From Cellvibrio sp. OA-2007 (GTDB lineage Bacteria > Pseudomonadota > Gammaproteobacteria > Pseudomonadales > Cellvibrionaceae): a DNA stretch of 64,000 nucleotides. Location: assembly GCF_000953825.1 (NCBI RefSeq), contig NZ_BBUL01000094.1:62001-126000 (forward strand), written 5' to 3'. Position 1 is the first letter of the stretch; each line of letters begins with the position of its first letter. The notes beneath the pieces are model-generated. The model saw only the letters and a list, made by a program, of their open reading frames with translations, had not been told where the DNA came from and did not search any database. Shown here in pieces: positions 1 to 64,000 of the stretch. Both the position numbers and the translations under genes were made by a program.

Positions 1-23
1 TATTTTTTGCATTAACACAACTT

Positions 24-38
24 TGTTAACATTTTACA
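24..38. promoter_or_regulatory. Operator-like palindrome TGTTAACATTTTACA
   Basis: This 15-mer is identical to the one at 62193-62207 and one base from the one at 19728-19742. It has dyad symmetry of the form TGTnAAnnnTTnACA. It lies about 310 bases upstream of the TonB receptor start, so it may serve this gene at a distance or an upstream gene outside the window. The binding protein is unknown. Confidence 0.5.
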
Positions 39-150
39 GTTAATCTTTATCTTTCATTACACTCTACCCACCCTCTACACGCGAACGGATACTCCACCCA
101 CATCGCCGCCCTAGCCATGCGCTATCACACCGCTCCACAACCCGACATTT

Positions 151-158
151 TGTTAACA
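151..158. promoter_or_regulatory. Operator-like core TGTTAACA
   Basis: A perfect 8-base palindrome in the context TTTTGTTAACATTTAA, directly before the inverted repeat and promoter of the TonB receptor gene. It matches the core seen before other agar-catabolism genes in the window. Confidence 0.5.
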
Positions 159-195
159 TTTAATGTTTGACATTAAAAAGAAGTAGGCAGATGAT
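159..195 (+). promoter_or_regulatory. Probable sigma-70 promoter overlapped by an inverted repeat
   Basis: A consensus -35 TTGACA lies at 167-172, followed by 17 bases and a GATGAT -10 (4 of 6 matches) at 190-195. The -35 sits inside the perfect inverted repeat TTTAATGTTTGACATTAAA (159-177; 8-base arms, 3-base centre). A protein bound there would block polymerase, so repression of the TonB receptor gene is the simplest reading (inference). Confidence 0.45.
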
Positions 196-344
196 GCCTG
201 CGCAAGGCAAGAAGCGGCAATCAGGCTTTTCAAGCTTTAGCAAGCCGCCCTTACTTTCACATCAACCATAAGGCCCATTTTGATTCGAGCATAAACAAAA
301 CAGGTCAATAAAGAAAAAATGAAAGACCATTAGGAGAGTGTTGT

Positions 345-3092
345 ATGGCGATGATTATTCAAGACCGCTTCAAACTTAAAGTACTTTCAGCTGCAGTGAT
401 CGCAGCATCCAGCATCAATATTTATGCGCAAAATTCCGGCGCTGTCGAAGAAGTTGTAGTAACCGGGATTAGAAGCTCGCTCACCGGCGCAATGGAAACC
501 AAGCGCCAAGCCAGCGGCGTAGTAGATGCCATCAGTGCCGAAGACATAGGTAAATTTCCCGACACTAACCTCGCTGAATCTTTACAACGCATTACCGGTG
601 TATCCATCGACCGGAGCAACAATGAGGGTAACCAAGTGACCGTTCGGGGCTTCGGCCCCAGTTTTAACTTGGTGACTTTAAATGGCCGTCAAATGCCTAA
701 CTCATCCGCTTTGGACAGCACACCAATTTCGCGCAGTTTTAATTTCCGTGAAATTGCAGCAGAAAGTGTTTCCGGCGTAGAGGTGTATAAAACCGGCAAA
801 GCAAACGTAGCCTCAGGTGGATTGGGCGCAACCATTAATTTGAAAACTGCCAAGCCATTTGATTTTAATGAATTGGTTGCTCACGCGAGCGTGAAAGGTG
901 TAATCGAGCCCACTGTTGAAACTGGTGATGAAGTAACACCGGAAATTTCCGGCATGATTAGCAATACCTTTGCCGATGGAAAGTTTGGTGTACTCGCGTC
1001 TTATTCCTACGCCGAACGTAACTTCCATGTCGATCGCATCGGCACCCAAAATGGTTGGAGCCGCGGCTACCCCGGCCAACAAAATCCTGACACCAGCGCT
1101 ATTGATACTGATCGCAACCCCACTAAAGCGACATGGCGCATTCCCACTGTCGATTTGGAAAATGCCAATTACGAACGCACCCGTCAAAATGGCCAACTCG
1201 TATTGCAATTTGCCCCAATCGACAACCTGACCACGACCGTTGATTACACCATGTCGCGCCTTGAAGAAGACGGCGCGATGAACCGTATGAGCTTTTGGTT
1301 TGATAATGTACAAACCGGTAAAGCCGATGCCAATGGCACCATCATTAACCCGGCGCGCAACAACGATGAGTTGAACTTTTGGGCTTGGGAGTATGGTTTT
1401 AACACTGAAAATGATTCCTTCGGTGTAAATGTAGAGTGGGACGTTAACGATCAATTATCTTTCACTCTGGACGCACATGACTCCACATCTCATGCAAACC
1501 CGGGCGCACAACCTGCTGAGCGCATCGCCAATACCAAAAACCCTTTTGGCGCAGTGGATATAGCAGCGGATTTCTCTGGCAAATTGCCCAGCGTTTCCTA
1601 TGACGACTCAGGCTTAGCTGGCGGCGCATATAACAAAGCCAATATTGTCGGCGACCTGTATCAAGAGCGCGGTCATGAACTGGAAAATAATATTCAGCAA
1701 GTTCAATTGCACGGCGTTTGGAAAAATGCAGATGCAGGTGCACTCTCTGCAATTAATTTTGGTCTAGCGCAAACACAAAACACCGTAGATGTAAAAGATA
1801 TTTACAGCGCGAACTTTGCATTAAGCGGTATGGACCTGAGCAATCTAAATCTCAGTTTTGATAAAGGCGACATCGGCTTTGAATATGTACCTGTATTTAG
1901 TGCCAATGAGTTTATTGATTTGGTGTATGCACAAAATCTGAACAACCCAATGAACTACGGCACTAACGGCTTAGAGGAAGATACCAGCGCACTTTATCTA
2001 TCATTTGATTTTGATGCGGAATTTAACCAAATGCCGGTTAAAGCCAATGTTGGCCTGCGCTACGAAGAAACCGATGTTAGCTCCTACACCATCACTAAAC
2101 CAGTGGTAGGTTTTAACTGGGTATCGCCACTGGAGATGTCGAAGATATACGCTGATACCGAACAGTCGGACACACTCAAAGGTAATTACGACAATTTTTT
2201 ACCTAACTTCGATTTAAGTCTAAATGTAACAGATGATCTGGTAACACGCTTCTCGTACAGCAAAACTATTGCGCGCAGCAATATCGATGCAATGTATCCA
2301 GGCACTGACTTGGTTACTCACTTATCAACCGGCCCATTCAAAGCCAATCAAGGTAACCCAGGTTTATTACCATTCGAATCTGAAAATCTCGATTTATCAC
2401 TTGAGTGGTACTACGGTGAAGGCAGTTATGTATCTGGCGGTTACTTCCGCAAGAAAGTGGATAACTTTATTGCTGTAGGCCAAGAAAATCGCATCATCAG
2501 CAGCCCCAATGGCCCGCTGACTAACCCCAGTGCCAATCCGCGCCCCGGTTGCCCGGGCGGCTCAGTGGCCAACCCAACTCCAGCCTGTACATCGCAACCT
2601 GGCGATCAAGCAATTGTCTGGGAAGTTTCCACACCAAAAAACCTGAATGACTCTTTGGTTGATGGTTGGGAATTTAATGTGCAGCACATGTTTGGCGAAT
2701 CAGGCTTCGGCACCATTGTTAACTACACCATGGTAGATAGCGATGACAGTTACGATGTCTACAGTTTGGAAAATGACTTGGCGCTGCAAGGCTTAAGCGA
2801 TTCCGCTAACTTTGTCGGTTTCTACGAGAAAAATGGTTTCCAAATTCGTATTGCCTACAACTGGCGCGACAAGTTCCTCTTGGCTTCTGGTACTGAACCT
2901 ACCTTTACTGCGGCCTATGATCAAATTGATATCAACGCAAGTTATGAAATCAATGAGAATCTATCCGTGTTTATTGAAGGTTTGAATGTAACCGATGAAG
3001 CAACCCATCGTTACGGCCGCTGGACTAATCAAATCAAAGATTACGAGCAATACGGTTCTCGTTACAACGTAGGTGTGCGTGCGAAATTCTAA
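345..3092 (+). CDS. TonB-dependent outer-membrane receptor, probable agaro-oligosaccharide importer
   Basis: A 915-residue outer-membrane receptor. Residues 1-29 form a signal peptide ending at YAQ. A TonB-box-like stretch EEVVVTGIR follows at about 35-43, then a plug domain (ISAEDIGKFPDTNLAESLQ, RGFGP, LNGRQMP) and a long beta-barrel ending in an aromatic residue (RAKF), as usual for BamA-recognised barrels. The family takes up oligosaccharides using TonB/ExbB/ExbD energy. No SusD partner is present, which fits proteobacterial rather than Bacteroidetes loci. The start is supported by AGGAG 8-12 bases upstream. The next genes (halogenase-like, SapC) are frequent companions of this receptor type in Gammaproteobacteria and Caulobacterales. 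The substrate is inferred from the surrounding agarases. Confidence 0.93.
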   Translation: MAMIIQDRFKLKVLSAAVIAASSINIYAQNSGAVEEVVVTGIRSSLTGAMETKRQASGVVDAISAEDIGKFPDTNLAESLQRITGVSIDRSNNEGNQVTVRGFGPSFNLVTLNGRQMPNSSALDSTPISRSFNFREIAAESVSGVEVYKTGKANVASGGLGATINLKTAKPFDFNELVAHASVKGVIEPTVETGDEVTPEISGMISNTFADGKFGVLASYSYAERNFHVDRIGTQNGWSRGYPGQQNPDTSAIDTDRNPTKATWRIPTVDLENANYERTRQNGQLVLQFAPIDNLTTTVDYTMSRLEEDGAMNRMSFWFDNVQTGKADANGTIINPARNNDELNFWAWEYGFNTENDSFGVNVEWDVNDQLSFTLDAHDSTSHANPGAQPAERIANTKNPFGAVDIAADFSGKLPSVSYDDSGLAGGAYNKANIVGDLYQERGHELENNIQQVQLHGVWKNADAGALSAINFGLAQTQNTVDVKDIYSANFALSGMDLSNLNLSFDKGDIGFEYVPVFSANEFIDLVYAQNLNNPMNYGTNGLEEDTSALYLSFDFDAEFNQMPVKANVGLRYEETDVSSYTITKPVVGFNWVSPLEMSKIYADTEQSDTLKGNYDNFLPNFDLSLNVTDDLVTRFSYSKTIARSNIDAMYPGTDLVTHLSTGPFKANQGNPGLLPFESENLDLSLEWYYGEGSYVSGGYFRKKVDNFIAVGQENRIISSPNGPLTNPSANPRPGCPGGSVANPTPACTSQPGDQAIVWEVSTPKNLNDSLVDGWEFNVQHMFGESGFGTIVNYTMVDSDDSYDVYSLENDLALQGLSDSANFVGFYEKNGFQIRIAYNWRDKFLLASGTEPTFTAAYDQIDINASYEINENLSVFIEGLNVTDEATHRYGRWTNQIKDYEQYGSRYNVGVRAKF

Positions 3093-3132
3093 TTGTCAGT
3101 GTTTAACACCCAATTATGATTGAGCATAAAAG

Positions 3133-3162
3133 AGGTCGCCTAGTATCGGCGACCTTTTTTTT
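3133..3162 (+). terminator. Rho-independent terminator after the TonB receptor gene
   Basis: Perfect 8-bp stem AGGTCGCC/GGCGACCT with a 7-base loop, followed by a run of eight T. It probably separates the receptor transcript from the downstream genes or attenuates read-through into them. Confidence 0.85.
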
Positions 3163-3207
3163 AACAACAGAACAGATCAAGCGGATAATAAAAATAGCGG
3201 TGCAAAT

Positions 3208-4761
3208 ATGACAACAGCCATAAAATCCATTGTCATTGTGGGTGGTGGTGCAGCCGGTTGGATTACCGCTGGCACACTTGCAGCCAAAATACGCAGCCAG
3301 CATAGCGAAGGCATACAAATTAGCCTCGTAGAATCACCCAAAACACCCATCATTGGCGTCGGTGAAGGAACCTGGCCCACTATGCGAAACACCTTAAAAA
3401 AAATGGGTGTACGTGAGACAGATTTCATTCGAGAATGTAATGTCTCCTTTAAACAGGGTGCGAAATTTGTACATTGGTGTACCGGACAAGAAGACGATTT
3501 TTATTATCACCCTTTAGTATTGCCGCAAGGCTTTTCCGAAATTAATCTTGCGCCCCACTGGTTAGCTAATCCACAGAATCAATCTTTCTCCAACGCGGTC
3601 TGCGTGCAGGAAACCCTTTGTGAAGCAGGCTTGGCACCGAAATTAATTACCACACCGGAATATGCCGCCGTTGCAAACTACGCCTACCATCTGGATGCAG
3701 GTGCATTTGCCGAATTTTTGAGAAAACACTGTACAACCAATCTGGGTGTCACCCATTTATTGGCTGATGTTATTCATGTAAATACCGCCAACAATGGCGA
3801 CATAAGCTCAATTACTACAGACACACAAGGCGATATTGCAGGCGATTTATTTATTGACTGCAGTGGATTTAATTCACTATTGCTGGGCAAACACTACGAA
3901 GTGCCGTTTATATCCTGCAAAGATGTTCTTTTTATCGACACAGCCTTGGCAGTCCACCTGCCCTATGAAAACGACCAAAGCCCAATCGCCTCACATACCA
4001 TTTCTACCGCACAGGATTCCGGTTGGATTTGGGATATAGGCCTGCCAACTAGGCGCGGTATAGGCCATGTATTTTCCAGTGCACACACCAGCACAGAGCA
4101 GGCCGAAGAAAAGTTGCATCAATACATCAGGCAACAATCCTCCAATAGCGAGCACCTTTCGGTGCGAAAAATCCCCATAACACCTGGATACAGAGCAAAA
4201 TTTTGGGAGAAAAACTGTGTCGCTGTGGGCTTATCCGCAGGGTTTCTTGAACCGTTGGAAGCATCGGCATTGGTACTAATCGAGATATCCGCCGCGATGA
4301 TTGCCGACCAACTACCAACAACACGCACTGCGATGGACATCATTGCAAAACGATTTAATGAAACTTTTTTATATCGCTGGCAACGCATCATTGATTTTTT
4401 GAAATTGCATTACACCCTCAGCAAACGTGACGACAGTGATTTTTGGCGAGACAATCGATGCTTAAGTAGCATCCCAGAAAGCTTGCAAGAGTTAATGATT
4501 TTGTGGCGCTACCAACCGCCCTGGCATATGGATTTTGATCGCGCGGCTGAGGTATTCCCCGCTGCCAGCTATCAATATTTACTGTACGGAATGGGCTACA
4601 CAACAGAAGCCAGCACTCTAGGTATGTCGCAACACAATCAACAATTAGCGCAAGTGTTATTCAACAAAAATGCAACGTTGGCGCAACAACTCAAAAGCCA
4701 ACTTCCCAGCAACAGAGCGCTTATTAACAAAATAAAAGAATATGGATTACAGCCCGTTTAA
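3208..4761 (+). CDS. Tryptophan-halogenase-family flavoprotein (function unknown)
   Basis: A 517-residue protein of the Trp_halogenase family (PF04820). The N-terminus has the FAD-binding GGGAAGWITAG (12-22). A lysine at 82 (FKQGAKF) aligns with the catalytic lysine of PrnA-type halogenases, and GFLEPLEA is also conserved. The family hallmark WxWxIP reads WIWDIGLP here, so its last part is altered. No flavin reductase gene lies nearby. Members beside TonB receptors and SapC are widespread in polysaccharide-using proteobacteria, and their substrate is unknown. Two paralogues occur at 52425 and 53992. Real halogenation is possible but unproven; another flavin-dependent oxidation, or a role in receptor function, is equally open. 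Confidence 0.8.
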   Translation: MTTAIKSIVIVGGGAAGWITAGTLAAKIRSQHSEGIQISLVESPKTPIIGVGEGTWPTMRNTLKKMGVRETDFIRECNVSFKQGAKFVHWCTGQEDDFYYHPLVLPQGFSEINLAPHWLANPQNQSFSNAVCVQETLCEAGLAPKLITTPEYAAVANYAYHLDAGAFAEFLRKHCTTNLGVTHLLADVIHVNTANNGDISSITTDTQGDIAGDLFIDCSGFNSLLLGKHYEVPFISCKDVLFIDTALAVHLPYENDQSPIASHTISTAQDSGWIWDIGLPTRRGIGHVFSSAHTSTEQAEEKLHQYIRQQSSNSEHLSVRKIPITPGYRAKFWEKNCVAVGLSAGFLEPLEASALVLIEISAAMIADQLPTTRTAMDIIAKRFNETFLYRWQRIIDFLKLHYTLSKRDDSDFWRDNRCLSSIPESLQELMILWRYQPPWHMDFDRAAEVFPAASYQYLLYGMGYTTEASTLGMSQHNQQLAQVLFNKNATLAQQLKSQLPSNRALINKIKEYGLQPV

Positions 4762-4798
4762 TTTGGACTCTATAATCCAATTAGGATAGCGAGAAGAT

Positions 4799-5560
4799 AT
4801 GAGCACCTCTATTGAAATACTGAGTCACCAAACACACGCGCAATTGAAAGTGATTACAGAGCATGGCGCAGAATACGGTGAAAATATTAATAACATTCCG
4901 GTATTGATCCATGAGCTAAAAAACTTGGCCCAGGAATACCCACTGTGTTTTATGAAAGACCCAGACACAGGTCAGTTTAATCTATATGCCCTGTTAGGCT
5001 TCGCGCCTGAAGAGAATCTTTATTTAGATCAACACCAATGGAACGCCAATTACATTCCGCTCCATATCCAACGTCAGCCATTTATTGTTGGGCGTTGCCA
5101 TGCTACTGAGAATACCCAAGCACCCAACACAGAACACGACAGTGGTTTTATTAGCATCAACACTCAGAGCAAACGTATTAGCCACACACAAGGAGAGTCG
5201 CTTTTTAATAGCGACGGAACACCCACCGCTTATTTAAATTCCATCAATGAATTACTGAGTCAATTAACACCCAGTGAAACCATGACAAAAGTATTTATTG
5301 CACAGCTATTAAACCATCAGTTGCTGGAATCGGCGCGCATTAACATCGCGCTTAATGACGGATCAAGTTTTAGTTACGAAGGTATCTATACCATCAACAC
5401 CGATAGATTGAATGGTTTAAGTGAAGTGGAAATAAACCGGTTACAAGAGCAACATTTTTTGGCTCCCATAAAATTTATTATCCAATCCTTACAGCAATTA
5501 CAACGTCTAATTGATTTTAAAAATAATCGCCTGCAAGGATCAACACATGAAACAGCTTAA
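4799..5560 (+). CDS. SapC family protein
   Basis: A 253-residue soluble protein without signal peptide. The middle part matches the SapC family (PF07277): a PLCFMKDPDTGQFNLYALLGF stretch (about 48-68) followed by ENLYLD, W-x-A-x-YIPLHI, and a RQPFIVG segment. It starts 37 bases after the halogenase-like gene and overlaps the following lipoprotein gene by 14 bases, so the three are probably co-transcribed. The biochemical role is unknown. In many proteobacteria the SapC, Trp-halogenase-like and TonB-receptor genes occur together, which argues for a shared role around glycan import. Confidence 0.75.
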   Translation: MSTSIEILSHQTHAQLKVITEHGAEYGENINNIPVLIHELKNLAQEYPLCFMKDPDTGQFNLYALLGFAPEENLYLDQHQWNANYIPLHIQRQPFIVGRCHATENTQAPNTEHDSGFISINTQSKRISHTQGESLFNSDGTPTAYLNSINELLSQLTPSETMTKVFIAQLLNHQLLESARINIALNDGSSFSYEGIYTINTDRLNGLSEVEINRLQEQHFLAPIKFIIQSLQQLQRLIDFKNNRLQGSTHETA

Positions 5561-6593
5561 TGTAATTGCAATACTTTTCTTGATGACCTGCACTATTGCT
5601 GCTTGCACGACAAAAAAATGGGATAAAAGTGAAGGTCACTTAGCGCCAGAACTCAACCAAGCGATAGGATCCATTGAGATTATTAATCCCCGTGCTCTGC
5701 AGCTGATCGACCCAACGAAAAAAATCCTTATTCGTGCCGATGGATTTCGCTGGACTGAAGGGCCGTTTTGGGTTGATGAATTGCAAGCATTGCTATTCTC
5801 AGATATTCCCAACAATCGCATTATGCAATATCAACCCGGCATAGGAACTCGCCTTTATTTAGAGCCCGCTGGTGCAACTGCACTCTTTCCTGGCGATGAC
5901 AATGGTGGTTCCAACGGATTGCTGCTCAACAACAAAAATGAATTAATTCTATTGCAACAAGGCGACCGACGCGTCGCACTTATGGCTACTCCATTAAATC
6001 ACCCTGCCCCAAAGTACAAAAGTATTGCCAGTGAATTTCAAGGAAAACGGCTCAACAGCCCTAACGATGCCGTATTCAGCCGCAGCGGAAATTTATACTT
6101 TACCGACCCTCCCTACGGCTTGGCAGGCGGCATGACCGACCAACGTAAAACTCTAGAATTTCAAGGAATTTATAAAGTTACCTCATCGGGAGAACTGGCA
6201 CTACTGGATGATCAAGTGAAATTTCCCAACGGTATTGGCCTCTCAACAGATCAGAAGACTTTATACATAGGCGTATCCGATCCGGAGCATCCCCATTGGT
6301 TAGCCTACGATCTGGATGAGCAGGGAAACACACGGAACAAACGTGTTTTTTATGATGCGAGTGAATTCAAAAATAATGCCAAACACCAAGGCGTTCCCGA
6401 CGGCATGGCGACACATTCATCCGGCGTTTTATTTGCGACAGGCCCCGGTGGCGTGTGGGTCTTTTCTCCGGCGGGTGAAGTACTCGCCAAAATTCACACT
6501 GAAAAACTCACCGCCAATTGCACACTTTCCAGCGATGAAAAAACTTTGTTTATTACCGCCCACGACACCTTAATGAGCCTGTCATTAAAATAG
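5547..6593 (+). CDS. SMP-30/gluconolactonase-family lipoprotein, probable sugar lactonase
   Basis: A 348-residue beta-propeller lactonase. The ATG at 5547 is preferred over an upstream ATG at 5511 because AAGGA lies 7 bases before it and it yields a clean lipoprotein signal with lipobox TIAAC (Cys20). SMP-30 metal-site signatures are visible: WTEGPFW, SPNDAVF, FPNGIGLS and PDGMA, which supply the Glu, Asn and Asp ligands. The family hydrolyses aldonolactones. Here galactonolactone from an oxidative galactose route, or an anhydrogalactono-lactone, is a reasonable but unproven substrate. The lipid anchor places it in the periplasm, unusual for an intracellular sugar-acid pathway and suggesting action on imported or periplasmic oxidised sugars. 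Confidence 0.8.
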   Translation: MKQLNVIAILFLMTCTIAACTTKKWDKSEGHLAPELNQAIGSIEIINPRALQLIDPTKKILIRADGFRWTEGPFWVDELQALLFSDIPNNRIMQYQPGIGTRLYLEPAGATALFPGDDNGGSNGLLLNNKNELILLQQGDRRVALMATPLNHPAPKYKSIASEFQGKRLNSPNDAVFSRSGNLYFTDPPYGLAGGMTDQRKTLEFQGIYKVTSSGELALLDDQVKFPNGIGLSTDQKTLYIGVSDPEHPHWLAYDLDEQGNTRNKRVFYDASEFKNNAKHQGVPDGMATHSSGVLFATGPGGVWVFSPAGEVLAKIHTEKLTANCTLSSDEKTLFITAHDTLMSLSLK

Positions 6594-6660
6594 TGCAGCT
6601 CTCCGATATTCAACAAATTTGCAAATATAAGACGTGACAACAAAAAAAGAGGAGATAAAT

Positions 6661-8973
6661 ATGAAAACAAATCAACTACGTTTAATCAAGCAGATGCTTG
6701 CTGGCACTCTGGCGGGGTTGTCACTCGGCTGCGTCGCCAATCAAAATTCGCCACTAGGTAGCATTGAAAACTTTGATAGCTTTTCGCTGAATAAAGCTGT
6801 GGAAAATAACGTCAAGGCAAGCTTAATAGAGGGGCAAGAGAAAAAATATGGCAAGGCATTAAAACTGGTATTCGAGCCGCGCGAGGAATCCACAATTGAG
6901 CTACCTACTCCCGCGCAAGGTTATTGGAATTGGGATTACGCAGGTGATTTAAATCTGGCACTGGATGTTACCAATCCAGGCAGTCAATCATTTCAATTTT
7001 GGCTGACATTAATGGATGCAAAAGGCCGCAAACAAGAGCGCAGCGCAGTGATTGATGCAGGTCAATCAGCTCGTTTTTATGCCCCTTTAACCGGGCGTGT
7101 TGCCAATGCACAAACCGGTATGCGCGAAACCCCACCAGCATGGCAAACCAGCGAAGAAAAGTTAGCCTGGCGCTCAGGCGATCGCGATTTTGATTTCACT
7201 CAAGTCACTAAAATTATTTTCAAAGCCTACGCCCAGTTTGAAACCAACACCCTAATTGTGGACAACCTTCAGCTGCGTGTTAATCCCGCCCAAGATCCGG
7301 AATATCTGGTAGGGATAGTCGATAAATTTGGCCAAGCCGCCAAAAAAAATTACCCCACTAAAATTCATTCTGAAAAAGAACTAAAAGCCGCTGCCGATGC
7401 GGAACTGGCTGCACTGGCCAACGCCAAACAACCGGAAGACAGATCGCGTTTTGGTGGCTGGAGCAAAGGCCCTAAATTGGAAGGCACAGGCTATTTCCGC
7501 ACTGCAAAAGTGGATGGCCGCTGGTGGATGGTAGACCCGGAAGGCTATTTGTTTTTTTCCAGCGCTATCGCCAATGTGCGCATGGCCAACCTTGAAACCA
7601 TCACCGGTTACGATTTCAACGATGCCAGCGTGCGCAAAATAGATCCTGAGGAATTAACCCCGGAAGACTCGCGCGATATTATTCCAGTCGGCAAAAAATC
7701 GTTGAATTCCCGCTTTCTTGCATCGCCCTTGCGCCGTGAAATGTTTGAATGGCTGCCCCCCTACGATCACGAACTTGGCGAACACTATGGTTACCGACGC
7801 ACAGTGCACCAAGGCGTATTGGAACAGGGTGAAGTCTACAGTTTTTACAAGGCCAATCTGGAGCGCCGCTACGGCCAAAGCTCACCCAATTCCTACATAA
7901 AAACCTGGCGCGATGTCACTTTGGATCGCATGGTGGATTGGGGCTTCACCTCATTTGGCAATTGGATTGATCCGATGTTTTACGACAATCAACGCATGCC
8001 ATTTTTTGCCAACGGTTGGATTATTGGCGACTTTAAAGTGATCTATTCCGGACAAGATTATTGGTCACCACTACCCGATGTTTATGATCCTGAATTTAAA
8101 CGTCGCGCACATTTGACCATCAAACAAATTGGTCGCGAAGTAAAAAATACCCCCTGGTGTGTTGGTGTTTTTGTTGATAATGAAAAAGGCTGGGGTTCGA
8201 TGAAAAATGACCGAGCTCACTTCGGCGCTGTCTATTACGCACTCAGCAGATCTGCCGATGAAAGTCCTGCTAAAAAACAGTTCACCCAATTACTCACTAA
8301 AAAATACGGTGATATAGCGGCGCTTAACCAAGCCTGGGGAACAAAGATTGATTCATGGTCAAGTTTTGCAACTGGCATCACTATGGACAAGTTGAATGAT
8401 GCTTCTCGCGCAGATTTTTCTATGCTCTACGCCGACTATGCAGAAACTTATTTCCGTATTGTCAGCAGCGAAATTAAAGACGCCCTGCCCAACCATATGT
8501 ATATGGGCGTGAGAATCGCCGCCGAATGGGGTATGCCGGTTGAAGTGGTCGCCGCCGCAAAAAAATACAGCGATGTATTGAGCTTTAATAATTATCGCGA
8601 AGGCATGCACCCGGATACTTGGGCGTTTTTGAAAGACTTGGATTTCCCCACCATCATCGGCGAGTACCACATAGGCTCAACATCGGATACAGATTTCTAT
8701 CACCCTGGTTTAGTCATTGCCGCCAACCAAACCGACCGCGCAAAAATGTATGAAAACTACATGAATAGCGTAATCGACAACCCTTACATGGTCGGCGCGC
8801 ATTGGTTCCAATACATTGATGACCCAGTCACCGGCCGCGCCTACGATGGTGAAAATTACAATGTAGGCTGGGTAAGTAATACCGACATTCCCTATCAACC
8901 CATGGTGGATGCAGCCAAGCGGGTGAATAAATCACTCTATAAACGTCGCAGTAAAATCGCGCCCATTCAATAA
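6661..8973 (+). CDS. GH50 beta-agarase, lipoprotein (exo-type likely)
   Basis: A 770-residue GH50 enzyme. The ATG at 6661 follows a strong GAGGAG; an in-frame GTG at 6634 lacks one. Lipobox LSLGC (Cys24) predicts a membrane-anchored enzyme. Residues about 35-215 form a CBM-like beta-sandwich, followed by the GH50 barrel with FGGWSKGP and a VDGRWWMVDPEG motif. The candidate acid/base is E508 in VDNEKGWG and the nucleophile E668 in IGEYHIG; their spacing of 160 matches that in characterised GH50 enzymes such as Saccharophagus Aga50D. GH50 enzymes cleave beta-1,4 linkages of agarose, usually releasing neoagarobiose. A paralogue lies at 46591-48993. Confidence 0.9.
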   Translation: MKTNQLRLIKQMLAGTLAGLSLGCVANQNSPLGSIENFDSFSLNKAVENNVKASLIEGQEKKYGKALKLVFEPREESTIELPTPAQGYWNWDYAGDLNLALDVTNPGSQSFQFWLTLMDAKGRKQERSAVIDAGQSARFYAPLTGRVANAQTGMRETPPAWQTSEEKLAWRSGDRDFDFTQVTKIIFKAYAQFETNTLIVDNLQLRVNPAQDPEYLVGIVDKFGQAAKKNYPTKIHSEKELKAAADAELAALANAKQPEDRSRFGGWSKGPKLEGTGYFRTAKVDGRWWMVDPEGYLFFSSAIANVRMANLETITGYDFNDASVRKIDPEELTPEDSRDIIPVGKKSLNSRFLASPLRREMFEWLPPYDHELGEHYGYRRTVHQGVLEQGEVYSFYKANLERRYGQSSPNSYIKTWRDVTLDRMVDWGFTSFGNWIDPMFYDNQRMPFFANGWIIGDFKVIYSGQDYWSPLPDVYDPEFKRRAHLTIKQIGREVKNTPWCVGVFVDNEKGWGSMKNDRAHFGAVYYALSRSADESPAKKQFTQLLTKKYGDIAALNQAWGTKIDSWSSFATGITMDKLNDASRADFSMLYADYAETYFRIVSSEIKDALPNHMYMGVRIAAEWGMPVEVVAAAKKYSDVLSFNNYREGMHPDTWAFLKDLDFPTIIGEYHIGSTSDTDFYHPGLVIAANQTDRAKMYENYMNSVIDNPYMVGAHWFQYIDDPVTGRAYDGENYNVGWVSNTDIPYQPMVDAAKRVNKSLYKRRSKIAPIQ

Positions 8974-8996
8974 TTACTGGAACTCCTTACGGTAAT

Positions 8997-9060
8997 AAAA
9001 ACGCCAGACCCACGACTGACTCAATAATCGAACTTGAGTAAGTTGTGAGTCTGGCGTTTT
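8997..9060 (+). terminator. Long terminator hairpin after GH50
   Basis: The outer arms AAAACGCCAGAC and GTCTGGCGTTTT are perfect 12-base complements, with a further imperfect inner stem (ACTCAA/TTGAGT). T and A runs at both ends make it likely to work in both directions. Confidence 0.8.
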
Positions 9061-9107
9061 ATGACCAGCGGTCATCGGCAATATTCAACTAAACACTTAA
9101 ACAAACC

Positions 9108-9175
9108 AAAAAAAACCCGAGCTCAAAGTGCCACCTGTTATCAGGTAAGAGGCAATTTAAGCTCAGGTAGTTTTT
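9108..9175 (-). terminator. Terminator for the GntR regulator gene
   Basis: A branched hairpin with outer stem ACCCGAGCT/AGCTCAGGT (one G-U) and inner stems TGCC/GGCA and ACCTG/CAGGT. Read on the minus strand it ends in eight T. It lies 20 bases beyond the stop of the gene at 9196. Confidence 0.75.
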
Positions 9176-9195
9176 AATTTATTAGCTAGTTTAAC

Positions 9196-9804
9196 TTAGC
9201 GAATATTCGCTTTAAGCGCGGCAGTGGCTTCGCGAATATTGTCTTTGCGCAGTGCATCACTTATCGCTCTATGCTCATTAACACAATCCACTGGCTTGGT
9301 GATACGTTTGTAGTTCATCCGCATGCGCAAAATGATAGGTTGCCACAAGTTAACCAGTTCCTCACCGCCCGCTTTCATCACCAGATAGCGATGAAAGTCC
9401 ATGTCAGCCTTTGTCACTTCTGTGTAATCTTCGTTATCAAATGCATCTTGGAGGCGATCCAGAATTGCATCAATTTCGGCAAAATCTGCCTCCTGCAACT
9501 TGCCTTTCAAGCTTTTTACTGCATGAAGCTCAATCTTGGTGCGGATGTCGATCATCAGCTCCTGCAGTTCTGGTGAGAGCACGCTATTCACCGACACACC
9601 GCAATTATTTTTGGCGACCAATAAACCTTCTTTGGTGAGTTGCAGCAATACATCGCGAACCGGGCCGCGTGAGACACCAAAGCGCTCCGCTAGCGCGACT
9701 TCATTTAATTTAGCATTGGGCGGCATATCGCCAGCAATAATGTCTGATCTGATTTGATCCGCAATTTGATCCCGAACCGGAATGATTTTTTTTGTTTCTT
9801 TCAT
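9196..9804 (-). CDS. GntR-family (FCD/FadR subfamily) transcriptional regulator, probable AHG-catabolism repressor
   Basis: A 202-residue regulator. A winged-helix DNA-binding domain (about 9-72: QIADQIRSDII, LNEVALAERFGVSRGPVRDVL) precedes an FCD effector domain (about 85-200). ATG 9804 is chosen over a TTG at 9825 because it is the first ATG with an upstream AAGG. FCD metal ligands D and H of DMDFHRYL and H of NEHRAI are visible, but the usual last His reads Asn (ALKANIR), so metal binding may be altered. The gene follows the AHG catabolic genes, and FCD regulators usually sense sugar acids, so an AHG-pathway acid is the likely effector. It is the best local candidate for the TGTYAACA sites, though this is unproven. 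Confidence 0.85.
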   Translation of the reverse strand: MKETKKIIPVRDQIADQIRSDIIAGDMPPNAKLNEVALAERFGVSRGPVRDVLLQLTKEGLLVAKNNCGVSVNSVLSPELQELMIDIRTKIELHAVKSLKGKLQEADFAEIDAILDRLQDAFDNEDYTEVTKADMDFHRYLVMKAGGEELVNLWQPIILRMRMNYKRITKPVDCVNEHRAISDALRKDNIREATAALKANIR

Positions 9805-9894
9805 GATTTGGGTGACCTTTCGCAAATAGCCTTATTGGATAGTGATATAAGGCTAAGCTATTTGCAGACATTAGACAATAATCTGAACAAATAA

Positions 9895-9943
9895 CAATGG
9901 GTAGATATGACCATTTGTTTCCAAAAAGCACATCTACCCATTG
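9895..9943 (-). terminator. 12-bp inverted repeat between the dehydrogenase operon and GntR
   Basis: The arms CAATGGGTAGAT (9895-9906) and ATCTACCCATTG (9932-9943) are perfectly complementary with a 25-base loop. On the minus strand it follows the aldehyde dehydrogenase stop (9975) and precedes GntR. Only a weak T-rich tail follows, so it may be a partial terminator or mRNA-stability hairpin that lowers GntR expression relative to the catabolic genes. Confidence 0.45.
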
Positions 9944-9974
9944 AGCCCGGCCATTATATACGGCAGGTTAACGA

Positions 9975-11420
9975 CTAGTATTTCTCACTTAAATAAACTG
10001 TTTTCTTTTCCAAATATTGTTCCAAACCATACTTGCCATCTTCGCCGCCAGCACCGCTCATCTTCCAACCATTATGGAAACCCTGATGCTGCTCGCCAAT
10101 GCCGCGATTGACATAGACCTCACCTACTTCCATTTCTGCAATAGAACGATGGATATAATTCAGGCTCTGGGTAAATAAATAGGCCGACAGACCATATTCA
10201 CTGTCATTGGTGTAAGCGATGGCCTCATCGATACTGCTGATTTTCACGATTGGTAATATGGGGCCAAAGGTTTCTTCATGAACCAAAACATTATCTTGTT
10301 TAACATTAACCAGAACCGTAGGCTCGTACCAATTGCCCTGCTCAAAACCGGGCACTACCGCAGGTTTACCGCCACAGGCTAATTCCGCCCCCTGCGCCAA
10401 ACCCTGTTTTACCAAGCCATCAATCTGCTCGATTTCACGGCGATTAACCTTGGGGCCCATTTGCGTTGCAGGGTTCATTGGGTCGCCCACCACCAAGGCC
10501 TTCACCTTGGGTACAAACTTGGCGACAAACGCGTCGTATACCTTTTCATGCACATAGAGACGCTCGGCACAGGTACAAACTTGTCCGCAGTTGGCAAAAC
10601 GCGCCCAGAGCGCCTCTTCAGCGGCCAATTCCAGATCTGCATCTTCCATCACGATAAAGGGGGCTTTTCCGCCCAACTCCAACATGACAGGGGTTAAATG
10701 CTGCGCACTGGCCTTGTAAATGATTTGTCCGGCACGAGTACTACCAGTCATGGTAATTAAACGGGTGATGGGGCTTTCACATAGGTGCTGCCCTACTACC
10801 GAACCAGAGCCATTCACAATATTTAATACACCAGCAGGAATGCCGACATCATTGGCAATACGACCCAGCTCCAATGTTGTTAAAGGCGTTTCCTGAGTCG
10901 GCTTAATAACAATGGTGTTGCCTGTTATTAACGCAGGGCCAATTTTGCGGCCTGCCAATGCCAGTGGAAAATTCCAGGCAGTAATCGCCACCACAACACC
11001 GCGCGGCACTTTGTGGATATAAATTTTTTCATTGGGTTTATCGGAAGGCAAAATATCGCCTTCAATGGTGAGTGCATTGTCGCAGGCGTATTCAATAAAT
11101 GTGGCCGTTGCAGTTACTTCACCGCGCGCCACATCGAGCAACTTGCCCTGCTCTTGCACCAACATAGTGGCAAGCAATTCAGTTTCATTGCGAATGGCCT
11201 GTGCAAACTTACGTAGCAATGTTGCACGCGCACGCGCCGTAAGGGCAGCCCACGGCTTTTGTGCTGCCTGCGCAGCCTCTAATGCGTCTTGTGCATCTTC
11301 TTTGCAGCCTTCCGGGATACGGCCAATTTCAGCACCCGTGCTTGGGCTGTAAACAACAATATGCCCAGCGGCTTTTGATGGCACATATTGGCCATTAATA
11401 AAATTGAGATCATTTTTCAT
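9975..11420 (-). CDS. NAD(P)+ aldehyde dehydrogenase, probable 3,6-anhydro-L-galactose dehydrogenase
   Basis: A 481-residue aldehyde dehydrogenase related to lactaldehyde/succinate-semialdehyde dehydrogenases. Catalytic residues are visible: E248 in LELGGK and C282 in NCGQVC, with the TGSTRAGQ cofactor region before them. Strong GGGGAG lies 8 bases before the ATG. In agar degraders an enzyme of this family oxidises 3,6-anhydro-L-galactose to 3,6-anhydrogalactonate, the first committed step of the AHG pathway. The neighbours (cycloisomerase, Zn-dehydrogenase, SDR) are the rest of that route, so the assignment rests on context plus family. It starts 6 bases after the SDR stop and is translated from the same operon. 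Confidence 0.87.
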
Positions 11421-11425
11421 CGTGT

Positions 11426-12190
11426 TTATCTCCCCATCCAGCCGCCGTCAACCAACACGGTGCTGCCGTTCATATAGTTAGATGCGCTTGATGCCAAAAA
11501 GACAACCGGACCTTTAAAGTCTTCCGGCGTGCCCCAGCGGCCTTGCGGAATACGACTAAGAATAGACGCAGAACGATCTTTGTCATTGCGCAAGGCTTCA
11601 GTGTTATCGGTAGAGATATAACCGGGCGCAATGGCGTTCACATTAATCCCGTGCGATGCCCACTCATTCGACAGCGCCATCACCAACTGGCCTAAAGCAC
11701 CTTTACTTGCGGCATAGCCAGGCACAGTCACGCCACCTTGATAGGTTAACAATGAAGCGGTGAAAATAATTTTTCCGCTTTTGCGCGCAAGCATGGTTTT
11801 ACCAATTTCACGGCTCAAAATAAATTGTGAATTCAGGTTTACATTAATCACCTGATCCCAGTATTCATCGCTGTGTTCGGCCGCAGGTGCACGCAAAATT
11901 GTACCGGCGTTATTGACCAGAATATCAATCACCGGATGCTCTGCTTTTACTTTTTCAATAAAGGCATAAAGACTGTCGCGATTAGCAAAATCACATTGAT
12001 AAGCACTGAATTTTTTTCCGGTAGCCGTTACCGCTTTTTCAATCTCTGAGCCTTGCAACTCCAGTGATGCCGAGACACCAATAATATCTGCACCCGCTTC
12101 TGCCAGGGCCACCGCCATTGCTTTACCAATACCGCGTTTGCAGCCAGTGACCAAAGCGACTTTACCGTTTAAGCTAAATTGTTCCAACAT
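11426..12190 (-). CDS. SDR oxidoreductase, probable 2,5-diketo-3-deoxy-L-galactonate reductase
   Basis: A 254-residue short-chain dehydrogenase similar to KduD/gluconate-5-dehydrogenase-type enzymes. It has TGCKRGIG (cofactor loop), NNAGT and the catalytic YAASK, and a C-terminal VDGGW motif. The start at 12190 ([16 protein letters not shown]) fits family N-termini and leaves an 8-base gap after the preceding stop; a further in-frame start at 12211 would overlap. In the described AHG pathway an SDR reduces the 5-keto intermediate with inversion, giving 2-keto-3-deoxy-D-gluconate. Together with the Zn-dehydrogenase it would epimerise C5 by oxidation and reduction. Confidence 0.82.
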
Positions 12191-12198
12191 AATCGTGA

Positions 12199-13218
12199 TT
12201 ACTCCGCGCAAGACACAAGGGCTTTCATACCAGCAGGATTGTTATCCATGCTCGCAAAAGCGCTGCCAATGTTGTTCAAGCTAGATACCGAACTAATGAA
12301 TGGCTCCAGCTTGACTTTACCGGATGCAACCAATTCAATGGCCATATCAAAATCAGCCGCCTCGTAAACGCGTGCGCCCACTAACTCAAGTTCTTTCCAG
12401 AAGAATTGGAACAGATCCACTTCAGGCTTTTGCGAGTGAATCGCCACCATACAAATACGACCGCGCACAGAGGCAATCTTGGTCATAGCTTCAATCGCCG
12501 CTTTCACACCAGACACTTCAAACACAACATCTGCGCCCTTGCCGTTGGTCCACTCTTTGACTGCTGCATCTAAATCTTGCTCAAGCGGATTAACGGTTTT
12601 AATACCATTTTTCTGGGCAAATTCATTGCGCACCTGATTCACTTCCGAAATCATGACCTCAGCGCCAACACTTTTTGCCACCAGTGCAACCAACTGACCA
12701 ATGGGGCCGCCACCAATAACAACTGCTTTTTCACCAGCCTTTAAACGCGCACGGGAAATATCGTGCACCGCTACAGAAAGTGGCTCAATCAGCGCGCCTT
12801 GTTTTAAGTCGATATTCTCAGGCAGTTTGTGCAAAGTGCGCGCTTTTACAGTCCATGAATTTTGGAAAGCGCCTGGGCTATCGATACCCATAAATTTTAA
12901 TTTGTGGCACACATGGCTGTGGCCTGCAGTGCACGCAGGGCACTCGCCACAATAATCGAGCGGGCGCACCACAACGCGATCGCCAATAGCAAAACCTTTT
13001 ACATTGGCTCCCATCTCAACAATGGTGCCCGACATTTCATGGCCGATAATTTGCGGCGGTGCAACGCGCTGATCCATAACACCGTGATAAATGTGCATGT
13101 CTGTTCCACAAATACCTACAAACCCTACTTGCAAACGCACTTCATCCGCAGCAGGAGCAACCATTTGACCTTCAACAACCTGAAAGCCTTTATTACCAAC
13201 ATATTGAGCAGCTAACAT
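12199..13218 (-). CDS. Zinc-dependent medium-chain dehydrogenase, probable 2-keto-3-deoxy-L-galactonate 5-dehydrogenase
   Basis: A 339-residue MDR-family dehydrogenase. The catalytic zinc ligands appear as C37 (GICGTD) and H60/E61 (GHE). A structural-zinc lobe has C90, C93, C96 and C104. The Rossmann motif GGGPIG starts near 168. It resembles L-threonine, sorbitol and L-idonate dehydrogenases. Position between cycloisomerase and SDR matches the enzyme that oxidises C5 of 2-keto-3-deoxy-L-galactonate in agar degraders. GGGGA lies upstream of the ATG. Other polyol substrates cannot be excluded from sequence alone. Confidence 0.83.
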   Translation of the reverse strand: MLAAQYVGNKGFQVVEGQMVAPAADEVRLQVGFVGICGTDMHIYHGVMDQRVAPPQIIGHEMSGTIVEMGANVKGFAIGDRVVVRPLDYCGECPACTAGHSHVCHKLKFMGIDSPGAFQNSWTVKARTLHKLPENIDLKQGALIEPLSVAVHDISRARLKAGEKAVVIGGGPIGQLVALVAKSVGAEVMISEVNQVRNEFAQKNGIKTVNPLEQDLDAAVKEWTNGKGADVVFEVSGVKAAIEAMTKIASVRGRICMVAIHSQKPEVDLFQFFWKELELVGARVYEAADFDMAIELVASGKVKLEPFISSVSSLNNIGSAFASMDNNPAGMKALVSCAE

Positions 13219-13231
13219 AATTTCGATCCCC

Positions 13232-14371
13232 TCAGGATTGTTTGATTAAATGTGGACGTAGTAATTTTTCATCAAATGTCACACCGGTTCCCGGCTCATC
13301 GGAAGCAACCGCAAGACCATCGGCGATCACAATTGGACGCGTGGTGTAAGCATCTATAGGAAAGGAGTGAACTTCGAGATATCCCGCATGTGGCTGGGAA
13401 GACATCAGCGACACATGCAACTCATGCATACCGTGACTGCAAACAGGCAAGTTGTGTGCGTAGGCTAGCTCGGCGACTTTTAACCACCCGGTGATGCCAC
13501 CAATATTGGATGCATCTGGCTGCAAGAAACCTAATTTGGCTTGTCTGATGGCATAGGTAAATTCATGAATGGTGTGCAGGTTTTCACCCATCGCCAAAGC
13601 GATGTTAATGCTGTCCGCAATGCGGGCATAACCTTCATAGTCATCGGGAATGGTTGGCTCTTCAAACCAGGTGATATCGTACTGCTCTATCGCCCGGCCA
13701 AAACGAATAGCTTTTTCAACGGTCATTGAGTAATTGGCATCGACCATAAAGGTGGTGTGTTTACCAATTAATTCGCGCACCGCAGCAACGCGCGCAACAT
13801 CTTCTTTGTAATTGTCTTTACCGACTTTAATTTTTACCGCGTTAAAACCGCGATCCAAATAACTATCGATATTCTTCAACAGTTTTTGTTCGCTGAAATT
13901 CAAATCAATACCGCCCGCATAGCAACGGGTTTTATTACTCGCGGCGCCCGCCAATTTCCACAACGGTAAATTCAGACGCTTGCAGCGAATATCCCACAGG
14001 GCGATATCGACCGCAGAAATAGCGAAACTAACCAAACCGCCGCGACCCACATAGTGCAGGTGCCAACCCAAATCTTCCCAAATTGCATGAATATCCGATG
14101 CATCACGACCAATCAGCATTGGCTTTAGCTCATCATCCAAAAGTGAGTAAATGGCGCGTCCGCCCTTGCCGCCGGTATAGGTGTAACCAACACCTTCGGT
14201 GCCATCCTGACAATAGATGCGGCACACCAGCAATTCAAAACAGGTGTGATCGCCGTGTTTTGCATCGGATAACACCTCGGCCAATGGCACTTGGTAGTAT
14301 TCAACTTTGACGGCTTTGATATGTGTTGCAGAGAGTTCGTTGTGACTCACGCAAGAAATTGTATTTAGCAT
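13232..14371 (-). CDS. Enolase-superfamily 3,6-anhydro-L-galactonate cycloisomerase
   Basis: A 379-residue mandelate-racemase-type enolase-superfamily enzyme. Visible active-site residues are K180-x-K182 (KIKVG), metal ligands D211 (VDANY), E237 (FEEP) and E263 (GENLHT), and H313 (SHGMHELH). The GENLHT and SHGMHE signatures and the setting match the AHG-acid cycloisomerases of agarolytic Vibrio and Pseudoalteromonas, which open the anhydro ring to give 2-keto-3-deoxy-galactonate. ATG 14371 has GGGATAGG before it. An in-frame ATG at 14389 has no ribosome site and would abut the operator at 14396-14407. First gene of the AHG dehydrogenase operon. Confidence 0.88.
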
Positions 14372-14395
14372 AGACCTATCCCGATGCATTTGTTT

Positions 14396-14407
14396 ATTGT
14401 TAACAAT
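14396..14407. promoter_or_regulatory. Perfect 12-bp palindrome ATTGTTAACAAT upstream of the cycloisomerase
   Basis: The cleanest copy of the window-wide operator-like motif, 25 bases before the chosen start codon. Its position over the promoter or 5' leader of the AHG operon suggests repression, probably by the co-located GntR protein (inference). Confidence 0.6.
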
Positions 14408-14612
14408 CTACACTCAGGATAAACACTTGTAAAGGAGAAAAGTCTGATAATTTCAAAAGTGGGATACGGAAATGCAATAACGATAAAAAAGCACTAAAGC
14501 GCGAGGTAATACTTACCAATACGGCCAGATGGCGGCACTTTTTGCCTACATCTGGCGAGCGATAAGAGACTAAACAGAAGAGATAAAACAGCGGCGATCA
14601 ATAACCAGGGTT

Positions 14613-16190
14613 TTATTTGACGGCGACAAGTTGACTCTCGATTTCCTCCAAACTTTTCCCTTTGGTTTCCGGCACCATTTTTAGAACAAAAATAGCACCC
14701 AACACGCAAAAGCAGGTATAGATCAAAAATGTGACCGCAACACCCTGAGCCTCTATCTGCCACGGGAACAATGTAGGCACCAATACGCCACCAAAGAGTG
14801 TACAGACCAGCGCACAAGCAGGAATGGCAACACCCCTGATGCGCGTAGGAAATATTTCGGAAAACAAAATCCACATGACTGGGCCTAAGGAAAAGTTAAA
14901 TGCCGCCACAAAACTAATTAATCCAATAAACACCAGCACTCCCTGCATATGCGCAGCCGTATTCAGCAAATCAACCTGCAATGAACCCAGCGCTGCAGAC
15001 CCTAAATGGGTCACTAATGCCCGTTTAAATTCCAGATCACTGGCATACTCAACCCCAAACATAGGAGCCAATAGTGACGTATCAATCCGATCAGCGAAGG
15101 CTGCGACAGATTCTGCGCTCAACATATAAGTCGCACCTGCAAAACAATAAGCCACCACACCCATGCTCACAGCAGCCCAGACCGAACCCCAAAGCAAAAT
15201 AGGACGGCGCCCCATGCGATCAATCATCACCAGCGCCAGGAAGGTAAAAAATAACCCTATAGCACCAACCCATACGGTTTGCTGGAAAGCGCTGGCATCG
15301 CCCCCACCCACCTGCGAAAAAATAAATGGCATATAACCTAAAACAGCATTCATACCGCATAGAGATTGCAACATGGCCGCACCAGCACCAATAAAAAGCG
15401 CGATACGCAACCTGGATTTAAACAACAAACCCAACTGCTCACTTACACTCAGCGAATGCTCAGCACCTTTTAAGTTGTCACAAATCTGATTAAATTGCTG
15501 GGCAACCATCTCAGCAGGTGCAATTTTGGCAATTACCGCTTCCGCCTTATGCTTCTTACCATTCATCACCAACCAACGCGGGCTCTCCGGAATAAAAAAG
15601 AGCAATAAAAACCAGACCAACGCAGGCAAAATTTCTAACCCTAACATCCAACGCCAACTGGTTAACTCGGTTAAACCAATCCAATTTGCCCAAGCGGGCT
15701 GCGAACTAATTACGGTCACTATGTAGAAATTTAATAGCTGCGCGATAAAAATCCCCACCACAATATTCATTTGATTCAGTCCCACCAACTTGCCACGCAA
15801 GTCTGGCGGGGCAATCTCACCAATGTACATTGATGCCAGCGTGAGCGATGCAAAAGCTAAACCGCCCAAAAAGCGCGCAGCAAAAAGCGTCTCAAAACTA
15901 ACGGCAAATGCCGACCCCAACGCGGAAATTAAATACAACGCAGCAATGACTAATAAGGTGTTTTTCCGCCCAAAGCGCTCACAAAAATAACCCGCGCATA
16001 GCAACGCAACAATTGACCCCAACCCCGTAGCACCACCGACAATGGCACCCACTTGAAAGGCCGTTAAACTAAATTCAGCAATAATGTATTTAATGGTGCC
16101 GGAGATCAGGGCTATATCCAGGCCAAATACAAATCCACCCAGAGCCACAATAAAGGAAAAGAAAAATGCGTTTCTATTTGCTCTCTGCAT
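14613..16190 (-). CDS. MFS sugar porter (sugar:H+ symporter family)
   Basis: A 525-residue, 12-helix major-facilitator transporter with sugar-porter signatures: GLDIALISG in helix 1, PESPRW after helix 6, DRMGRRP, and PETKGKSLEEIE after helix 12. The length exceeds that of XylE-type porters because of a large insertion near residues 355-420. It lies in the inner membrane. Placed upstream of and collinear with AHG catabolism, it probably imports AHG, galactose or neoagarobiose. Because GH117 at 62387 lacks a signal peptide, a disaccharide such as neoagarobiose must cross the inner membrane, and this porter is the only inner-membrane sugar carrier seen here. Confidence 0.9.
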   Translation of the reverse strand: MQRANRNAFFFSFIVALGGFVFGLDIALISGTIKYIIAEFSLTAFQVGAIVGGATGLGSIVALLCAGYFCERFGRKNTLLVIAALYLISALGSAFAVSFETLFAARFLGGLAFASLTLASMYIGEIAPPDLRGKLVGLNQMNIVVGIFIAQLLNFYIVTVISSQPAWANWIGLTELTSWRWMLGLEILPALVWFLLLFFIPESPRWLVMNGKKHKAEAVIAKIAPAEMVAQQFNQICDNLKGAEHSLSVSEQLGLLFKSRLRIALFIGAGAAMLQSLCGMNAVLGYMPFIFSQVGGGDASAFQQTVWVGAIGLFFTFLALVMIDRMGRRPILLWGSVWAAVSMGVVAYCFAGATYMLSAESVAAFADRIDTSLLAPMFGVEYASDLEFKRALVTHLGSAALGSLQVDLLNTAAHMQGVLVFIGLISFVAAFNFSLGPVMWILFSEIFPTRIRGVAIPACALVCTLFGGVLVPTLFPWQIEAQGVAVTFLIYTCFCVLGAIFVLKMVPETKGKSLEEIESQLVAVK

Positions 16191-16384
16191 ATCTAATTAC
16201 CACTCAATAGTTATTATTTGAACTGATCGCCCAGCCCATCAATACCGACAAAACCAAGCCTATTGCAAGGCTATCGCCACCTTTCAATAGAACAACTGCA
16301 ATTACTCTGGTGCATCCAGGGCAGATCTGCAGAACACACACCACTTAAATAGAAACCCTGACTCAAGTGTAACACGCGCCATTT

Positions 16385-16394
16385 TTGTTAACAA
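16385..16394. promoter_or_regulatory. Operator-like TTGTTAACAA upstream of GH86
   Basis: A perfect 10-base palindrome in the divergent region between the MFS porter and GH86 genes. A second GTTAAC site is centred 36 bases downstream, so cooperative binding is possible. Confidence 0.55.
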
Positions 16395-16420
16395 TTAAAT
16401 ATATACATTTATATGGAGTA

Positions 16421-16429
16421 CTGTTAACC
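16421..16429. promoter_or_regulatory. Second operator-like site CTGTTAACC upstream of GH86
   Basis: A GTTAAC core with flanks CT and C, the same variant as at 19619-19627. It lies 55 bases before the GH86 start. Confidence 0.4.
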
Positions 16430-16483
16430 TTCGCAATGCAGCCAATCAGTTGGCCAAATAAACATAACCATTGCAGGTGTGAT

Positions 16484-18625
16484 ATGAAATTCACTCAACT
16501 AATTAGCATCGCAACCTATACCCTTATTTTGGGCGGCTGTGGCGGTGGCGGTGGCGGTGGCGGAACATCAACCCCCCCAGCATCAAGCAAAGCCAGTGTC
16601 AGCCCCACAAAATCGTCCACCGCCGTTAGCAGTTTAGTCGCAAGTAGCAGCACTAGCCTGTCGAGCACACCGAACAGCTCAGTCGCTTCAACTGACAGCA
16701 GACCGAAAATCAGTTTCAATAGAGACATCAAACATATTGTTGGCGGTATCGACAGCTTTGACCGGCGCAAATTCATCACCATTCACTCGTCCAATACCGA
16801 AGCCGATTGGTTTGGTTCAAACGCCCAAAGTTTGGGAGCCCCCAACGCCTCACCTGACCTGATTACCGAAGTCATGGACGGCTATGATGTGTATTTCGGC
16901 CGCGATACCGGCGGCATTACCTGGCAACTCGGTGAACTCAATCAAGACCCCGCTCGCCCGGGTTTTGTCAGCGAGAGTCACGCACAAACCAAAGGTGGCG
17001 ACGCACGCTGGGTGTATAGCAACAATGCCAACAGCACCAAAATTCGTCAGTTTGAAAACCGGCTAACGGATATGATTATAGGGGCACAGCAACACCCCTT
17101 CTGGCCAGATGGCAAAACTACCCGCAAAGGCTGGGCACTCTCACAGACCGATACCCCAAGTGAACCTTTTGGAACTGCCACTGGCCACTACATGGGGCAG
17201 TATCTCGCGAAATACTTTAATAAAGGCGCAGGCGATTTATATGGTCAACCTAAGCCGCTCTATGTTGAGGTTATGAATGAACCTCTTTATGACCTGGTGG
17301 ATGCTAGTGCATCACCAGTGCCAGTAGAAAAAGTATTCCAGTTTCACAACACAGTGGCGGCAGAAATTCGAAAGACCAATAGCGATGTTTTAATTGGCGG
17401 CTACACAGTGGCCTTTCCCGATTACGATAAAAATGACTTTCAACAATGGCTAAACCGCGACAAAGTTTTTATTGATCTGGCCGGTGCCAATATGGACTTT
17501 TACTCAATCCATCTCTATGACTTTCCGGCGCACAATAATCGCGAGAAATATCGTCGCGGCAGCAACGTCGAGGCAACCCTCGATCTGCTCGAGCAATATG
17601 ACACGATTAAATTTGGCAAGATCAAGCCCTTAGTGATATCGGAATATGGCGCCAGCATTCACTCCATGTTTTCTGATCCCTGGACCCCACAGCGCGACGG
17701 ATTACGCCTGATTGCATTTAACGGTCTATTGATGAGTTTTCTTGAACGCCCCAACAATATTGCTAAAACGATTCCGTTTCTGCCGATAAAAGCCGAATGG
17801 GGCCGCGTTAATGGCATACCCTACAATGACCGCCTTATGCGTCAACGTAAAGAGGCACCCGGCGAAACTGGTGACGAATGGGTTTTCACTGACATGATCA
17901 AGTTTTATCAATTGTGGTCAGACGTAAAAGGAACACGTATTGATATTACCTCTAGCGATCCCGATCTGGTCGTCAATGCTTATGCCGACAATAAGCGGGT
18001 GTATCTCATCATTAACAATTTGGAATTTAACGCGCAAGAATTCACACTGAATGATTATTCATTAAATAATCCTGCCTTTGCCAATGCGACGATTAAACAC
18101 TTACATCTGGATAGCCAAAACGCGCCTGTCTTAAGCGAAACGGTTAGCGACAAGTTTCCAGATTCGTTAAGCATTGGTGCTAGTGGCACCATGATCATTT
18201 CCATGAACTATGAAAGTGCAGTAGTAATCGATCAAACTAAAGTTGAACAGAAAACATATGCAACAAATTATTTGCAGGCAATTAAAACCAATAGTCCCCT
18301 TAACTTTGCGATAAACGGCATCACTCCAGCAGCATTTGGAGAAGCCACGTTACGTTTGGGCATAGGCAGGGATCACGGAAAGTCATTGCAGCCTAAAGTG
18401 ATCATTAATGGCACCGAAGTAACTGTGCCAAAAGATTATCGCGGCTATGATCAATATCACCAAGGCAAAGGGCGGGAAAACTTTTTTGGTGTAATTGAGA
18501 TCCCCGTACCCTATTCAACCCTCAAAGCTAACAATCAGATTGAGGTGACCTTTGCAGATGATGGCGGCCACATAAGTTCAGCGGCATTAAGAGCGTTTCA
18601 CTACAGCCGAAACTTCACCCACTAA
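16484..18625 (+). CDS. GH86 beta-agarase/beta-porphyranase lipoprotein
   Basis: A 713-residue GH86 enzyme. ATG 16484 is chosen because it gives a lipoprotein signal (lipobox LGGC, Cys19, then a polyglycine run); an ATG at 16413 would precede a nonsense leader. A Ser/Thr/Ala-rich linker spans about 25-75. The catalytic barrel follows, with acid/base candidate E266 (VMNEPLYD) and nucleophile candidate E387 (VISEYGAS). The C-terminal third is beta-rich, as in other GH86 enzymes. GH86 contains both endo-beta-agarases and beta-porphyranases; sequence alone does not separate them here, but the nearby P450 and sulfatases make porphyran a serious option. It is divergent from the MFS/AHG cluster and shares the operator region. 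Confidence 0.88.
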   Translation: MKFTQLISIATYTLILGGCGGGGGGGGTSTPPASSKASVSPTKSSTAVSSLVASSSTSLSSTPNSSVASTDSRPKISFNRDIKHIVGGIDSFDRRKFITIHSSNTEADWFGSNAQSLGAPNASPDLITEVMDGYDVYFGRDTGGITWQLGELNQDPARPGFVSESHAQTKGGDARWVYSNNANSTKIRQFENRLTDMIIGAQQHPFWPDGKTTRKGWALSQTDTPSEPFGTATGHYMGQYLAKYFNKGAGDLYGQPKPLYVEVMNEPLYDLVDASASPVPVEKVFQFHNTVAAEIRKTNSDVLIGGYTVAFPDYDKNDFQQWLNRDKVFIDLAGANMDFYSIHLYDFPAHNNREKYRRGSNVEATLDLLEQYDTIKFGKIKPLVISEYGASIHSMFSDPWTPQRDGLRLIAFNGLLMSFLERPNNIAKTIPFLPIKAEWGRVNGIPYNDRLMRQRKEAPGETGDEWVFTDMIKFYQLWSDVKGTRIDITSSDPDLVVNAYADNKRVYLIINNLEFNAQEFTLNDYSLNNPAFANATIKHLHLDSQNAPVLSETVSDKFPDSLSIGASGTMIISMNYESAVVIDQTKVEQKTYATNYLQAIKTNSPLNFAINGITPAAFGEATLRLGIGRDHGKSLQPKVIINGTEVTVPKDYRGYDQYHQGKGRENFFGVIEIPVPYSTLKANNQIEVTFADDGGHISSAALRAFHYSRNFTH

Positions 18626-18646
18626 ACATTCTCTGTCGTGCCGTTT

Positions 18647-18678
18647 GCCATACTCACCCGAGTATGGCTTTTTTATTT
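18647..18678 (+). terminator. Terminator after GH86
   Basis: A perfect 9-bp stem GCCATACTC/GAGTATGGC with loop ACCC, followed by a T-rich tail (18669-18680). Confidence 0.88.
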
Positions 18679-19596
18679 TTACTGATTATTTTTTACGGAA
18701 ACATCAATTGTCTTGGCAATTTCTGGCAATGGTGCAAAGTAGTATTCGTAGGCAGAATTTAAATTTGCATTTAACGGATTGTTGAGCGAAAACATTCTTC
18801 GCTTACTCAACTGTATAAACTTCAAGCTGGCTAAAAATTTTTTATCCCATAGCGTCTGTAAACTTTTATCCTTATAGGCAGCCAGCAACCCCTGTTCAAT
18901 TCTGGCTTTTAATATCTTATTCTGCACGCTAACGAAAAAAAATCGTGGCAACTTATAATAAAAATAAAAACTGTCATCAATAGTCAGATGCAAACCTGAA
19001 TTGTTATGCAGATACTCATTCATAATCTGGCTAGCCCCCAAACAAAATAAATCCGCCCGGCCAGAGGCAACCATACGAAATGAGCTTTTGTAAGCTGGCA
19101 CCTCGATTGTTTTAAATCCGTTGGCATGCAAAATTTTTGTATCAGCCCACTTAATACCCTGCAAAATACGGTACTGCTTGAGCTCATCAGAAGTCTTCGC
19201 CGTTGCCACTGCTTGGGCCACACCCGGATTGACAAAACATACCCTATAACTCAAAACCCCTAAATCGATGGGAAACTCTATGTAAGTAATAGCAGAGCGC
19301 TCGACCCCATCATAACTATCTTCAATAACTAAATTAGGGTACTCATTACTTGCAATCGCTTGTTTGGCTCTAAGCCGATTAACACCCTTAGGCAAAGGCT
19401 GAAGTTCATAGTCACCATAGCTAGCGCGAGTTTTTTCAAGGACCAAGGTCAGTAGCTCAATCGTATAGTTTTCGTATTGATCTACAGGGGTGCTGGGGAC
19501 ACGATAATTCACAACCTGCATGCCCAAGCAGCCGCAAGAGACCCCCACTCCCGAAAAGAATAGAATTCCGATTATATGGCGCAGATGTAAGCACAC
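18679..19596 (-). CDS. Orphan periplasmic solute-binding-like protein (paralogue of 61308-62177)
   Basis: A 305-residue exported protein. The GTG at 19596 is preferred because GGGAGAGGG lies directly before it and a signal sequence follows (HIIGILFFSGVGVSCGC); a TTG at 19632 has no ribosome site. The mature part resembles type-2 periplasmic solute-binding folds (amino-acid type): a helix with LLTLVLEKTRASYGDYEL, FPIDLGVLSYRVCFV and a C-terminal LWDKKF. It shares many blocks with the protein at 61308 (YGDY, LPKG, FPVDLG/FPIDLG, KIIQG/RILQG, LPKFFF/LPRFFF). No ABC permease or ATPase gene is in the window. The function is unknown; glycan sensing or binding is an inference. Confidence 0.7.
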   Translation of the reverse strand: MCLHLRHIIGILFFSGVGVSCGCLGMQVVNYRVPSTPVDQYENYTIELLTLVLEKTRASYGDYELQPLPKGVNRLRAKQAIASNEYPNLVIEDSYDGVERSAITYIEFPIDLGVLSYRVCFVNPGVAQAVATAKTSDELKQYRILQGIKWADTKILHANGFKTIEVPAYKSSFRMVASGRADLFCLGASQIMNEYLHNNSGLHLTIDDSFYFYYKLPRFFFVSVQNKILKARIEQGLLAAYKDKSLQTLWDKKFLASLKFIQLSKRRMFSLNNPLNANLNSAYEYYFAPLPEIAKTIDVSVKNNQ

Positions 19597-19618
19597 AATC
19601 CCTCTCCCGCTGAATTCG

Positions 19619-19627
19619 CTGTTAACC
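19619..19627. promoter_or_regulatory. Operator-like CTGTTAACC upstream of the orphan binding protein
   Basis: A GTTAAC core 23-31 bases before the GTG start at 19596. Same sequence as at 16421-16429. Confidence 0.4.
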
Positions 19628-19727
19628 GGCAATATCTCTTATACACAAGAGTAGATCATTGTTCACTAAACGGGTAAGCATCGCCTGGGTACTACAATTC
19701 TTTCCAATATGCACCCAGGCCGCATTT

Positions 19728-19765
19728 TGTCAACATTTTACATAAAACCGATACATCTATAGAAT
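19728..19765 (+). promoter_or_regulatory. Operator-overlapped promoter of the KDG kinase gene
   Basis: The operator-like TGTCAACATTTTACA (19728-19742) contains a good -35, TTTACA (19737-19742). It is followed by exactly 17 bases and TAGAAT (19760-19765; 5 of 6 matches to the -10). The kinase ATG follows at 19809. A bound regulator would cover the -35 element. Confidence 0.6.
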
Positions 19766-19808
19766 AGAAAGCAACCCCTTAACCCTGTCCCAAATAAGCG
19801 AATATGCG

Positions 19809-20747
19809 ATGAAACGAATTGTGATTATTGGCGAAAGCATGCTGGAACTAAGCCCCGCTAGCCCAGATTTATGGCAACAATCATTTGCGGGGGATGTGCA
19901 CAGTTTGGCGGTATATTTAAAACGCTGCGCGCCTGAAGCAATACAAGTATCGTTCATGAGTGCGGTCGGGGTAGACGCCGCCAGCACCAAACTAATCTCC
20001 AGCCTGCAGCAAGAGGATATAGATACCTCTTTGATCTATAAGCACCCAAGTAAAACCTTGGGGCTCTATATGATCAACAATACCCCCAGTGGCGAGCGTA
20101 GTTTTCAATATTGGCGCAATGACTCAGCGGCAAAACAGGTCATGCATTTACATCAGGCGCAAGTTTCCGCTGCGACTTTCACAGTTCCCGATCAAGTGTT
20201 TTTTTCCGGCATTTCTCTGGCCATATTAGAAAAAAATAGCCGCACCCTTTTTTGGGATTTTATTCACCACCTGAAAAAAAAGGGCACACAAGTCATTTTT
20301 GACCCTAACTATCGCGCAAAATTATGGGATTCTATTGAGGATTGTAAAGCCCAATACGAACTCGCTTTTCATGCAAGCAATTTGGTTTTACCGAGCTTGG
20401 AGGATTTCACCAATCTTTATCAGCTAGACTCCGCAATCGCGGTTAGCAAATTTTTAAGTGCTTATGATATTGATGAAATTATTATTAAAGATGGCCCTGC
20501 TCCTATTATTTATCAGTCAAGCCAAGAACAATTGGAAGTTGCTATTGAGCCCGTCACTCAGGTTATAGATACAACTGCAGCAGGTGATTCTTTTAATGGC
20601 AGCTATCTAGCGGCGCGCGCACGCGGGCTAAACCCCGAAAATGCCATTCGTTTTGCAGCAAAAATATCTGCACTGGTGATTCAACACAAGGGAGCCATTC
20701 TCAATCGCGAACTCTTTATGCACCACCTCAGCAAATCAACTCATTAA
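19809..20747 (+). CDS. kdgK: PfkB-family kinase, probable 2-keto-3-deoxygluconate kinase
   Basis: A 312-residue ribokinase-fold sugar kinase. The N-terminus IGESMLELSP and FAGDVHSLAVYLKR match KDG kinases. The C-terminal PfkB signature DTTAAGDSFNGSYL carries the catalytic Asp in AAGD. The cytosolic enzyme would phosphorylate 2-keto-3-deoxy-D-gluconate, the end product of the AHG route, to KDPG for the Entner-Doudoroff aldolase, which is not in this window. It is controlled by a promoter containing the shared operator motif, which links it to the AHG operon even though it lies on the other strand. Confidence 0.85.
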   Translation: MKRIVIIGESMLELSPASPDLWQQSFAGDVHSLAVYLKRCAPEAIQVSFMSAVGVDAASTKLISSLQQEDIDTSLIYKHPSKTLGLYMINNTPSGERSFQYWRNDSAAKQVMHLHQAQVSAATFTVPDQVFFSGISLAILEKNSRTLFWDFIHHLKKKGTQVIFDPNYRAKLWDSIEDCKAQYELAFHASNLVLPSLEDFTNLYQLDSAIAVSKFLSAYDIDEIIIKDGPAPIIYQSSQEQLEVAIEPVTQVIDTTAAGDSFNGSYLAARARGLNPENAIRFAAKISALVIQHKGAILNRELFMHHLSKSTH

Positions 20748-20790
20748 CATCGCCTTTTACGCTACTTTTTCACCTCACACTCAAGCAAAC

Positions 20791-20816
20791 AAGCTCCAGT
20801 TCCGCTGGAGCTTTTA
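20791..20816 (+). terminator. Terminator after the KDG kinase gene
   Basis: A perfect 9-bp stem AAGCTCCAG/CTGGAGCTT with loop TTCCG, then a short T run. Confidence 0.8.
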
Positions 20817-20993
20817 CTAAGCAGATCACAAATAAAATAATTATAGAACCGAATAATTTTTTTAATTCTAATCCTTGCGAACAGCAACACAAAATAATTC
20901 TATCATCAGCATAGACTCAATCTGTTAGCGGATTCCGCTACACCTATTCAAACGCACCCATCTACTGTCAGCTCTAGCTAAAAGGAGATAAAC

Positions 20994-22424
20994 ATGAATA
21001 AAATAAAATTTTGTTTTTCTATTTCTGCATTATTGTTTTCAAGCACATTATTGGCACAGGATCAGTGCAACACTACAAGCGAGTGTAAAAACACCTACGG
21101 CAGCTCTGCGACAGATTGTGCCAACAGCAAATCCAGCCTTAGTATTTGCATGTGCGGCACACTGCGCTGCGACAGTTTTGGTCAACCTACTATCAGCTAC
21201 ATCAATGTCCCAGCCAAAATTCAGGCAGAAGATTTTTTAACAGCATTTGATACAACACCCGGCAATCAAGGCGGGCAAGGGCAATCCGGCAATGTCGATA
21301 TTCAAATAACAAGCGATACTGGCGGTGGCCTCAACGTCGGTTGGATTAATAGTGGGGAATGGCTGGAATACCCCATCAATATCACTAGTGCAGGTGAATA
21401 CCAACTTCACCTCCGCATTGCATCACCCAACGCTTCCGGCGCACTCAGTATTGATATTGATGGCGCGCTACTTGGTAGCACACTAACTATTCCAAACACA
21501 GGCGGATGGCAAAGCTGGCAAACAATCAGTTCGGCTAAAAAAAGCCTAACCGCAGGAAAAAAAATGCTGCGTTTAAATATGCTCACAGGTGGATTCAACA
21601 TCAATTGGGTCGATATTAAAAAAGTAGAACCAGACACCAACAATCCACCAGTGGATCATGTCATTCTCGGAAAATTTAATACAACCAAGGATTTATTACT
21701 CGCACACTTCGATCAAAAACCTGATCTAGATGATGTGCACGCAGTTGCTGCCCTTGCCACCATGTTGCACGACTCACGCTTTAATAATGTGAAATACCAT
21801 GCAGTAGCTGGAACTATCGGCACTCAAGGTGGCCGCTATATAGATGCACCACAACTTTTTAACTTAGCGTTTGGAAGCAATTGGTCTAACGCTTCTACCA
21901 ACTGGAATGCTGCCGTTAATAACGTCACGCAAAAAGCCTTGGCAACATTGAATGCCGGCGGCGACATTTGGGTACAAGAAGCGGGTCAATCGGATTTTAC
22001 CGCCGATGTACTCAGAGCCATTCAGCAGGCTAACCCCGGCATAAATTTAAAAACGCGCTTTCATGTTGTTCAACACAGCAACTGGAACGAAGATAAAACA
22101 ACACCCGCCGATTTAACCTATGTGAAAAATACTGCGCAATACAACAAAATTGCAGACGGCAATTCAACGGGTAACGGCACACCGGGATTTAACACCAAAG
22201 ACGGTAGTGATTGGCAGAGAGCAAAAGCCGATGTTGGCGTAGGCAATATCTGGAGTGAAGCGCAACGAGTTGCGGATGCAAACAACAATATCAGCGGATA
22301 CGAAAACCCCTCAATTAAAGCCGGTGGTTTTGATTTTTCCGACTGCGTTGAAAATGCCTGGATATTTGGATTTGTAACACTCAATAATTCCAAAGCATTT
22401 TTTGATGAATTCTTAAAAAAGTAA
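20994..22424 (+). CDS. Secreted CBM6 protein with a C-terminal nucleoside-hydrolase-like domain
   Basis: A 476-residue secreted protein with a perfect AAGGAG before the ATG. Residues 1-21 are a signal peptide (LLAQ). A small cysteine-rich module follows (about 24-62, seven Cys). A CBM6 (about 75-212) has the typical NSGEWLEYPINI, GGWQSWQ and INWVDI elements. The C-terminal domain (about 225-476) starts with HFDQKPDLDDVHAV at 239-252, reminiscent of the DxDxxxDD calcium site of nucleoside hydrolases but with Lys242 at the second Asp position and an extra Asp244, followed by HAVAGT. The fold call is by pattern only. It could be a glycosidase-like enzyme on galactan ends or a non-catalytic binding protein. 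Confidence 0.7.
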   Translation: MNKIKFCFSISALLFSSTLLAQDQCNTTSECKNTYGSSATDCANSKSSLSICMCGTLRCDSFGQPTISYINVPAKIQAEDFLTAFDTTPGNQGGQGQSGNVDIQITSDTGGGLNVGWINSGEWLEYPINITSAGEYQLHLRIASPNASGALSIDIDGALLGSTLTIPNTGGWQSWQTISSAKKSLTAGKKMLRLNMLTGGFNINWVDIKKVEPDTNNPPVDHVILGKFNTTKDLLLAHFDQKPDLDDVHAVAALATMLHDSRFNNVKYHAVAGTIGTQGGRYIDAPQLFNLAFGSNWSNASTNWNAAVNNVTQKALATLNAGGDIWVQEAGQSDFTADVLRAIQQANPGINLKTRFHVVQHSNWNEDKTTPADLTYVKNTAQYNKIADGNSTGNGTPGFNTKDGSDWQRAKADVGVGNIWSEAQRVADANNNISGYENPSIKAGGFDFSDCVENAWIFGFVTLNNSKAFFDEFLKK

Positions 22425-22445
22425 GCTTTTAAATAAATTAATGGC

Positions 22446-22477
22446 ACTTTCAACCAGCCGTTGAAAGTGTCTTTTTT
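22446..22477 (+). terminator. Terminator after the CBM6 protein gene
   Basis: A perfect 9-bp stem ACTTTCAAC/GTTGAAAGT with loop CAGCC, followed by GTC and six T. Confidence 0.85.
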
Positions 22478-22630
22478 CTACTCGCGGCGTATCAGCGGCT
22501 CTGTATTAGAGTAGTTAGCCCAATCAAGCTCATGTCAAATTTCTGATATTTTTTCACCTTATCTGTGTATTAGCCGCAAGGTCTCCGCTCTATCATGAAA
22601 CCTATCAATGATCGCTGGAGACTCCCAATC

Positions 22631-23800
22631 ATGAGCAAGTGCCCTTTTAATCACACTGGTATTCCCGACCCATTTGAGCAAGCTCGCGCAGAGCAAGGCG
22701 TTGGGTTTGTTGATGATCAAAATGACCCGGTGATGATGGTGCTGCGCCATAAAGATTTACGCAAATGTGCGCACGACTGGAAAACCTTTAGCTCTGCCGC
22801 CACACCCGGCAGAATTGTGGTGCCGTCCGAAGTCAATATTCGCGATATTCGCCAGGTTCCCTTTGAAGTAGACCCACCCCTACACGGCGATTACCGTGCT
22901 TTTTTAGAGCCTTGGTTTAAACGCCCTCTTGCGGAAAATTATCGCCAGAGTTTGCGTCAACAAATTTCGGCATTAGTGCAAGAATCTCTACAACAGGATT
23001 TCATTGAAGCCATTTACGATTTTGCGCTGCCGCTACAATCTCGCGCCTTAACCCTACTGCTTAATATTCCTTATGCAGAAGCAGAGGTATTTATCAGCTG
23101 GGGAACCCACGTATTTCGCAGTGAAGACAATCCATTAGATGGCAGCAAAGCCCAGGTACTTTATAACTATATTGATAAAAAAATCGCCGAGGCAGAAAAA
23201 TCGCCCAGCGACGATATTTTTTCGGTGTTATTAGCCACTGAAGTGCAAGGCAAAAAATTAACTCACGATGAAATTAAAGGCATCATTGTGCTCACCTTTG
23301 CTGGCGGCCGCGACACAGTGATCAATATGGTCACCAATACTCTCGCTTATTTGGGTGAAAACCCCGAATCCCTGACGCGTTTACGTAAAGAACCTGAAAT
23401 TCATAACCGTGCGATTGAAGAGCTCATACGTTATTTCTCTCCCCTCACTCATATGGGAAGAGTTGCGACTAAAGACAGTGAAGTTTGTGGCCATGCAGTC
23501 AAAAACGACACCCGAATTTCACTCTGCTGGGCCTCCGCCAACCGCGATGCAAGCGTTTTTGAAAACCCTAACGAGGTAGTGTTGGATCGAAAATTAAATC
23601 CGCACGTCGGTTTTGGTTTTAGTCATCACAATTGCCTTGGTGCAACTCACGCACGGGTAATCATGCAAATTCTGTTGGATGAGCTGTGCCAACAAGTCGA
23701 TAAAATAACCCTGGGTGATGCACAGGAAAATATTGAAAACTGGGGTGAATTTCAGCGCAAGGTTGGCTACCACAAGTTGCATATCCAATTATCCAAATAA
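22631..23800 (+). CDS. Cytochrome P450, probable 6-O-methyl-D-galactose demethylase
   Basis: A 389-residue soluble bacterial P450. The I-helix motif AGGRDT, the ExxR motif ELIR and the heme loop GFGFSHHNCLG with ligand C335 are intact. ATG 22631 is chosen over one at 22595 because GGAG precedes it and MSKCPFNHTG fits P450 N-termini. It is followed by its own ferredoxin and reductase, giving a complete class-I electron chain. In marine Bacteroidetes, CYP236A P450s with such partners oxidatively demethylate 6-O-methyl-D-galactose from porphyran, releasing formaldehyde. The agar context makes the same role likely here; direct membership of that P450 family needs alignment. Confidence 0.85.
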   Translation: MSKCPFNHTGIPDPFEQARAEQGVGFVDDQNDPVMMVLRHKDLRKCAHDWKTFSSAATPGRIVVPSEVNIRDIRQVPFEVDPPLHGDYRAFLEPWFKRPLAENYRQSLRQQISALVQESLQQDFIEAIYDFALPLQSRALTLLLNIPYAEAEVFISWGTHVFRSEDNPLDGSKAQVLYNYIDKKIAEAEKSPSDDIFSVLLATEVQGKKLTHDEIKGIIVLTFAGGRDTVINMVTNTLAYLGENPESLTRLRKEPEIHNRAIEELIRYFSPLTHMGRVATKDSEVCGHAVKNDTRISLCWASANRDASVFENPNEVVLDRKLNPHVGFGFSHHNCLGATHARVIMQILLDELCQQVDKITLGDAQENIENWGEFQRKVGYHKLHIQLSK

Positions 23801-23851
23801 TGTTTTGTTCAAACAAAGATTGAACCCAACACTTTTACGCGAGAATACAAA

Positions 23852-24160
23852 ATGGCAAAAATTACTTTTATTACCCCCAACAAAGACAGCATCACTTTGG
23901 AAGCAACTTCCGGCAGCGCAATGGAACTGGCGGTTAACAATGGCATTCCAGGTATTGGCGGCGACTGTGGTGGCGTCTGCTCCTGTGCAACTTGCCATGT
24001 ATATGTCCCCGCAGAACATGCCAGTAAATTGAACGCCGCAAGTGAAATCGAAAAAGACATGCTGGAGCTGGACGACAATGTAAATGAGTTCAGCCGCTTG
24101 TGTTGCCAAATTGAAATCACCCCTCAGGTAGATGGCTTGGTACTCGAAGTTGTTGGCTAA
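23852..24160 (+). CDS. 2Fe-2S ferredoxin (putidaredoxin/adrenodoxin type), P450 partner
   Basis: A 102-residue ferredoxin. The cluster ligands fit the adrenodoxin pattern CX5CX2C (within DCGGVCSCATC) plus a distal Cys in RLCCQIE. It follows the P450 stop by 51 bases and precedes the reductase by 53, so it very probably carries electrons from reductase to P450. Cytosolic, no signal peptide. Confidence 0.93.
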   Translation: MAKITFITPNKDSITLEATSGSAMELAVNNGIPGIGGDCGGVCSCATCHVYVPAEHASKLNAASEIEKDMLELDDNVNEFSRLCCQIEITPQVDGLVLEVVG

Positions 24161-24213
24161 TCCAATCAACAACATTCAAACAACCATAAACAATTATTTG
24201 TGGGTTAAAGGCT

Positions 24214-25473
24214 ATGACTAAGCATCCGCTTACAACACCAACTTGTATTATCGTCGGCGCCAGTCACGCTGGTGTTAACACTGCCTTTGCACTGCGCAAA
24301 GAGGGCTGGGCAGGGAAAATCATCCTAATCGATAGCGACCCAAGGCTTCCCTATCACCGCCCACCACTGTCAAAAGCTTATATCACCAGCGATGATCCAA
24401 TCGAAAAACTGGCGCTCAAACCAGAAGCCAGTTACACGCAAGATGAAATCGAATTATTGCTGGGTGTTACAGTCACCCAGCTGGATGCCAAGGCAAAAAA
24501 AGTCTCTATCCATAGTGGCGATGAACTCTATTACGACAAATTAATTCTCGCGACCGGCGCAAGCCCTATAGTGCCGGCGATTAGTGGCTTGACTGATGCG
24601 CACAATCTGTTTTTTATGCGTAATCTGGAAGATAGCATTGCTATCAAGACCGCAATTCACAACAGCTCAAACAAACGTGTTGTGATTATTGGCGGTGGTT
24701 ATATAGGCTTGGAAACGGCGGCCTCGTTAAAAAAAATGGGCGCATCCGTGTTGGTACTAGAGCGCGAAAATCGTATTCTCGCCCGTGTCACTGCACCGGA
24801 AATGTCGGCATTCTTTTTACAATTGCACGAGTCTCATGGAGTAAACATTATTACCGATAAAAATGTCAGCGCCATTACCACTGACGCGGGTGTTAATAAT
24901 GTAATCACCACTGACGGCGCGGAATATCCAGCCGATATTATTATTGTGGGTGTCGGGGTGCGAGTAAACAAAACTCTCGCCGAACAAGCGGGCTTAACCC
25001 TTGAAAATGGTATTTGTGTCGACGCACAGGCGCGCACCAGCGATGAAAACATCTATGCCATTGGCGACTGCACTTATCACTTTAATCCGCACTATCAACG
25101 CCACATACGTTTGGAGTCGGTACAAAACGCTGTCGATCAAGCTAAAATTGCCGCCTTAGCTATTTGCGGCAAAGGGCAAGATTACAATGCACTACCCTGG
25201 TTTTGGTCAGATCAGTACGATGTAAAATTACAAATGGTAGGGCTCTCCAGTGGTTATGATCAAATCATAATTCGGCGCGAAAACACCACTGAACAGAAAT
25301 TTTCCACTTGGTATTTTGCAGGGGATGAATTGCTGGCGGTAGATGCAATTAACAATGCCAAAGCCTATGTTCTCGGAACCAAATTGATTAAAACAAATAG
25401 CAAAATTAACAAAACCAACCTAGCTAATTCTCAGTGCGAATTAACACAAGAAAATTTACTAACAACATGTTAG
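24214..25473 (+). CDS. NAD(P)H-dependent FAD ferredoxin reductase
   Basis: A 419-residue putidaredoxin-reductase-type flavoprotein. It has an N-terminal FAD motif (IIVGASHAGVNTAF), the DPRLPYHRPPLSKAY segment typical of this family, an NAD-binding GGGYIGLETA near 154-163 and the second FAD motif YAIGDC. It completes the electron chain for the P450. The last 25 residues are Asn/Lys/Thr-rich and look non-conserved. Spacing suggests one operon, 22631-25473. Confidence 0.92.
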   Translation: MTKHPLTTPTCIIVGASHAGVNTAFALRKEGWAGKIILIDSDPRLPYHRPPLSKAYITSDDPIEKLALKPEASYTQDEIELLLGVTVTQLDAKAKKVSIHSGDELYYDKLILATGASPIVPAISGLTDAHNLFFMRNLEDSIAIKTAIHNSSNKRVVIIGGGYIGLETAASLKKMGASVLVLERENRILARVTAPEMSAFFLQLHESHGVNIITDKNVSAITTDAGVNNVITTDGAEYPADIIIVGVGVRVNKTLAEQAGLTLENGICVDAQARTSDENIYAIGDCTYHFNPHYQRHIRLESVQNAVDQAKIAALAICGKGQDYNALPWFWSDQYDVKLQMVGLSSGYDQIIIRRENTTEQKFSTWYFAGDELLAVDAINNAKAYVLGTKLIKTNSKINKTNLANSQCELTQENLLTTC

Positions 25474-25486
25474 GTATTATTGATGA

Positions 25487-25582
25487 GCGCGCATACATGC
25501 GGTACTGAAACGTCTGCGCATTGAGTTTATCGGCGCGAGCGAAAGTGGCCAATGGGAAATTGATTACATCCATACACGATAA
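25487..25582 (+). pseudogene. Possible relic of a carbohydrate-binding-module C-terminus
   Basis: An open stretch of 31 codons ending in TAA, preceded by an in-frame TGA and lacking a start codon with a ribosome site. Its end reads RIEFIGASESGQWEIDYIHT, which resembles the last strands of CBM6-like modules (RIEF, W-x-I-D-x-I). It could be the tail of a lost multi-domain enzyme. Very short, so uncertain. Confidence 0.3.
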
Positions 25583-25705
25583 CTACCTGCCGCCCCAACC
25601 CCCTCAAAAGCAATAAAATGTTACCTGAGTAGCATTTTATTGCCTAAAAATACCAATTACTTGCCCTACCCCCTGCATGTGGCTTACAGTGTCAGCCCCT
25701 GTCGA

Positions 25706-25715
25706 TTGTCAACAT
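25706..25715. promoter_or_regulatory. Operator-like TTGTCAACAT upstream of the GH16 gene
   Basis: Matches the core TGTYAACA (25707-25714), about 90 bases before the GTG start at 25806. Confidence 0.5.
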
Positions 25716-25805
25716 TTAATTGTTGGTTATTTGTCTCGTGCGGTTTTAACCTCAATGAAGCATTTGGCAGCCGGCGTTAATAATTAATAATACCTGGAGC
25801 CAACT

Positions 25806-28800
25806 GTGAAAAAACTATCTCGCCCCCTATTCTGTGTGGCGCGATCACTCGTTGTGATTGCCGCAAGTACAGCCATATTACCCACCGCGTATGCAGCAAA
25901 ATCTACTGCGTGGGAAGGTAACTTCCACGATTACCGCGTTGAAAGTGTCAATTATTGGGACCAAGAAAACCCAGCAGCCAAAGCCGATGACTTTAGTGGC
26001 GGTGATCCTTGGTCTTATAAATTCAAGTGCGATGGTTCCCCTTGGAATCTCAACACCTATTGGGATAAAGACGGCCACTCAGTCACCGAAGCCTATGAAT
26101 ACCCTTATATGCGTATTCGCTCACCTTGGTCTGCTACAGAAGCCATAGTGCGCGATAACACTCCCGCCGCACAAAGCTTCCCGCTGTCTGATTTGAGCAA
26201 CAAAGCGGGTTGGCGTTTTGTTCCAACCGCAAGTGATGAATTTAATCAAGCCACCTTAGATGTACTTAAAAGCCCAAGTGACAGCACCGGTAAATGGGTG
26301 ACTAATAACCACACATGGGGCGGGCGTGAGCCAGCGCCTTTTTTGCCAAAAAATGTGCGCCAGGAAAGCGGCCTACTAAAACTCAGCCTTAAACAAAAAG
26401 TAGAGTCGCAAATTTATGGTTTTTTGAACGCTAACTTTATGAATGGTTGGAGCGCAGCCACCGCCATGAACGCTACACCTGTGCGTTATGGTTATTTTGA
26501 GGTGCGCTCTAAAGTAGGGGTCGGTTCTAGTGCTTTTTGGTTGTATTCAAAATCAATGGAAGATGTGCGCTACATCAAAGGCGAGCGAGTATTTACCAAA
26601 GCCTTGGTAGACCATAATCTTGAAATCGATGTATACGAACAAGCGGGGCGCCGTCCTGAATGGGCCCCTTATTACAATATGAATACTTGGGTATTTGAAT
26701 ACCAAGGTGACGATCACCGTATTTTCAGTAAAAAAGCTTCTGGTCAAAGTTGCGGTCGTGAAGGCTGGCAAGGTGGCGATGATCTGCTGCCCCATTCAGC
26801 TGGGCTACAAAACGGCGGCCACTGGAAAGCCGACATAGATTTTGCTGCCGACTTCCACGTATATGGACTCTATTGGGGTCCAGATGAACTTCGCTGGTAT
26901 GTAGATGGTAAATTAATTCGCTCGATGAAAAACCGTTATCACCATACTCCGCTGTATATTTTGCTCGACACCGAAACCATGCCCGATTGGTTTGGCTTGC
27001 CTACTCCAGCTGAACTACAACATGACCACGAAATTGATTATGTGCGTGTATGGACAACCGACGCCCTCGAAAATCACAACGGTAAAGGCTGGCGTGCAAT
27101 TCAAGCAGACGGTAACGCACGTTACAGCATGCGCGTTGCAGCTCGCGATGGAGATGGTCATCAAAACGGCAAAGGTGCCAATCAACCATTAGAATATTTA
27201 CAACAACATAGCAAACCCTTTGGCACGGTCGAAAGTTATATTGGCAGCGCAACATCTGGTACCCAAAACCCGGTAAAAGCCACTGCAGTGAATTTTAAAA
27301 CAACGGATTTGTTAGTGCTTTCTGAGCGCCGTCTTAGCCCTTATCGCGCAGCAGCTGACAATATTCGTTACTACTACGCGCATTACGGCCACGTGATTGA
27401 TGCCATCATCACGCCAAGTAATGCCACCAACAAAAATATTAAATGGGTTTCTGACAACCCCGCAATCGCAACAGTGACTGCTTCCGGTGTGATAGTTCCT
27501 GCACAAACTTATGATGCTGAAACCGGTAGCCTTACCCATATCGCATCAGGTGAAGTTACATTAACCGGCACTCATGCAGATTTACCGGGTAACGTTTTCA
27601 CGCTGCGCGTTAAATTGGTTGAAGTGGGCAGTGAAAATAGCATCACCCTTGCGAACTTTAGCACCACCGGGCGCAATGCGACCGTTGCTGAAGGCTATGC
27701 AGCGAGTGCTGTGGGTTGGGGTACAAAAGGTTTTCCATCAGCCATCACCGACAATACTCGCGGTGAGTTTGGTAGTTATCAAATCGATTTTGGTAGCGGC
27801 GGTAAATTTAGTTTTATGCTCAGTGCTGGTACGCCTATTCAAACTGGCACCGGGGTAAAAGTATTTATTGATGACGAAGAAGTGCTGTCTGAAAATTTAA
27901 ATAATATTTCAGGCGATTGGGATGCACACTTTGAAAATTGGTTTCCAACTACCTTTACAGTAAGCCCAGGCAAACATTGGGTGAAAATTATGAGTGCGGG
28001 CGCATCGGAATGGCAGTGGTTTGGTCACAGCGCGCAATTTTTACAATTATTGGACGGCACAAATTCTCCTTCCAGTTCAGCGGCAAGTGCATCAACAATG
28101 TCATCGCGCTCATCCGTGGCACAGTCTTCCGTTGCAGCATCGTCAGTACCTACGTCATCGGCAGCTCCGTCCTCAGTAGCTAAGTCATCCATTGCGCCAT
28201 CCTCAGCCGTTAATTCGTCAGTTGCATCAAGCATTGGTGGCATAGGTGCTAAAGTGATTGTGCAAGCAGAAAACTTCATTGCAACGGGCGGCACTTATCA
28301 AGGCTTCCAAAAATACACCACTGCAAATGGTATTGGGGCAATCAATTATAACCAACGTGGTGATTGGGCTGATTACAGTTTCACTATCGGCAGTGCCGGC
28401 ACTTACACAATTAATGCTTTCTTAGGTACCACACTAGCGGATAGTGCAATTGAGCTTTTCATCGACAATGTTTCGGTCGGTAAAAAGACAGTACTCAATA
28501 ACAATAATTGGGATGCGTTTGTGCCATTAACCCTAAACACCGGTGTGCAGTTGAGTGCAGGCACTCATACGCTGCGCGTTGTGTCGGCAGGCACTACTGC
28601 CTCAACGTGGGAGTGGAATGCAGATCGCATTGAATTTACTCAAATAGCGGCAACATCTTCATCACGCTCATCAGCCGCGTCTAGCTCATCTGCTACTCCA
28701 ACTCCGATAGTGGTTCAAGCCGAGTCTTACACCACTACCGGCGGCACCTATCAAGGCCTACAAAAATACACCACCGCAACGGGCGTAGCTGCAGTTAACT

Positions 28801-29105
28801 ACAACCAACGCGGTGACTGGGCTGACTACACCATCAATGTCACCGCAACCGGCAACTATCGTATCAATGCTTATTTGGGTACCACTCAAGTTGGTGGTGC
28901 GATAGAGATATTAGTTGATGGCATTTCGGTCGCGAAAAAGACAGTACCGAATAATAACAATTGGGATGTGTTTGCCGCCTTAGAAGTCAGTAACAGTGTT
29001 CGCCTCACGCAGGGTATGCACAACGTGCGTATTATTTCTGCAGGCGCCACGGCTTCAACTTGGGAATGGAATGCAGACCGCATTGAGTTTGTGCCAGTAA
29101 ATTAA
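25806..29105 (+). CDS. Large modular GH16 galactanase (agarase, porphyranase or furcellaranase type) with Ig-like and CBM6 modules
   Basis: A 1099-residue secreted enzyme. The GTG start is supported by GGAG 6 bases upstream. The signal peptide is about 1-31. An N-terminal extension (32-130) precedes the GH16 domain (about 135-420) with catalytic E273-I-D275-V-Y-E278. Then come a Big2-like Ig domain (about 515-605), a jelly-roll-like module (about 610-750), a Ser-rich linker, and two CBM6 copies (about 816-950 and 970-1098) sharing NYNQRGDWADY and STWEWNADRIEF. The GH16 part differs clearly from the two agarases at 38258-41562 and is nearer to the kappa-carrageenase/furcellaranase/porphyranase side. 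The exact polymer is not decidable by eye. Confidence 0.82.
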   Translation: MKKLSRPLFCVARSLVVIAASTAILPTAYAAKSTAWEGNFHDYRVESVNYWDQENPAAKADDFSGGDPWSYKFKCDGSPWNLNTYWDKDGHSVTEAYEYPYMRIRSPWSATEAIVRDNTPAAQSFPLSDLSNKAGWRFVPTASDEFNQATLDVLKSPSDSTGKWVTNNHTWGGREPAPFLPKNVRQESGLLKLSLKQKVESQIYGFLNANFMNGWSAATAMNATPVRYGYFEVRSKVGVGSSAFWLYSKSMEDVRYIKGERVFTKALVDHNLEIDVYEQAGRRPEWAPYYNMNTWVFEYQGDDHRIFSKKASGQSCGREGWQGGDDLLPHSAGLQNGGHWKADIDFAADFHVYGLYWGPDELRWYVDGKLIRSMKNRYHHTPLYILLDTETMPDWFGLPTPAELQHDHEIDYVRVWTTDALENHNGKGWRAIQADGNARYSMRVAARDGDGHQNGKGANQPLEYLQQHSKPFGTVESYIGSATSGTQNPVKATAVNFKTTDLLVLSERRLSPYRAAADNIRYYYAHYGHVIDAIITPSNATNKNIKWVSDNPAIATVTASGVIVPAQTYDAETGSLTHIASGEVTLTGTHADLPGNVFTLRVKLVEVGSENSITLANFSTTGRNATVAEGYAASAVGWGTKGFPSAITDNTRGEFGSYQIDFGSGGKFSFMLSAGTPIQTGTGVKVFIDDEEVLSENLNNISGDWDAHFENWFPTTFTVSPGKHWVKIMSAGASEWQWFGHSAQFLQLLDGTNSPSSSAASASTMSSRSSVAQSSVAASSVPTSSAAPSSVAKSSIAPSSAVNSSVASSIGGIGAKVIVQAENFIATGGTYQGFQKYTTANGIGAINYNQRGDWADYSFTIGSAGTYTINAFLGTTLADSAIELFIDNVSVGKKTVLNNNNWDAFVPLTLNTGVQLSAGTHTLRVVSAGTTASTWEWNADRIEFTQIAATSSSRSSAASSSSATPTPIVVQAESYTTTGGTYQGLQKYTTATGVAAVNYNQRGDWADYTINVTATGNYRINAYLGTTQVGGAIEILVDGISVAKKTVPNNNNWDVFAALEVSNSVRLTQGMHNVRIISAGATASTWEWNADRIEFVPVN

Positions 29106-29133
29106 ATGTAGATAAAAATTAAATTGAGGTATT

Positions 29134-29165
29134 TTCCCGCCTCTTGATTGAAGCGGGAATTTTTA
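29134..29165 (+). terminator. Terminator after the large GH16 gene
   Basis: A 7-bp stem TTCCCGC/GCGGGAA with a 12-base loop and a TTTTT tail. Confidence 0.75.
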
Positions 29166-29241
29166 TACCTTTTAAAAGAGCAGGATAATATCCCGCAATG
29201 TTTAAATGCAGTTAATAGATAATAAAGAGGAAAACATTAAA

Positions 29242-30978
29242 ATGAAAAAATTAACACAAAGAAAGTTGTTTTATATACTGACACTAACATTGTTCAGTAC
29301 CAGCATTTTTGCACAACCAACGCCTCCTGCGGGAAAAATGTGGCAGAAACAAAGTAATCTTTCGGATGATTTTAATAGTGGCTTTGACACGAGCAAATGG
29401 CAGAAGCCTTTATGGAATTATGGCGAACCCGTTAATATGGTGGCTGAAAACTCTGGTGTTTCAAACGGAAACTTATGGATCAAGGGAACGCTTGGCACTG
29501 GTGCAAGGTGGTTTAATGGTTCTCGGGTAATGTCTAATGCACAAATTAAATATCCCTACTACACAGAGGCTAGAATTAAAAGCGCGAACATTTCTGCGTA
29601 CAGCACCTTTTGGTTGAATAACGGGGACATTAACAATCGCGATGAAATAGACATCATCGAAAACAATCCTAATCCTTCGTGTAACTGTCAGCCTAATTTT
29701 CCATGGCAAATGAACTCTCAGTATTTTCATGTTGTAAATGGCGATACCCAAAGAGCCCATGGCAACTTTGATAACCGAAACCTGCCGGATGGCGCGCCAG
29801 GAAAAGGCGTTAGATGGAACGAGGCTTATTTTACGTTCGGTGTATGGCAAAAAGATGCCCGAAATATTCAATTTTATTTAAATGGTTATCCTGCAGGTAG
29901 CGTTGTTTCTGCACGGGATTTCACCAGAGATATGAATATTATTTGGGATTTATGGACTGCCGATTTTTCTTGGCTGGGTGGCCTTGCTGTTCAAAGCCAA
30001 CTCAACGATGATTCAATTAATACCATGTACGTTGATTGGATTAATACTTACAAGTTGGTCGATGGTGTTGCAAGTAGTTCATCCAGCTCTAGTGCACAAT
30101 CAAGCTCTAGTGCCAACAGCAGTGTTGCCAGTGGCGCTACACAAACCATCGATTTCGCTAATTATTTTGATACCGGTAAAGCAACCAGTGCGGTAGCGGG
30201 CGATACCATTATCGGTTTCAATAAATCCGGCGGCGGCAATATTAATTACAATTCTGTTGGTGATTGGGGCGATTATTTAGTCACACTGCCAACAGACGGC
30301 CAATATAAAATTGAAATTGTTACCGCATCACCTATGACCAGCGGCATTGGTGCAAAACTGAGCATTGATGGTATTGCGGTGGGTACAATTACCCTGGGCA
30401 CAACCGGCGACTGGGAAACATACACTACAACCACACTTGTCAATAATCTGTCTATTGGCGCAGGCACCCATACTCTGCGTATTGAAAGCACAGGCACCAG
30501 CGCATGGCAATGGAATGGGGATGTAATTCGAGTGGCCAAAGTAGGCAGTGATCCTATAGGTTCACCGGTTACTCCCACACCCGTAAGCATGACCTTACAA
30601 GCCGAAAATTTTGCCGCAACAGGCGGTGTATACGATGGTTTTAAAATCTACACGGTTAATGGCGTGAGCGCGGTTAATTACAATCAACGTGGCGATTGGG
30701 CGGATTACACCGTGAATGTAGCTGCCGATGGTAACTACAGTTTTAATGCTTACGTAAGTTCACCTATGACTGACGCCGCACTGGAAGTGACCGTAGATGG
30801 CGTAAAAGTATTAACCCAAGCTGTGCCGAATAACGGCAGTTGGGATAACTTTCAAAAAATAAGTTCAAGTAACAAAATCGCACTCACCAAAGGCACGCAT
30901 ACCATTCGTGTGGCCAGTGCGGGTACTACCGCATCTACATGGGAATGGAACGCGGATAAATTTGAATTAGTACCCTAG
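29242..30978 (+). CDS. GH16 beta-agarase/porphyranase with two CBM6 modules
   Basis: A 578-residue secreted enzyme. ATG 29242 has AAGAGGA upstream; an ATG at 29206 is less well placed. Signal peptide 1-26 (SIFAQ). GH16 domain at about 27-275 with catalytic E135-I-D137-I-I-E140. A Ser-rich linker follows, then two different CBM6 modules: one of the IDFANYFDTGK type (about 305-435) and one QAENFAATGG type (about 450-577). Both module types recur in the enzymes at 38258 and 40132. The compact catalytic domain, with an NNPNPSCNCQPNFPW insertion, differs from the two ADWD-type agarases, so its specificity may be complementary. Confidence 0.83.
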   Translation: MKKLTQRKLFYILTLTLFSTSIFAQPTPPAGKMWQKQSNLSDDFNSGFDTSKWQKPLWNYGEPVNMVAENSGVSNGNLWIKGTLGTGARWFNGSRVMSNAQIKYPYYTEARIKSANISAYSTFWLNNGDINNRDEIDIIENNPNPSCNCQPNFPWQMNSQYFHVVNGDTQRAHGNFDNRNLPDGAPGKGVRWNEAYFTFGVWQKDARNIQFYLNGYPAGSVVSARDFTRDMNIIWDLWTADFSWLGGLAVQSQLNDDSINTMYVDWINTYKLVDGVASSSSSSSAQSSSSANSSVASGATQTIDFANYFDTGKATSAVAGDTIIGFNKSGGGNINYNSVGDWGDYLVTLPTDGQYKIEIVTASPMTSGIGAKLSIDGIAVGTITLGTTGDWETYTTTTLVNNLSIGAGTHTLRIESTGTSAWQWNGDVIRVAKVGSDPIGSPVTPTPVSMTLQAENFAATGGVYDGFKIYTVNGVSAVNYNQRGDWADYTVNVAADGNYSFNAYVSSPMTDAALEVTVDGVKVLTQAVPNNGSWDNFQKISSSNKIALTKGTHTIRVASAGTTASTWEWNADKFELVP

Positions 30979-31291
30979 TAAATTTCACACACGTAGAAAT
31001 TACCCATTATTTTAGTGGAAAATAACTGACCCGCTTCAACAGGATAGAGATTTATTCTGTAGGCGCGGGCTTTTTTTAGAGTTTCTTTAAACGCTTCAAC
31101 TCCTACCACCTAAGTTCTTCATCAACGATGAACTCTTATTTATCTCTGTGTGTTATTTTTAAGTCATTAAAATTTTTATGTCTCCATAAAAACCAGAACT
31201 CTCCATATCCAATGTTTATTCTCTTATCTGCAAACGGCTAAGTTTATCGCCTGCCTCAGAAAACGTGCTGATGAAGACATTATGCGTAGCA
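30979..31291. other. Intergenic region between convergent GH16 and sulfatase genes
   Basis: Apart from the terminator at 31030-31077, nothing recognisable was found in these 313 bases. No ribosome site with a plausible small gene was seen. Confidence 0.5.
31030..31077 (+). terminator. Terminator after the second GH16 gene
   Basis: An outer stem CCCGC/GCGGG encloses a smaller ACAG/CTGT stem, followed by seven T. Confidence 0.65.
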
Positions 31292-32746
31292 TTATTGGAT
31301 ATACCACTGCGGTTTTTGCGCTTCCTTCAGGCTTTCTTGATACAAGGCATCATAAAAACTATCCCGTCTTTTTTCGTAAGCCTCGTTTTGCAACAGCACA
31401 TTGCGTTGATTCTTTTTATTCCAATCGTTCCAAAGTTTGGCTAGCTGCTGTTCTTGCTTCGGCCTTTGTCCGAGAATATTGTGCTGTTCAATAGGATCTT
31501 TAACCATATCAAAAAAAGCGAGACCTAAATCTGGCAACGGCTGGTTTAAATATTTTTCTGTTTGCGTGCGCACAGCCCATAAATTATCGGCTTCTTCCAT
31601 ACGCCAAAATAAGGCTTTGTGCGGTGATTGTTTACTTTTACCGGTAACGTAAGCGGTGAGATCTACGCCATCGAGTTTGGCGTCTTTAGTATTAGCGCCC
31701 GCCAGAGCTAAAGAAGTAGCGGCAATATCCAAGGCGGAAACCAATCCGTTTAAACGTTTACCTTTGGTAATTTTTTTGGGCCAGTAAGCAATGAAAGGCA
31801 CATGCACTCCGCCTTCAGTAAGCGCTACTTTACCGAAACGGAAAGGGCTGTTATCGGCCCAGGTATAGTCAGGCCACCATGAGTAAGGATAAAGCCCACC
31901 GTTATCGCTCAAGAAAAAAATGAGCGTATTGTCCAGCTCACCGCTTTTATCCAAAGCGTCGATCAGCATACCAATACCTTCATCCATGGCATCCACCATA
32001 GCGGCATAGGTGCGGCGTTTTTCATCTTTAATATGCGCGTATTTCTCAAGATAATTTTGTGGCGCCTGGAGCGGTGCGTGGGGCGCGTTGTAACTCATGT
32101 AAATAAAAAATGGCGCCTGTTCTTTGCTGGTGCGTTCAATATAACGCGCTGCATCGCGGCTTAAGGCTGTGGTTAAGTATTCATCAAATTCAGCAACACC
32201 TTTGTTGCGCATAATGGGTAGCAGATAGCCGCCAGCCCCCAAATGAACCTCTCCAGGCATATAATTGTGGCCGCCATCCAAGAATCCGTAAAAATAATCA
32301 AAACCGCGTTCATTAGGCTGAAAGTGTGGCGCACCACCTAAATGCCATTTGCCAAAAATAGCGGTTTTATAACCGACTTCTTGCAGCCGCGCCGGAAAGG
32401 TTTTTTCCGTTAAGGGTAAGCCCATGTATTTGTCGTCAGGGGAGTAAGTCACATTATTTTCCATACCAAAGCGCGCTTGATAGCGCCCAGTAATTAGACC
32501 CGCACGGGACGGCCCGCAATAGGGATGAGTGACGTAGCCGTTTTCAAAAACCACCCCCTCGTTGGCAAGTGCATCAAGACGCGGTGTTTTAATTTCTGTT
32601 TGGCCATTGGTAAATCCAACATCGTTATAGCCCAAATCATCAGCCAATATCACTACAATATTCGGGCGTTTATCCGCACCCAGTGCGCTGCAACTAATCA
32701 CCACCATAAATGCGGCCTGCATTAACCGCTGGCTTAGTTTCATCAT
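31292..32746 (-). CDS. Family S1 sulfatase (formylglycine type), secreted
   Basis: A 484-residue sulfatase. The start at 32746 (tandem ATGATG) is preferred over 32812 because GGAG lies 7 bases upstream and a signal peptide follows (about 1-25, SCSALGA). Alkaline-phosphatase-fold motifs are intact: RPNIVVILADDLG (metal Asp pair), C77-G-P-S-R (formylglycine site), GKWHLGG and SDNGG. It would remove sulfate esters from galactan. An anaerobic or FGE-type maturase is needed and is not in the window. It follows the second sulfatase by 40 bases on the same strand. Confidence 0.88.
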   Translation of the reverse strand: MMKLSQRLMQAAFMVVISCSALGADKRPNIVVILADDLGYNDVGFTNGQTEIKTPRLDALANEGVVFENGYVTHPYCGPSRAGLITGRYQARFGMENNVTYSPDDKYMGLPLTEKTFPARLQEVGYKTAIFGKWHLGGAPHFQPNERGFDYFYGFLDGGHNYMPGEVHLGAGGYLLPIMRNKGVAEFDEYLTTALSRDAARYIERTSKEQAPFFIYMSYNAPHAPLQAPQNYLEKYAHIKDEKRRTYAAMVDAMDEGIGMLIDALDKSGELDNTLIFFLSDNGGLYPYSWWPDYTWADNSPFRFGKVALTEGGVHVPFIAYWPKKITKGKRLNGLVSALDIAATSLALAGANTKDAKLDGVDLTAYVTGKSKQSPHKALFWRMEEADNLWAVRTQTEKYLNQPLPDLGLAFFDMVKDPIEQHNILGQRPKQEQQLAKLWNDWNKKNQRNVLLQNEAYEKRRDSFYDALYQESLKEAQKPQWYIQ

Positions 32747-32786
32747 TTTAATACTCCTGTCAGTCACGGGTTTTACATTAATGTTG

Positions 32787-34211
32787 TTATTCGGGTTTAT
32801 GCCAGTAATCATCCATACGTTTAATTACCGCACCTAAAAATTCGGGTTTTAGTTGCCACGCGGGGCGATCCAGCGTTAATTCCCATGCAAATAGCTGGCG
32901 ATAAAGTTGGCTAACTTTAGCAGGATTTTGCAGCGCCAAATCAGTTAACTCGGAGGGATCTGTAGCAATGTTGTATAACTCTGCCGGGCGATCAGGAAAG
33001 CGCAGTAATTTCCAATCGCCCTGCCGCAGAGCGGCAATTGGCCCCTCACGCCAGAATAAATTTTTGTGTGGCGACTGACTATTTTTCCCCTGTAAAAAGG
33101 GTTTAAGGTCAACACCATCCCAATCTGTAACCTGACGCACATCGCCTCCGGCGGCGGCATAAAAAGTGGGTAATAAATCCAGAGTGGAAACCATAGGGTC
33201 ATAACTACTACCGGGCTTAGTTACACCCGGCCAGCGCATAATCATTGGCACCCGAATACCGCCTTCTAGCAGATTGGCCTTGGTGCCACTCAAGGGGAGA
33301 TTAATCGAGCCATTGTGATCGCTGGGGCCACCGTTATCGTTGGTAAATATCACCAGCGTGTTCTCACTTAAACCTTCCTGTTGCAGTGTTTGCAACACTC
33401 GGCCTATAGCTCTATCCATGTTTAACATCATGGCAGCATATATTTTTCGCTCCCCAGTAAGATGAGGAAATTGGTCGAGATCGCTCTTCTCTGCCTCCAT
33501 CGGATAATGAGGTGCAGACAACGATAGAAAAGTAAAAAAAGGTTGGTGTTTATTGCGCTTAATAAACTCGATAGTCTCATTCGCTAGCGCATCAGTCAGG
33601 TAGAGTAGGCTTTCGCCGTAATTATTAAAATTGCGCTCTAAAAAATCTTCCCGGCGCGAACTGGGGTGTGCTTGGGTAAAGGGAAAATAACTGCGCGCAC
33701 CGCCGCGAAAACCAAAAAATTCATCGAATCCCCGCTTGAGCGGATGAAACCTATCCTCATTGCCTTGGTGCCATTTACCTATAAGACTGGTGCGGTAACC
33801 GCGTTCAGCTAAATAATTAGCCATGGTGAGCTGATCCAAACGCATGCCCATATCATCGCCAGTGGCGCCTGAGCTGCTCATATAACCCGGTACATTGTTT
33901 TCTTCAAAACCAAAACGTTGCGGATATTTACCGGTGAGTAATCCAGCGCGCGAGGGACCACAGACCGAGGCGCTGACATAAGCCTGTTTAAATACCACGC
34001 CCTCTTGCGCTAATTGATCCAAATTGGGCGTGGGAATTTCAGTGCTGCCCTGAAAGCCAAAATCGGCATAACCGGCATCATCAGAAAGAATAAAAACGAT
34101 ATTGGGTTTTGCCAGTTCGGCGCCATAACAGGCCCAAGCACTACAGATGAGTAATGCTAAGCCAAGGTAAGAGAGGTAGTTGTGAATAGAATTGCGCTGA
34201 TTTTTATGCAT
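32787..34211 (-). CDS. Family S1 sulfatase, secreted, first gene of the sulfatase operon
   Basis: A 474-residue sulfatase with a signal peptide (about 1-29), KPNIVFILSDDAG metal Asp pair, formylglycine motif C84-G-P-S-R, GKWHQGN and TNDNGG. It is clearly homologous to the sulfatase immediately downstream but distant enough for different regiospecificity (for example 6-sulfate of L-galactose versus other positions). Three 22-bp repeats lie 67-132 bases upstream and probably control the pair together with the adjacent AraC-type gene. Confidence 0.88.
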   Translation of the reverse strand: MHKNQRNSIHNYLSYLGLALLICSAWACYGAELAKPNIVFILSDDAGYADFGFQGSTEIPTPNLDQLAQEGVVFKQAYVSASVCGPSRAGLLTGKYPQRFGFEENNVPGYMSSSGATGDDMGMRLDQLTMANYLAERGYRTSLIGKWHQGNEDRFHPLKRGFDEFFGFRGGARSYFPFTQAHPSSRREDFLERNFNNYGESLLYLTDALANETIEFIKRNKHQPFFTFLSLSAPHYPMEAEKSDLDQFPHLTGERKIYAAMMLNMDRAIGRVLQTLQQEGLSENTLVIFTNDNGGPSDHNGSINLPLSGTKANLLEGGIRVPMIMRWPGVTKPGSSYDPMVSTLDLLPTFYAAAGGDVRQVTDWDGVDLKPFLQGKNSQSPHKNLFWREGPIAALRQGDWKLLRFPDRPAELYNIATDPSELTDLALQNPAKVSQLYRQLFAWELTLDRPAWQLKPEFLGAVIKRMDDYWHKPE

Positions 34212-34277
34212 GGTATTTGGCTCGCAGCAAAGGACTAATCATTATTAATAGCTTAATGATTAGTTCAAAACTCGGCT

Positions 34278-34343
34278 TTCAGAATCCTGCACCACGCCCT
34301 TCAAAATCCTGAACCACGCCCTTCAGAATCCGGAACAAGCATC
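34278..34343. repeat. Three tandem 22-bp repeats upstream of the sulfatase operon
   Basis: The units are 34278-34299, 34300-34321 and 34322-34343, each starting TTCARAATCC. Units 1 and 2 differ at only two positions; unit 3 diverges at its 3' end. A period of 22, about two helical turns, puts all three on one face of the DNA, typical of AraC-family direct-repeat sites. They lie between the AraC-type gene and the sulfatases it probably controls (inference). Confidence 0.7.
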
Positions 34344-34406
34344 TAAGCAATTGATTAACAACGATTAATTACTTAGGGAAACATTCTATGCGCCAAATTA
34401 ATTTGC

Positions 34407-35747
34407 TTAAGGTGACTGATGGTTCTTTTGAAAATCAACCGGTGCTTGCCCGGTTTCTTTTTTGAACACAGTGCTGAAATAATTTGCGCTGTTAAAACCG
34501 ACATCAAAGGCAGTAGCCGTGACGGACTGGAGTAGAAGTAATTTTTTAGCCTGATTAATGCGAGTGCTGACTAAATACTGATTCAAGGTTTGGCCCGTAT
34601 TTTTTTTGAACACTCGCATAAGATAAGACGGACTAACATTGAATTCTTGCGCGATACGCGCCACATCGATTTCATCGCGATAATGTTGATTGATAAAGGC
34701 TTGCGCGCGTGCAGCAATTGAATGTTCCTGCTCTTTGGGCAACTGAGTAATCAGTTTGGAAAACGCTAAGGCTTCATCCGTAACAATCGCGCGCACTGCG
34801 AGCAAATCGCCACTATTTTCAAGCGCCTGATTGCGCTCCACATTGCGCGCCAGAAGATTATCGAGATTGCCACCGGCTTCAATCCCTAAGCCCGTTAGAC
34901 GATCGATAGTTTCGCGTACTTTAAGTTTATAAAGTGCAAGATTGCCGCGAGTGCTGGCCTCCAACAGCCCTAATAAGATATCGATCTCTTGCTTTGAGGC
35001 GCTTTTGCCCGAACCAATTAATAACTGCAACTCCTCCTGCAATAACTCGGCTCGCCCTTTGATGTAGCGAATGTCTTGATACACCGCCCAGCACCAACAG
35101 CACACGGTCACTATGGCACCAAGGTAAAGCAACCAATAGGCCTGCTGAAACAAAGTAGTCGTAGCATGAAACACCCCGAAGCTAATACTACCCGCCAAAA
35201 AACTGAGTGCTACGGGGCTGCGCCGCCCTTGGAGCTGCTGGTAGAGCAAATAGCAACAGGGGGCGATAAGTGCGAGCAGAAGGTAAAACGTTAAACTCCA
35301 TTCAGCGAGCTTAACACTCGGAGTAAACGGCAGCAGCGCGCTAAACCCATCAGGCACTAACAACTGCCCCGTGGTCGCATCCATTATGACAATGTAACCA
35401 CCACTCGCGAGCAAACCCAACGAATACAGCAGCACTTGGTAGCGCCTGGTTACATGCGTTCCAGTTTGTAATGCCGTAGCAATCACCATTGAAGGTATGC
35501 CCAACGCAAATAACACCAGTACGCGAAAAAATAAAATCCCTAATTGTGAATCAGCCTCAGCAAAATTTTGCAGCGCTTTGCCCAACAGATAAATAACATA
35601 ACAAACGAGATAACAAACATGAAAACCATAACCCGATAAAACTCGCCGACTCACCAATGAAAAATAAACCAGGACCACCAAGATCAACTGTGCCGATAAT
35701 ATCGGTAACAAAACAAAAAGAATGGTATCTATGGGAATATCAATCAT
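34407..35747 (-). CDS. Membrane-anchored AraC-family regulator
   Basis: About 446 residues. The N-terminal half has roughly seven hydrophobic helices (about 6-225), then a helical linker, and a C-terminal AraC DNA-binding domain (about 345-445) with both helix-turn-helices: DVARIAQEFNVSPSYLMRVFKK and ATAFDVGFNSANYFSTVFKKETG. The ATG at 35747 or an in-frame GTG at 35762 may be the start; neither has a clear ribosome site. This architecture suggests direct signalling from membrane to DNA without a phosphorelay. The gene lies just upstream of the repeat array and sulfatase pair, so control of desulfation genes is likely. Confidence 0.82.
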   Translation of the reverse strand: MIDIPIDTILFVLLPILSAQLILVVLVYFSLVSRRVLSGYGFHVCYLVCYVIYLLGKALQNFAEADSQLGILFFRVLVLFALGIPSMVIATALQTGTHVTRRYQVLLYSLGLLASGGYIVIMDATTGQLLVPDGFSALLPFTPSVKLAEWSLTFYLLLALIAPCCYLLYQQLQGRRSPVALSFLAGSISFGVFHATTTLFQQAYWLLYLGAIVTVCCWCWAVYQDIRYIKGRAELLQEELQLLIGSGKSASKQEIDILLGLLEASTRGNLALYKLKVRETIDRLTGLGIEAGGNLDNLLARNVERNQALENSGDLLAVRAIVTDEALAFSKLITQLPKEQEHSIAARAQAFINQHYRDEIDVARIAQEFNVSPSYLMRVFKKNTGQTLNQYLVSTRINQAKKLLLLQSVTATAFDVGFNSANYFSTVFKKETGQAPVDFQKNHQSP

Positions 35748-35924
35748 AATATTGGTCGACACGTAAACAGGTATTCGCGCTAGTATAACCCCATAAGCTT
35801 AGTCTACATTCAAGTAACAGGGCGATAACAATCAACTTCCACTACACCCAAAGCAAGCGAATTTTTTTCTGGCGCTAACTGCCTTGCTTTTGTATTTTAA
35901 CATTCTGTACATGCTACACCGCTT

Positions 35925-38162
35925 ATGATTCGTATTATTACAACCACCTTGAGTATTTTTTCGTTAATGGCTTATGTACTGAATGTCAGTGCAGCAAGCC
36001 CTACCCGCCCTGCCGAGAATTTTATCGGTGCAGAGGCCTGCAAAGGCTGCCATCTTAAAGAATACCAACAGTGGCAAAATTCCGATCACGATTGGGCTAT
36101 GCGCGAAGCCTCAGAACAGTCGGTGTTAGGGAATTTTAATAATCAAGTGTTTGAACACTTTGGCAGCAAATCGCGTTTTTATCGCAAAAATAACGAATTC
36201 TGGGTAGAGACCGAGAATGCTGAGGGAGCTCAGCAAAATTTTAAAATTAGCTACACCTTTGGTTTTTTTCCGTTACAGCAATATTTGATCGGTTTTCCCG
36301 ATGGTCGTTATCAAGCATTGAATATTGCCTGGGACTCGCGCCCTAACGCTGAGGGCGGGCAACGCTGGTATCACCTCTACCCTAATGAAGCTATTCCACA
36401 CAATGATGTATTGCACTGGACTGGTCCATACTTTAACTGGAATAGTCGCTGCGCCGCCTGCCACTCCACCAACCTTGAGCGCAATTACAATGCAACCAAC
36501 AATACTTACAATACCCGCTGGTCAGAAATTAATGTGAGTTGCGAAGCTTGCCATGGGCCAGGAAAAAAACATTTACAACTAATAAAAGAAGGAGCGACTA
36601 AAAAATATCCGCACAGTGGTTTTGATCTATACCTTAGCCCTGTTGGCGCTTGGTTAAAAACCCAAGAAAACCCAACCCTGGTTCACACTGGCGAGCGAGA
36701 TGATAGTCAAGTAGATGTGTGTGGTTCCTGCCATGGGCGACGCGCACAAATTAGCGAAGCACTGCCTTATGGCGCGCCCGCTACTGAATTTCATAATGCT
36801 TTTGATTTATCACTCTTGGAAGAACCGCTCTATTACCCAGACGGCCAAATTCGCGACGAAGTATTTGAAATAGGTTCTTTTGTGCAAAGCAAAATGTTTC
36901 ATAAGGGTGTGACCTGCAGCAATTGCCACGAGCCTCATTCACTCAAATTGCGTGCACCGGGAAATCAAGTTTGCGCCCAGTGCCACGCGCCCGACTATTT
37001 TGATACCCCCAAGCATCACCATCACACATCTAAGAGTGAAGGTGCACAATGTGTTAACTGCCATATGCCCAGCACAAATTACATGGTGGTCGATGGGCGC
37101 CGAGATCACAGCATTCGTATTCCGCGTCCCGATTTGAGCGATGCATTAGGTGCGCCTAATGCCTGCGTTAATTGCCATCAAAACAAAACAAATCCCTGGG
37201 CTGCAACAGCACTACAAGGTTGGTTAGCACAACAGGATAAATCCCTACCCGCCCACTACGGCCAGACCATTCACGCTGCGCAACAGAGACAAGCCAGCGC
37301 CGAACCAGCACTCATAAAACTAATTAATTCGCCCACTAGTGCTGCAGCACCCGCACTGGTGCAAGCCACTGCACTGACTTTACTGCCACCCACAGCAGCA
37401 AGTTTAGCCAGTGCCCAGCAGAAATTAACAGCTAAAGAACCATTGATTCGCAAAGCGGCGGTAAGTTTTTTTGCAGCGCTGCCTGCCGCTCAACGCCTAG
37501 ATTATTTATTACCACTGGCCAAGGATAAAGCCAAAGTCGTGCGATTAGAGGTGGCACGCTTGTTAGCAGAAATAAATAGTCAAAACTTAAACAAAGATGT
37601 TCAAGCGCAACTGGGCAAGTTATTTGCGGAATATATTCAAGCCCAACAAGTAAATGCAGACACCCCCGAAGCACAAATGAATTTGGGAATTTTTTACACC
37701 CGGCAACAAAACCTCACCGCAGCGAAAACCGCCTATGAGCTTGCGATTAAATTATCGCCCCAGTTTGCCAATGCCTATTTAAACCTGGCCGATCTTTACC
37801 GCATGCAAGGGCTAGAAGCGGCAGCCCAAAAAAGCTTGCAAACAGGCATCGCCATAAATCCCACTAACGCTGCCTTGCACTATGCCCTTGGATTAAGTTT
37901 AATTCGTCAAAAAAATTACATTGCGGCTGAAAAAGCGTTGCACCGCGCTACTGAATTAGACAGCACCAATCTTACTTACTTACAAGCTCATGCCCTAACG
38001 CTGGAGCAACTAGGACGCAGACCCGATGCCATCAATTTATTGATCAATGCACCTGAACAACGACGTGATAATTTGAGTTTACTCGTTACTTATTTGAAAA
38101 AAGAAAATCGGTTAGAAGAAGCGCAGCTGTATACCAAAAAATTGCACTTAATACAGGAATAA
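35925..38162 (+). CDS. Periplasmic octaheme cytochrome c with HEAT/TPR repeats
   Basis: A 745-residue exported protein. A signal peptide is followed by eight CxxCH heme motifs in the first 425 residues: CKGCH, CAACH, CEACH, CGSCH, CSNCH, CAQCH and two CVNCH. A long alanine/leucine-rich helical part follows, HEAT-like at first, then at least three TPRs (for example AQMNLGIFYTRQQNLTAAKTAYELA). Such cytochrome-TPR fusions occur in many Proteobacteria and Planctomycetes, and their electron partners are mostly unknown. No link to galactan breakdown is established. It is divergent from the AraC-type gene and convergent with a GH16 gene. Confidence 0.8.
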   Translation: MIRIITTTLSIFSLMAYVLNVSAASPTRPAENFIGAEACKGCHLKEYQQWQNSDHDWAMREASEQSVLGNFNNQVFEHFGSKSRFYRKNNEFWVETENAEGAQQNFKISYTFGFFPLQQYLIGFPDGRYQALNIAWDSRPNAEGGQRWYHLYPNEAIPHNDVLHWTGPYFNWNSRCAACHSTNLERNYNATNNTYNTRWSEINVSCEACHGPGKKHLQLIKEGATKKYPHSGFDLYLSPVGAWLKTQENPTLVHTGERDDSQVDVCGSCHGRRAQISEALPYGAPATEFHNAFDLSLLEEPLYYPDGQIRDEVFEIGSFVQSKMFHKGVTCSNCHEPHSLKLRAPGNQVCAQCHAPDYFDTPKHHHHTSKSEGAQCVNCHMPSTNYMVVDGRRDHSIRIPRPDLSDALGAPNACVNCHQNKTNPWAATALQGWLAQQDKSLPAHYGQTIHAAQQRQASAEPALIKLINSPTSAAAPALVQATALTLLPPTAASLASAQQKLTAKEPLIRKAAVSFFAALPAAQRLDYLLPLAKDKAKVVRLEVARLLAEINSQNLNKDVQAQLGKLFAEYIQAQQVNADTPEAQMNLGIFYTRQQNLTAAKTAYELAIKLSPQFANAYLNLADLYRMQGLEAAAQKSLQTGIAINPTNAALHYALGLSLIRQKNYIAAEKALHRATELDSTNLTYLQAHALTLEQLGRRPDAINLLINAPEQRRDNLSLLVTYLKKENRLEEAQLYTKKLHLIQE

Positions 38163-38187
38163 AAAATAATCTGGCAAGCCACCTCCA

Positions 38188-38238
38188 ATAAAAAACCTAA
38201 TGTCTCTAGGAAAAATACTTAGAGACAATAGGCTTTCT
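38188..38238. terminator. Bidirectional terminator between cytochrome and GH16 genes
   Basis: The stem CCTAATGTCTCTA/TAGAGACAATAGG matches at 12 of 13 positions (38196-38208 with 38220-38232). An A run on the left and a T-rich right side serve both convergent genes. Confidence 0.7.
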
Positions 38239-38257
38239 TAAACTAGAAAATAATTAA

Positions 38258-40048
38258 TTAAGGAACCAATTCAAACTTATCCGCATTCCACTCCCAAGTG
38301 GATGAGGTGGCGCCAGCACTAGTGACGCGAATGGTATGCGCACCTTTGGTTAAGGCAATTTTGCTGACAGAGCTGACTTTTTGGAAACTATCCCAACTGC
38401 CATTATTGGGCACGGCTTGAGTTAATACTTTTACTCCATCAACACTGACTTCCAGCGCAGCACCCGACATGGGTGAACTGACATAAGCGTTGAAGGTGTA
38501 GCTGCCGTCGGCCGCTACATTAATGGCGTAATCTGCCCAGTCGCCACGCTGATTGTAATTAATCGCACTTACTCCATTTACGCTATAGGTCTTAAAGCCA
38601 TCGTAAACACCGCCCGTTGCTGAAAAACTTTCCGCTTGTATGATCATGGCCACCGGTGCTGGCGTAGTCGGCGAACCGACAGCTGCGCTGCCTACTTTGG
38701 TCACGCGAATTTCATCACCATTCCATTGCCATGTACTAGTACCGGCACTTTCAATACGAACCGTATGGGTGCCTGCACCAATTGACAAATTATTTGCCAG
38801 CGTGGAGGCACTATATAACTCCCAACCACCGGTTGCAGCCAAGCTAGTGGTGCTGACATAAATACCGTCAATACTGAGTTTTGCACCTATACCGCTAATC
38901 AATGGTGATGCAGTGGTAACTTCAATTTTGTATTGCCCATCACTCGGCAAAGTAACCAAATAGTCAGCCCAATCACCGGCAGTATTGTAATTAATATTGC
39001 CGCTACCGGACTTGTTAAAACCAACATAGGTATCACCCGCTACACTTGCTGTTGATTTACCTGTATCAAAATAATTTGCAAAATCAATAACCGTAGTAGC
39101 ACTACTGCTACTTGAGTTGCTCAGGCTACTACTTGAAGAACTTACACTATTACTGGAACTAGTCGCGCTGCTGGTAACCGGCTTGTATACGCGAATCCAA
39201 TCCACAAACATTATGCTCTTACTAGTATCAGCCAACTCTGCTGCTGTTGGTCGTACATCGCGCCAATCCTGATGTTCCACATCAATAATAATGTGCAAAG
39301 ATTTATTGATGCCTGTGCCACCCGTAAAGTTATTAGGGTCAATCATTGCCGGACCGGAAACAGTACGAACTTTTACACCATCAATGTAGTAATCCAGATT
39401 CCAGGGATCTTTCCAATGCACACCATAAGTATGCATAGCACCGCGCCACGTTCCCGCACTATTTAAAATCCAGGACCCCGCATCGGTTGGTTGATAATCT
39501 TGAAAGGGAGAGCGAACAAATACGTGGTGACTCACATGCATACGCTGATCAAACCACTCCTGCCCAACACGATCACTACCGTAGGATTCCATTGCATCAA
39601 TTTCTTGTGTGGAATCAGCACTTAGCATCCATACCGCATTGGCCAGCGTATTGCCGGTATGTTTTACCCGCGCCTCTAAATACAACGGATAAGTAAACGT
39701 TTCCTTGGATGAAATAATGCCGGTATAGATTTTGTTGGTGCCCGCCTTTGCACTTGATTGCAAGGCCAAAGAACCTCCCGAAGTATAGGAATGACCAGCG
39801 TTAAATTCACTATCGCCCGGGCCAGTCCAACTATTGATAAAAGAAGGAACCCAGCGCGAGTTAAACTCAGCCGGTTTAACGGTGGGGCTAGCAGTGTAAT
39901 TAAATTCGTCAGATATTGACTGCAACTGCCACGTTTTACCTGTTCCAGCTGCTGCAGGAATAGGAACTGAATCCCAATCGGCAGCGAATGATGCCAAAGG
40001 AGCCGACAGCAACAAAGCTGCAGCAATGCATGAAGTGATTTTTTTCAT
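38258..40048 (-). CDS. GH16 endo-beta-agarase with two CBM6 modules
   Basis: A 596-residue secreted enzyme. Signal peptide 1-22. The mature N-terminus ADWDSVPIPAAAGTGKTWQLQ and SDEFNY is typical of GH16_16 beta-agarases. Catalytic motif E149-I-D151-A-M-E154. The catalytic domain (about 23-295) is followed by a Ser-rich linker and two CBM6 modules closely like those of the enzyme at 29242. It would cleave internal beta-1,4 bonds of agarose to neoagaro-oligosaccharides. It follows the related gene at 40132 by 83 bases on the same strand, so the two probably share a transcript started upstream of 41562. Confidence 0.92.
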   Translation of the reverse strand: MKKITSCIAAALLLSAPLASFAADWDSVPIPAAAGTGKTWQLQSISDEFNYTASPTVKPAEFNSRWVPSFINSWTGPGDSEFNAGHSYTSGGSLALQSSAKAGTNKIYTGIISSKETFTYPLYLEARVKHTGNTLANAVWMLSADSTQEIDAMESYGSDRVGQEWFDQRMHVSHHVFVRSPFQDYQPTDAGSWILNSAGTWRGAMHTYGVHWKDPWNLDYYIDGVKVRTVSGPAMIDPNNFTGGTGINKSLHIIIDVEHQDWRDVRPTAAELADTSKSIMFVDWIRVYKPVTSSATSSSNSVSSSSSSLSNSSSSSATTVIDFANYFDTGKSTASVAGDTYVGFNKSGSGNINYNTAGDWADYLVTLPSDGQYKIEVTTASPLISGIGAKLSIDGIYVSTTSLAATGGWELYSASTLANNLSIGAGTHTVRIESAGTSTWQWNGDEIRVTKVGSAAVGSPTTPAPVAMIIQAESFSATGGVYDGFKTYSVNGVSAINYNQRGDWADYAINVAADGSYTFNAYVSSPMSGAALEVSVDGVKVLTQAVPNNGSWDSFQKVSSVSKIALTKGAHTIRVTSAGATSSTWEWNADKFELVP

Positions 40049-40131
40049 TACAAAAACTCCAAAAAATTATTTTTATTTTAACGAAACCATAAAAAACACA
40101 ATCAAGATTTGATAAACAACCTCGCTAAAGG

Positions 40132-41562
40132 TTAGAGCGAACCAACTCGAGTAATTCGGATTTGGTCACCATTCCATTGCCAGGTACTACTACCCGTGCT
40201 TTCAATGCGCACAGTGTGAGTGCCGGCGCCAATGGAAATACTATTAGCCAGCGCAAATGCGCTATAGACTTCCCACCCACCGGTAGAACCCACACTGATA
40301 GTTCCCACATAAATCCCATCAATAATGAGTTTTGCACCAAGACCGCTGGTCATAGGGGATGCGGTAATAATTTCAAATTTGTATTTACCATCGCTAGGCA
40401 GCGTCACCAAATAATCACCCCAATCGCCTACCGTGTTGTAATTAATATTGCCACCACCGGATTTATTAAAACCAATATAGTTATCGCCAGAAACACTCGC
40501 CGTAGATTTACCCGTATCATAATAATTGGCGAAATCGATCAGCTGAACTGTATTGCTTGAAGCACTGCTAGCAGCGCTACTACTAGACGATGAACTGGTT
40601 GTTGCGGTTACAGGCTTATAAACACGAATCCAATCCACTTTAAAGGTGTGATTACTTGTATTAGTAATTTCAGCATCAGTCGGTTGGCGCCCTTGGGCTG
40701 CATTCCAATTTTGATCTTCCATATTGATAATGATATCCATCTCTTTAGTAATGCCTTTTCCACCCGTGATATTCCACGGATCTATACCATCAATGCCGTT
40801 GACGGTATTCAGTTTGTCCATCACTTTAACTAACTGGCCATTTACATAATATTCCAGGCGGGTTGGACTAACCCAATTCACACCAATACGAACCCAATTA
40901 TCAGCCCAATAAGTTACGCCATCCCCTGCATACCAAGTGCTGGCATCGCGCGGTTGGTAATCGGTAAATGGATTGCGAATAAATAAGTGATGGCTTAAAT
41001 GCAAGCGTTGCGCGAACCAATCATTGCGCGCCGCTTTGCCACCATAAGCCTCAAGAATATCAATCTCTTCTGTGTCGTCAGGGCTGAGCATCCACACATC
41101 AGATGCCATTACCGCATTGGCAATTTTTACCCGCGCCTCAACAAATACCGGATATTTCACTCTAGTCGTTGAGGTGATGCAGCCAGCACGCGTAGCAGGA
41201 GAAGTGAATTGCTCATTAATCCCATCGAGATTTAAATCCACATCGTAAGTTTTGGTTTCACCCGCAACACGTGTTGCTTTTATTTGCAATTGCCCGTCGG
41301 ATACTGAAGTATTTTCGCGCATCCACCGAGTAGGCCCTGGCCCTTCCCAGGTGTTGTGATAAAAATTAGTCCACTTACCACCGAAGGTTGCAGCAGATGT
41401 AGTAGCAGAGAAGTTGTAATTAAATTCATCCGACTGAGGCTGTAGCTGCCAAACTTTCCCAGCACCTGCACTAGCGGGCACAGGATATACATCCCAATCA
41501 GCTGCCAACGAAGCCACTGAAGTCAACATTAATGCTATACAGCATGAAATATGCTTTTTCAT
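40132..41562 (-). CDS. GH16 endo-beta-agarase with one CBM6 module
   Basis: A 476-residue secreted enzyme and close relative of its neighbour. Signal peptide 1-21, then ADWDVYPVPASAGAGKVWQLQ, SDEFNY and catalytic E166-I-D168-I-L-E171. The GH16 domain (about 22-320) contains an extra loop with a TYDVDLNLDGINEQF stretch absent from the neighbour. One CBM6 of the IDFANYYDTGK type closes the protein; the second CBM6 present in the relatives is missing. The pair looks like an old tandem duplication with different CBM content. Confidence 0.92.
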   Translation of the reverse strand: MKKHISCCIALMLTSVASLAADWDVYPVPASAGAGKVWQLQPQSDEFNYNFSATTSAATFGGKWTNFYHNTWEGPGPTRWMRENTSVSDGQLQIKATRVAGETKTYDVDLNLDGINEQFTSPATRAGCITSTTRVKYPVFVEARVKIANAVMASDVWMLSPDDTEEIDILEAYGGKAARNDWFAQRLHLSHHLFIRNPFTDYQPRDASTWYAGDGVTYWADNWVRIGVNWVSPTRLEYYVNGQLVKVMDKLNTVNGIDGIDPWNITGGKGITKEMDIIINMEDQNWNAAQGRQPTDAEITNTSNHTFKVDWIRVYKPVTATTSSSSSSSAASSASSNTVQLIDFANYYDTGKSTASVSGDNYIGFNKSGGGNINYNTVGDWGDYLVTLPSDGKYKFEIITASPMTSGLGAKLIIDGIYVGTISVGSTGGWEVYSAFALANSISIGAGTHTVRIESTGSSTWQWNGDQIRITRVGSL

Positions 41563-41699
41563 AACAGAACTCCACGAAATTATTTTTGTACGGGACGGAA
41601 AACGCTTGTTGATATGACGTTAATTGAACTAGGTTAATTATTATTTTTATAAGTCAGGCGACATCTATGTCTAATCAATACAGCACTCAATATATGTTA

Positions 41700-41710
41700 A
41701 TTGTTAACAT
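41700..41710. promoter_or_regulatory. Operator-like ATTGTTAACAT upstream of the GH16 pair
   Basis: The core TGTTAACA lies at 41702-41709, about 140 bases upstream of the GH16 start at 41562 and before the PhoD-like gene's terminator. Confidence 0.5.
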
Positions 41711-41744
41711 TATTCAAGCACAGGAAAATAACCTTTTCGTCTAA

Positions 41745-41777
41745 ACAAAAAAAGCTGCGGCATAAGGCCGCAGCTTT
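41745..41777 (-). terminator. Terminator after the PhoD-like gene
   Basis: A perfect 11-bp stem AAAGCTGCGGC/GCCGCAGCTTT. On the minus strand a T run follows. Confidence 0.88.
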
Positions 41778-41822
41778 GAGAAGGGAAAAACATGTGGAAG
41801 ATCAGCTATAGCAATTAAACAA

Positions 41823-44180
41823 TTAGCTCAAACTATTCACCCCGATATTTTCGTCTTGATGAATAGTCACCGGCCAACCCAAAAATTGATTTTCTGGGCT
41901 GTTACTTGCGACGTCCACTAAGAATTTAAAGGATTGGGTTGTATAGGTTTTAGCGGCGGTGTCAAACACAATAAAACCAAAACCACTGCCTTTTTCATGA
42001 GCTTGAATATAACGATTATTGGACTTGCCCACCTCGGGATTACCAACGGCATAAACATAAATTTTATTACCGAAACTATCCAAATATTCACCGGTTTGTG
42101 AGTGACCATGGGCAGGACGATGAGCAAAAGGAATTTTTATATCGTCAGGGCGCCACCATCTTGGCCAGCCCGCAGCAATAGCCGGTGTGCAAAATGCCCA
42201 GTTACTATCGCGCTGTGCATTCACACCGTATTGACACAACGAACCCAGGTGTGTGTCGCCACAAATGTGCAACGCTTTTGATATGCGCATGATTTCAATC
42301 GCACGATTGCGTGCACTGGCAGGCCAACCGCTGGAGTCAAAATCATATTTTAAATATTTGGTAGGCAGTGGTTGATGTGTTGATATACCAGCAAAAACAG
42401 TTTGGCTTAACACAGCTTTTAATGAATGACTGCGCCAATCATTCGCCCATTGCGCTAAGAACTCTTCTTGCTTGGTTCCTAACAGGTGTAAATCGGCGCG
42501 ATCAAATTGGGGGTTGATATAGGTTGGAGCTTCGCCCTCGCCGGTCACACCCACTTGAATATTTAACCGTTCCGGACCGCTCTTCCACTGACGATCAGCA
42601 AGAATTGCAAAGCCTACATTGCCGTATACTAAATCGGTGTAATAAACACTTATGCCACGCGGCGTAGGGGTTGCATCATAGGGTTCCGGGTGATGCGCCG
42701 TATTGGTTTTGTGTACCACATTAACAACACGGACTGGCGTTACATAACCACCCCAAGCATCTACATTGCCAGCAATAGGTGCATCTGTTGGCGCAGCAGC
42801 ACCGCCCTCACCCCACAAATTACCTTGCAATATATCGTGATCATCAGGCAAACAAATAGTTGGCGCATTGCGCATCACATCTCTAAACGCCCAACCAAAC
42901 TGATAAAATTTACGCAGATAATTTAAAATGGCAGGCTCCGCTGGCGTGCGAATAAAGCCAAAACCGCCATGATTTTCATAGAGTTGGTCACCGGAAAAAA
43001 ATACTAAATCCGGATTCAACTTGGCAACATTATTTGCTACCGGCGCATAAGGAAATGCATAATCATTTTGGCAAGTCAGCGCTGCCATACGCAAATCCCT
43101 TCCCTCAGGATTGGCTTTAATAATGCCAGAAAAATAATCTGGCACATGACTGCCATCACGACGCTGCTCGCGATAAACCACACGATAATTTACATCATCC
43201 TTTTCATTCCAATGGGCAATACGAAATGTTGCCAACCAGGCATCTGAATCAAGCGTAGCGTTTGCCAAAGATTTCCAATGACCCGACTTTTCAATTTGTA
43301 ACTCGACCTCGTTGCTATCATTCACACCCATAGGTCCAGTTAATACACTTAACTTCAATACAAAGCCTTCATCTGTACGGGTATCGTTAAGTGTATACAT
43401 AGTCCATAAAATAGGACCAAACTTCTGTTCTGGAACATAGTTAAATGCATCACCTTGCAATGTCCACTTTGAAAAACGATAGCTTGTGCCTTTCGGGTTC
43501 GCGGCAATTTCCGAAGAAATTGCAAAGTTGCTGACCACAGCGACATTACCCATGATGCTATCGGTTGCTACCAAATCATCTATTTGGCCAATTAATTTTC
43601 CACTGCCGACTAACCTTGCTTCAAACTTTAATGCGTATACACCAATACGCGGCTCACCAGAGAGTTTCAATTCAACTTCAGCATCGCCCAAGGATTGCAG
43701 CAATTCGACGCGCTTAGCGCCTAATGCAAGTTGATTGTGGATAATTCCAGCATCAAAGCCTTTTTGTACAAAACAGTTACTGCGATACTCTTTAATATCG
43801 CTATTCACACCAATGCGAATACCGGCACCGCCATCTTGCTCACCGTGTTTAACTCGCTTAAGGCGAACTGAAAGAGAAAAAATTCCCGAAGCGTTAGTCA
43901 GCTGATGAGTTAGGGAGTGAATACTACGATTACCACCGGTACTCAAACACTCTGCACCGCCATTAACAATACGCCAATCCTCCATGGGGTTAGCCCAATA
44001 GCTACCACCGATCCATACCCGATCATGGCTATTGCTCCAGGTATCAGCTACCGATGAATCACGCAGTTGTTGTGTTACTGGCTTATCATTGCCCGTGTTT
44101 ACAGAACAGCCAATAGCACTAGTTGCCAGACCTGCAACTGCCAGTTTTAATGCATCGCGACGTGAAAAAAAATCAGTCAT
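41823..44180 (-). CDS. PhoD-like metallohydrolase, Tat-exported lipoprotein
   Basis: A 785-residue protein. The N-terminus SRRDALKLAVAGLATSAIGC carries a Tat twin-arginine motif and a lipobox (Cys25). A beta-rich domain (about 50-250, resembling lectin/LamG-type sandwiches) precedes a PhoD-type catalytic region with metal-site motifs DLVFFSGDQLY, LPDDHDI and CGDTHLGS. Classical PhoD enzymes are Ca/Fe phosphodiesterases or alkaline phosphatases. In a locus rich in sulfated galactan enzymes, a sulfate- or phosphate-ester role on oligosaccharides is possible but speculative. It lies downstream of GH3 on the same strand (118-base gap). Confidence 0.75.
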   Translation of the reverse strand: MTDFFSRRDALKLAVAGLATSAIGCSVNTGNDKPVTQQLRDSSVADTWSNSHDRVWIGGSYWANPMEDWRIVNGGAECLSTGGNRSIHSLTHQLTNASGIFSLSVRLKRVKHGEQDGGAGIRIGVNSDIKEYRSNCFVQKGFDAGIIHNQLALGAKRVELLQSLGDAEVELKLSGEPRIGVYALKFEARLVGSGKLIGQIDDLVATDSIMGNVAVVSNFAISSEIAANPKGTSYRFSKWTLQGDAFNYVPEQKFGPILWTMYTLNDTRTDEGFVLKLSVLTGPMGVNDSNEVELQIEKSGHWKSLANATLDSDAWLATFRIAHWNEKDDVNYRVVYREQRRDGSHVPDYFSGIIKANPEGRDLRMAALTCQNDYAFPYAPVANNVAKLNPDLVFFSGDQLYENHGGFGFIRTPAEPAILNYLRKFYQFGWAFRDVMRNAPTICLPDDHDILQGNLWGEGGAAAPTDAPIAGNVDAWGGYVTPVRVVNVVHKTNTAHHPEPYDATPTPRGISVYYTDLVYGNVGFAILADRQWKSGPERLNIQVGVTGEGEAPTYINPQFDRADLHLLGTKQEEFLAQWANDWRSHSLKAVLSQTVFAGISTHQPLPTKYLKYDFDSSGWPASARNRAIEIMRISKALHICGDTHLGSLCQYGVNAQRDSNWAFCTPAIAAGWPRWWRPDDIKIPFAHRPAHGHSQTGEYLDSFGNKIYVYAVGNPEVGKSNNRYIQAHEKGSGFGFIVFDTAAKTYTTQSFKFLVDVASNSPENQFLGWPVTIHQDENIGVNSLS

Positions 44181-44298
44181 ATATCACCTACTTATTCATT
44201 AAATATAATTTTAGTGAGCAAAAATGTTCACTAGAAAAATGTCGGGCAAGCACACACCAAAGTGTTGAATGAAACCCAATGATCTATACAAACAAAAT

Positions 44299-46497
44299 TT
44301 AATGAAACTCTATTACTTGATGCTGGGGTACAGCCGCACCTAAGTCAAGACTGCGCTTAGATGGTAAAGAATCCCCCACCCATAACGTGTAGCGCCCCGA
44401 GAGCCTAACCTTATTTCCTTCCTGATTAATTCTGTATAAATCTTTTTTATCTATCTCAAATTGTACGCGCTGTTTTTGATTAGGCTCAAGCAATACGCGC
44501 TTAAACACTTTTAATTCCATTATCGCCTCACCTTCAATAGGCGATAGAGGTGAAAGGTAAGCTTGAACCACTGTTTCTCCAGCCATCTTTCCAGAATTTT
44601 CTACATCAACATTAAATATCAACGACTGATCTTCAGTAATTTTTTGTTTATCCAACTGCAATTTTTTAAATAAATATTTTGTATAAGAAAGACCAAAACC
44701 GAAAGGGTACAGAGGGGTTTTGGTCATGTATTTATACGTTCTGCCCGCCATCGAATAGTTTTCAAATGGAGGCAAATCATTAATTGAAGCGGGAAACGTT
44801 AAGGGTAAATGACCCGATGGGTTAGCATCACCAAATAATACATCGGCAACCGCATTACCGCCCTGCTCACCCGGATACCAAATCCACAAAATCGCATCTG
44901 CCAGCTCATGCAGCTCACCCAAGGCAACAGGGCTGCCCGCTGCAACAACCAAAATTAATGGGCCTTTTTTGTTTTTTGCAATTTCTTTTACATAGTCGAT
45001 TTGATTTTGAGGCAGGGTAATATCTACGCGATCACCTCGGTCTGGAGAAGCAATAGCATCTACTTCTTCACCTTCCATATCCGCAGTCACCCCGACTACC
45101 GCTATAACTGCATCCGCCGCTCTGGCTTCGTGCGGAGCCCAATTTAGGGGGTTGATATTTTTATGAAATGGCAATGCACCGCTGCGATAATTAAGTGATG
45201 AACCCAGTGAAACCTTGCCGGCAACACCTTCTAACACTGTTACCAAATTATCCGTAATGCCGTAATAATTTCCGATCAACATGTCAGATGAAGCAGCAAA
45301 CGGCCCAGTAACGTAAGGTAATTTAATGGTTTTTGACAGCGGCAGCGTATTGTTTTTATTTTTTAACAATACGATAGATTTAGCCGCCACCTCACGCGAT
45401 AGCTGAATATTTTTATCGCTGTGAATAATATCGGGGGATAAGTTTGTATAAGGATTTAGTTTCTCCGGATCAAAAAAACCTAACCGAAACCGAATTAATA
45501 ACAATTGTTTTAAGCGTTCATCAATCAACGTCTCGGTGACCATCCCTTGAGCAAAGGATTTTTTTAGTGACTGTGTATAAGTGTCACCACAATTTAAATT
45601 TATACCCGACTTCAATGCCAATGCCGCCGATTCAACGCCGCTCTTAGTCACTTTATGACCGGCCTGAAAATCGTTGAGTGCACCACAATCAGAAACAATA
45701 TAGCCATTAAAACCCCATTGCTGCTTAAGCAAATCATCAAGTAAATAACTATTTGCACAGGCAGGCGCACCATTCACCGCATTGTAAGCACACATAACAC
45801 CGGCTACTTTGGCATCCTTAACCAAGGCTTCAAAAGCGGGCAAATAGGTTTCCAACAAATCTTTTTTTGAAGGAACCACATCAAAATGATGCCGCAGCGA
45901 CTCAGGACCGGAATGCACTGCAAAATGTTTAGCAACACCGGCAGACTTGAGATATTTTGGATCATTTCCTTGCAACCCTTTTACAAATGCAGTGCCGATT
46001 CGTGCGGTCAATAGAGGATCTTCACCATATGTTTCTTGCCCTCTACCCCAGCGCGGGTCGCGAAAAATATTGATATTGGGCGTCCAGAAACTCAGGCCTG
46101 CATACTGGCCATTATTACCAATTGATTGTGCAATTTTATATTTAGCTCGCGCCTCATCGGAAATTGCCGACGACACTCTATAAGCAAGGTCCAAATCAAA
46201 AGTTGCAGCCAAACCAATCGCCTGGGGGAAAATCGTGGCTTTGCCATTGCGCGCCACGCCATGTAATGCCTCATTCCACCAATTATATTCAGGCACATTT
46301 AGCCTAGGAATCGCGGGAGTAGCGTGAGAGAGTTGTGCAATTTTTTCATCCAGCGTCATTGCGTTTACTAATAAATCGGCACGATGTTCGAAACTCTTTT
46401 CAGCATCAAACCAAGGGAGCTGGCTGAGTGATTTTTCTGCGCAGTACGCTTGTTTCGCCACAACTAACAGAATGAATACCAGTATATTTTTTATCAT
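44299..46497 (-). CDS. GH3 glycoside hydrolase, secreted
   Basis: A 732-residue GH3 enzyme. The ATG at 46497 has AGCAGG upstream; the longer reading begins with TTG. Signal peptide about 1-19. It has the GH3 barrel with RDPRWGRGQETYGEDP, KHFAVHSGPE and nucleophile candidate D270 (IVSDCGAL), the alpha/beta sandwich, and a C-terminal FN3-like domain after YPFGFGLSYT. It resembles beta-xylosidase/beta-glucosidase-type GH3. In the agar context a beta-galactosidase on agaro-oligosaccharide ends would be useful, but this is inference. No export-free form is apparent. Confidence 0.88.
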   Translation of the reverse strand: MIKNILVFILLVVAKQAYCAEKSLSQLPWFDAEKSFEHRADLLVNAMTLDEKIAQLSHATPAIPRLNVPEYNWWNEALHGVARNGKATIFPQAIGLAATFDLDLAYRVSSAISDEARAKYKIAQSIGNNGQYAGLSFWTPNINIFRDPRWGRGQETYGEDPLLTARIGTAFVKGLQGNDPKYLKSAGVAKHFAVHSGPESLRHHFDVVPSKKDLLETYLPAFEALVKDAKVAGVMCAYNAVNGAPACANSYLLDDLLKQQWGFNGYIVSDCGALNDFQAGHKVTKSGVESAALALKSGINLNCGDTYTQSLKKSFAQGMVTETLIDERLKQLLLIRFRLGFFDPEKLNPYTNLSPDIIHSDKNIQLSREVAAKSIVLLKNKNNTLPLSKTIKLPYVTGPFAASSDMLIGNYYGITDNLVTVLEGVAGKVSLGSSLNYRSGALPFHKNINPLNWAPHEARAADAVIAVVGVTADMEGEEVDAIASPDRGDRVDITLPQNQIDYVKEIAKNKKGPLILVVAAGSPVALGELHELADAILWIWYPGEQGGNAVADVLFGDANPSGHLPLTFPASINDLPPFENYSMAGRTYKYMTKTPLYPFGFGLSYTKYLFKKLQLDKQKITEDQSLIFNVDVENSGKMAGETVVQAYLSPLSPIEGEAIMELKVFKRVLLEPNQKQRVQFEIDKKDLYRINQEGNKVRLSGRYTLWVGDSLPSKRSLDLGAAVPQHQVIEFH

Positions 46498-46530
46498 AAA
46501 CAAGCCTGCTTTTATTAATTGTTAGTTTTT

Positions 46531-46563
46531 TTAAAAAAAGAGCCAGTCATTGCTGACTAGCTC
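46531..46563 (-). terminator. Terminator between GH50 and GH3
   Basis: The stem GAGCCAGTCA/TGACTAGCTC pairs at 9 of 10 positions with one G-U. On the minus strand seven T follow. Confidence 0.8.
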
Positions 46564-46590
46564 CTTCGTTTTGAAACAATCATAAAGCTA

Positions 46591-48993
46591 TTATTTTTTC
46601 GCGCGGCGAGTATACATTTCGCCATGCAACTCTTTGGCGGCTTTCACCATAGGTGCATAGGGTGTGTCAGTAACCGACACAAAACCTACATTGTAGTTTT
46701 CACCATCATAGGAGCGGCCAGTTACTGGGGAATCCATATATTGGAACCAATGTGCGCCAATAAAATAGGGATTATCGACAACCGTTTCCATGTACTCTTT
46801 ATACATTTTTGCACGATCTTCCTGATTGGCCGCATGCACCAAGCCGGGGTGAAACAGACCTGATTCCGTTGTGCCTATGTGGAATTCACCGATAATACTG
46901 GGTTTATCCAGCTCCGCTAAAAACGTCCATTTATTTTTGGTTAAACCTTCTTTATAGAAGTTATAGCTAACAACATCGGCGTATTTTGCCGCTGCTTTAA
47001 CTACATCTTTTGGCATTCCCCAATCTGCAAAACGCACACCCAGGTACAGGTGATTAGGCATATATTGTGTTAAGGCGCCCTCAACAATTTTGAAATACTC
47101 TTCAGCATACTGAGTAAATAACAGACTGAAATCCTGCAATTGAACATCGTTGTTAATGCCAGTTTTTACACCTTTTTGGAATGCATCCCAAGATCCAACT
47201 GAGGTTCCCCATGCGGTATTTAATGCTGCTATATCCACATACTTTTCTTTCATCAACTGGGTAAATTTATTTTTCGTTGGCGAGTCTGCTCCATCGCGAG
47301 TCAGTGTATTTAACACTATGCCATATTCAGACTCTTTGCTTTCTGAGCGCCCCCAACTTTTTTCGTTATCAATAAATACACCGACACACCAAGGGCTATT
47401 TTTAGTTTCTGCAGCAATAGCCTTGGCTGTGGCAAGTGCACGCTCTTTAAATACTGGATCAAATGGATCGGGCAAACCGCCCCAAAAATCATTGCCACTG
47501 GAAACTGTTTTGAAGTTACCGATAATCCAACCATTGGCAAAATATGGAATGCGTTGATTATTGTAAAATTTTGGATCAGTCCAGTTTCCTAGCGAGGTAA
47601 ACCCCCAATTCAACATGCGATCCACAGTAACTTTTTCCCATTGACGCAAATAAGAATCAGGTTCTGTTTCACCGTATTTACGCTCGAGATTGGCACTATA
47701 GAAACTAAAGGCTTCGCCTTTTAGCAGTGGGCCTGAGTGGGCATCACGATTGTAATCATAGTGATTACCCAAAGGGTCAGTGTGCTTGGGCAACCACTCA
47801 AACATGTCGGCGCGAGTTTTAGAAACCAAATGACGGGTTTTTTGCGCCTCTTCTGAAATAAGGATTTTTCCTTTCGAGTCTTCGGGAGTCAAATCATCGG
47901 CACTGCGCTGCTCAATAGTTGAAGCATCGTAATCATAGCCAGTCATAGTGTAGGCATTGGCCAAGCGTATGATGTCCAATCCTGTAGCAAAATAGAGATA
48001 TCCTTCTGGATCAACCAACCACCATTTTCCATCAACTTTTTTAGGATAAAAATAGCCTGTTGCAGGTTGTTTCGGGCCATTTTTCCATCCGCCAAAAGTG
48101 GATCTATCAGCCAATGGAGCACCGTTATTCAGCTCTTTCAATTCGCTCTGGGTTGCTGCTTGCAACTCTGCCTCAGAATGAATTTTACCGGCAAAATCCA
48201 CTTTGGCTGGCTGGCCAAATTTATCGACCAGATTGACCAGGAAATCTTTATTCATTGCAGGGCTTTTAATAACCCGAATATTGTCGAGGGTGATTTCTTT
48301 ATCGTGCAAAGCATATTGAACACTTAAGGATATGCGCTTAACAGCGGATAAATCCAAATTCATAACACCCCACATCCAGATGAACTGCACATCATCTCCA
48401 GACCAGGTCGGCGGGTTGCCACGCAATCCTGAGGCTGCATTCAACTCCACTTTGGAATCCGGGTTTGCACTGACCATATCGTGGCCACTTAACTTGGAGT
48501 AATAAACACGAGACTTACCTACCGGTACACTGACACTGCGGGTAAAGTTATTACCTTTTGCATCAGACACATCCAGAAATAGCTGTACGGAATGTTCGCC
48601 GTCATTGGCAATATCAAAGGCAAGGCTGGCATCGCCGATATCGCTCCAATTCCACGTATCTGATTTTGGCTGGATAACCAAGGAGGTGTATTCATGATCA
48701 ACAGAGTTGTACTTTACTTTTAATGCTTGCGATGCGGAGGTATCACTCGCTGAGGATTTAACCAAACTTCCCTGAGCGTTAAAAAAACTAATTTCTGCCG
48801 GTAACTGATCGCCCTCGAAATCAAACAATACTTGCTCAGCGGCGGCGGTTTGGGCTTGGGCTGGGGTTCCAGCAGGATCTTTATCTACCGCTTTATCTTG
48901 ACAGGCAATAAGGAACAATGCAGCCACACTAAGCACGCTGGTTTTCAGAAACAAAGTAATGGGCCGATCAAGCTTATAACTCGAACACATCAT
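46591..48993 (-). CDS. GH50 beta-agarase, lipoprotein (second copy)
   Basis: An 800-residue GH50 enzyme with lipobox FLIAC (Cys31), a CBM-like N-domain (about 55-245) and the GH50 barrel. Candidate acid/base E544 (IDNEKSWG) and nucleophile E703 (IGEFHIGT). Identity with the enzyme at 6661 is clear over the whole length (FGGWKNGPK, YLYFATGLDIIRLANAYT, GAHWFQYMDSPVTGRSYDGENYNVG). The two may differ in chain-length preference. AGGTGA lies just before the tandem ATG. An operator-like site is at 49098. Confidence 0.92.
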   Translation of the reverse strand: MMCSSYKLDRPITLFLKTSVLSVAALFLIACQDKAVDKDPAGTPAQAQTAAAEQVLFDFEGDQLPAEISFFNAQGSLVKSSASDTSASQALKVKYNSVDHEYTSLVIQPKSDTWNWSDIGDASLAFDIANDGEHSVQLFLDVSDAKGNNFTRSVSVPVGKSRVYYSKLSGHDMVSANPDSKVELNAASGLRGNPPTWSGDDVQFIWMWGVMNLDLSAVKRISLSVQYALHDKEITLDNIRVIKSPAMNKDFLVNLVDKFGQPAKVDFAGKIHSEAELQAATQSELKELNNGAPLADRSTFGGWKNGPKQPATGYFYPKKVDGKWWLVDPEGYLYFATGLDIIRLANAYTMTGYDYDASTIEQRSADDLTPEDSKGKILISEEAQKTRHLVSKTRADMFEWLPKHTDPLGNHYDYNRDAHSGPLLKGEAFSFYSANLERKYGETEPDSYLRQWEKVTVDRMLNWGFTSLGNWTDPKFYNNQRIPYFANGWIIGNFKTVSSGNDFWGGLPDPFDPVFKERALATAKAIAAETKNSPWCVGVFIDNEKSWGRSESKESEYGIVLNTLTRDGADSPTKNKFTQLMKEKYVDIAALNTAWGTSVGSWDAFQKGVKTGINNDVQLQDFSLLFTQYAEEYFKIVEGALTQYMPNHLYLGVRFADWGMPKDVVKAAAKYADVVSYNFYKEGLTKNKWTFLAELDKPSIIGEFHIGTTESGLFHPGLVHAANQEDRAKMYKEYMETVVDNPYFIGAHWFQYMDSPVTGRSYDGENYNVGFVSVTDTPYAPMVKAAKELHGEMYTRRAKK

Positions 48994-49304
48994 GAATCAC
49001 CTATTTTTAATTTATATATTGAAGTGTTATCAATAACTGCGATTTCTTAAAAAAACCTTATGAAACAGCCAATTCTCTAGTTTTGCAGTCATTGTTTTGT
49101 CAACAATAAACAATATACACCATGCTGGCATTTTATCAACCTTGGTAATCACCTCTTAACAAATCAAGACATGGCTGCATTCCGAATGTCAAATAAATGA
49201 CATTCCTGGTTTTATTGGTGCCATTTATGACAAGCGCATTTTGCTACATTGAGTCGAGTCAGTGCGGATATCTATTGCGGCGCACCAATAATAACGCGCC
49301 AAAC
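48994..49304 (-). promoter_or_regulatory. Control region of the second GH50 gene
   Basis: 311 non-coding bases between the GH50 and AraC genes. They hold the operator-like TGTCAACAAT (49098-49107) and an inverted repeat GAATGTCA/TGACATTC with 6-base spacer (49184-49205), followed by a related ATTTATGACA. The inverted repeat's AATGT...ACATT arms resemble those at 159-177. Confidence 0.5.
49098..49107. promoter_or_regulatory. Operator-like TGTCAACAAT upstream of GH50
   Basis: The core TGTCAACA lies at 49098-49105, about 105 bases before the GH50 start at 48993. The downstream flank AAACA is a weaker match to the extended motif. Confidence 0.5.
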
Positions 49305-50177
49305 TTAGAGCTCAGTAACTCGCTGCTGCATGGTGGTTTTGAATTTTTTAGGCGTTACGCCAAATAGTTTTTTGAATTGGGAAATAAAGTGAGAAGGGCT
49401 GGAAAAATTGAGCTCGTAACTAACTTCGGTAATCGAAAACTGACTTTGACTTAACATTCTGGCCGCACTGTAAAGCCGATGTTTAACATTGTAATCAGAG
49501 TAATTACAGCGAAACACCGATTTAAACATACGCGAAAAATAGGCGGGCGAGATACAACACAACTCCGCCGCCTGCTCCAAGGAGAGCTCAACACTTTTAT
49601 TGTGGCGAAATAAATTAATTACCGGCTCCAGTTTTACATAGCCAGAGGATTTTAATAGCGTGTCATAGTGCGGTGGTTTTAGCGGAGTTGCGCGCTCTGC
49701 CACCCAAGTTAACAGCGCACGTAACAATGCCTGACTGCGATTACTTGAGGGCGATTCACTATAAGAGTCCAGCAGCCATTTTGACAGGGTTTGAATAGCA
49801 CTTGCATCCTCAGGCCTCAGGCGTAAGTGCATTCCATATTTAAAGAAATCCTCTGCCTGCTCTAACCCAGGGGCCAGCAAAAGAGCAGGTAAAAACTGGA
49901 TGATATACCAGGATTTATTGCGCGATGACAGCTCAAAATCATGGGTTTCCAATGCGGGAGTGAAGACGAGATCCTGATCGCACAAAGCTGACTTACCCTG
50001 GCTGTAAAAAAAAGTTCCATCAATAGAATCAAAGACGATAAGTTCGTGAACTTCATGAAAATGCATAAAACAGGAATAGGGAGAATCCTCCGAATACACC
50101 ACATGATGAATTTCAAAATCATAACCATGCTGTATGCAAAACGGCTCACAATATACGTTGTTCTTGCCCATGCTCAT
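49305..50177 (-). CDS. AraC-family regulator with cupin-like sensor domain
   Basis: A 290-residue cytosolic regulator. The N-terminal half (about 15-160) is a cupin-type sensor (HFHEVHELIVFDS). The C-terminal AraC domain (about 185-285) has both helix-turn-helices: LSLEQAAELCCISPAYFSRMFK and ITEVSYELNFSSPSHFISQFKKLFG. It is divergent from the dehydrogenase/esterase pair and collinear with, upstream of, the second GH50. Either could be its target. Confidence 0.87.
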   Translation of the reverse strand: MSMGKNNVYCEPFCIQHGYDFEIHHVVYSEDSPYSCFMHFHEVHELIVFDSIDGTFFYSQGKSALCDQDLVFTPALETHDFELSSRNKSWYIIQFLPALLLAPGLEQAEDFFKYGMHLRLRPEDASAIQTLSKWLLDSYSESPSSNRSQALLRALLTWVAERATPLKPPHYDTLLKSSGYVKLEPVINLFRHNKSVELSLEQAAELCCISPAYFSRMFKSVFRCNYSDYNVKHRLYSAARMLSQSQFSITEVSYELNFSSPSHFISQFKKLFGVTPKKFKTTMQQRVTEL

Positions 50178-50350
50178 TTTCCAGTAATCAATATTCTTGG
50201 AACAAAGTTGATTATATTTTTAATGCGATAGCAATATTTTTTTAGCTGTGGCCGATTATCAACAATGAAAATCAAACTAATTCTAGTCTATATATTTCGT
50301 TTTTAACCCATTCAACACCTACTTCACGAACATTACTGGAGCTAACTTTT
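50178..50350. promoter_or_regulatory. Divergent promoter region, AraC / alcohol dehydrogenase
   Basis: 173 bases shared by two divergent genes. A degenerate operator-like ATTATCAACAAT lies at 50255-50266. GGAG precedes the dehydrogenase ATG by 10 bases. Confidence 0.4.
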
Positions 50351-51466
50351 ATGATTCATTCAAAAGCCATATTGTCTGATGGCAAAGGAAACTTCCATTT
50401 AACCACAATTGCCATTGGTACTCCGGCACAAGACGAGGTGCTGATTAAATTAAAAGCATCGGGCATTTGCCACACCGACTGGGACTCCATCAATACCTGG
50501 AACAAACCTTTTATTGTTGGCCATGAAGGTGCAGGCATTGTTATGGCCGTTGGTTCAGCAGTAACCAAAGTAAAAGCTGGCGATAGAGTCATCTTAAACT
50601 GGGCAATTCCCTGTGGTCACTGTTTTCAATGCCGCGAAGGCAATACCCATATCTGCGAAATAAATTCACCGGTTTGTGGGCAAGGTCTTTGCGGACATGC
50701 ACACCCAAATGCTGCAAGCCATCAGGGCGCGCCGATTGAACGCTCTTTTCATCTCGGCACTATGTCTGAACATACTATTGTTAAAGAATCTGCAGTGGTC
50801 AAAATTCACTGCGACATCCCCTACGCTACCGCATCAATTATTGGTTGCGGTGTTATGACGGGCTGGGGCTCTGTAGTCAATGCCGCCAACGTGAAGCTGG
50901 GCTCATCCGTCTGTGTAATTGGTTGTGGTGGCGTCGGCTTAAATGTTATTCAAGCGGCAAAATTGTCAGGCGCCAATAAAATTATCGCCATTGATATCAA
51001 TAGCGAGCGCTTGGATCAAGCTAAAAAATTCGGTGCGACCCACGGTGTCATAGCGACACGAGATGATAAGGATTTTAACGAAGTTGCCACGCAAGTACGT
51101 GCGATCAACTGCGGTCGCGGAACAGACTATGCTTTTGAGTGCACCGCTGTTCCCGCGCTTGGCTCCGCACCACTCAAACTTATTCGTAGTGCCGGAACAG
51201 CGGTGCAAGTCAGTGGCATTGAGCAGCGCATTGATTTTGACTGTGAATTATTTGAATGGGACAAAATTTATATCAATCCACTTTATGGCATGTGCAATCC
51301 CGACCGGGATTTTCCACGCATTTTGGATTTATATAGCGCGGGTCAATTAAAATTGGATGAGTTGGTCACTAAAACCTATAGCATTGAAGATGTAGCGCAG
51401 GGTTTTGATGATTTAATTAATGGCCGTATCGCCAAAGGTGTTGTTGTCTTTGATGACGAGGAATAA
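50351..51466 (+). CDS. Class-III-type zinc alcohol dehydrogenase, probable formaldehyde detoxification
   Basis: A 371-residue MDR dehydrogenase, the usual class-III ADH length. Catalytic zinc ligands C40 and H58/E59 are visible, as is the structural-zinc lobe C88, C91, C94, C102 (CX2CX2CX7C). The cofactor loop is GCGGVG. Together with the esterase that starts 5 bases later, this resembles the glutathione-dependent formaldehyde pathway: hydroxymethyl-glutathione to formylglutathione. The P450 O-demethylase at 22631 would produce formaldehyde. The residues selecting glutathione adducts were not verified, so a general aryl or sugar alcohol substrate remains possible. Confidence 0.8.
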   Translation: MIHSKAILSDGKGNFHLTTIAIGTPAQDEVLIKLKASGICHTDWDSINTWNKPFIVGHEGAGIVMAVGSAVTKVKAGDRVILNWAIPCGHCFQCREGNTHICEINSPVCGQGLCGHAHPNAASHQGAPIERSFHLGTMSEHTIVKESAVVKIHCDIPYATASIIGCGVMTGWGSVVNAANVKLGSSVCVIGCGGVGLNVIQAAKLSGANKIIAIDINSERLDQAKKFGATHGVIATRDDKDFNEVATQVRAINCGRGTDYAFECTAVPALGSAPLKLIRSAGTAVQVSGIEQRIDFDCELFEWDKIYINPLYGMCNPDRDFPRILDLYSAGQLKLDELVTKTYSIEDVAQGFDDLINGRIAKGVVVFDDEE

Positions 51467-51471
51467 TTCAA

Positions 51472-52278
51472 ATGGCTGTTATTAGAATTGAACAATCCAA
51501 CCCGGAATATCTTGCCGAACACTTTCAATTACTCACCGTTCAGAGCTCACACCTAAACCGACGCTGCGATATCAGCGTCTTTAACGCTCATCCCGACAGC
51601 AAAGATTTACCAATTGTAATTTTGTTGCACGGTGTTTACGGCAATCACTGGGTATGGTCGGGCTTGGGCGGCGTACACAAGGCCTATATCGATGAATACG
51701 CCAAAGGTGGCCTCAGCCAAATGATATTGATTATGCCTTCCGATGGCGGCTTTTATGGCGGCTCAGCTTATTTGCCGCTGGCAAACGGTGAGAATTATGA
51801 AAAATGGATTGTGGAAGATGTGATTGCTGCAGTTATAAAGTGCAATCCGTCCGCCTCAATCGCCTCCAACGTTTATATTGCTGGCCTATCTATGGGCGGT
51901 TATGGCGCACTGCGCCTTGGGGCTAAATATCCCACTCTATTTAAAGGCATATCGGCGCATTCGTCGATTACAGACATTCGAGAAATGACGCTATTTGTCG
52001 CTGAAGACTTATCGCTTTATAACACTCATTTAACTTATGAAAGCGATATAGCGCATTGGTTAGAGGTGAATAAAAACCACCTTCCACCAATTCGATTCGA
52101 TTGCGGAACTGAAGACACACTCTATTCAGGCAATCTAAAGTTTAATGAGCAAGTAAAACAACTCGGTATTCACGCGCAATTGGAATCACTACCGGGGAGT
52201 CACTCTTGGGAATACTGGCATCAACATGTCTCCAAGACATTCCAATTTTTTGATGGTATTGAAAGAACCCTAAAGTAA
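51472..52278 (+). CDS. Esterase-D-like hydrolase, probable S-formylglutathione hydrolase
   Basis: A 268-residue alpha/beta hydrolase of the esterase D/PutativeEsterase family. Catalytic triad by eye: S140 (GLSMGG), D215 (GTEDTLY), H244 (GSHSWEYW). The N-terminal half has ILLHGVYGNHW for the oxyanion region. It is translationally close to the class-III-type dehydrogenase (5-base gap), the classical arrangement of formaldehyde oxidation operons. It is shorter in the lid region than E. coli FrmB-type enzymes; deacylation of sugar esters is an alternative. Confidence 0.78.
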   Translation: MAVIRIEQSNPEYLAEHFQLLTVQSSHLNRRCDISVFNAHPDSKDLPIVILLHGVYGNHWVWSGLGGVHKAYIDEYAKGGLSQMILIMPSDGGFYGGSAYLPLANGENYEKWIVEDVIAAVIKCNPSASIASNVYIAGLSMGGYGALRLGAKYPTLFKGISAHSSITDIREMTLFVAEDLSLYNTHLTYESDIAHWLEVNKNHLPPIRFDCGTEDTLYSGNLKFNEQVKQLGIHAQLESLPGSHSWEYWHQHVSKTFQFFDGIERTLK

Positions 52279-52424
52279 TTCCTTCAATTGAAAAAAATTA
52301 AGAAACAATGGGTACTATTAACTACAAAGATAAAAATAATTTTAGCCATAACATAGGGCAAGATCGGATTAGCCGAGTGTTTGAGCTATGATACAAATAA
52401 CCAAACTTACGCCGGACTCAATTT

Positions 52425-53945
52425 ATGTCGATACGCGAATCAAAAAAAATCATTGTATTAGGTGGCGGAACCGCTGGCTGGGTGACGGGCGCTACTTTAT
52501 CTAAAAATTGGGAAACACATCGCTATCAGGTTGTAGTAGTTGATACAGCAGAAATTCCAACCATAGGCGTTGGGGAAGCAAGTATTCCCACTATTTACGA
52601 TCTCTTAAATTATCTAGAAATAAGCGATCGGGATCTGGTTAAGCACTGCCAAGCAACATTTAAATATGGCATCCAATTTGAAAACTGGTCCCGTCCCGGC
52701 GAACGTTATATGCATGGTTTTGGCAACATGGGGCACAACCTAGGGCAGGCTGAGTTTTTTAAAATTTGGTTAAGTACCGCAAGCTATTTTAAAAAACCTG
52801 ACCTCACACCCTTTATCCCTTCCGCGGTTGCAGCTTATTCAGATAAGTTTTCTCGCGGTTCAAAAGCGCCCGAAAACACAAACGGCCTCTTCTACCCTTT
52901 AAGCAACCTACTTTACGCACTCCATTTTGATGCATCTCTTCTGGCTCGATTACTTCGAGAAAAAGCGTTACACAATGGCGCAACCCACATTTCCAAGCAC
53001 ATAGTAAAAGTCGAAACAGATGAGAACGGTATATCCGCACTTATTGCGGAGGATGGCGAAACACTCAGCGCCGATTTATATGTAGACTGCTCGGGAATGC
53101 ATGGCGCCCTAAATAAACAAGTATTAAAAGCAAACTTTGATAACTGGCAAGCATACTTGCCTTGTGATACTGCAATTGCAGTACAAACAACATTGGATAA
53201 AGCGCCTCGTTTGTACACTCGCTCAATTGCCCACGCAGCCGGATGGCGCTGGGAAATCCAGCTTCAGAACCGCACCGGTAACGGCATTGTCTATTGCTCA
53301 AAACACATGGATTACGACACAGCAAAACAACATCTATTAGAGGGTGCTGAAGGCGAGCCGTTAACTACACCACGCAAAATTGAATTCACCACCGGACGAT
53401 TGTCATCGCCTTGGATGCTCAACAGCGTGGCCATAGGTTTATCCGCAGGATTTTTAGAGCCATTAGAATCCACCAGCATTCATTTAATTTGCGCCTATGC
53501 GAGAAAATTGCGCGATAGTATCGACAATAACGAATTAAATGCGGTGGGCAGAGATAAATTTAATCAGTCCTGGCGCGCAGAGACCGAGGGAGTGCGCGAT
53601 TTTTTAATGGTGCATTACCTCTGCAATCAACGCGATGAGGACTCGTTCTGGCAAGAGCGAAAGTCAGGGCCTCGTCCGGAATCACTTGCTCAGTTACTCG
53701 ATGAGCTTTCTAAAACTGGCTGGATATCACCACCGGAAGCGTCCATTTTTGGCACCGATAGTTGGCTAGAAGTATTAATAGGTCAAAAATTTTTCCTCAA
53801 TTATGAAAAATTTTCTATGCCTGCCGACAAAGCCCCCCACTATATTCAATTTTTGCAGAATGTATCCTACGCCATTAAAAATGAGGTGAATAAAATTCCT
53901 GATTCGCATCAAAGCATATTGGGGACTCTGCGCGCAGAAATATAA
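52425..53945 (+). CDS. Tryptophan-halogenase-family flavoprotein (second paralogue)
   Basis: A 506-residue PF04820 protein. FAD motif GGGTAGW (13-19). K80 (ATFKYGIQF) matches the catalytic lysine position. The WxWxIP motif reads WRWEIQ, and GFLEPLES is intact. The HGFGNMGHN stretch is specific. No flavin reductase is adjacent. It converges on the third paralogue at 53992, and both lie beside the large TonB receptor. Confidence 0.8.
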   Translation: MSIRESKKIIVLGGGTAGWVTGATLSKNWETHRYQVVVVDTAEIPTIGVGEASIPTIYDLLNYLEISDRDLVKHCQATFKYGIQFENWSRPGERYMHGFGNMGHNLGQAEFFKIWLSTASYFKKPDLTPFIPSAVAAYSDKFSRGSKAPENTNGLFYPLSNLLYALHFDASLLARLLREKALHNGATHISKHIVKVETDENGISALIAEDGETLSADLYVDCSGMHGALNKQVLKANFDNWQAYLPCDTAIAVQTTLDKAPRLYTRSIAHAAGWRWEIQLQNRTGNGIVYCSKHMDYDTAKQHLLEGAEGEPLTTPRKIEFTTGRLSSPWMLNSVAIGLSAGFLEPLESTSIHLICAYARKLRDSIDNNELNAVGRDKFNQSWRAETEGVRDFLMVHYLCNQRDEDSFWQERKSGPRPESLAQLLDELSKTGWISPPEASIFGTDSWLEVLIGQKFFLNYEKFSMPADKAPHYIQFLQNVSYAIKNEVNKIPDSHQSILGTLRAEI

Positions 53946-53955
53946 CTCGCCCTGC

Positions 53956-53987
53956 ATTCACTGTTTCACCCGCACCAAACAGTGAAT
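53956..53987. terminator. Hairpin between two convergent halogenase-like genes
   Basis: A perfect 11-bp stem ATTCACTGTTT/AAACAGTGAAT with a 10-base loop. No clear T run, so termination strength is uncertain. Confidence 0.5.
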
Positions 53988-53991
53988 ATAC

Positions 53992-55587
53992 CTAGGATGA
54001 AACAGCGAAGCTAAGGCCAAGCAAACGCGCAAGAGCCTGCTCTTTACTCGCTTTATTGCGACCTTCTACAGAAAATGGACTCGCACCAGTGCGCAGAATA
54101 TTTAAGGCTTCTACTTGCGGCATATGATTTAACGCGCACCGCTCAAAAAAATCGACAATTGAATCCAACGGTACTTTAGCCAAATCATCCGGGCTGGCTT
54201 GCACCAGTTGATGCTCGGGAGGAAATATTCCCATGCCACTTAATAAGTACACCCATGAATTCACTTTGTAGTGACGATTAAGCCCCGTGCTTTGCAGCGC
54301 CTCACTAATATCCGCACCACTCAACCAAGCTTGCAACACCAGTTTAAGGCGATTAGATGCCGCTGCTGAATTGTGGCGGCAGGCGCGCCAGTAAGGTGTA
54401 TCCTCACGGTCAGACGTTAAATAATGTGTATGTATATAGTCCTTCACATTGTCAAACGCTTCTGCGATTTCTGAATTCAGTTGCTCTGCGTATTGATTGG
54501 TATATGCACCCGCTTTATACAATTTAACAAACCTAACAAGCGTTAATTGCACCAACGCCAATGCCGTTGCTTCTAATGGCTCTAAAAATCCTTGCGACAA
54601 ACCAACTGCCAGGGAATTTTTATTCCACATAGTTTTGGCTCGCCCAACCCGCATTTTTAAGTGGCGCACTTCGCCTTCGCCATTATTCATATTCAGATGC
54701 GCGCGCAGTTCCGCTTCTGCTTCTGCTTCGCTACAAAAATCTGAACTATACACATAGCCATTTCCCACACGATTTTGCAGAGGAATTTCCCAAGCCCAAC
54801 CATTATTTAATGCGGTAGCTACAGTTTGCGTTGAAATAACCTCTTCCACTGGAGTAGCCAATGTGACCGCACGATCATTAAATAAAACATCGCTATAAGA
54901 AATAAAAGGAGTGCCGAGTGTTTTGCCAGTAATAAGCGATGCAAAGCCCGTGCAATCAACAAAAAAATCGCCCTCAAGTATTGCCCCACCCTTGAACGTC
55001 AGGTGTGCAATATCACCTTCTGCATTTAATGCAATGTTTTCGACATGCGCACTTTTCCATACCACTCCCCGCTCAATGGCTTTTTCTTTTAAGAAAGAAC
55101 CTAACATAGCTGCATTAAAATGATAGCCATATTGAACTTCAAATGGAAAAGCGTATGGGGTAATCGGGCACAGAGAATTCGCAGCCAAGTAGCTTGCATA
55201 ACTAAACAAATTAGGATGCGCATGCACACGTTTACCTGCACGTCGCAATTCGGAATTAAATATAAGCGCTTTAATATGGTCGCGATCAAAATGAGAAAAA
55301 AATGGATGAAAATATTCTTCAAACCCATTTCTTGTTGACCAACCCCTAAATGATATACCCGATTTATAGGTTGCCTGACAAGCTGACATCCATTCGCTTT
55401 CACTGATGCCTATAGCATCCATAAACGCTTTTAATGCCGGTGTAGAGCCTTCACCTACACCGATAATTCCGGTAGCGGCAGATTCAACAAGCGTAATCGT
55501 ACAATCCTGAAACGCATGTTGGAATAACATTGCCGTCATCCAACCCGCCGTTCCACCGCCCACTATGACAAGTCGTTTCGATGACAA
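53992..55587 (-). CDS. Tryptophan-halogenase-family flavoprotein (third paralogue)
   Basis: A 531-residue PF04820 protein with FAD motif GGGTAGW, K75 (ATYKSGISF) at the catalytic-lysine position, canonical WAWEIP (the only one of the three with the full WxWxIP), and GFLEPLEA. It follows the TonB receptor at 55773 on the same strand behind a terminator. Its motif completeness makes it the best of the three for a true halogenase test. Confidence 0.82.
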   Translation of the reverse strand: MSSKRLVIVGGGTAGWMTAMLFQHAFQDCTITLVESAATGIIGVGEGSTPALKAFMDAIGISESEWMSACQATYKSGISFRGWSTRNGFEEYFHPFFSHFDRDHIKALIFNSELRRAGKRVHAHPNLFSYASYLAANSLCPITPYAFPFEVQYGYHFNAAMLGSFLKEKAIERGVVWKSAHVENIALNAEGDIAHLTFKGGAILEGDFFVDCTGFASLITGKTLGTPFISYSDVLFNDRAVTLATPVEEVISTQTVATALNNGWAWEIPLQNRVGNGYVYSSDFCSEAEAEAELRAHLNMNNGEGEVRHLKMRVGRAKTMWNKNSLAVGLSQGFLEPLEATALALVQLTLVRFVKLYKAGAYTNQYAEQLNSEIAEAFDNVKDYIHTHYLTSDREDTPYWRACRHNSAAASNRLKLVLQAWLSGADISEALQSTGLNRHYKVNSWVYLLSGMGIFPPEHQLVQASPDDLAKVPLDSIVDFFERCALNHMPQVEALNILRTGASPFSVEGRNKASKEQALARLLGLSFAVSS

Positions 55588-55690
55588 AACACTACACCTG
55601 TTAGATATTTAATTGCGTGATTTTGCGCAATGCGCCCGAATATTGATAATAGTCTCACCAGGCAACATTTTCAGTTAAAAATATTTATCC

Positions 55691-55725
55691 AAAAAAAAGC
55701 GCCTTGAGATAAACCCAAAGCGCTT
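55691..55725 (-). terminator. Terminator after the large TonB receptor gene
   Basis: The stem AAGCGCCTTGAG/CCCAAAGCGCTT pairs with one mismatch and G-U pairs. On the minus strand eight T follow. Confidence 0.75.
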
Positions 55726-55772
55726 CATTTTTATCAGACTAACAAATCAAGATTTGTCAGCCCTTCCATCAC

Positions 55773-58700
55773 TTAGAACTCCGCACGAATACCTACACGG
55801 AATGTTCTGCCAACAGTGTATTCATCAAGAGTACGGTTGGTAGGTGCATTGCCGTTAATAGCCGAGCCCTCATTAAAGGTAATTGGATTACCATTGGCAT
55901 CAGGCAATACCAAGGTACGACTAGTGAAGTAAGTGCGCACAGTTTCGTTAGTCAAGTTGGCTACGTCAAATTGCAGGCTGATCGAGTCAGTTAATGCATA
56001 GCTGCTGGACAGATCCAATGTTTGACGACCTTCTCTCCACCGTGAACCACCGGCAAAGGCTGTTTGTTCTAACACATCACTCGCACCAGACCAAGCAAGG
56101 CGAATTTGGTGACCATCTTGCGCCCAGTAAACAGTTGCGTTATAAGACTCTTTTGGTGCACCTGGGATAACTTCATGAGACTTATCGAACTCACCTTCTT
56201 GATAGGTAAAGTTCATAGAGGTGCCCAAGCCAGACCAGATGCCCGGTAAGAAATCAAAGTTTTGAACGTAGTTCAATTCAATACCTTCAACCGAAGCCTT
56301 AGCAGCGTTTACGTTTTGTGTAACAGTGTACTGATTACACAGATATTCAGGGTTGTTTCCATAAATTAATTCAGGTGTACCTTGAAGTGCTGCTTCACCT
56401 TGCAGGCGACGAGGCATACAGGCATTCACATCAGCTGCTGACAACAGCAAAGGAATATCCTGACCATCAACACTGAATACTCCGTTACTGTAGCTAGTAC
56501 CATCTGGGTTAGCCGCAGTTTTACGCAGATCTCCAATATACGACAAATAATCCTTCACCTCGATCATGTTTTTAATATCTTTGGTAAAGATATTTGCCGA
56601 AACCATGCCCGAGTCATTGAAGTACCATTCAACCGACAAATCCAAATTGGTTGATTCAAGCGGATCAATTTTCGCGGTAAACAGTTGCACGGTGGAGCTT
56701 GGACGCAATGCTATGCCTGAACCAAAAATATCCCCTTCATTGGTGCGCGCACCCGCACGCAAATCATCAATTGGTGGGCGAGCCATGGTTTTAGACGCAG
56801 CAAAACGGGTAATCAAATCCTCTCTCGCGGCAAAACTCACGTTCAAACTTGGCAGAATAATGTCGTAGGTGTGATTATCAATCGCTGCAACAGAATTTCG
56901 GCTGCGATCGTTCGATACAATATTGCCTGACTCAGTCAATTGGCGAACACCATTGGCATCAAACGGATAGGTCAGATCAGTAGAGATATCAGCGTATCGA
57001 ACCAAATTCCGCTCAAAGAAAGAGTTTGGAATGACACCTGGCTCTAGGATTGGGTCATAGCAAACACCGTTATTGGTAGCAGCAATTGCTGTGTCATCGC
57101 TATAGTCAAACGGCGTACCGTTGGTGTTGAAACCCGTACCATCAACTCGCGCCCAACGATTGCGCTCAAAAAATTGCGTCAAATTGTAGTTAGTACCTAG
57201 CGTAGTATCTGTACTGCCATTCTGCGGATTCCAGAAAATCGAATTTGTGCCATAAGCCATTGGACTTGGTGTTTCTGCCAAAGAAGGACACTTGACGCCA
57301 CCTGCCCCAACTTCACGCATTCTCATCAACTGGATTGGGTCTATAACCCTCCCACCATTTGAACTGGTAGTACCAAATACAGTACCTGCGAAACCGTTGG
57401 TTTCCACCTCAGTGCGAACGTGGCGGAAGCCGACATCACCCTGAATTCGCTCATCCATAAATTCAAAGTTTGCCTTAATGTACGCAGACACATTGTCAAA
57501 CTCAGCACCACGGGTTTGAGTATTATCCAAAGTAAAGGCGCGCTCACCTTGGGATACAGCATTAATCGCAGCAATTGGGTCGAAGCGGAGCCAGCCATCA
57601 GTGATGTTATCTTTCGCGTAACCCAAACCGCTCAAGAAACCGTTTGCATCCACTTTACCATCCGCAAAATTGGTTACCTGAATCAGGTTGATATTACTGG
57701 CATCGATCGATAAAGTTTCACCGGTGAATGGACTAATGCTCTGAACTCGTTCATCACTTGGACGCGGCGTGCCCGATTGATTATTTACAAACTTTTCACG
57801 ATGCGTAACTTTCGCACCGAACTCTACAGTTGTAATGCCGTAGGCATCCAAATCAAAATCAAAATCAACAAACGCCGTTTCTTGTTTATCACTCACTTCA
57901 GTGATAGTTGCCTGAATATAACTTAGCGTGTGGTTTTCAAGAACGTCAGGGTCAAAACCTGAGGTGCCTATGTTATCCCACAAATCATTTAAGCTAGGAT
58001 CCAAATCAACATTGCTTCCTAAAGAGGCCGGCGCAGTGTAACCACCATTTAAGCGGCAATTACCGCTGGAACAGTCGTAACCCGCAGGATTAAGCAAGTT
58101 TGCGGGTACGTGGTGCAAGTTCCAAGGACCCACTACACGACTAGTGTTCGCCGTTAAATACACATTGTTTTTTGGTGTTTGGATGGATTCATTTGCAGAT
58201 GCGCCCGCAACCATACGGAAACGATCCGAAAAATCATGATTAAGCTCTAACGCGTAGAGTGAGTTTTCAGTTTCGTAATTATTTACCGAAGCCTCAATAG
58301 AACCAATGCTTTCGCGATTCAGCAAGGTAGTCCAAGTACGGGTTTTTGGATCAAGCACATGCCAATTTTGTTGCGGATCAGTCCACTGCATCTGGTCGTT
58401 GTCACTTGGTGAGCCGCCTTGAGTGCCTCCGTAAGCCACTGGGTTATTATCATAAAAACCTGTACGGTTATAGAAAACCCCAGGCAAACCTAGCCCTTGC
58501 TGTGACGCACCGTCAATAAAGTTGCTCATACGAGATGTATTTACAAAAACCCCATCAAGACGGTTACTCACTTCTGCCTGACTATGATTTACAGACAGAG
58601 TAACGTCGGTTGTATCGCTGGCTTGCCATTGAATCGACAAATCAACACCTTGACGCTTGTAATCATTTTCAAATAATTGATAACCCATCTGATTGGGCGC

Positions 58701-59609
58701 CAAGCCCTGAACTATTGAGCGGTTATGCTCAGCACCACCATGAGTCCAAAATAGAGGATTCGCGTATGGATCTACCGCCTGAGCACCTTCAAATGCAGGA
58801 GCGCGCCCTGCAGCCTTAGCTGATGCGGCATCAATAGCCATCGCAGCTGAGTTAGCATAGACTTGCCCTGTGCGTCCATCTGTATAAGCATTTGAACCAA
58901 ATGTACTGTAATCCTGCGCATGATATTGATCGCGACGAAGTTTATTTTCTTCATCATTCACCGTAACAAGAACACCAATTGAGTCATCGGCGAACTTCTG
59001 CGAAAAAGTACCTACAAATTTATGATCAAACTCATCTGATTGATCATCCATACGCCCCTGCAGGGAAACGGTACGAACATCTTCTTTAATATCCAACGGC
59101 TTGCGAGTGGTTAAATTCACCAAGCCGCCAAGCGAACCTTCTTCATCATCTGCTGATGGCGTTTTGATAACTTCAATTTTTGAAAGGATGTCGGCTGAAT
59201 AGGAAGACAAATCAACACCCTGAGAAAAGCCGGTAGACCCCAACGCCGTACCATTCATAGTAACAACGGTCTGATCCGCGTTTGCACCGCGGATAGAGAC
59301 AGTCTTACCCTCACCATCAGAGGTATTCATACTAACGCCTGAAACGCGGTTCAATGCTTCCGCGATATTTTGGTCGGTTGATTTACCAATATCTTCAGCG
59401 TTGATGGTATCGACAATTTTGCGTGCCTCACGCTTGTCATCCACAGATCTTTTGATAGACCCGCGAATACCAGTAACCACAACTTCTTCCACATCTTGAT
59501 CTTGCTGTGCAGAAACTCCTTCTTGTTGCGCATAGACAACACCGCTGTTAACTGCACAGATTGCCGCTGACAGCGCCGTAATTCTAAGGCGGTGAGTAAT
59601 GTTTGACAT
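55773..59609 (-). CDS. Large TonB-dependent outer-membrane receptor
   Basis: A 1278-residue receptor, large for the family. Signal peptide 1-27 (VVYAQ). TonB-box-like EEVVVTGIRGS at about 42-52. Plug domain with INAEDIGKSTDQNIAEALNRVSG and RGANADQTVV. The barrel ends in RAEF. Extra-long loops account for the size. It probably imports larger galactan oligosaccharides than the 915-residue receptor at 345. The two receptors share the plug signature but are distant. Downstream lies a halogenase-like gene, as at the other receptor. Confidence 0.92.
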   Translation of the reverse strand: MSNITHRLRITALSAAICAVNSGVVYAQQEGVSAQQDQDVEEVVVTGIRGSIKRSVDDKREARKIVDTINAEDIGKSTDQNIAEALNRVSGVSMNTSDGEGKTVSIRGANADQTVVTMNGTALGSTGFSQGVDLSSYSADILSKIEVIKTPSADDEEGSLGGLVNLTTRKPLDIKEDVRTVSLQGRMDDQSDEFDHKFVGTFSQKFADDSIGVLVTVNDEENKLRRDQYHAQDYSTFGSNAYTDGRTGQVYANSAAMAIDAASAKAAGRAPAFEGAQAVDPYANPLFWTHGGAEHNRSIVQGLAPNQMGYQLFENDYKRQGVDLSIQWQASDTTDVTLSVNHSQAEVSNRLDGVFVNTSRMSNFIDGASQQGLGLPGVFYNRTGFYDNNPVAYGGTQGGSPSDNDQMQWTDPQQNWHVLDPKTRTWTTLLNRESIGSIEASVNNYETENSLYALELNHDFSDRFRMVAGASANESIQTPKNNVYLTANTSRVVGPWNLHHVPANLLNPAGYDCSSGNCRLNGGYTAPASLGSNVDLDPSLNDLWDNIGTSGFDPDVLENHTLSYIQATITEVSDKQETAFVDFDFDLDAYGITTVEFGAKVTHREKFVNNQSGTPRPSDERVQSISPFTGETLSIDASNINLIQVTNFADGKVDANGFLSGLGYAKDNITDGWLRFDPIAAINAVSQGERAFTLDNTQTRGAEFDNVSAYIKANFEFMDERIQGDVGFRHVRTEVETNGFAGTVFGTTSSNGGRVIDPIQLMRMREVGAGGVKCPSLAETPSPMAYGTNSIFWNPQNGSTDTTLGTNYNLTQFFERNRWARVDGTGFNTNGTPFDYSDDTAIAATNNGVCYDPILEPGVIPNSFFERNLVRYADISTDLTYPFDANGVRQLTESGNIVSNDRSRNSVAAIDNHTYDIILPSLNVSFAAREDLITRFAASKTMARPPIDDLRAGARTNEGDIFGSGIALRPSSTVQLFTAKIDPLESTNLDLSVEWYFNDSGMVSANIFTKDIKNMIEVKDYLSYIGDLRKTAANPDGTSYSNGVFSVDGQDIPLLLSAADVNACMPRRLQGEAALQGTPELIYGNNPEYLCNQYTVTQNVNAAKASVEGIELNYVQNFDFLPGIWSGLGTSMNFTYQEGEFDKSHEVIPGAPKESYNATVYWAQDGHQIRLAWSGASDVLEQTAFAGGSRWREGRQTLDLSSSYALTDSISLQFDVANLTNETVRTYFTSRTLVLPDANGNPITFNEGSAINGNAPTNRTLDEYTVGRTFRVGIRAEF

Positions 59610-59720
59610 CGTAAAGCCCCCATGTAAGGTATTTATTGTTTTATTTTATGTCGCCCTTTTCCAGAGAGCGAACATAAAAGACAAGTTTTAACGCCAATTA
59701 CAATACTACTCAGCCCATCG

Positions 59721-59760
59721 TTATTGTCAATAATCAATTGTAGATTGTTAGCAATTTACA
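59721..59760. promoter_or_regulatory. Operator-like sites upstream of the large TonB receptor gene
   Basis: A near copy TGTTAGCAATTTACA (59746-59760) differs from the extended motif at one core position. A TTATTGTCAATAA palindrome at 59721-59733 carries TTGACA on the minus strand, a possible -35 with a weak -10 16 bases on. The start codon is 112 bases away. Confidence 0.45.
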
Positions 59761-59835
59761 CTTTGAGATCAAAGAGTGTGAAAAAAGGTAACCATCAGCC
59801 ATACAGCACAATAGCCATAAAGACAAAAAGGAAAT

Positions 59836-59859
59836 AAAAAAGGGAGGCACAGGCCTCCC
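59836..59859 (-). terminator. Terminator after galE
   Basis: A perfect 7-bp stem GGGAGGC/GCCTCCC with a 4-base loop. On the minus strand six T follow. Confidence 0.88.
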
Positions 59860-59889
59860 AAAGAACACAACAGCAAGCACAGAGAAAAC

Positions 59890-60924
59890 TTACTCGGCAA
59901 AACCATTTGGGTTGTGCGATTGCCAGCGCCAAGTATCTGCCATCATTCGCTCTACACTGTATTCAGCAGCCCAACCTAAACGCTCCTTAGCCAGAGAAAC
60001 ATCGGCATAACAACTGGCAATATCGCCGGGGCGCCGCGCACTAATCACATAGGGTATAGATTTGCCGCACGCCAGCTCAAACGCTCTCAACATCTCCAAT
60101 ACAGAATAGCCAGTGCCAGTACCCAGGTTATAGGTCGAGCAGCCTCGCGACTGCTGCGTCAAACCATTAAGTGCTGCCACATGACCTCGCGCTAAATCCA
60201 CGACATGTATGTAATCGCGCACGCCGGTACCATCGGGAGTCGCATAATCATTGCCATAAATAGTAAGCGCCTCACGCTTACCTACAGCCACCTGAGCGAT
60301 ATAAGGAATCAAATTATTAGGTACACCCCTAGGGTCTTCGCCAATTAGACCCGATTCATGCGCACCCGCAGGATTAAAGTAACGCAGAATTGAAAAATTC
60401 CAGTGGTTTTCCGGCGCCTTGGCCATATCGCGCAGAATATCCTCCACAATCAGTTTGCTGCGACCATAAGGGTTAGTAGCTGACAGAGGAAAAGATTCAT
60501 CAATGGGTACCGATACGGGATCGCCATAAACAGTCGCCGAAGAACTAAATACAAAATCAAAAACGGAGTGTTCTTCCATGACCTCCAGCAAAGACAAAGT
60601 ACCTGCCACATTATTCCGGTAATACTTGATAGGTATCTGGGTAGATTCACCTACCGCCTTCAGGCCCGCAAAATGCATTACGCAACCTATTGCATAATCA
60701 GAAAAAACTTGATGTAAAGCTGTTTTATCATTGATATCCAACTGAAAAAAATCCGGCTTAACACCGGTAATTTTTTCAACTCTGACCAGCGACTCCAATT
60801 TTCCATTGGATAGATTATCGACCACTATCGGAAAATAACCATTATTGATCAATTCAATACAAACATGACTGCCTATGTAACCTGCACCTCCGGTTACCAG
60901 AACCTTCCTAAGATACGATTTCAT
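59890..60924 (-). CDS. galE: UDP-glucose 4-epimerase
   Basis: A 344-residue extended SDR. NAD motif GGAGYIGSH, the SSSATVYG segment and the catalytic YxxxK in NPYGRSK are present, as are the substrate-binding RYFNPAG and GDGxxRDYIHV-type motifs (here GTGVRDYIHV). It interconverts UDP-galactose and UDP-glucose in the cytosol, the last step of the Leloir route for galactose freed from agar. galK and galT are not in the window, so it may also feed polysaccharide synthesis. Last gene of the minus-strand group with the VOC and solute-binding-like genes. Confidence 0.95.
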   Translation of the reverse strand: MKSYLRKVLVTGGAGYIGSHVCIELINNGYFPIVVDNLSNGKLESLVRVEKITGVKPDFFQLDINDKTALHQVFSDYAIGCVMHFAGLKAVGESTQIPIKYYRNNVAGTLSLLEVMEEHSVFDFVFSSSATVYGDPVSVPIDESFPLSATNPYGRSKLIVEDILRDMAKAPENHWNFSILRYFNPAGAHESGLIGEDPRGVPNNLIPYIAQVAVGKREALTIYGNDYATPDGTGVRDYIHVVDLARGHVAALNGLTQQSRGCSTYNLGTGTGYSVLEMLRAFELACGKSIPYVISARRPGDIASCYADVSLAKERLGWAAEYSVERMMADTWRWQSHNPNGFAE

Positions 60925-60955
60925 TAATTTCTCTCACCACCAACTCGATTAAACA

Positions 60956-61291
60956 CTAGTTGACACAGACAATTTCAAATACATTGCCATCAGCATCTGT
61001 ATAAAATAAATTCCCACTAATAGATTCAACCTGAAATAATTCTCTTTCTTTAATCAAACTATCAAGCACTGTAAAAATATCTTTTTCTGGCATGCGCAAT
61101 CGAATCCGTTTTTTAGCTTCAGCATCAACTCCTTGAACGCACACCAATTTCAACGAGGCGCCAGCTAAGCTTATAAAAAAGCTACTACTTCCAAACGGAT
61201 TCTTTAACTCCATCACATGAGCCGAAAATAGCCGCTGATAACGCATGGCGGACTCAAGAGGATTTTTCACATTAACTGACTGCCACCGCAT
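60956..61291 (-). CDS. Small VOC (glyoxalase/bleomycin-resistance) superfamily protein
   Basis: A 111-residue protein. ATG 61291 has GGAG 8 bases upstream; a TTG at 61303 is in frame. The pattern fits one half of a VOC fold: an N-terminal beta-alpha-beta (NPLESAMRYQRLF) and a C-terminal FYTDADGNVFEIV, the usual VOC ending that carries a metal-ligand Glu. The first ligand position is not obvious. It sits between the orphan solute-binding-like gene (16-base gap) and galE (31-base gap). Function unknown; a sugar-binding or isomerase role would fit the context only loosely. Confidence 0.65.
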   Translation of the reverse strand: MRWQSVNVKNPLESAMRYQRLFSAHVMELKNPFGSSSFFISLAGASLKLVCVQGVDAEAKKRIRLRMPEKDIFTVLDSLIKERELFQVESISGNLFYTDADGNVFEIVCVN

Positions 61292-61307
61292 GACCCGCTC
61301 CAAAAAA

Positions 61308-62177
61308 CTATAGCAACTCAGGGTTTATGACAAACTGCTCATAATTTTTACCCAGCGAATCAATTAACGGGTTTTCAAAGCGAAATATTTTCCGCTTATG
61401 CAGTGCAGAAAACCTCACCGCCTCACCGTAGTACTCATCCCACAGCTTTCTAACGGCACCAGATTCATAGGTAATATGAAGCCCCTTTTCAATACGATCA
61501 GCCAAGGCTCTATTTTTTTTATTCAAGAAAAAGAATTTTGGTAGAGGATAATAAATACACACATGTTGGTCATAGTTTAAATATTTAACATCCTGGTTTT
61601 TCTTCCACTCCCGCTCCAATTCATTTGCACCAATCAAAAATATATCGCCACGATCATTAGCAGCCATATAGAACAAACCTTTGATATTGCCACCCTCAAC
61701 AACTTTAAACCCAATTTTCTTGAGTATTTCGCTATCTAACCATCCACGCCCTTGAATAATTTTAAGCTGTTGCAATTCAGCCAAGGTTTCAATTTTTTCT
61801 AGCTTTCGTTTAGACTCGGGCGACACAAAGCCAATGCGATAGCCGGTCACACCCAAATCTACGGGAAACTCTACCCCATGTAATTTTTCAACAATCTCAT
61901 TGGAAGCCGAATCTTTATAGACAAAATTTTCAAACTGATTATCTTCAGCATAAACCCGCAGGCGCGAGTAAGTGGGCACATCGCCTTTAGGCAAATCCCT
62001 AATTTCATAGTCTCCGTATTCCGCCTTGGTGGCATCCAGCGCGAGGCGCAACAGGTGGTATTCGTAGATTTCCTCTTTTGGCGCTATCTCCCCCGACCCA
62101 AAGGTAATAACGGTAGGAGCCGCAGCAAATACATTTAGCGCAAACATGGCGATACTTAATATTATTATACGCAACAT
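61308..62177 (-). CDS. Orphan periplasmic solute-binding-like protein (paralogue of 18679-19596)
   Basis: A 289-residue exported protein. ATG 62177 is chosen over the far ATG at 62222 because AGGTGG precedes it and a signal peptide follows (about 1-18, NVFAAA). The operator at 62193-62207 then lies just upstream instead of inside the gene. The mature region resembles type-2 periplasmic binding folds (EYHLLRLALDATKAEYGDYEI, FPVDLGVTGYRIGFV, GADELEREW-type helix, LPKFFFL, LWDEYYG). Blocks are shared with the paralogue. No ABC transporter or sensor partner gene is nearby. Function unknown. Confidence 0.72.
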   Translation of the reverse strand: MLRIIILSIAMFALNVFAAAPTVITFGSGEIAPKEEIYEYHLLRLALDATKAEYGDYEIRDLPKGDVPTYSRLRVYAEDNQFENFVYKDSASNEIVEKLHGVEFPVDLGVTGYRIGFVSPESKRKLEKIETLAELQQLKIIQGRGWLDSEILKKIGFKVVEGGNIKGLFYMAANDRGDIFLIGANELEREWKKNQDVKYLNYDQHVCIYYPLPKFFFLNKKNRALADRIEKGLHITYESGAVRKLWDEYYGEAVRFSALHKRKIFRFENPLIDSLGKNYEQFVINPELL

Positions 62178-62192
62178 ACACCACCTGTTAAT

Positions 62193-62207
62193 TGTTAACA
62201 TTTTACA
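62193..62207. promoter_or_regulatory. Operator-like TGTTAACATTTTACA upstream of the second orphan binding protein
   Basis: Identical to 24-38, located 16-30 bases before the start codon at 62177. Its position supports the shorter gene start. Confidence 0.55.
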
Positions 62208-62327
62208 CAATGCTAGCGCCAATACAGGTAGATTGCAATGCCATAAGCGGGAAGTTTTTGCGGAAATTTAAGACCGTTTACGCGAACCTAGGCAGATAGA
62301 GGCACGGCGGGAATATGCCTAAAAACG

Positions 62328-62360
62328 AAAAAAGCACTGCGACATGTGGTATCGCAGCGC
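62328..62360 (-). terminator. Terminator after GH117
   Basis: A stem GCACTGCGA/TCGCAGCGC pairs at 8 of 9 positions with a 9-base loop. On the minus strand a T run follows. Confidence 0.8.
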
Positions 62361-62386
62361 CTTTAGAGATATAGATGAAGGACTTA

Positions 62387-63481
62387 TCAGGATGCTACAT
62401 TCTGAAAGGTACCTGGGTCCAATATTTGCCGACGAGTCTTGAAGCGGCAAATATAATTCCAGTTCCATGAGGGATCGTACTTGTGGCACAGCCCCCATGC
62501 CAATCCAGCCATAGGATCTTGAGTGTCCGCAGCGGGATCGCGATATAAACCCAACGCCTCTGGTGCACCTTTAATATGCGCCATGATGTCAAAATTAATA
62601 CCATCCGATGACCATTGGCAGGTATTTTTTTCGGGCCCATCGGTAGTCAACAAACTGGCGATGCCACCATTCACATGCCATACAACAACCTCATGCCCAC
62701 TGTTGGTGATCGGATTAAATTCCGATTTCACATAGGGTCCCTCGATCTTATCGGCAATCGCTACACCATGTTTAATTTCCCGGCCACCAAAGTTCATGCG
62801 CTCCCCCATAATTTCACCTTTGTAATAAAGATAAAATTTATTTTGATAAAACATCAAACATGGGTCATGCACTTTATGGCTGTCAAAATCGCCGCGAATT
62901 TTGCAATGAAAGCGGTTGTCTTCATCACCATCCCAGACACCATTATCGGCTGGCGTTAAAATGGGAGCTGGACTTTTAACCCAAGGGCCGTAAGGCGAAT
63001 CTGCACTGGCAAGTGCAATGCATTCTTTGGTGCGATTTAAATAAGGTGCCTGAACAGTTTGATAAACCAAATAATAGCGGCCTGCATGAGCCAGAACCTC
63101 AGGTGTAAATACCGCGCGATCATCATAGGAACCAGGCGTACCTGCTACGATCGCAGCACCCTGCTCTTTCCAATCCCAACCATCGCTGGAGGTTGCATGC
63201 CACACTTCAGTTTTATCCCAGGGAAACACTTTAGCGTCAGGATTATTGCTACCAAATCCAACAGTTTCTCCCTCGCCTTTGGTGTACCAAACATGATAAA
63301 CACCGTCGACACTGATAACCGCTGAAGGGTCGCGGCGAATCACGCCTTCTTGATATGCAAAATCACCGCCCAAAGGCTTCACATCAAATTCAAATACCCA
63401 GTCTGCATTTTTTTGGTCGTAGCCGCGCTCAATAGCGCGTAAACTGGCTTTGCTTAATTTTTTTTCTGGAAGATCACCCAT
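62387..63481 (-). CDS. GH117 alpha-1,3-(3,6-anhydro-L-galactosidase), neoagarobiose hydrolase
   Basis: A 364-residue five-bladed propeller enzyme without signal peptide, hence cytosolic. Motifs of GH117 are visible: RRDPSAVI (D51), [10 protein letters not shown] (D206) and GHEVVVW (H263/E264). The spacing D51-D206 of 155 equals that of the catalytic D97/D252 pair in Zobellia AhgA. It releases 3,6-anhydro-L-galactose from the non-reducing end of neoagaro-oligosaccharides and so links agarases to the AHG operon. Downstream of dgoK on the same strand (73-base gap). Confidence 0.92.
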
Positions 63482-63554
63482 ATCTCACTCACTTTTTAAA
63501 ATGATGACTTGAACTATTTTTGTCAGGTTCAGTGTTTATCAGGAGCAAGGCTTA

Positions 63555-64000
63555 TCAGGCGCGACGTTCTAGCGAATGATTCCTGAAAAATCGATTCGCC
63601 AATAACATTGCCCCCTGCGCTGCTATCAAAGCTCCCTGATACTTAACCGATTTGCCTTGGTAAATTTGTATTGCTTTAGCATAGCTATCCACTAAATGAT
63701 CAGCACCGACCAGATGTATTTTTTTTCCTTTACCATAAAGATGCATTGCCGCTTTTACCTCAGCGCCAATCAATACACCCGATAAGTATGCGGCACTCAC
63801 ATTTTTTTCATGCAGACCTGCTAACATTCTGGAGCGGGCACTGAACATCAAATTCAATAAAAAAGTATCTCTCGTATTGGCCTTAACGCCTTGAACAAAT
63901 GCAGCTTCATCGTGAATTTGTGTACCACTCACCAACAAACTCTGCGCACATAAACTGCCAAAGAGCTCGCCCGAAAATGCTGTGTAAAAATCAACGATTT
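63555..64000 (-). CDS. dgoK: 2-dehydro-3-deoxygalactonokinase, 3' part (truncated by window edge)
   Basis: The reading frame is open to the window's right edge, so only about the last 148 residues are seen. DFYTAFSGELFG and LVGADHL match DgoK. The protein is cytosolic and phosphorylates 2-keto-3-deoxy-galactonate for the KDPGal aldolase, which is expected just beyond the edge. Beside GH117 it points to the oxidative (De Ley-Doudoroff-type) use of galactose, or to phosphorylation of a KDGal form from AHG. Confidence 0.88.
   Translation of the reverse strand, partial: IVDFYTAFSGELFGSLCAQSLLVSGTQIHDEAAFVQGVKANTRDTFLLNLMFSARSRMLAGLHEKNVSAAYLSGVLIGAEVKAAMHLYGKGKKIHLVGADHLVDSYAKAIQIYQGKSVKYQGALIAAQGAMLLANRFFRNHSLERRA

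Follow-up and report, generated by a model that had tools for sequence, protein, structure and literature searches.

A short palindromic word recurs through an agar-degradation gene cluster, which raises the question of what protein reads it and what is controlled thereby. The initial annotation had proposed one regulon, perhaps under the GntR/FCD protein encoded at 9196. The motif, its placement and its linkage to this protein were computed directly. Judged from sequence comparison, one local repressor very probably binds this word, and the pair of protein and site recurs beside similar genes in other bacteria.

The repeated motif and the predicted operator

The window, that is, the whole 64-kb stretch of DNA analysed here (C4:62001-126000 of a 4.6-Mb draft genome), contains 17 strand matches of TGTYAACA at 10 places when both strands are searched. 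Shuffled windows contained 5.36 on average and 14 at most, and 0 of 100 shuffles reached 17. The motif is real and beyond chance. Its previously reported positions were found again (24, 151, 14398, 16386, 19728, 25707, 41702, 49098 and 62193), with some starts shifted by 1-2 bases. Every copy had been said to lie between genes; this holds for the copies then listed and not for a tenth, at 24273, which lies inside a reductase gene (24214-25473), has no matching flanks and falls outside the best 40 matches to the matrix described below (lowest score, 8.0). The sites at 16386 and 62193 overlap ORFs only via TTG starts, and in-frame ATG codons were located by eye at 16484 and 62177, respectively.

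After the sites had been lined up, the 8-mer was replaced as the unit: the full predicted operator is a 22-bp dyad, TGTnnATTGT-YR-ACAATnnACA. We built a matrix (PWM) from 12 own sites, 10 in the window and two further ones just past its right edge. These sites score 15.9-29.9, with 13.7 for the best other place in 163 kb of the same contig. When each was left out of training, 10 of the 12 still scored at least 15, the exceptions being 151 (10.5) and 16386 (14.4). Own-genome DNA elsewhere (505 kb) contains one place of at least 15, at 15.4. Background frequencies differ slightly between scans, so that the score of one place varies a little from scan to scan. Four near copies had also been proposed. 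The one at 59746 proved to be a good site (25.8; 22.4 when left out of training) and that at 50255 a weak one (8.4), while those at 16421 and 19619 were dropped because they are absent from the best 40 matches.

The predicted operators, the units behind them and the proposed regulator are as follows (left-out, score when left out of training; kept, bases conserved in sister genomes).

17..38: operator 1, before TonB receptor 345-3092; PWM 19.3, left-out 15.6; 20/22 kept in the one sister that aligned
144..165: operator 2, the weakest, before TonB receptor 345-3092; PWM 15.9, left-out 10.5; 20/22 kept in the one sister that aligned
9196..9807, minus strand: gene of the GntR/FCD (VanR-type) regulator proposed to own the operator, last in the AHG operon
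14391..14412: operator before AHG operon 14389-9196 (MR_MLE, ADH, SDR, aldehyde dehydrogenase, GntR); PWM 29.2; 21-22/22 kept in three sisters
16379..16400: operator between MFS transporter 14613-16190 (minus strand) and a porphyranase/GH86-type gene (plus strand, ATG 16484); PWM 18.0, left-out 14.4; 21-22/22 kept in three sisters
19721..19742: operator before PfkB-type sugar kinase 19809-20747, divergent from 18679-19632; PWM 22.0; 18-20/22 kept in three sisters
25700..25721: operator before GH16-domain gene 25806-29105; PWM 20.5; 21/22 kept in the two sisters that aligned
41695..41716: operator before CBM6 proteins 41562-38258; PWM 27.2; 22/22 kept in three sisters
49091..49112: operator before GH50-type gene 48993-46591 and downstream genes; PWM 20.1; 18-21/22 kept in three sisters
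59739..59760: operator before TonB receptor 59609-55773; PWM 25.8; 22/22 kept in three sisters, as against 62-69 of 82-90 flanking bases
62186..62207: operator before 62177-59890 (304-aa ORF of no known family with in-frame ATG at 62177, 115-aa ORF, GalE-like); PWM 29.9; 19-22/22 kept in three sisters
Right flank, outside the window: site before galT-galK-DGOK-GH43/117-like genes
Right flank: site between IclR gene C4:132300-133070 and FG-GAP/UnbV gene C4:133222-136344

Across three sister genomes, 94.1% of operator bases are kept versus 85.4% of those in the 40-bp flanks (31 of 36 possible comparisons aligned). A genome-wide comparison with background, suggested in the initial annotation as a check, bore out the exact form of the motif and not its relaxed form. 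The exact form WTTGTYAACAWTNNACA has 7 matches in the genome, all at C4:62022-128852, as against 0 for its reversed control; TTGTYAACAWTTTACA, with up to 2 mismatches, has 19 genome-wide matches, no better than the 21 of its reversed control, and 13 of the 19 lie at C4:62023-133111. A match with one mismatch at C22:7702, within an ORF with HlyD-like domains, was taken as chance.

Pfam searches of the window identified TonB receptors, the MR_MLE/ADH/SDR/aldehyde dehydrogenase/GntR operon, a porphyranase-domain protein, the PfkB kinase, one GH16-domain protein, several CBM6 proteins and two proteins with an agarase CBM-like domain. For AHG dehydrogenase, cycloisomerase, GH86, GH50, GH117 and, on the CBM6 proteins, GH16, the names are assumed ones, in part those of the initial annotation. 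For the proteins of 41562-38258, Pfam gives CBM6 and no GH16 match; their GH16-type assignment follows from size and the earlier reading. Cellvibrio sp. KY-GH-1 has a 77-kb agarase cluster (PMC10163192), and two CBM6 ORFs here, with 476 and 596 aa, differ in length by no more than one residue from its GH16A (477) and GH16B (597). From these lengths, and from the Cellvibrionaceae and Microbulbifer and kin that make up the family, the genome probably belongs to an agar-degrading Cellvibrio.

Several other features of the cluster were noted. Two proteins encoded immediately after good operators, the 304-aa ORF (61308-62177) and the FG-GAP/UnbV protein (C4:133222-136344), may have new agar-related functions. 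Three tryptophan-halogenase-like genes are present (3208-4761, 52425-53945 and 53992-55587), one of them adjoining SapC. A cytochrome P450, short ORFs and a ferredoxin-reductase-like gene stand together at 22595-25473, presumably a set like that for oxidative demethylation of porphyran 6-O-methyl-galactose. A protein with TPR repeats and multihaem-cytochrome matches is encoded inside the cluster (35925-38162), and a 1510-aa ORF (C4:57350-61882) borders it on the left.

The candidate regulators within and beside the cluster

The protein encoded at 9196-9807 has an N-terminal GntR winged helix (PF00392, 57.6 bits; cut-off, 27) and a C-terminal FCD domain (PF07729, 61.1 bits; cut-off, 24.3), the latter all-helical in the AF2 model (pLDDT 87.2). 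A Foldseek search of the PDB returned GntR/FCD structures as top matches, with McbR, PmiR, AlkR and Atu1419 among the similar folds. Residues D135, H139 and H179 of the FCD pocket are present in 80 of 80 homologues (collected as described below). Among the nearer homologues, 53 of 54 have Asn201 where a third His is expected, and among the distant ones 21 of 26 do. This position aligns with a His of TM0439, which we take to be the third metal ligand there. The three-His metal site is thus incomplete in this protein, with Asn201 at the third His, and the change hints, at the level of the alignment, at an altered effector or metal site. Metal-binding FCD proteins have three His plus Asp/Asn ligands (PMC7797058). 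In one sister genome, a second FCD gene (G019:C2:892621-892989) lies about 3 kb from gntR.

To relate the motif to its possible owners, we used 144 genomes of the family, whose members are Cellvibrionaceae or Microbulbifer and kin. An orthologue of the GntR/FCD protein occurs in 29 of them at 59-100% identity, the next match being 32% identical. The exact motif occurs in 34 genomes: 27 of the 29 with the GntR protein and 7 of the 115 without it (Fisher p 1.5e-20). Of 123 exact-motif matches, 116 are in GntR-bearing genomes; the seven GntR-less genomes with the motif have one match each, none having two or more. Two genomes, G041 and G043, have the protein and lack the exact motif; the 20 kb surrounding gntR contain two matrix sites of lower score in G041 (15.4 and 19.4) and none in G043. 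The co-occurrence is confounded with possession of the agar cluster, as a correlation with the motif, though a looser one, exists for the IclR and AraC genes too.

These other regulators were therefore weighed as owners. The IclR-type protein encoded just outside the window (C4:132300-133070) might bind the motif, as a site at the 3′ side of its gene begins 20 bp downstream, and 22 of the 24 genomes bearing IclR have the motif. However, all 24 genomes with strong IclR matches also have GntR, and five genomes with GntR and no IclR match at E ≤ 1e-30 still contain 1, 2, 3, 7 and 8 exact motifs. IclR is itself behind a matrix site in three loci and so looks like a target. We regard its ownership of the motif as very unlikely. 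Both AraC-type genes (34407 and 49305) lie within the cluster, and the motif is found in 13 of 15 genomes bearing AraC 49305 and in 4 of 4 bearing AraC 34407. Nevertheless, AraC 34407 is present in just 4 of the 144 genomes, and 14 genomes that have GntR and 2-8 exact motifs lack a strong orthologue of AraC 49305. These 14 include all 11 Microbulbifer (g22) genomes with GntR, for which the AraC matches listed are only 28-31% identical. The chance that either AraC protein owns the motif appears next to negligible. For IclR and AraC alike, the motif is not confined to genomes with the regulator; there are motif-rich genomes without them.

Sites in relatives and in other phyla

A genome collection was scanned with an alignment of 28 of the 29 orthologues (L012 was excluded for a stop codon), and 80 of 266 relatives were kept. 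They include Microbulbifer, Gilvimarinus, Colwellia, Pseudoalteromonas, Shewanella, Paraglaciecola, Catenovulum, Hirschia and Sphingomonas and, farther away, Planctomycetota, Chloroflexota, Verrucomicrobiota and Spirochaetota. A matrix match of at least 15 lies within 300 bp upstream of gntR in 45 of the 80 loci: 29 of 49 with regulators at least 56% identical to ours, 2 of 5 at 46-55% and 14 of 26 at 42% or less. In the same three groups, the region downstream of gntR gave 5, 1 and 1 loci, other 311-bp windows had such a match in 3.4%, 3.3% and 1.2% of cases, and matrices with permuted columns gave means of 0.42, 0.10 and 0.08 loci. The absence of a site within 300 bp of gntR in 35 of the 80 loci is partly explained by the fact that gntR can sit inside an operon, as it does here. 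One of the two seeds for the distant-homologue scan was the recognition helix, which is why the distant homologues share it; they are not a random sample. The gntR-locus result, a sequence association, ties the recognition helix to the predicted operator and is not a sampling of all FCD proteins.

As a control, we used FCD paralogues (30 loci of the 86 FCD matches listed), none of which has a match of at least 15, the best being 12.7. This result, and the weaker tracking of the motif by IclR and both AraC genes, favour the GntR/FCD protein as the owner. The proposal of one regulon under this protein likewise gains support from the co-occurrence in 144 genomes and from predicted sites before gntR in relatives and distant homologues.

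We also surveyed the regulon in 88 loci, 14 duplicates having been removed from 102 candidates; 20 of the 88 had been picked for holding pattern matches. They contain 263 matrix sites, two G059 sites being counted twice (in L059 and L225). Behind 228 of the 263 sites, a homologue of a cluster gene starts within -60 to 450 bp, as against 19.8% for random positions; the other 35 have no such homologue behind them. None of the 263 sites falls inside coding alignments versus 59.3% of random positions, a test that covers only genes homologous to the cluster. The commonest targets, counted by loci, are gntR (44), MR_MLE (30), GH50 type b (25) and the MFS transporter (20), followed by TonB receptor type 2 (20), DGOK (13), the PfkB kinase (13, two of them overlapping) and TonB receptor type 1 (11). 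A homologue of the first halogenase-like gene was observed behind a matrix site in five other loci (L059, L107, L128, L136 and L149), including three Arenicella MAGs and one Sphingomonas. A second, 35%-identical GntR gene of Catenovulum agarivorans DS-2 also lies behind a matrix site (L139:17605) and is possibly a cross-regulated paralogue.

Six Chloroflexota loci (L158, L161-L164 and L175) combine gntR, ADH, SDR and MR_MLE with ABC transporter parts and several GH43/117-like genes. Their regulators are 37-41% identical to the GntR/FCD protein; in L163, identities to the window proteins are 50% for MR_MLE, 53% for ADH, 68% for SDR and 37% for the GH43/117-like protein. A site of at least 15 lies between MR_MLE and the divergent permease in all six loci; four of the six have one before a GH43/117-like gene, and four have one before a solute-binding protein. 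In two Pirellulaceae loci (L156 and L166), gntR is accompanied by ADH, SDR, aldehyde dehydrogenase and MR_MLE. A site scoring 17.3 stands about 91 bp upstream of gntR in L166; L156 has a GH117-like gene and no site that reaches 15. The chances seem about even that regulator and four-box operator form a self-contained 3,6-anhydro-galactose switch that moved or persisted with the pathway across phyla.

Another arrangement was observed in 12 of the 26 distant loci (L151-L154, L157, L159, L160, L167, L168 and L170-L172), where gntR is followed by a PSCyt/PSD1-type gene, in 11 of the 12 also with DUF1501. The regulators of these loci are 36-42% identical kin, and 11 of the 12 have a site of at least 14.8 near gntR (L160 scores 13.5). 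Given the genes that follow gntR there, the switch probably serves something else in these loci, possibly a second use.

The occurrence of sites before homologous gntR genes in other phyla also bears on a LacI-type regulator encoded elsewhere in the genome, which the initial annotation had allowed as binding the motif. Palindromic AT-rich operators are also common for LacI proteins, which speaks for this reading. Against it stand these sites in other phyla and the failure of Pfam to identify any LacI protein among 49 ORFs scanned (window and right flank). In addition, the ATTGT/ACAAT halves and their 2-bp GT-AC spacing fit the FadR-subfamily consensus, a TKGT/ACMA palindrome with 2-3 bp spacing, in the accessible part of PMC4494728. 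From these sites and the 49 ORFs covered, we consider a LacI owner very unlikely.

A proposed repression model and known systems

We consider it highly likely, from these sequence patterns, that the motif is the operator of the GntR/FCD protein and that this protein is a VanR-type FCD repressor acting on the promoters of an agar/3,6-anhydrogalactose regulon. In this model, whose binding, repression and inducer we infer, a dimer would recognise the core ATTGT-YR-ACAAT, and its binding would be strengthened by outer TGT/ACA half-sites, which are weaker and lie 9-11 bp from the dyad centre. About eleven units, serving the import, cleavage and metabolism of agar, would have operators on or beside their promoters, where the bound repressor would block RNA polymerase. 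During agar breakdown, an acidic intermediate of the 3,6-anhydro-L-galactose branch would bind the FCD domain and release the repressor; 3,6-anhydrogalactonate and 2-keto-3-deoxygalactonate are the candidates, on account of the operon's pathway and the carboxylate ligands of FadR-subfamily proteins (PMC4494728, in part). As gntR ends an operon under this control, the loop would be self-regulated.

To assess the outer half-sites independently, we chose sites by the inner core alone, without the outer columns. A TGT/ACA box at 9-11 bp was present in 59 of 140 agar-type sites versus 6 of 140 when shifted by 3, and in 18 of 27 sites of distant loci versus 0 of 27 when shifted by 3 and 0 of 10 control sites. 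Each inner half-site recurs 7 bp farther out as the outer one (ACAnT-n2-ACAnT), and this repetition hints that more than one dimer may sit on each operator.

Among 146 oriented sites, -35-like words peak at -36 to -32 from the operator centre (16 versus 5-6 in adjoining bins) and -10-like words at +19 to +23 (13 versus a mean of 4.7). Peaks inside the operator (e.g. bins -11, -6, 4 and 9) were left unused because they consist at least partly of operator letters. The predicted operator thus tends to cover the -10 or the -35, which fits steric repression. Some FCD proteins activate, and the GntR protein could own the motif and yet act as an activator or dual regulator; this precedent, and the wide variation of the site-to-gene distance within the allowed -60 to 450 bp, speak for such a role. 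However, the promoter-word peaks set the operators over -35 or -10 elements, as is typical of steric repression, and AlkR (PMC12042122) and Atu1419 (PMC7797058) are repressors in the accessible parts of their descriptions. We therefore think an activating or dual role rather unlikely and keep to the repressor model.

The predicted regulator, its precise operator, the target list and a testable inducer would make the control of agar use testable in a cultivable degrader. The operator could serve as a genome-mining tag for agar and anhydrogalactose genes, including the 304-aa, UnbV-type and halogenase-like proteins, and the regulator/operator pair offers a sensor part for seaweed bioconversion.

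A search of titles and abstract beginnings found no description of an agar-related GntR/FCD regulator or operator. In their accessible parts, the papers on agar and carrageenan examined for regulators give enzymes, transporters and at most a regulator family, and no operator. The following comparisons likewise draw on parts of the cited papers. In the carrageenan locus of Pseudoalteromonas carrageenovora, a GntR annotated as galactonate operon repressor lies beside dauABCD (PMC6262041). A GntR-type gene beside anhydrogalactose catabolic genes has thus been annotated already; unlike the present case, it is an annotation only, for 3,6-anhydro-D-galactose, with no operator given in that part of the source. 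The Zobellia carrageenan regulon resembles ours in having one regulator for a red-algal galactan utilisation locus, whereas its CgrA is an AraC-type positive regulator from Bacteroidota serving another polymer (PMC5698469).

Closer likenesses are found in the protein family. AlkR, footprinted on ATTGTCAGACAAT over -10 regions, shares the fold (Foldseek TM 0.81, rank 24 by E-value) and the same ATTGT/ACAAT halves; it differs in having 3 bp rather than 2 between GT and AC, in its 21% identity, and in governing alkane oxidation and being released by long-chain acyl-CoA (PMC12042122). Atu1419 of Agrobacterium fabrum, a VanR-group protein with a metal-binding FCD domain, is alike in fold, in its palindrome ATGTATACAT with 2 bp between GT and AC, and in an operator that overlaps the -10 (PMC7797058). 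It differs in pathway and in having three metal histidines where our protein has Asn as the third; it is described as a tetramer with looping (PMC7797058). The GntR-family regulons of Suvorova et al. 2015 contain no agar or anhydrogalactose regulon by a term search of the accessible main text, and they share with ours the TKGT/ACMA palindrome with 2-3 bp spacing and a weaker extra half-site 7-12 nt from the centre (PMC4494728). As a kind, FCD repressors that read operators like these are well known; what is unusual here is the breadth.
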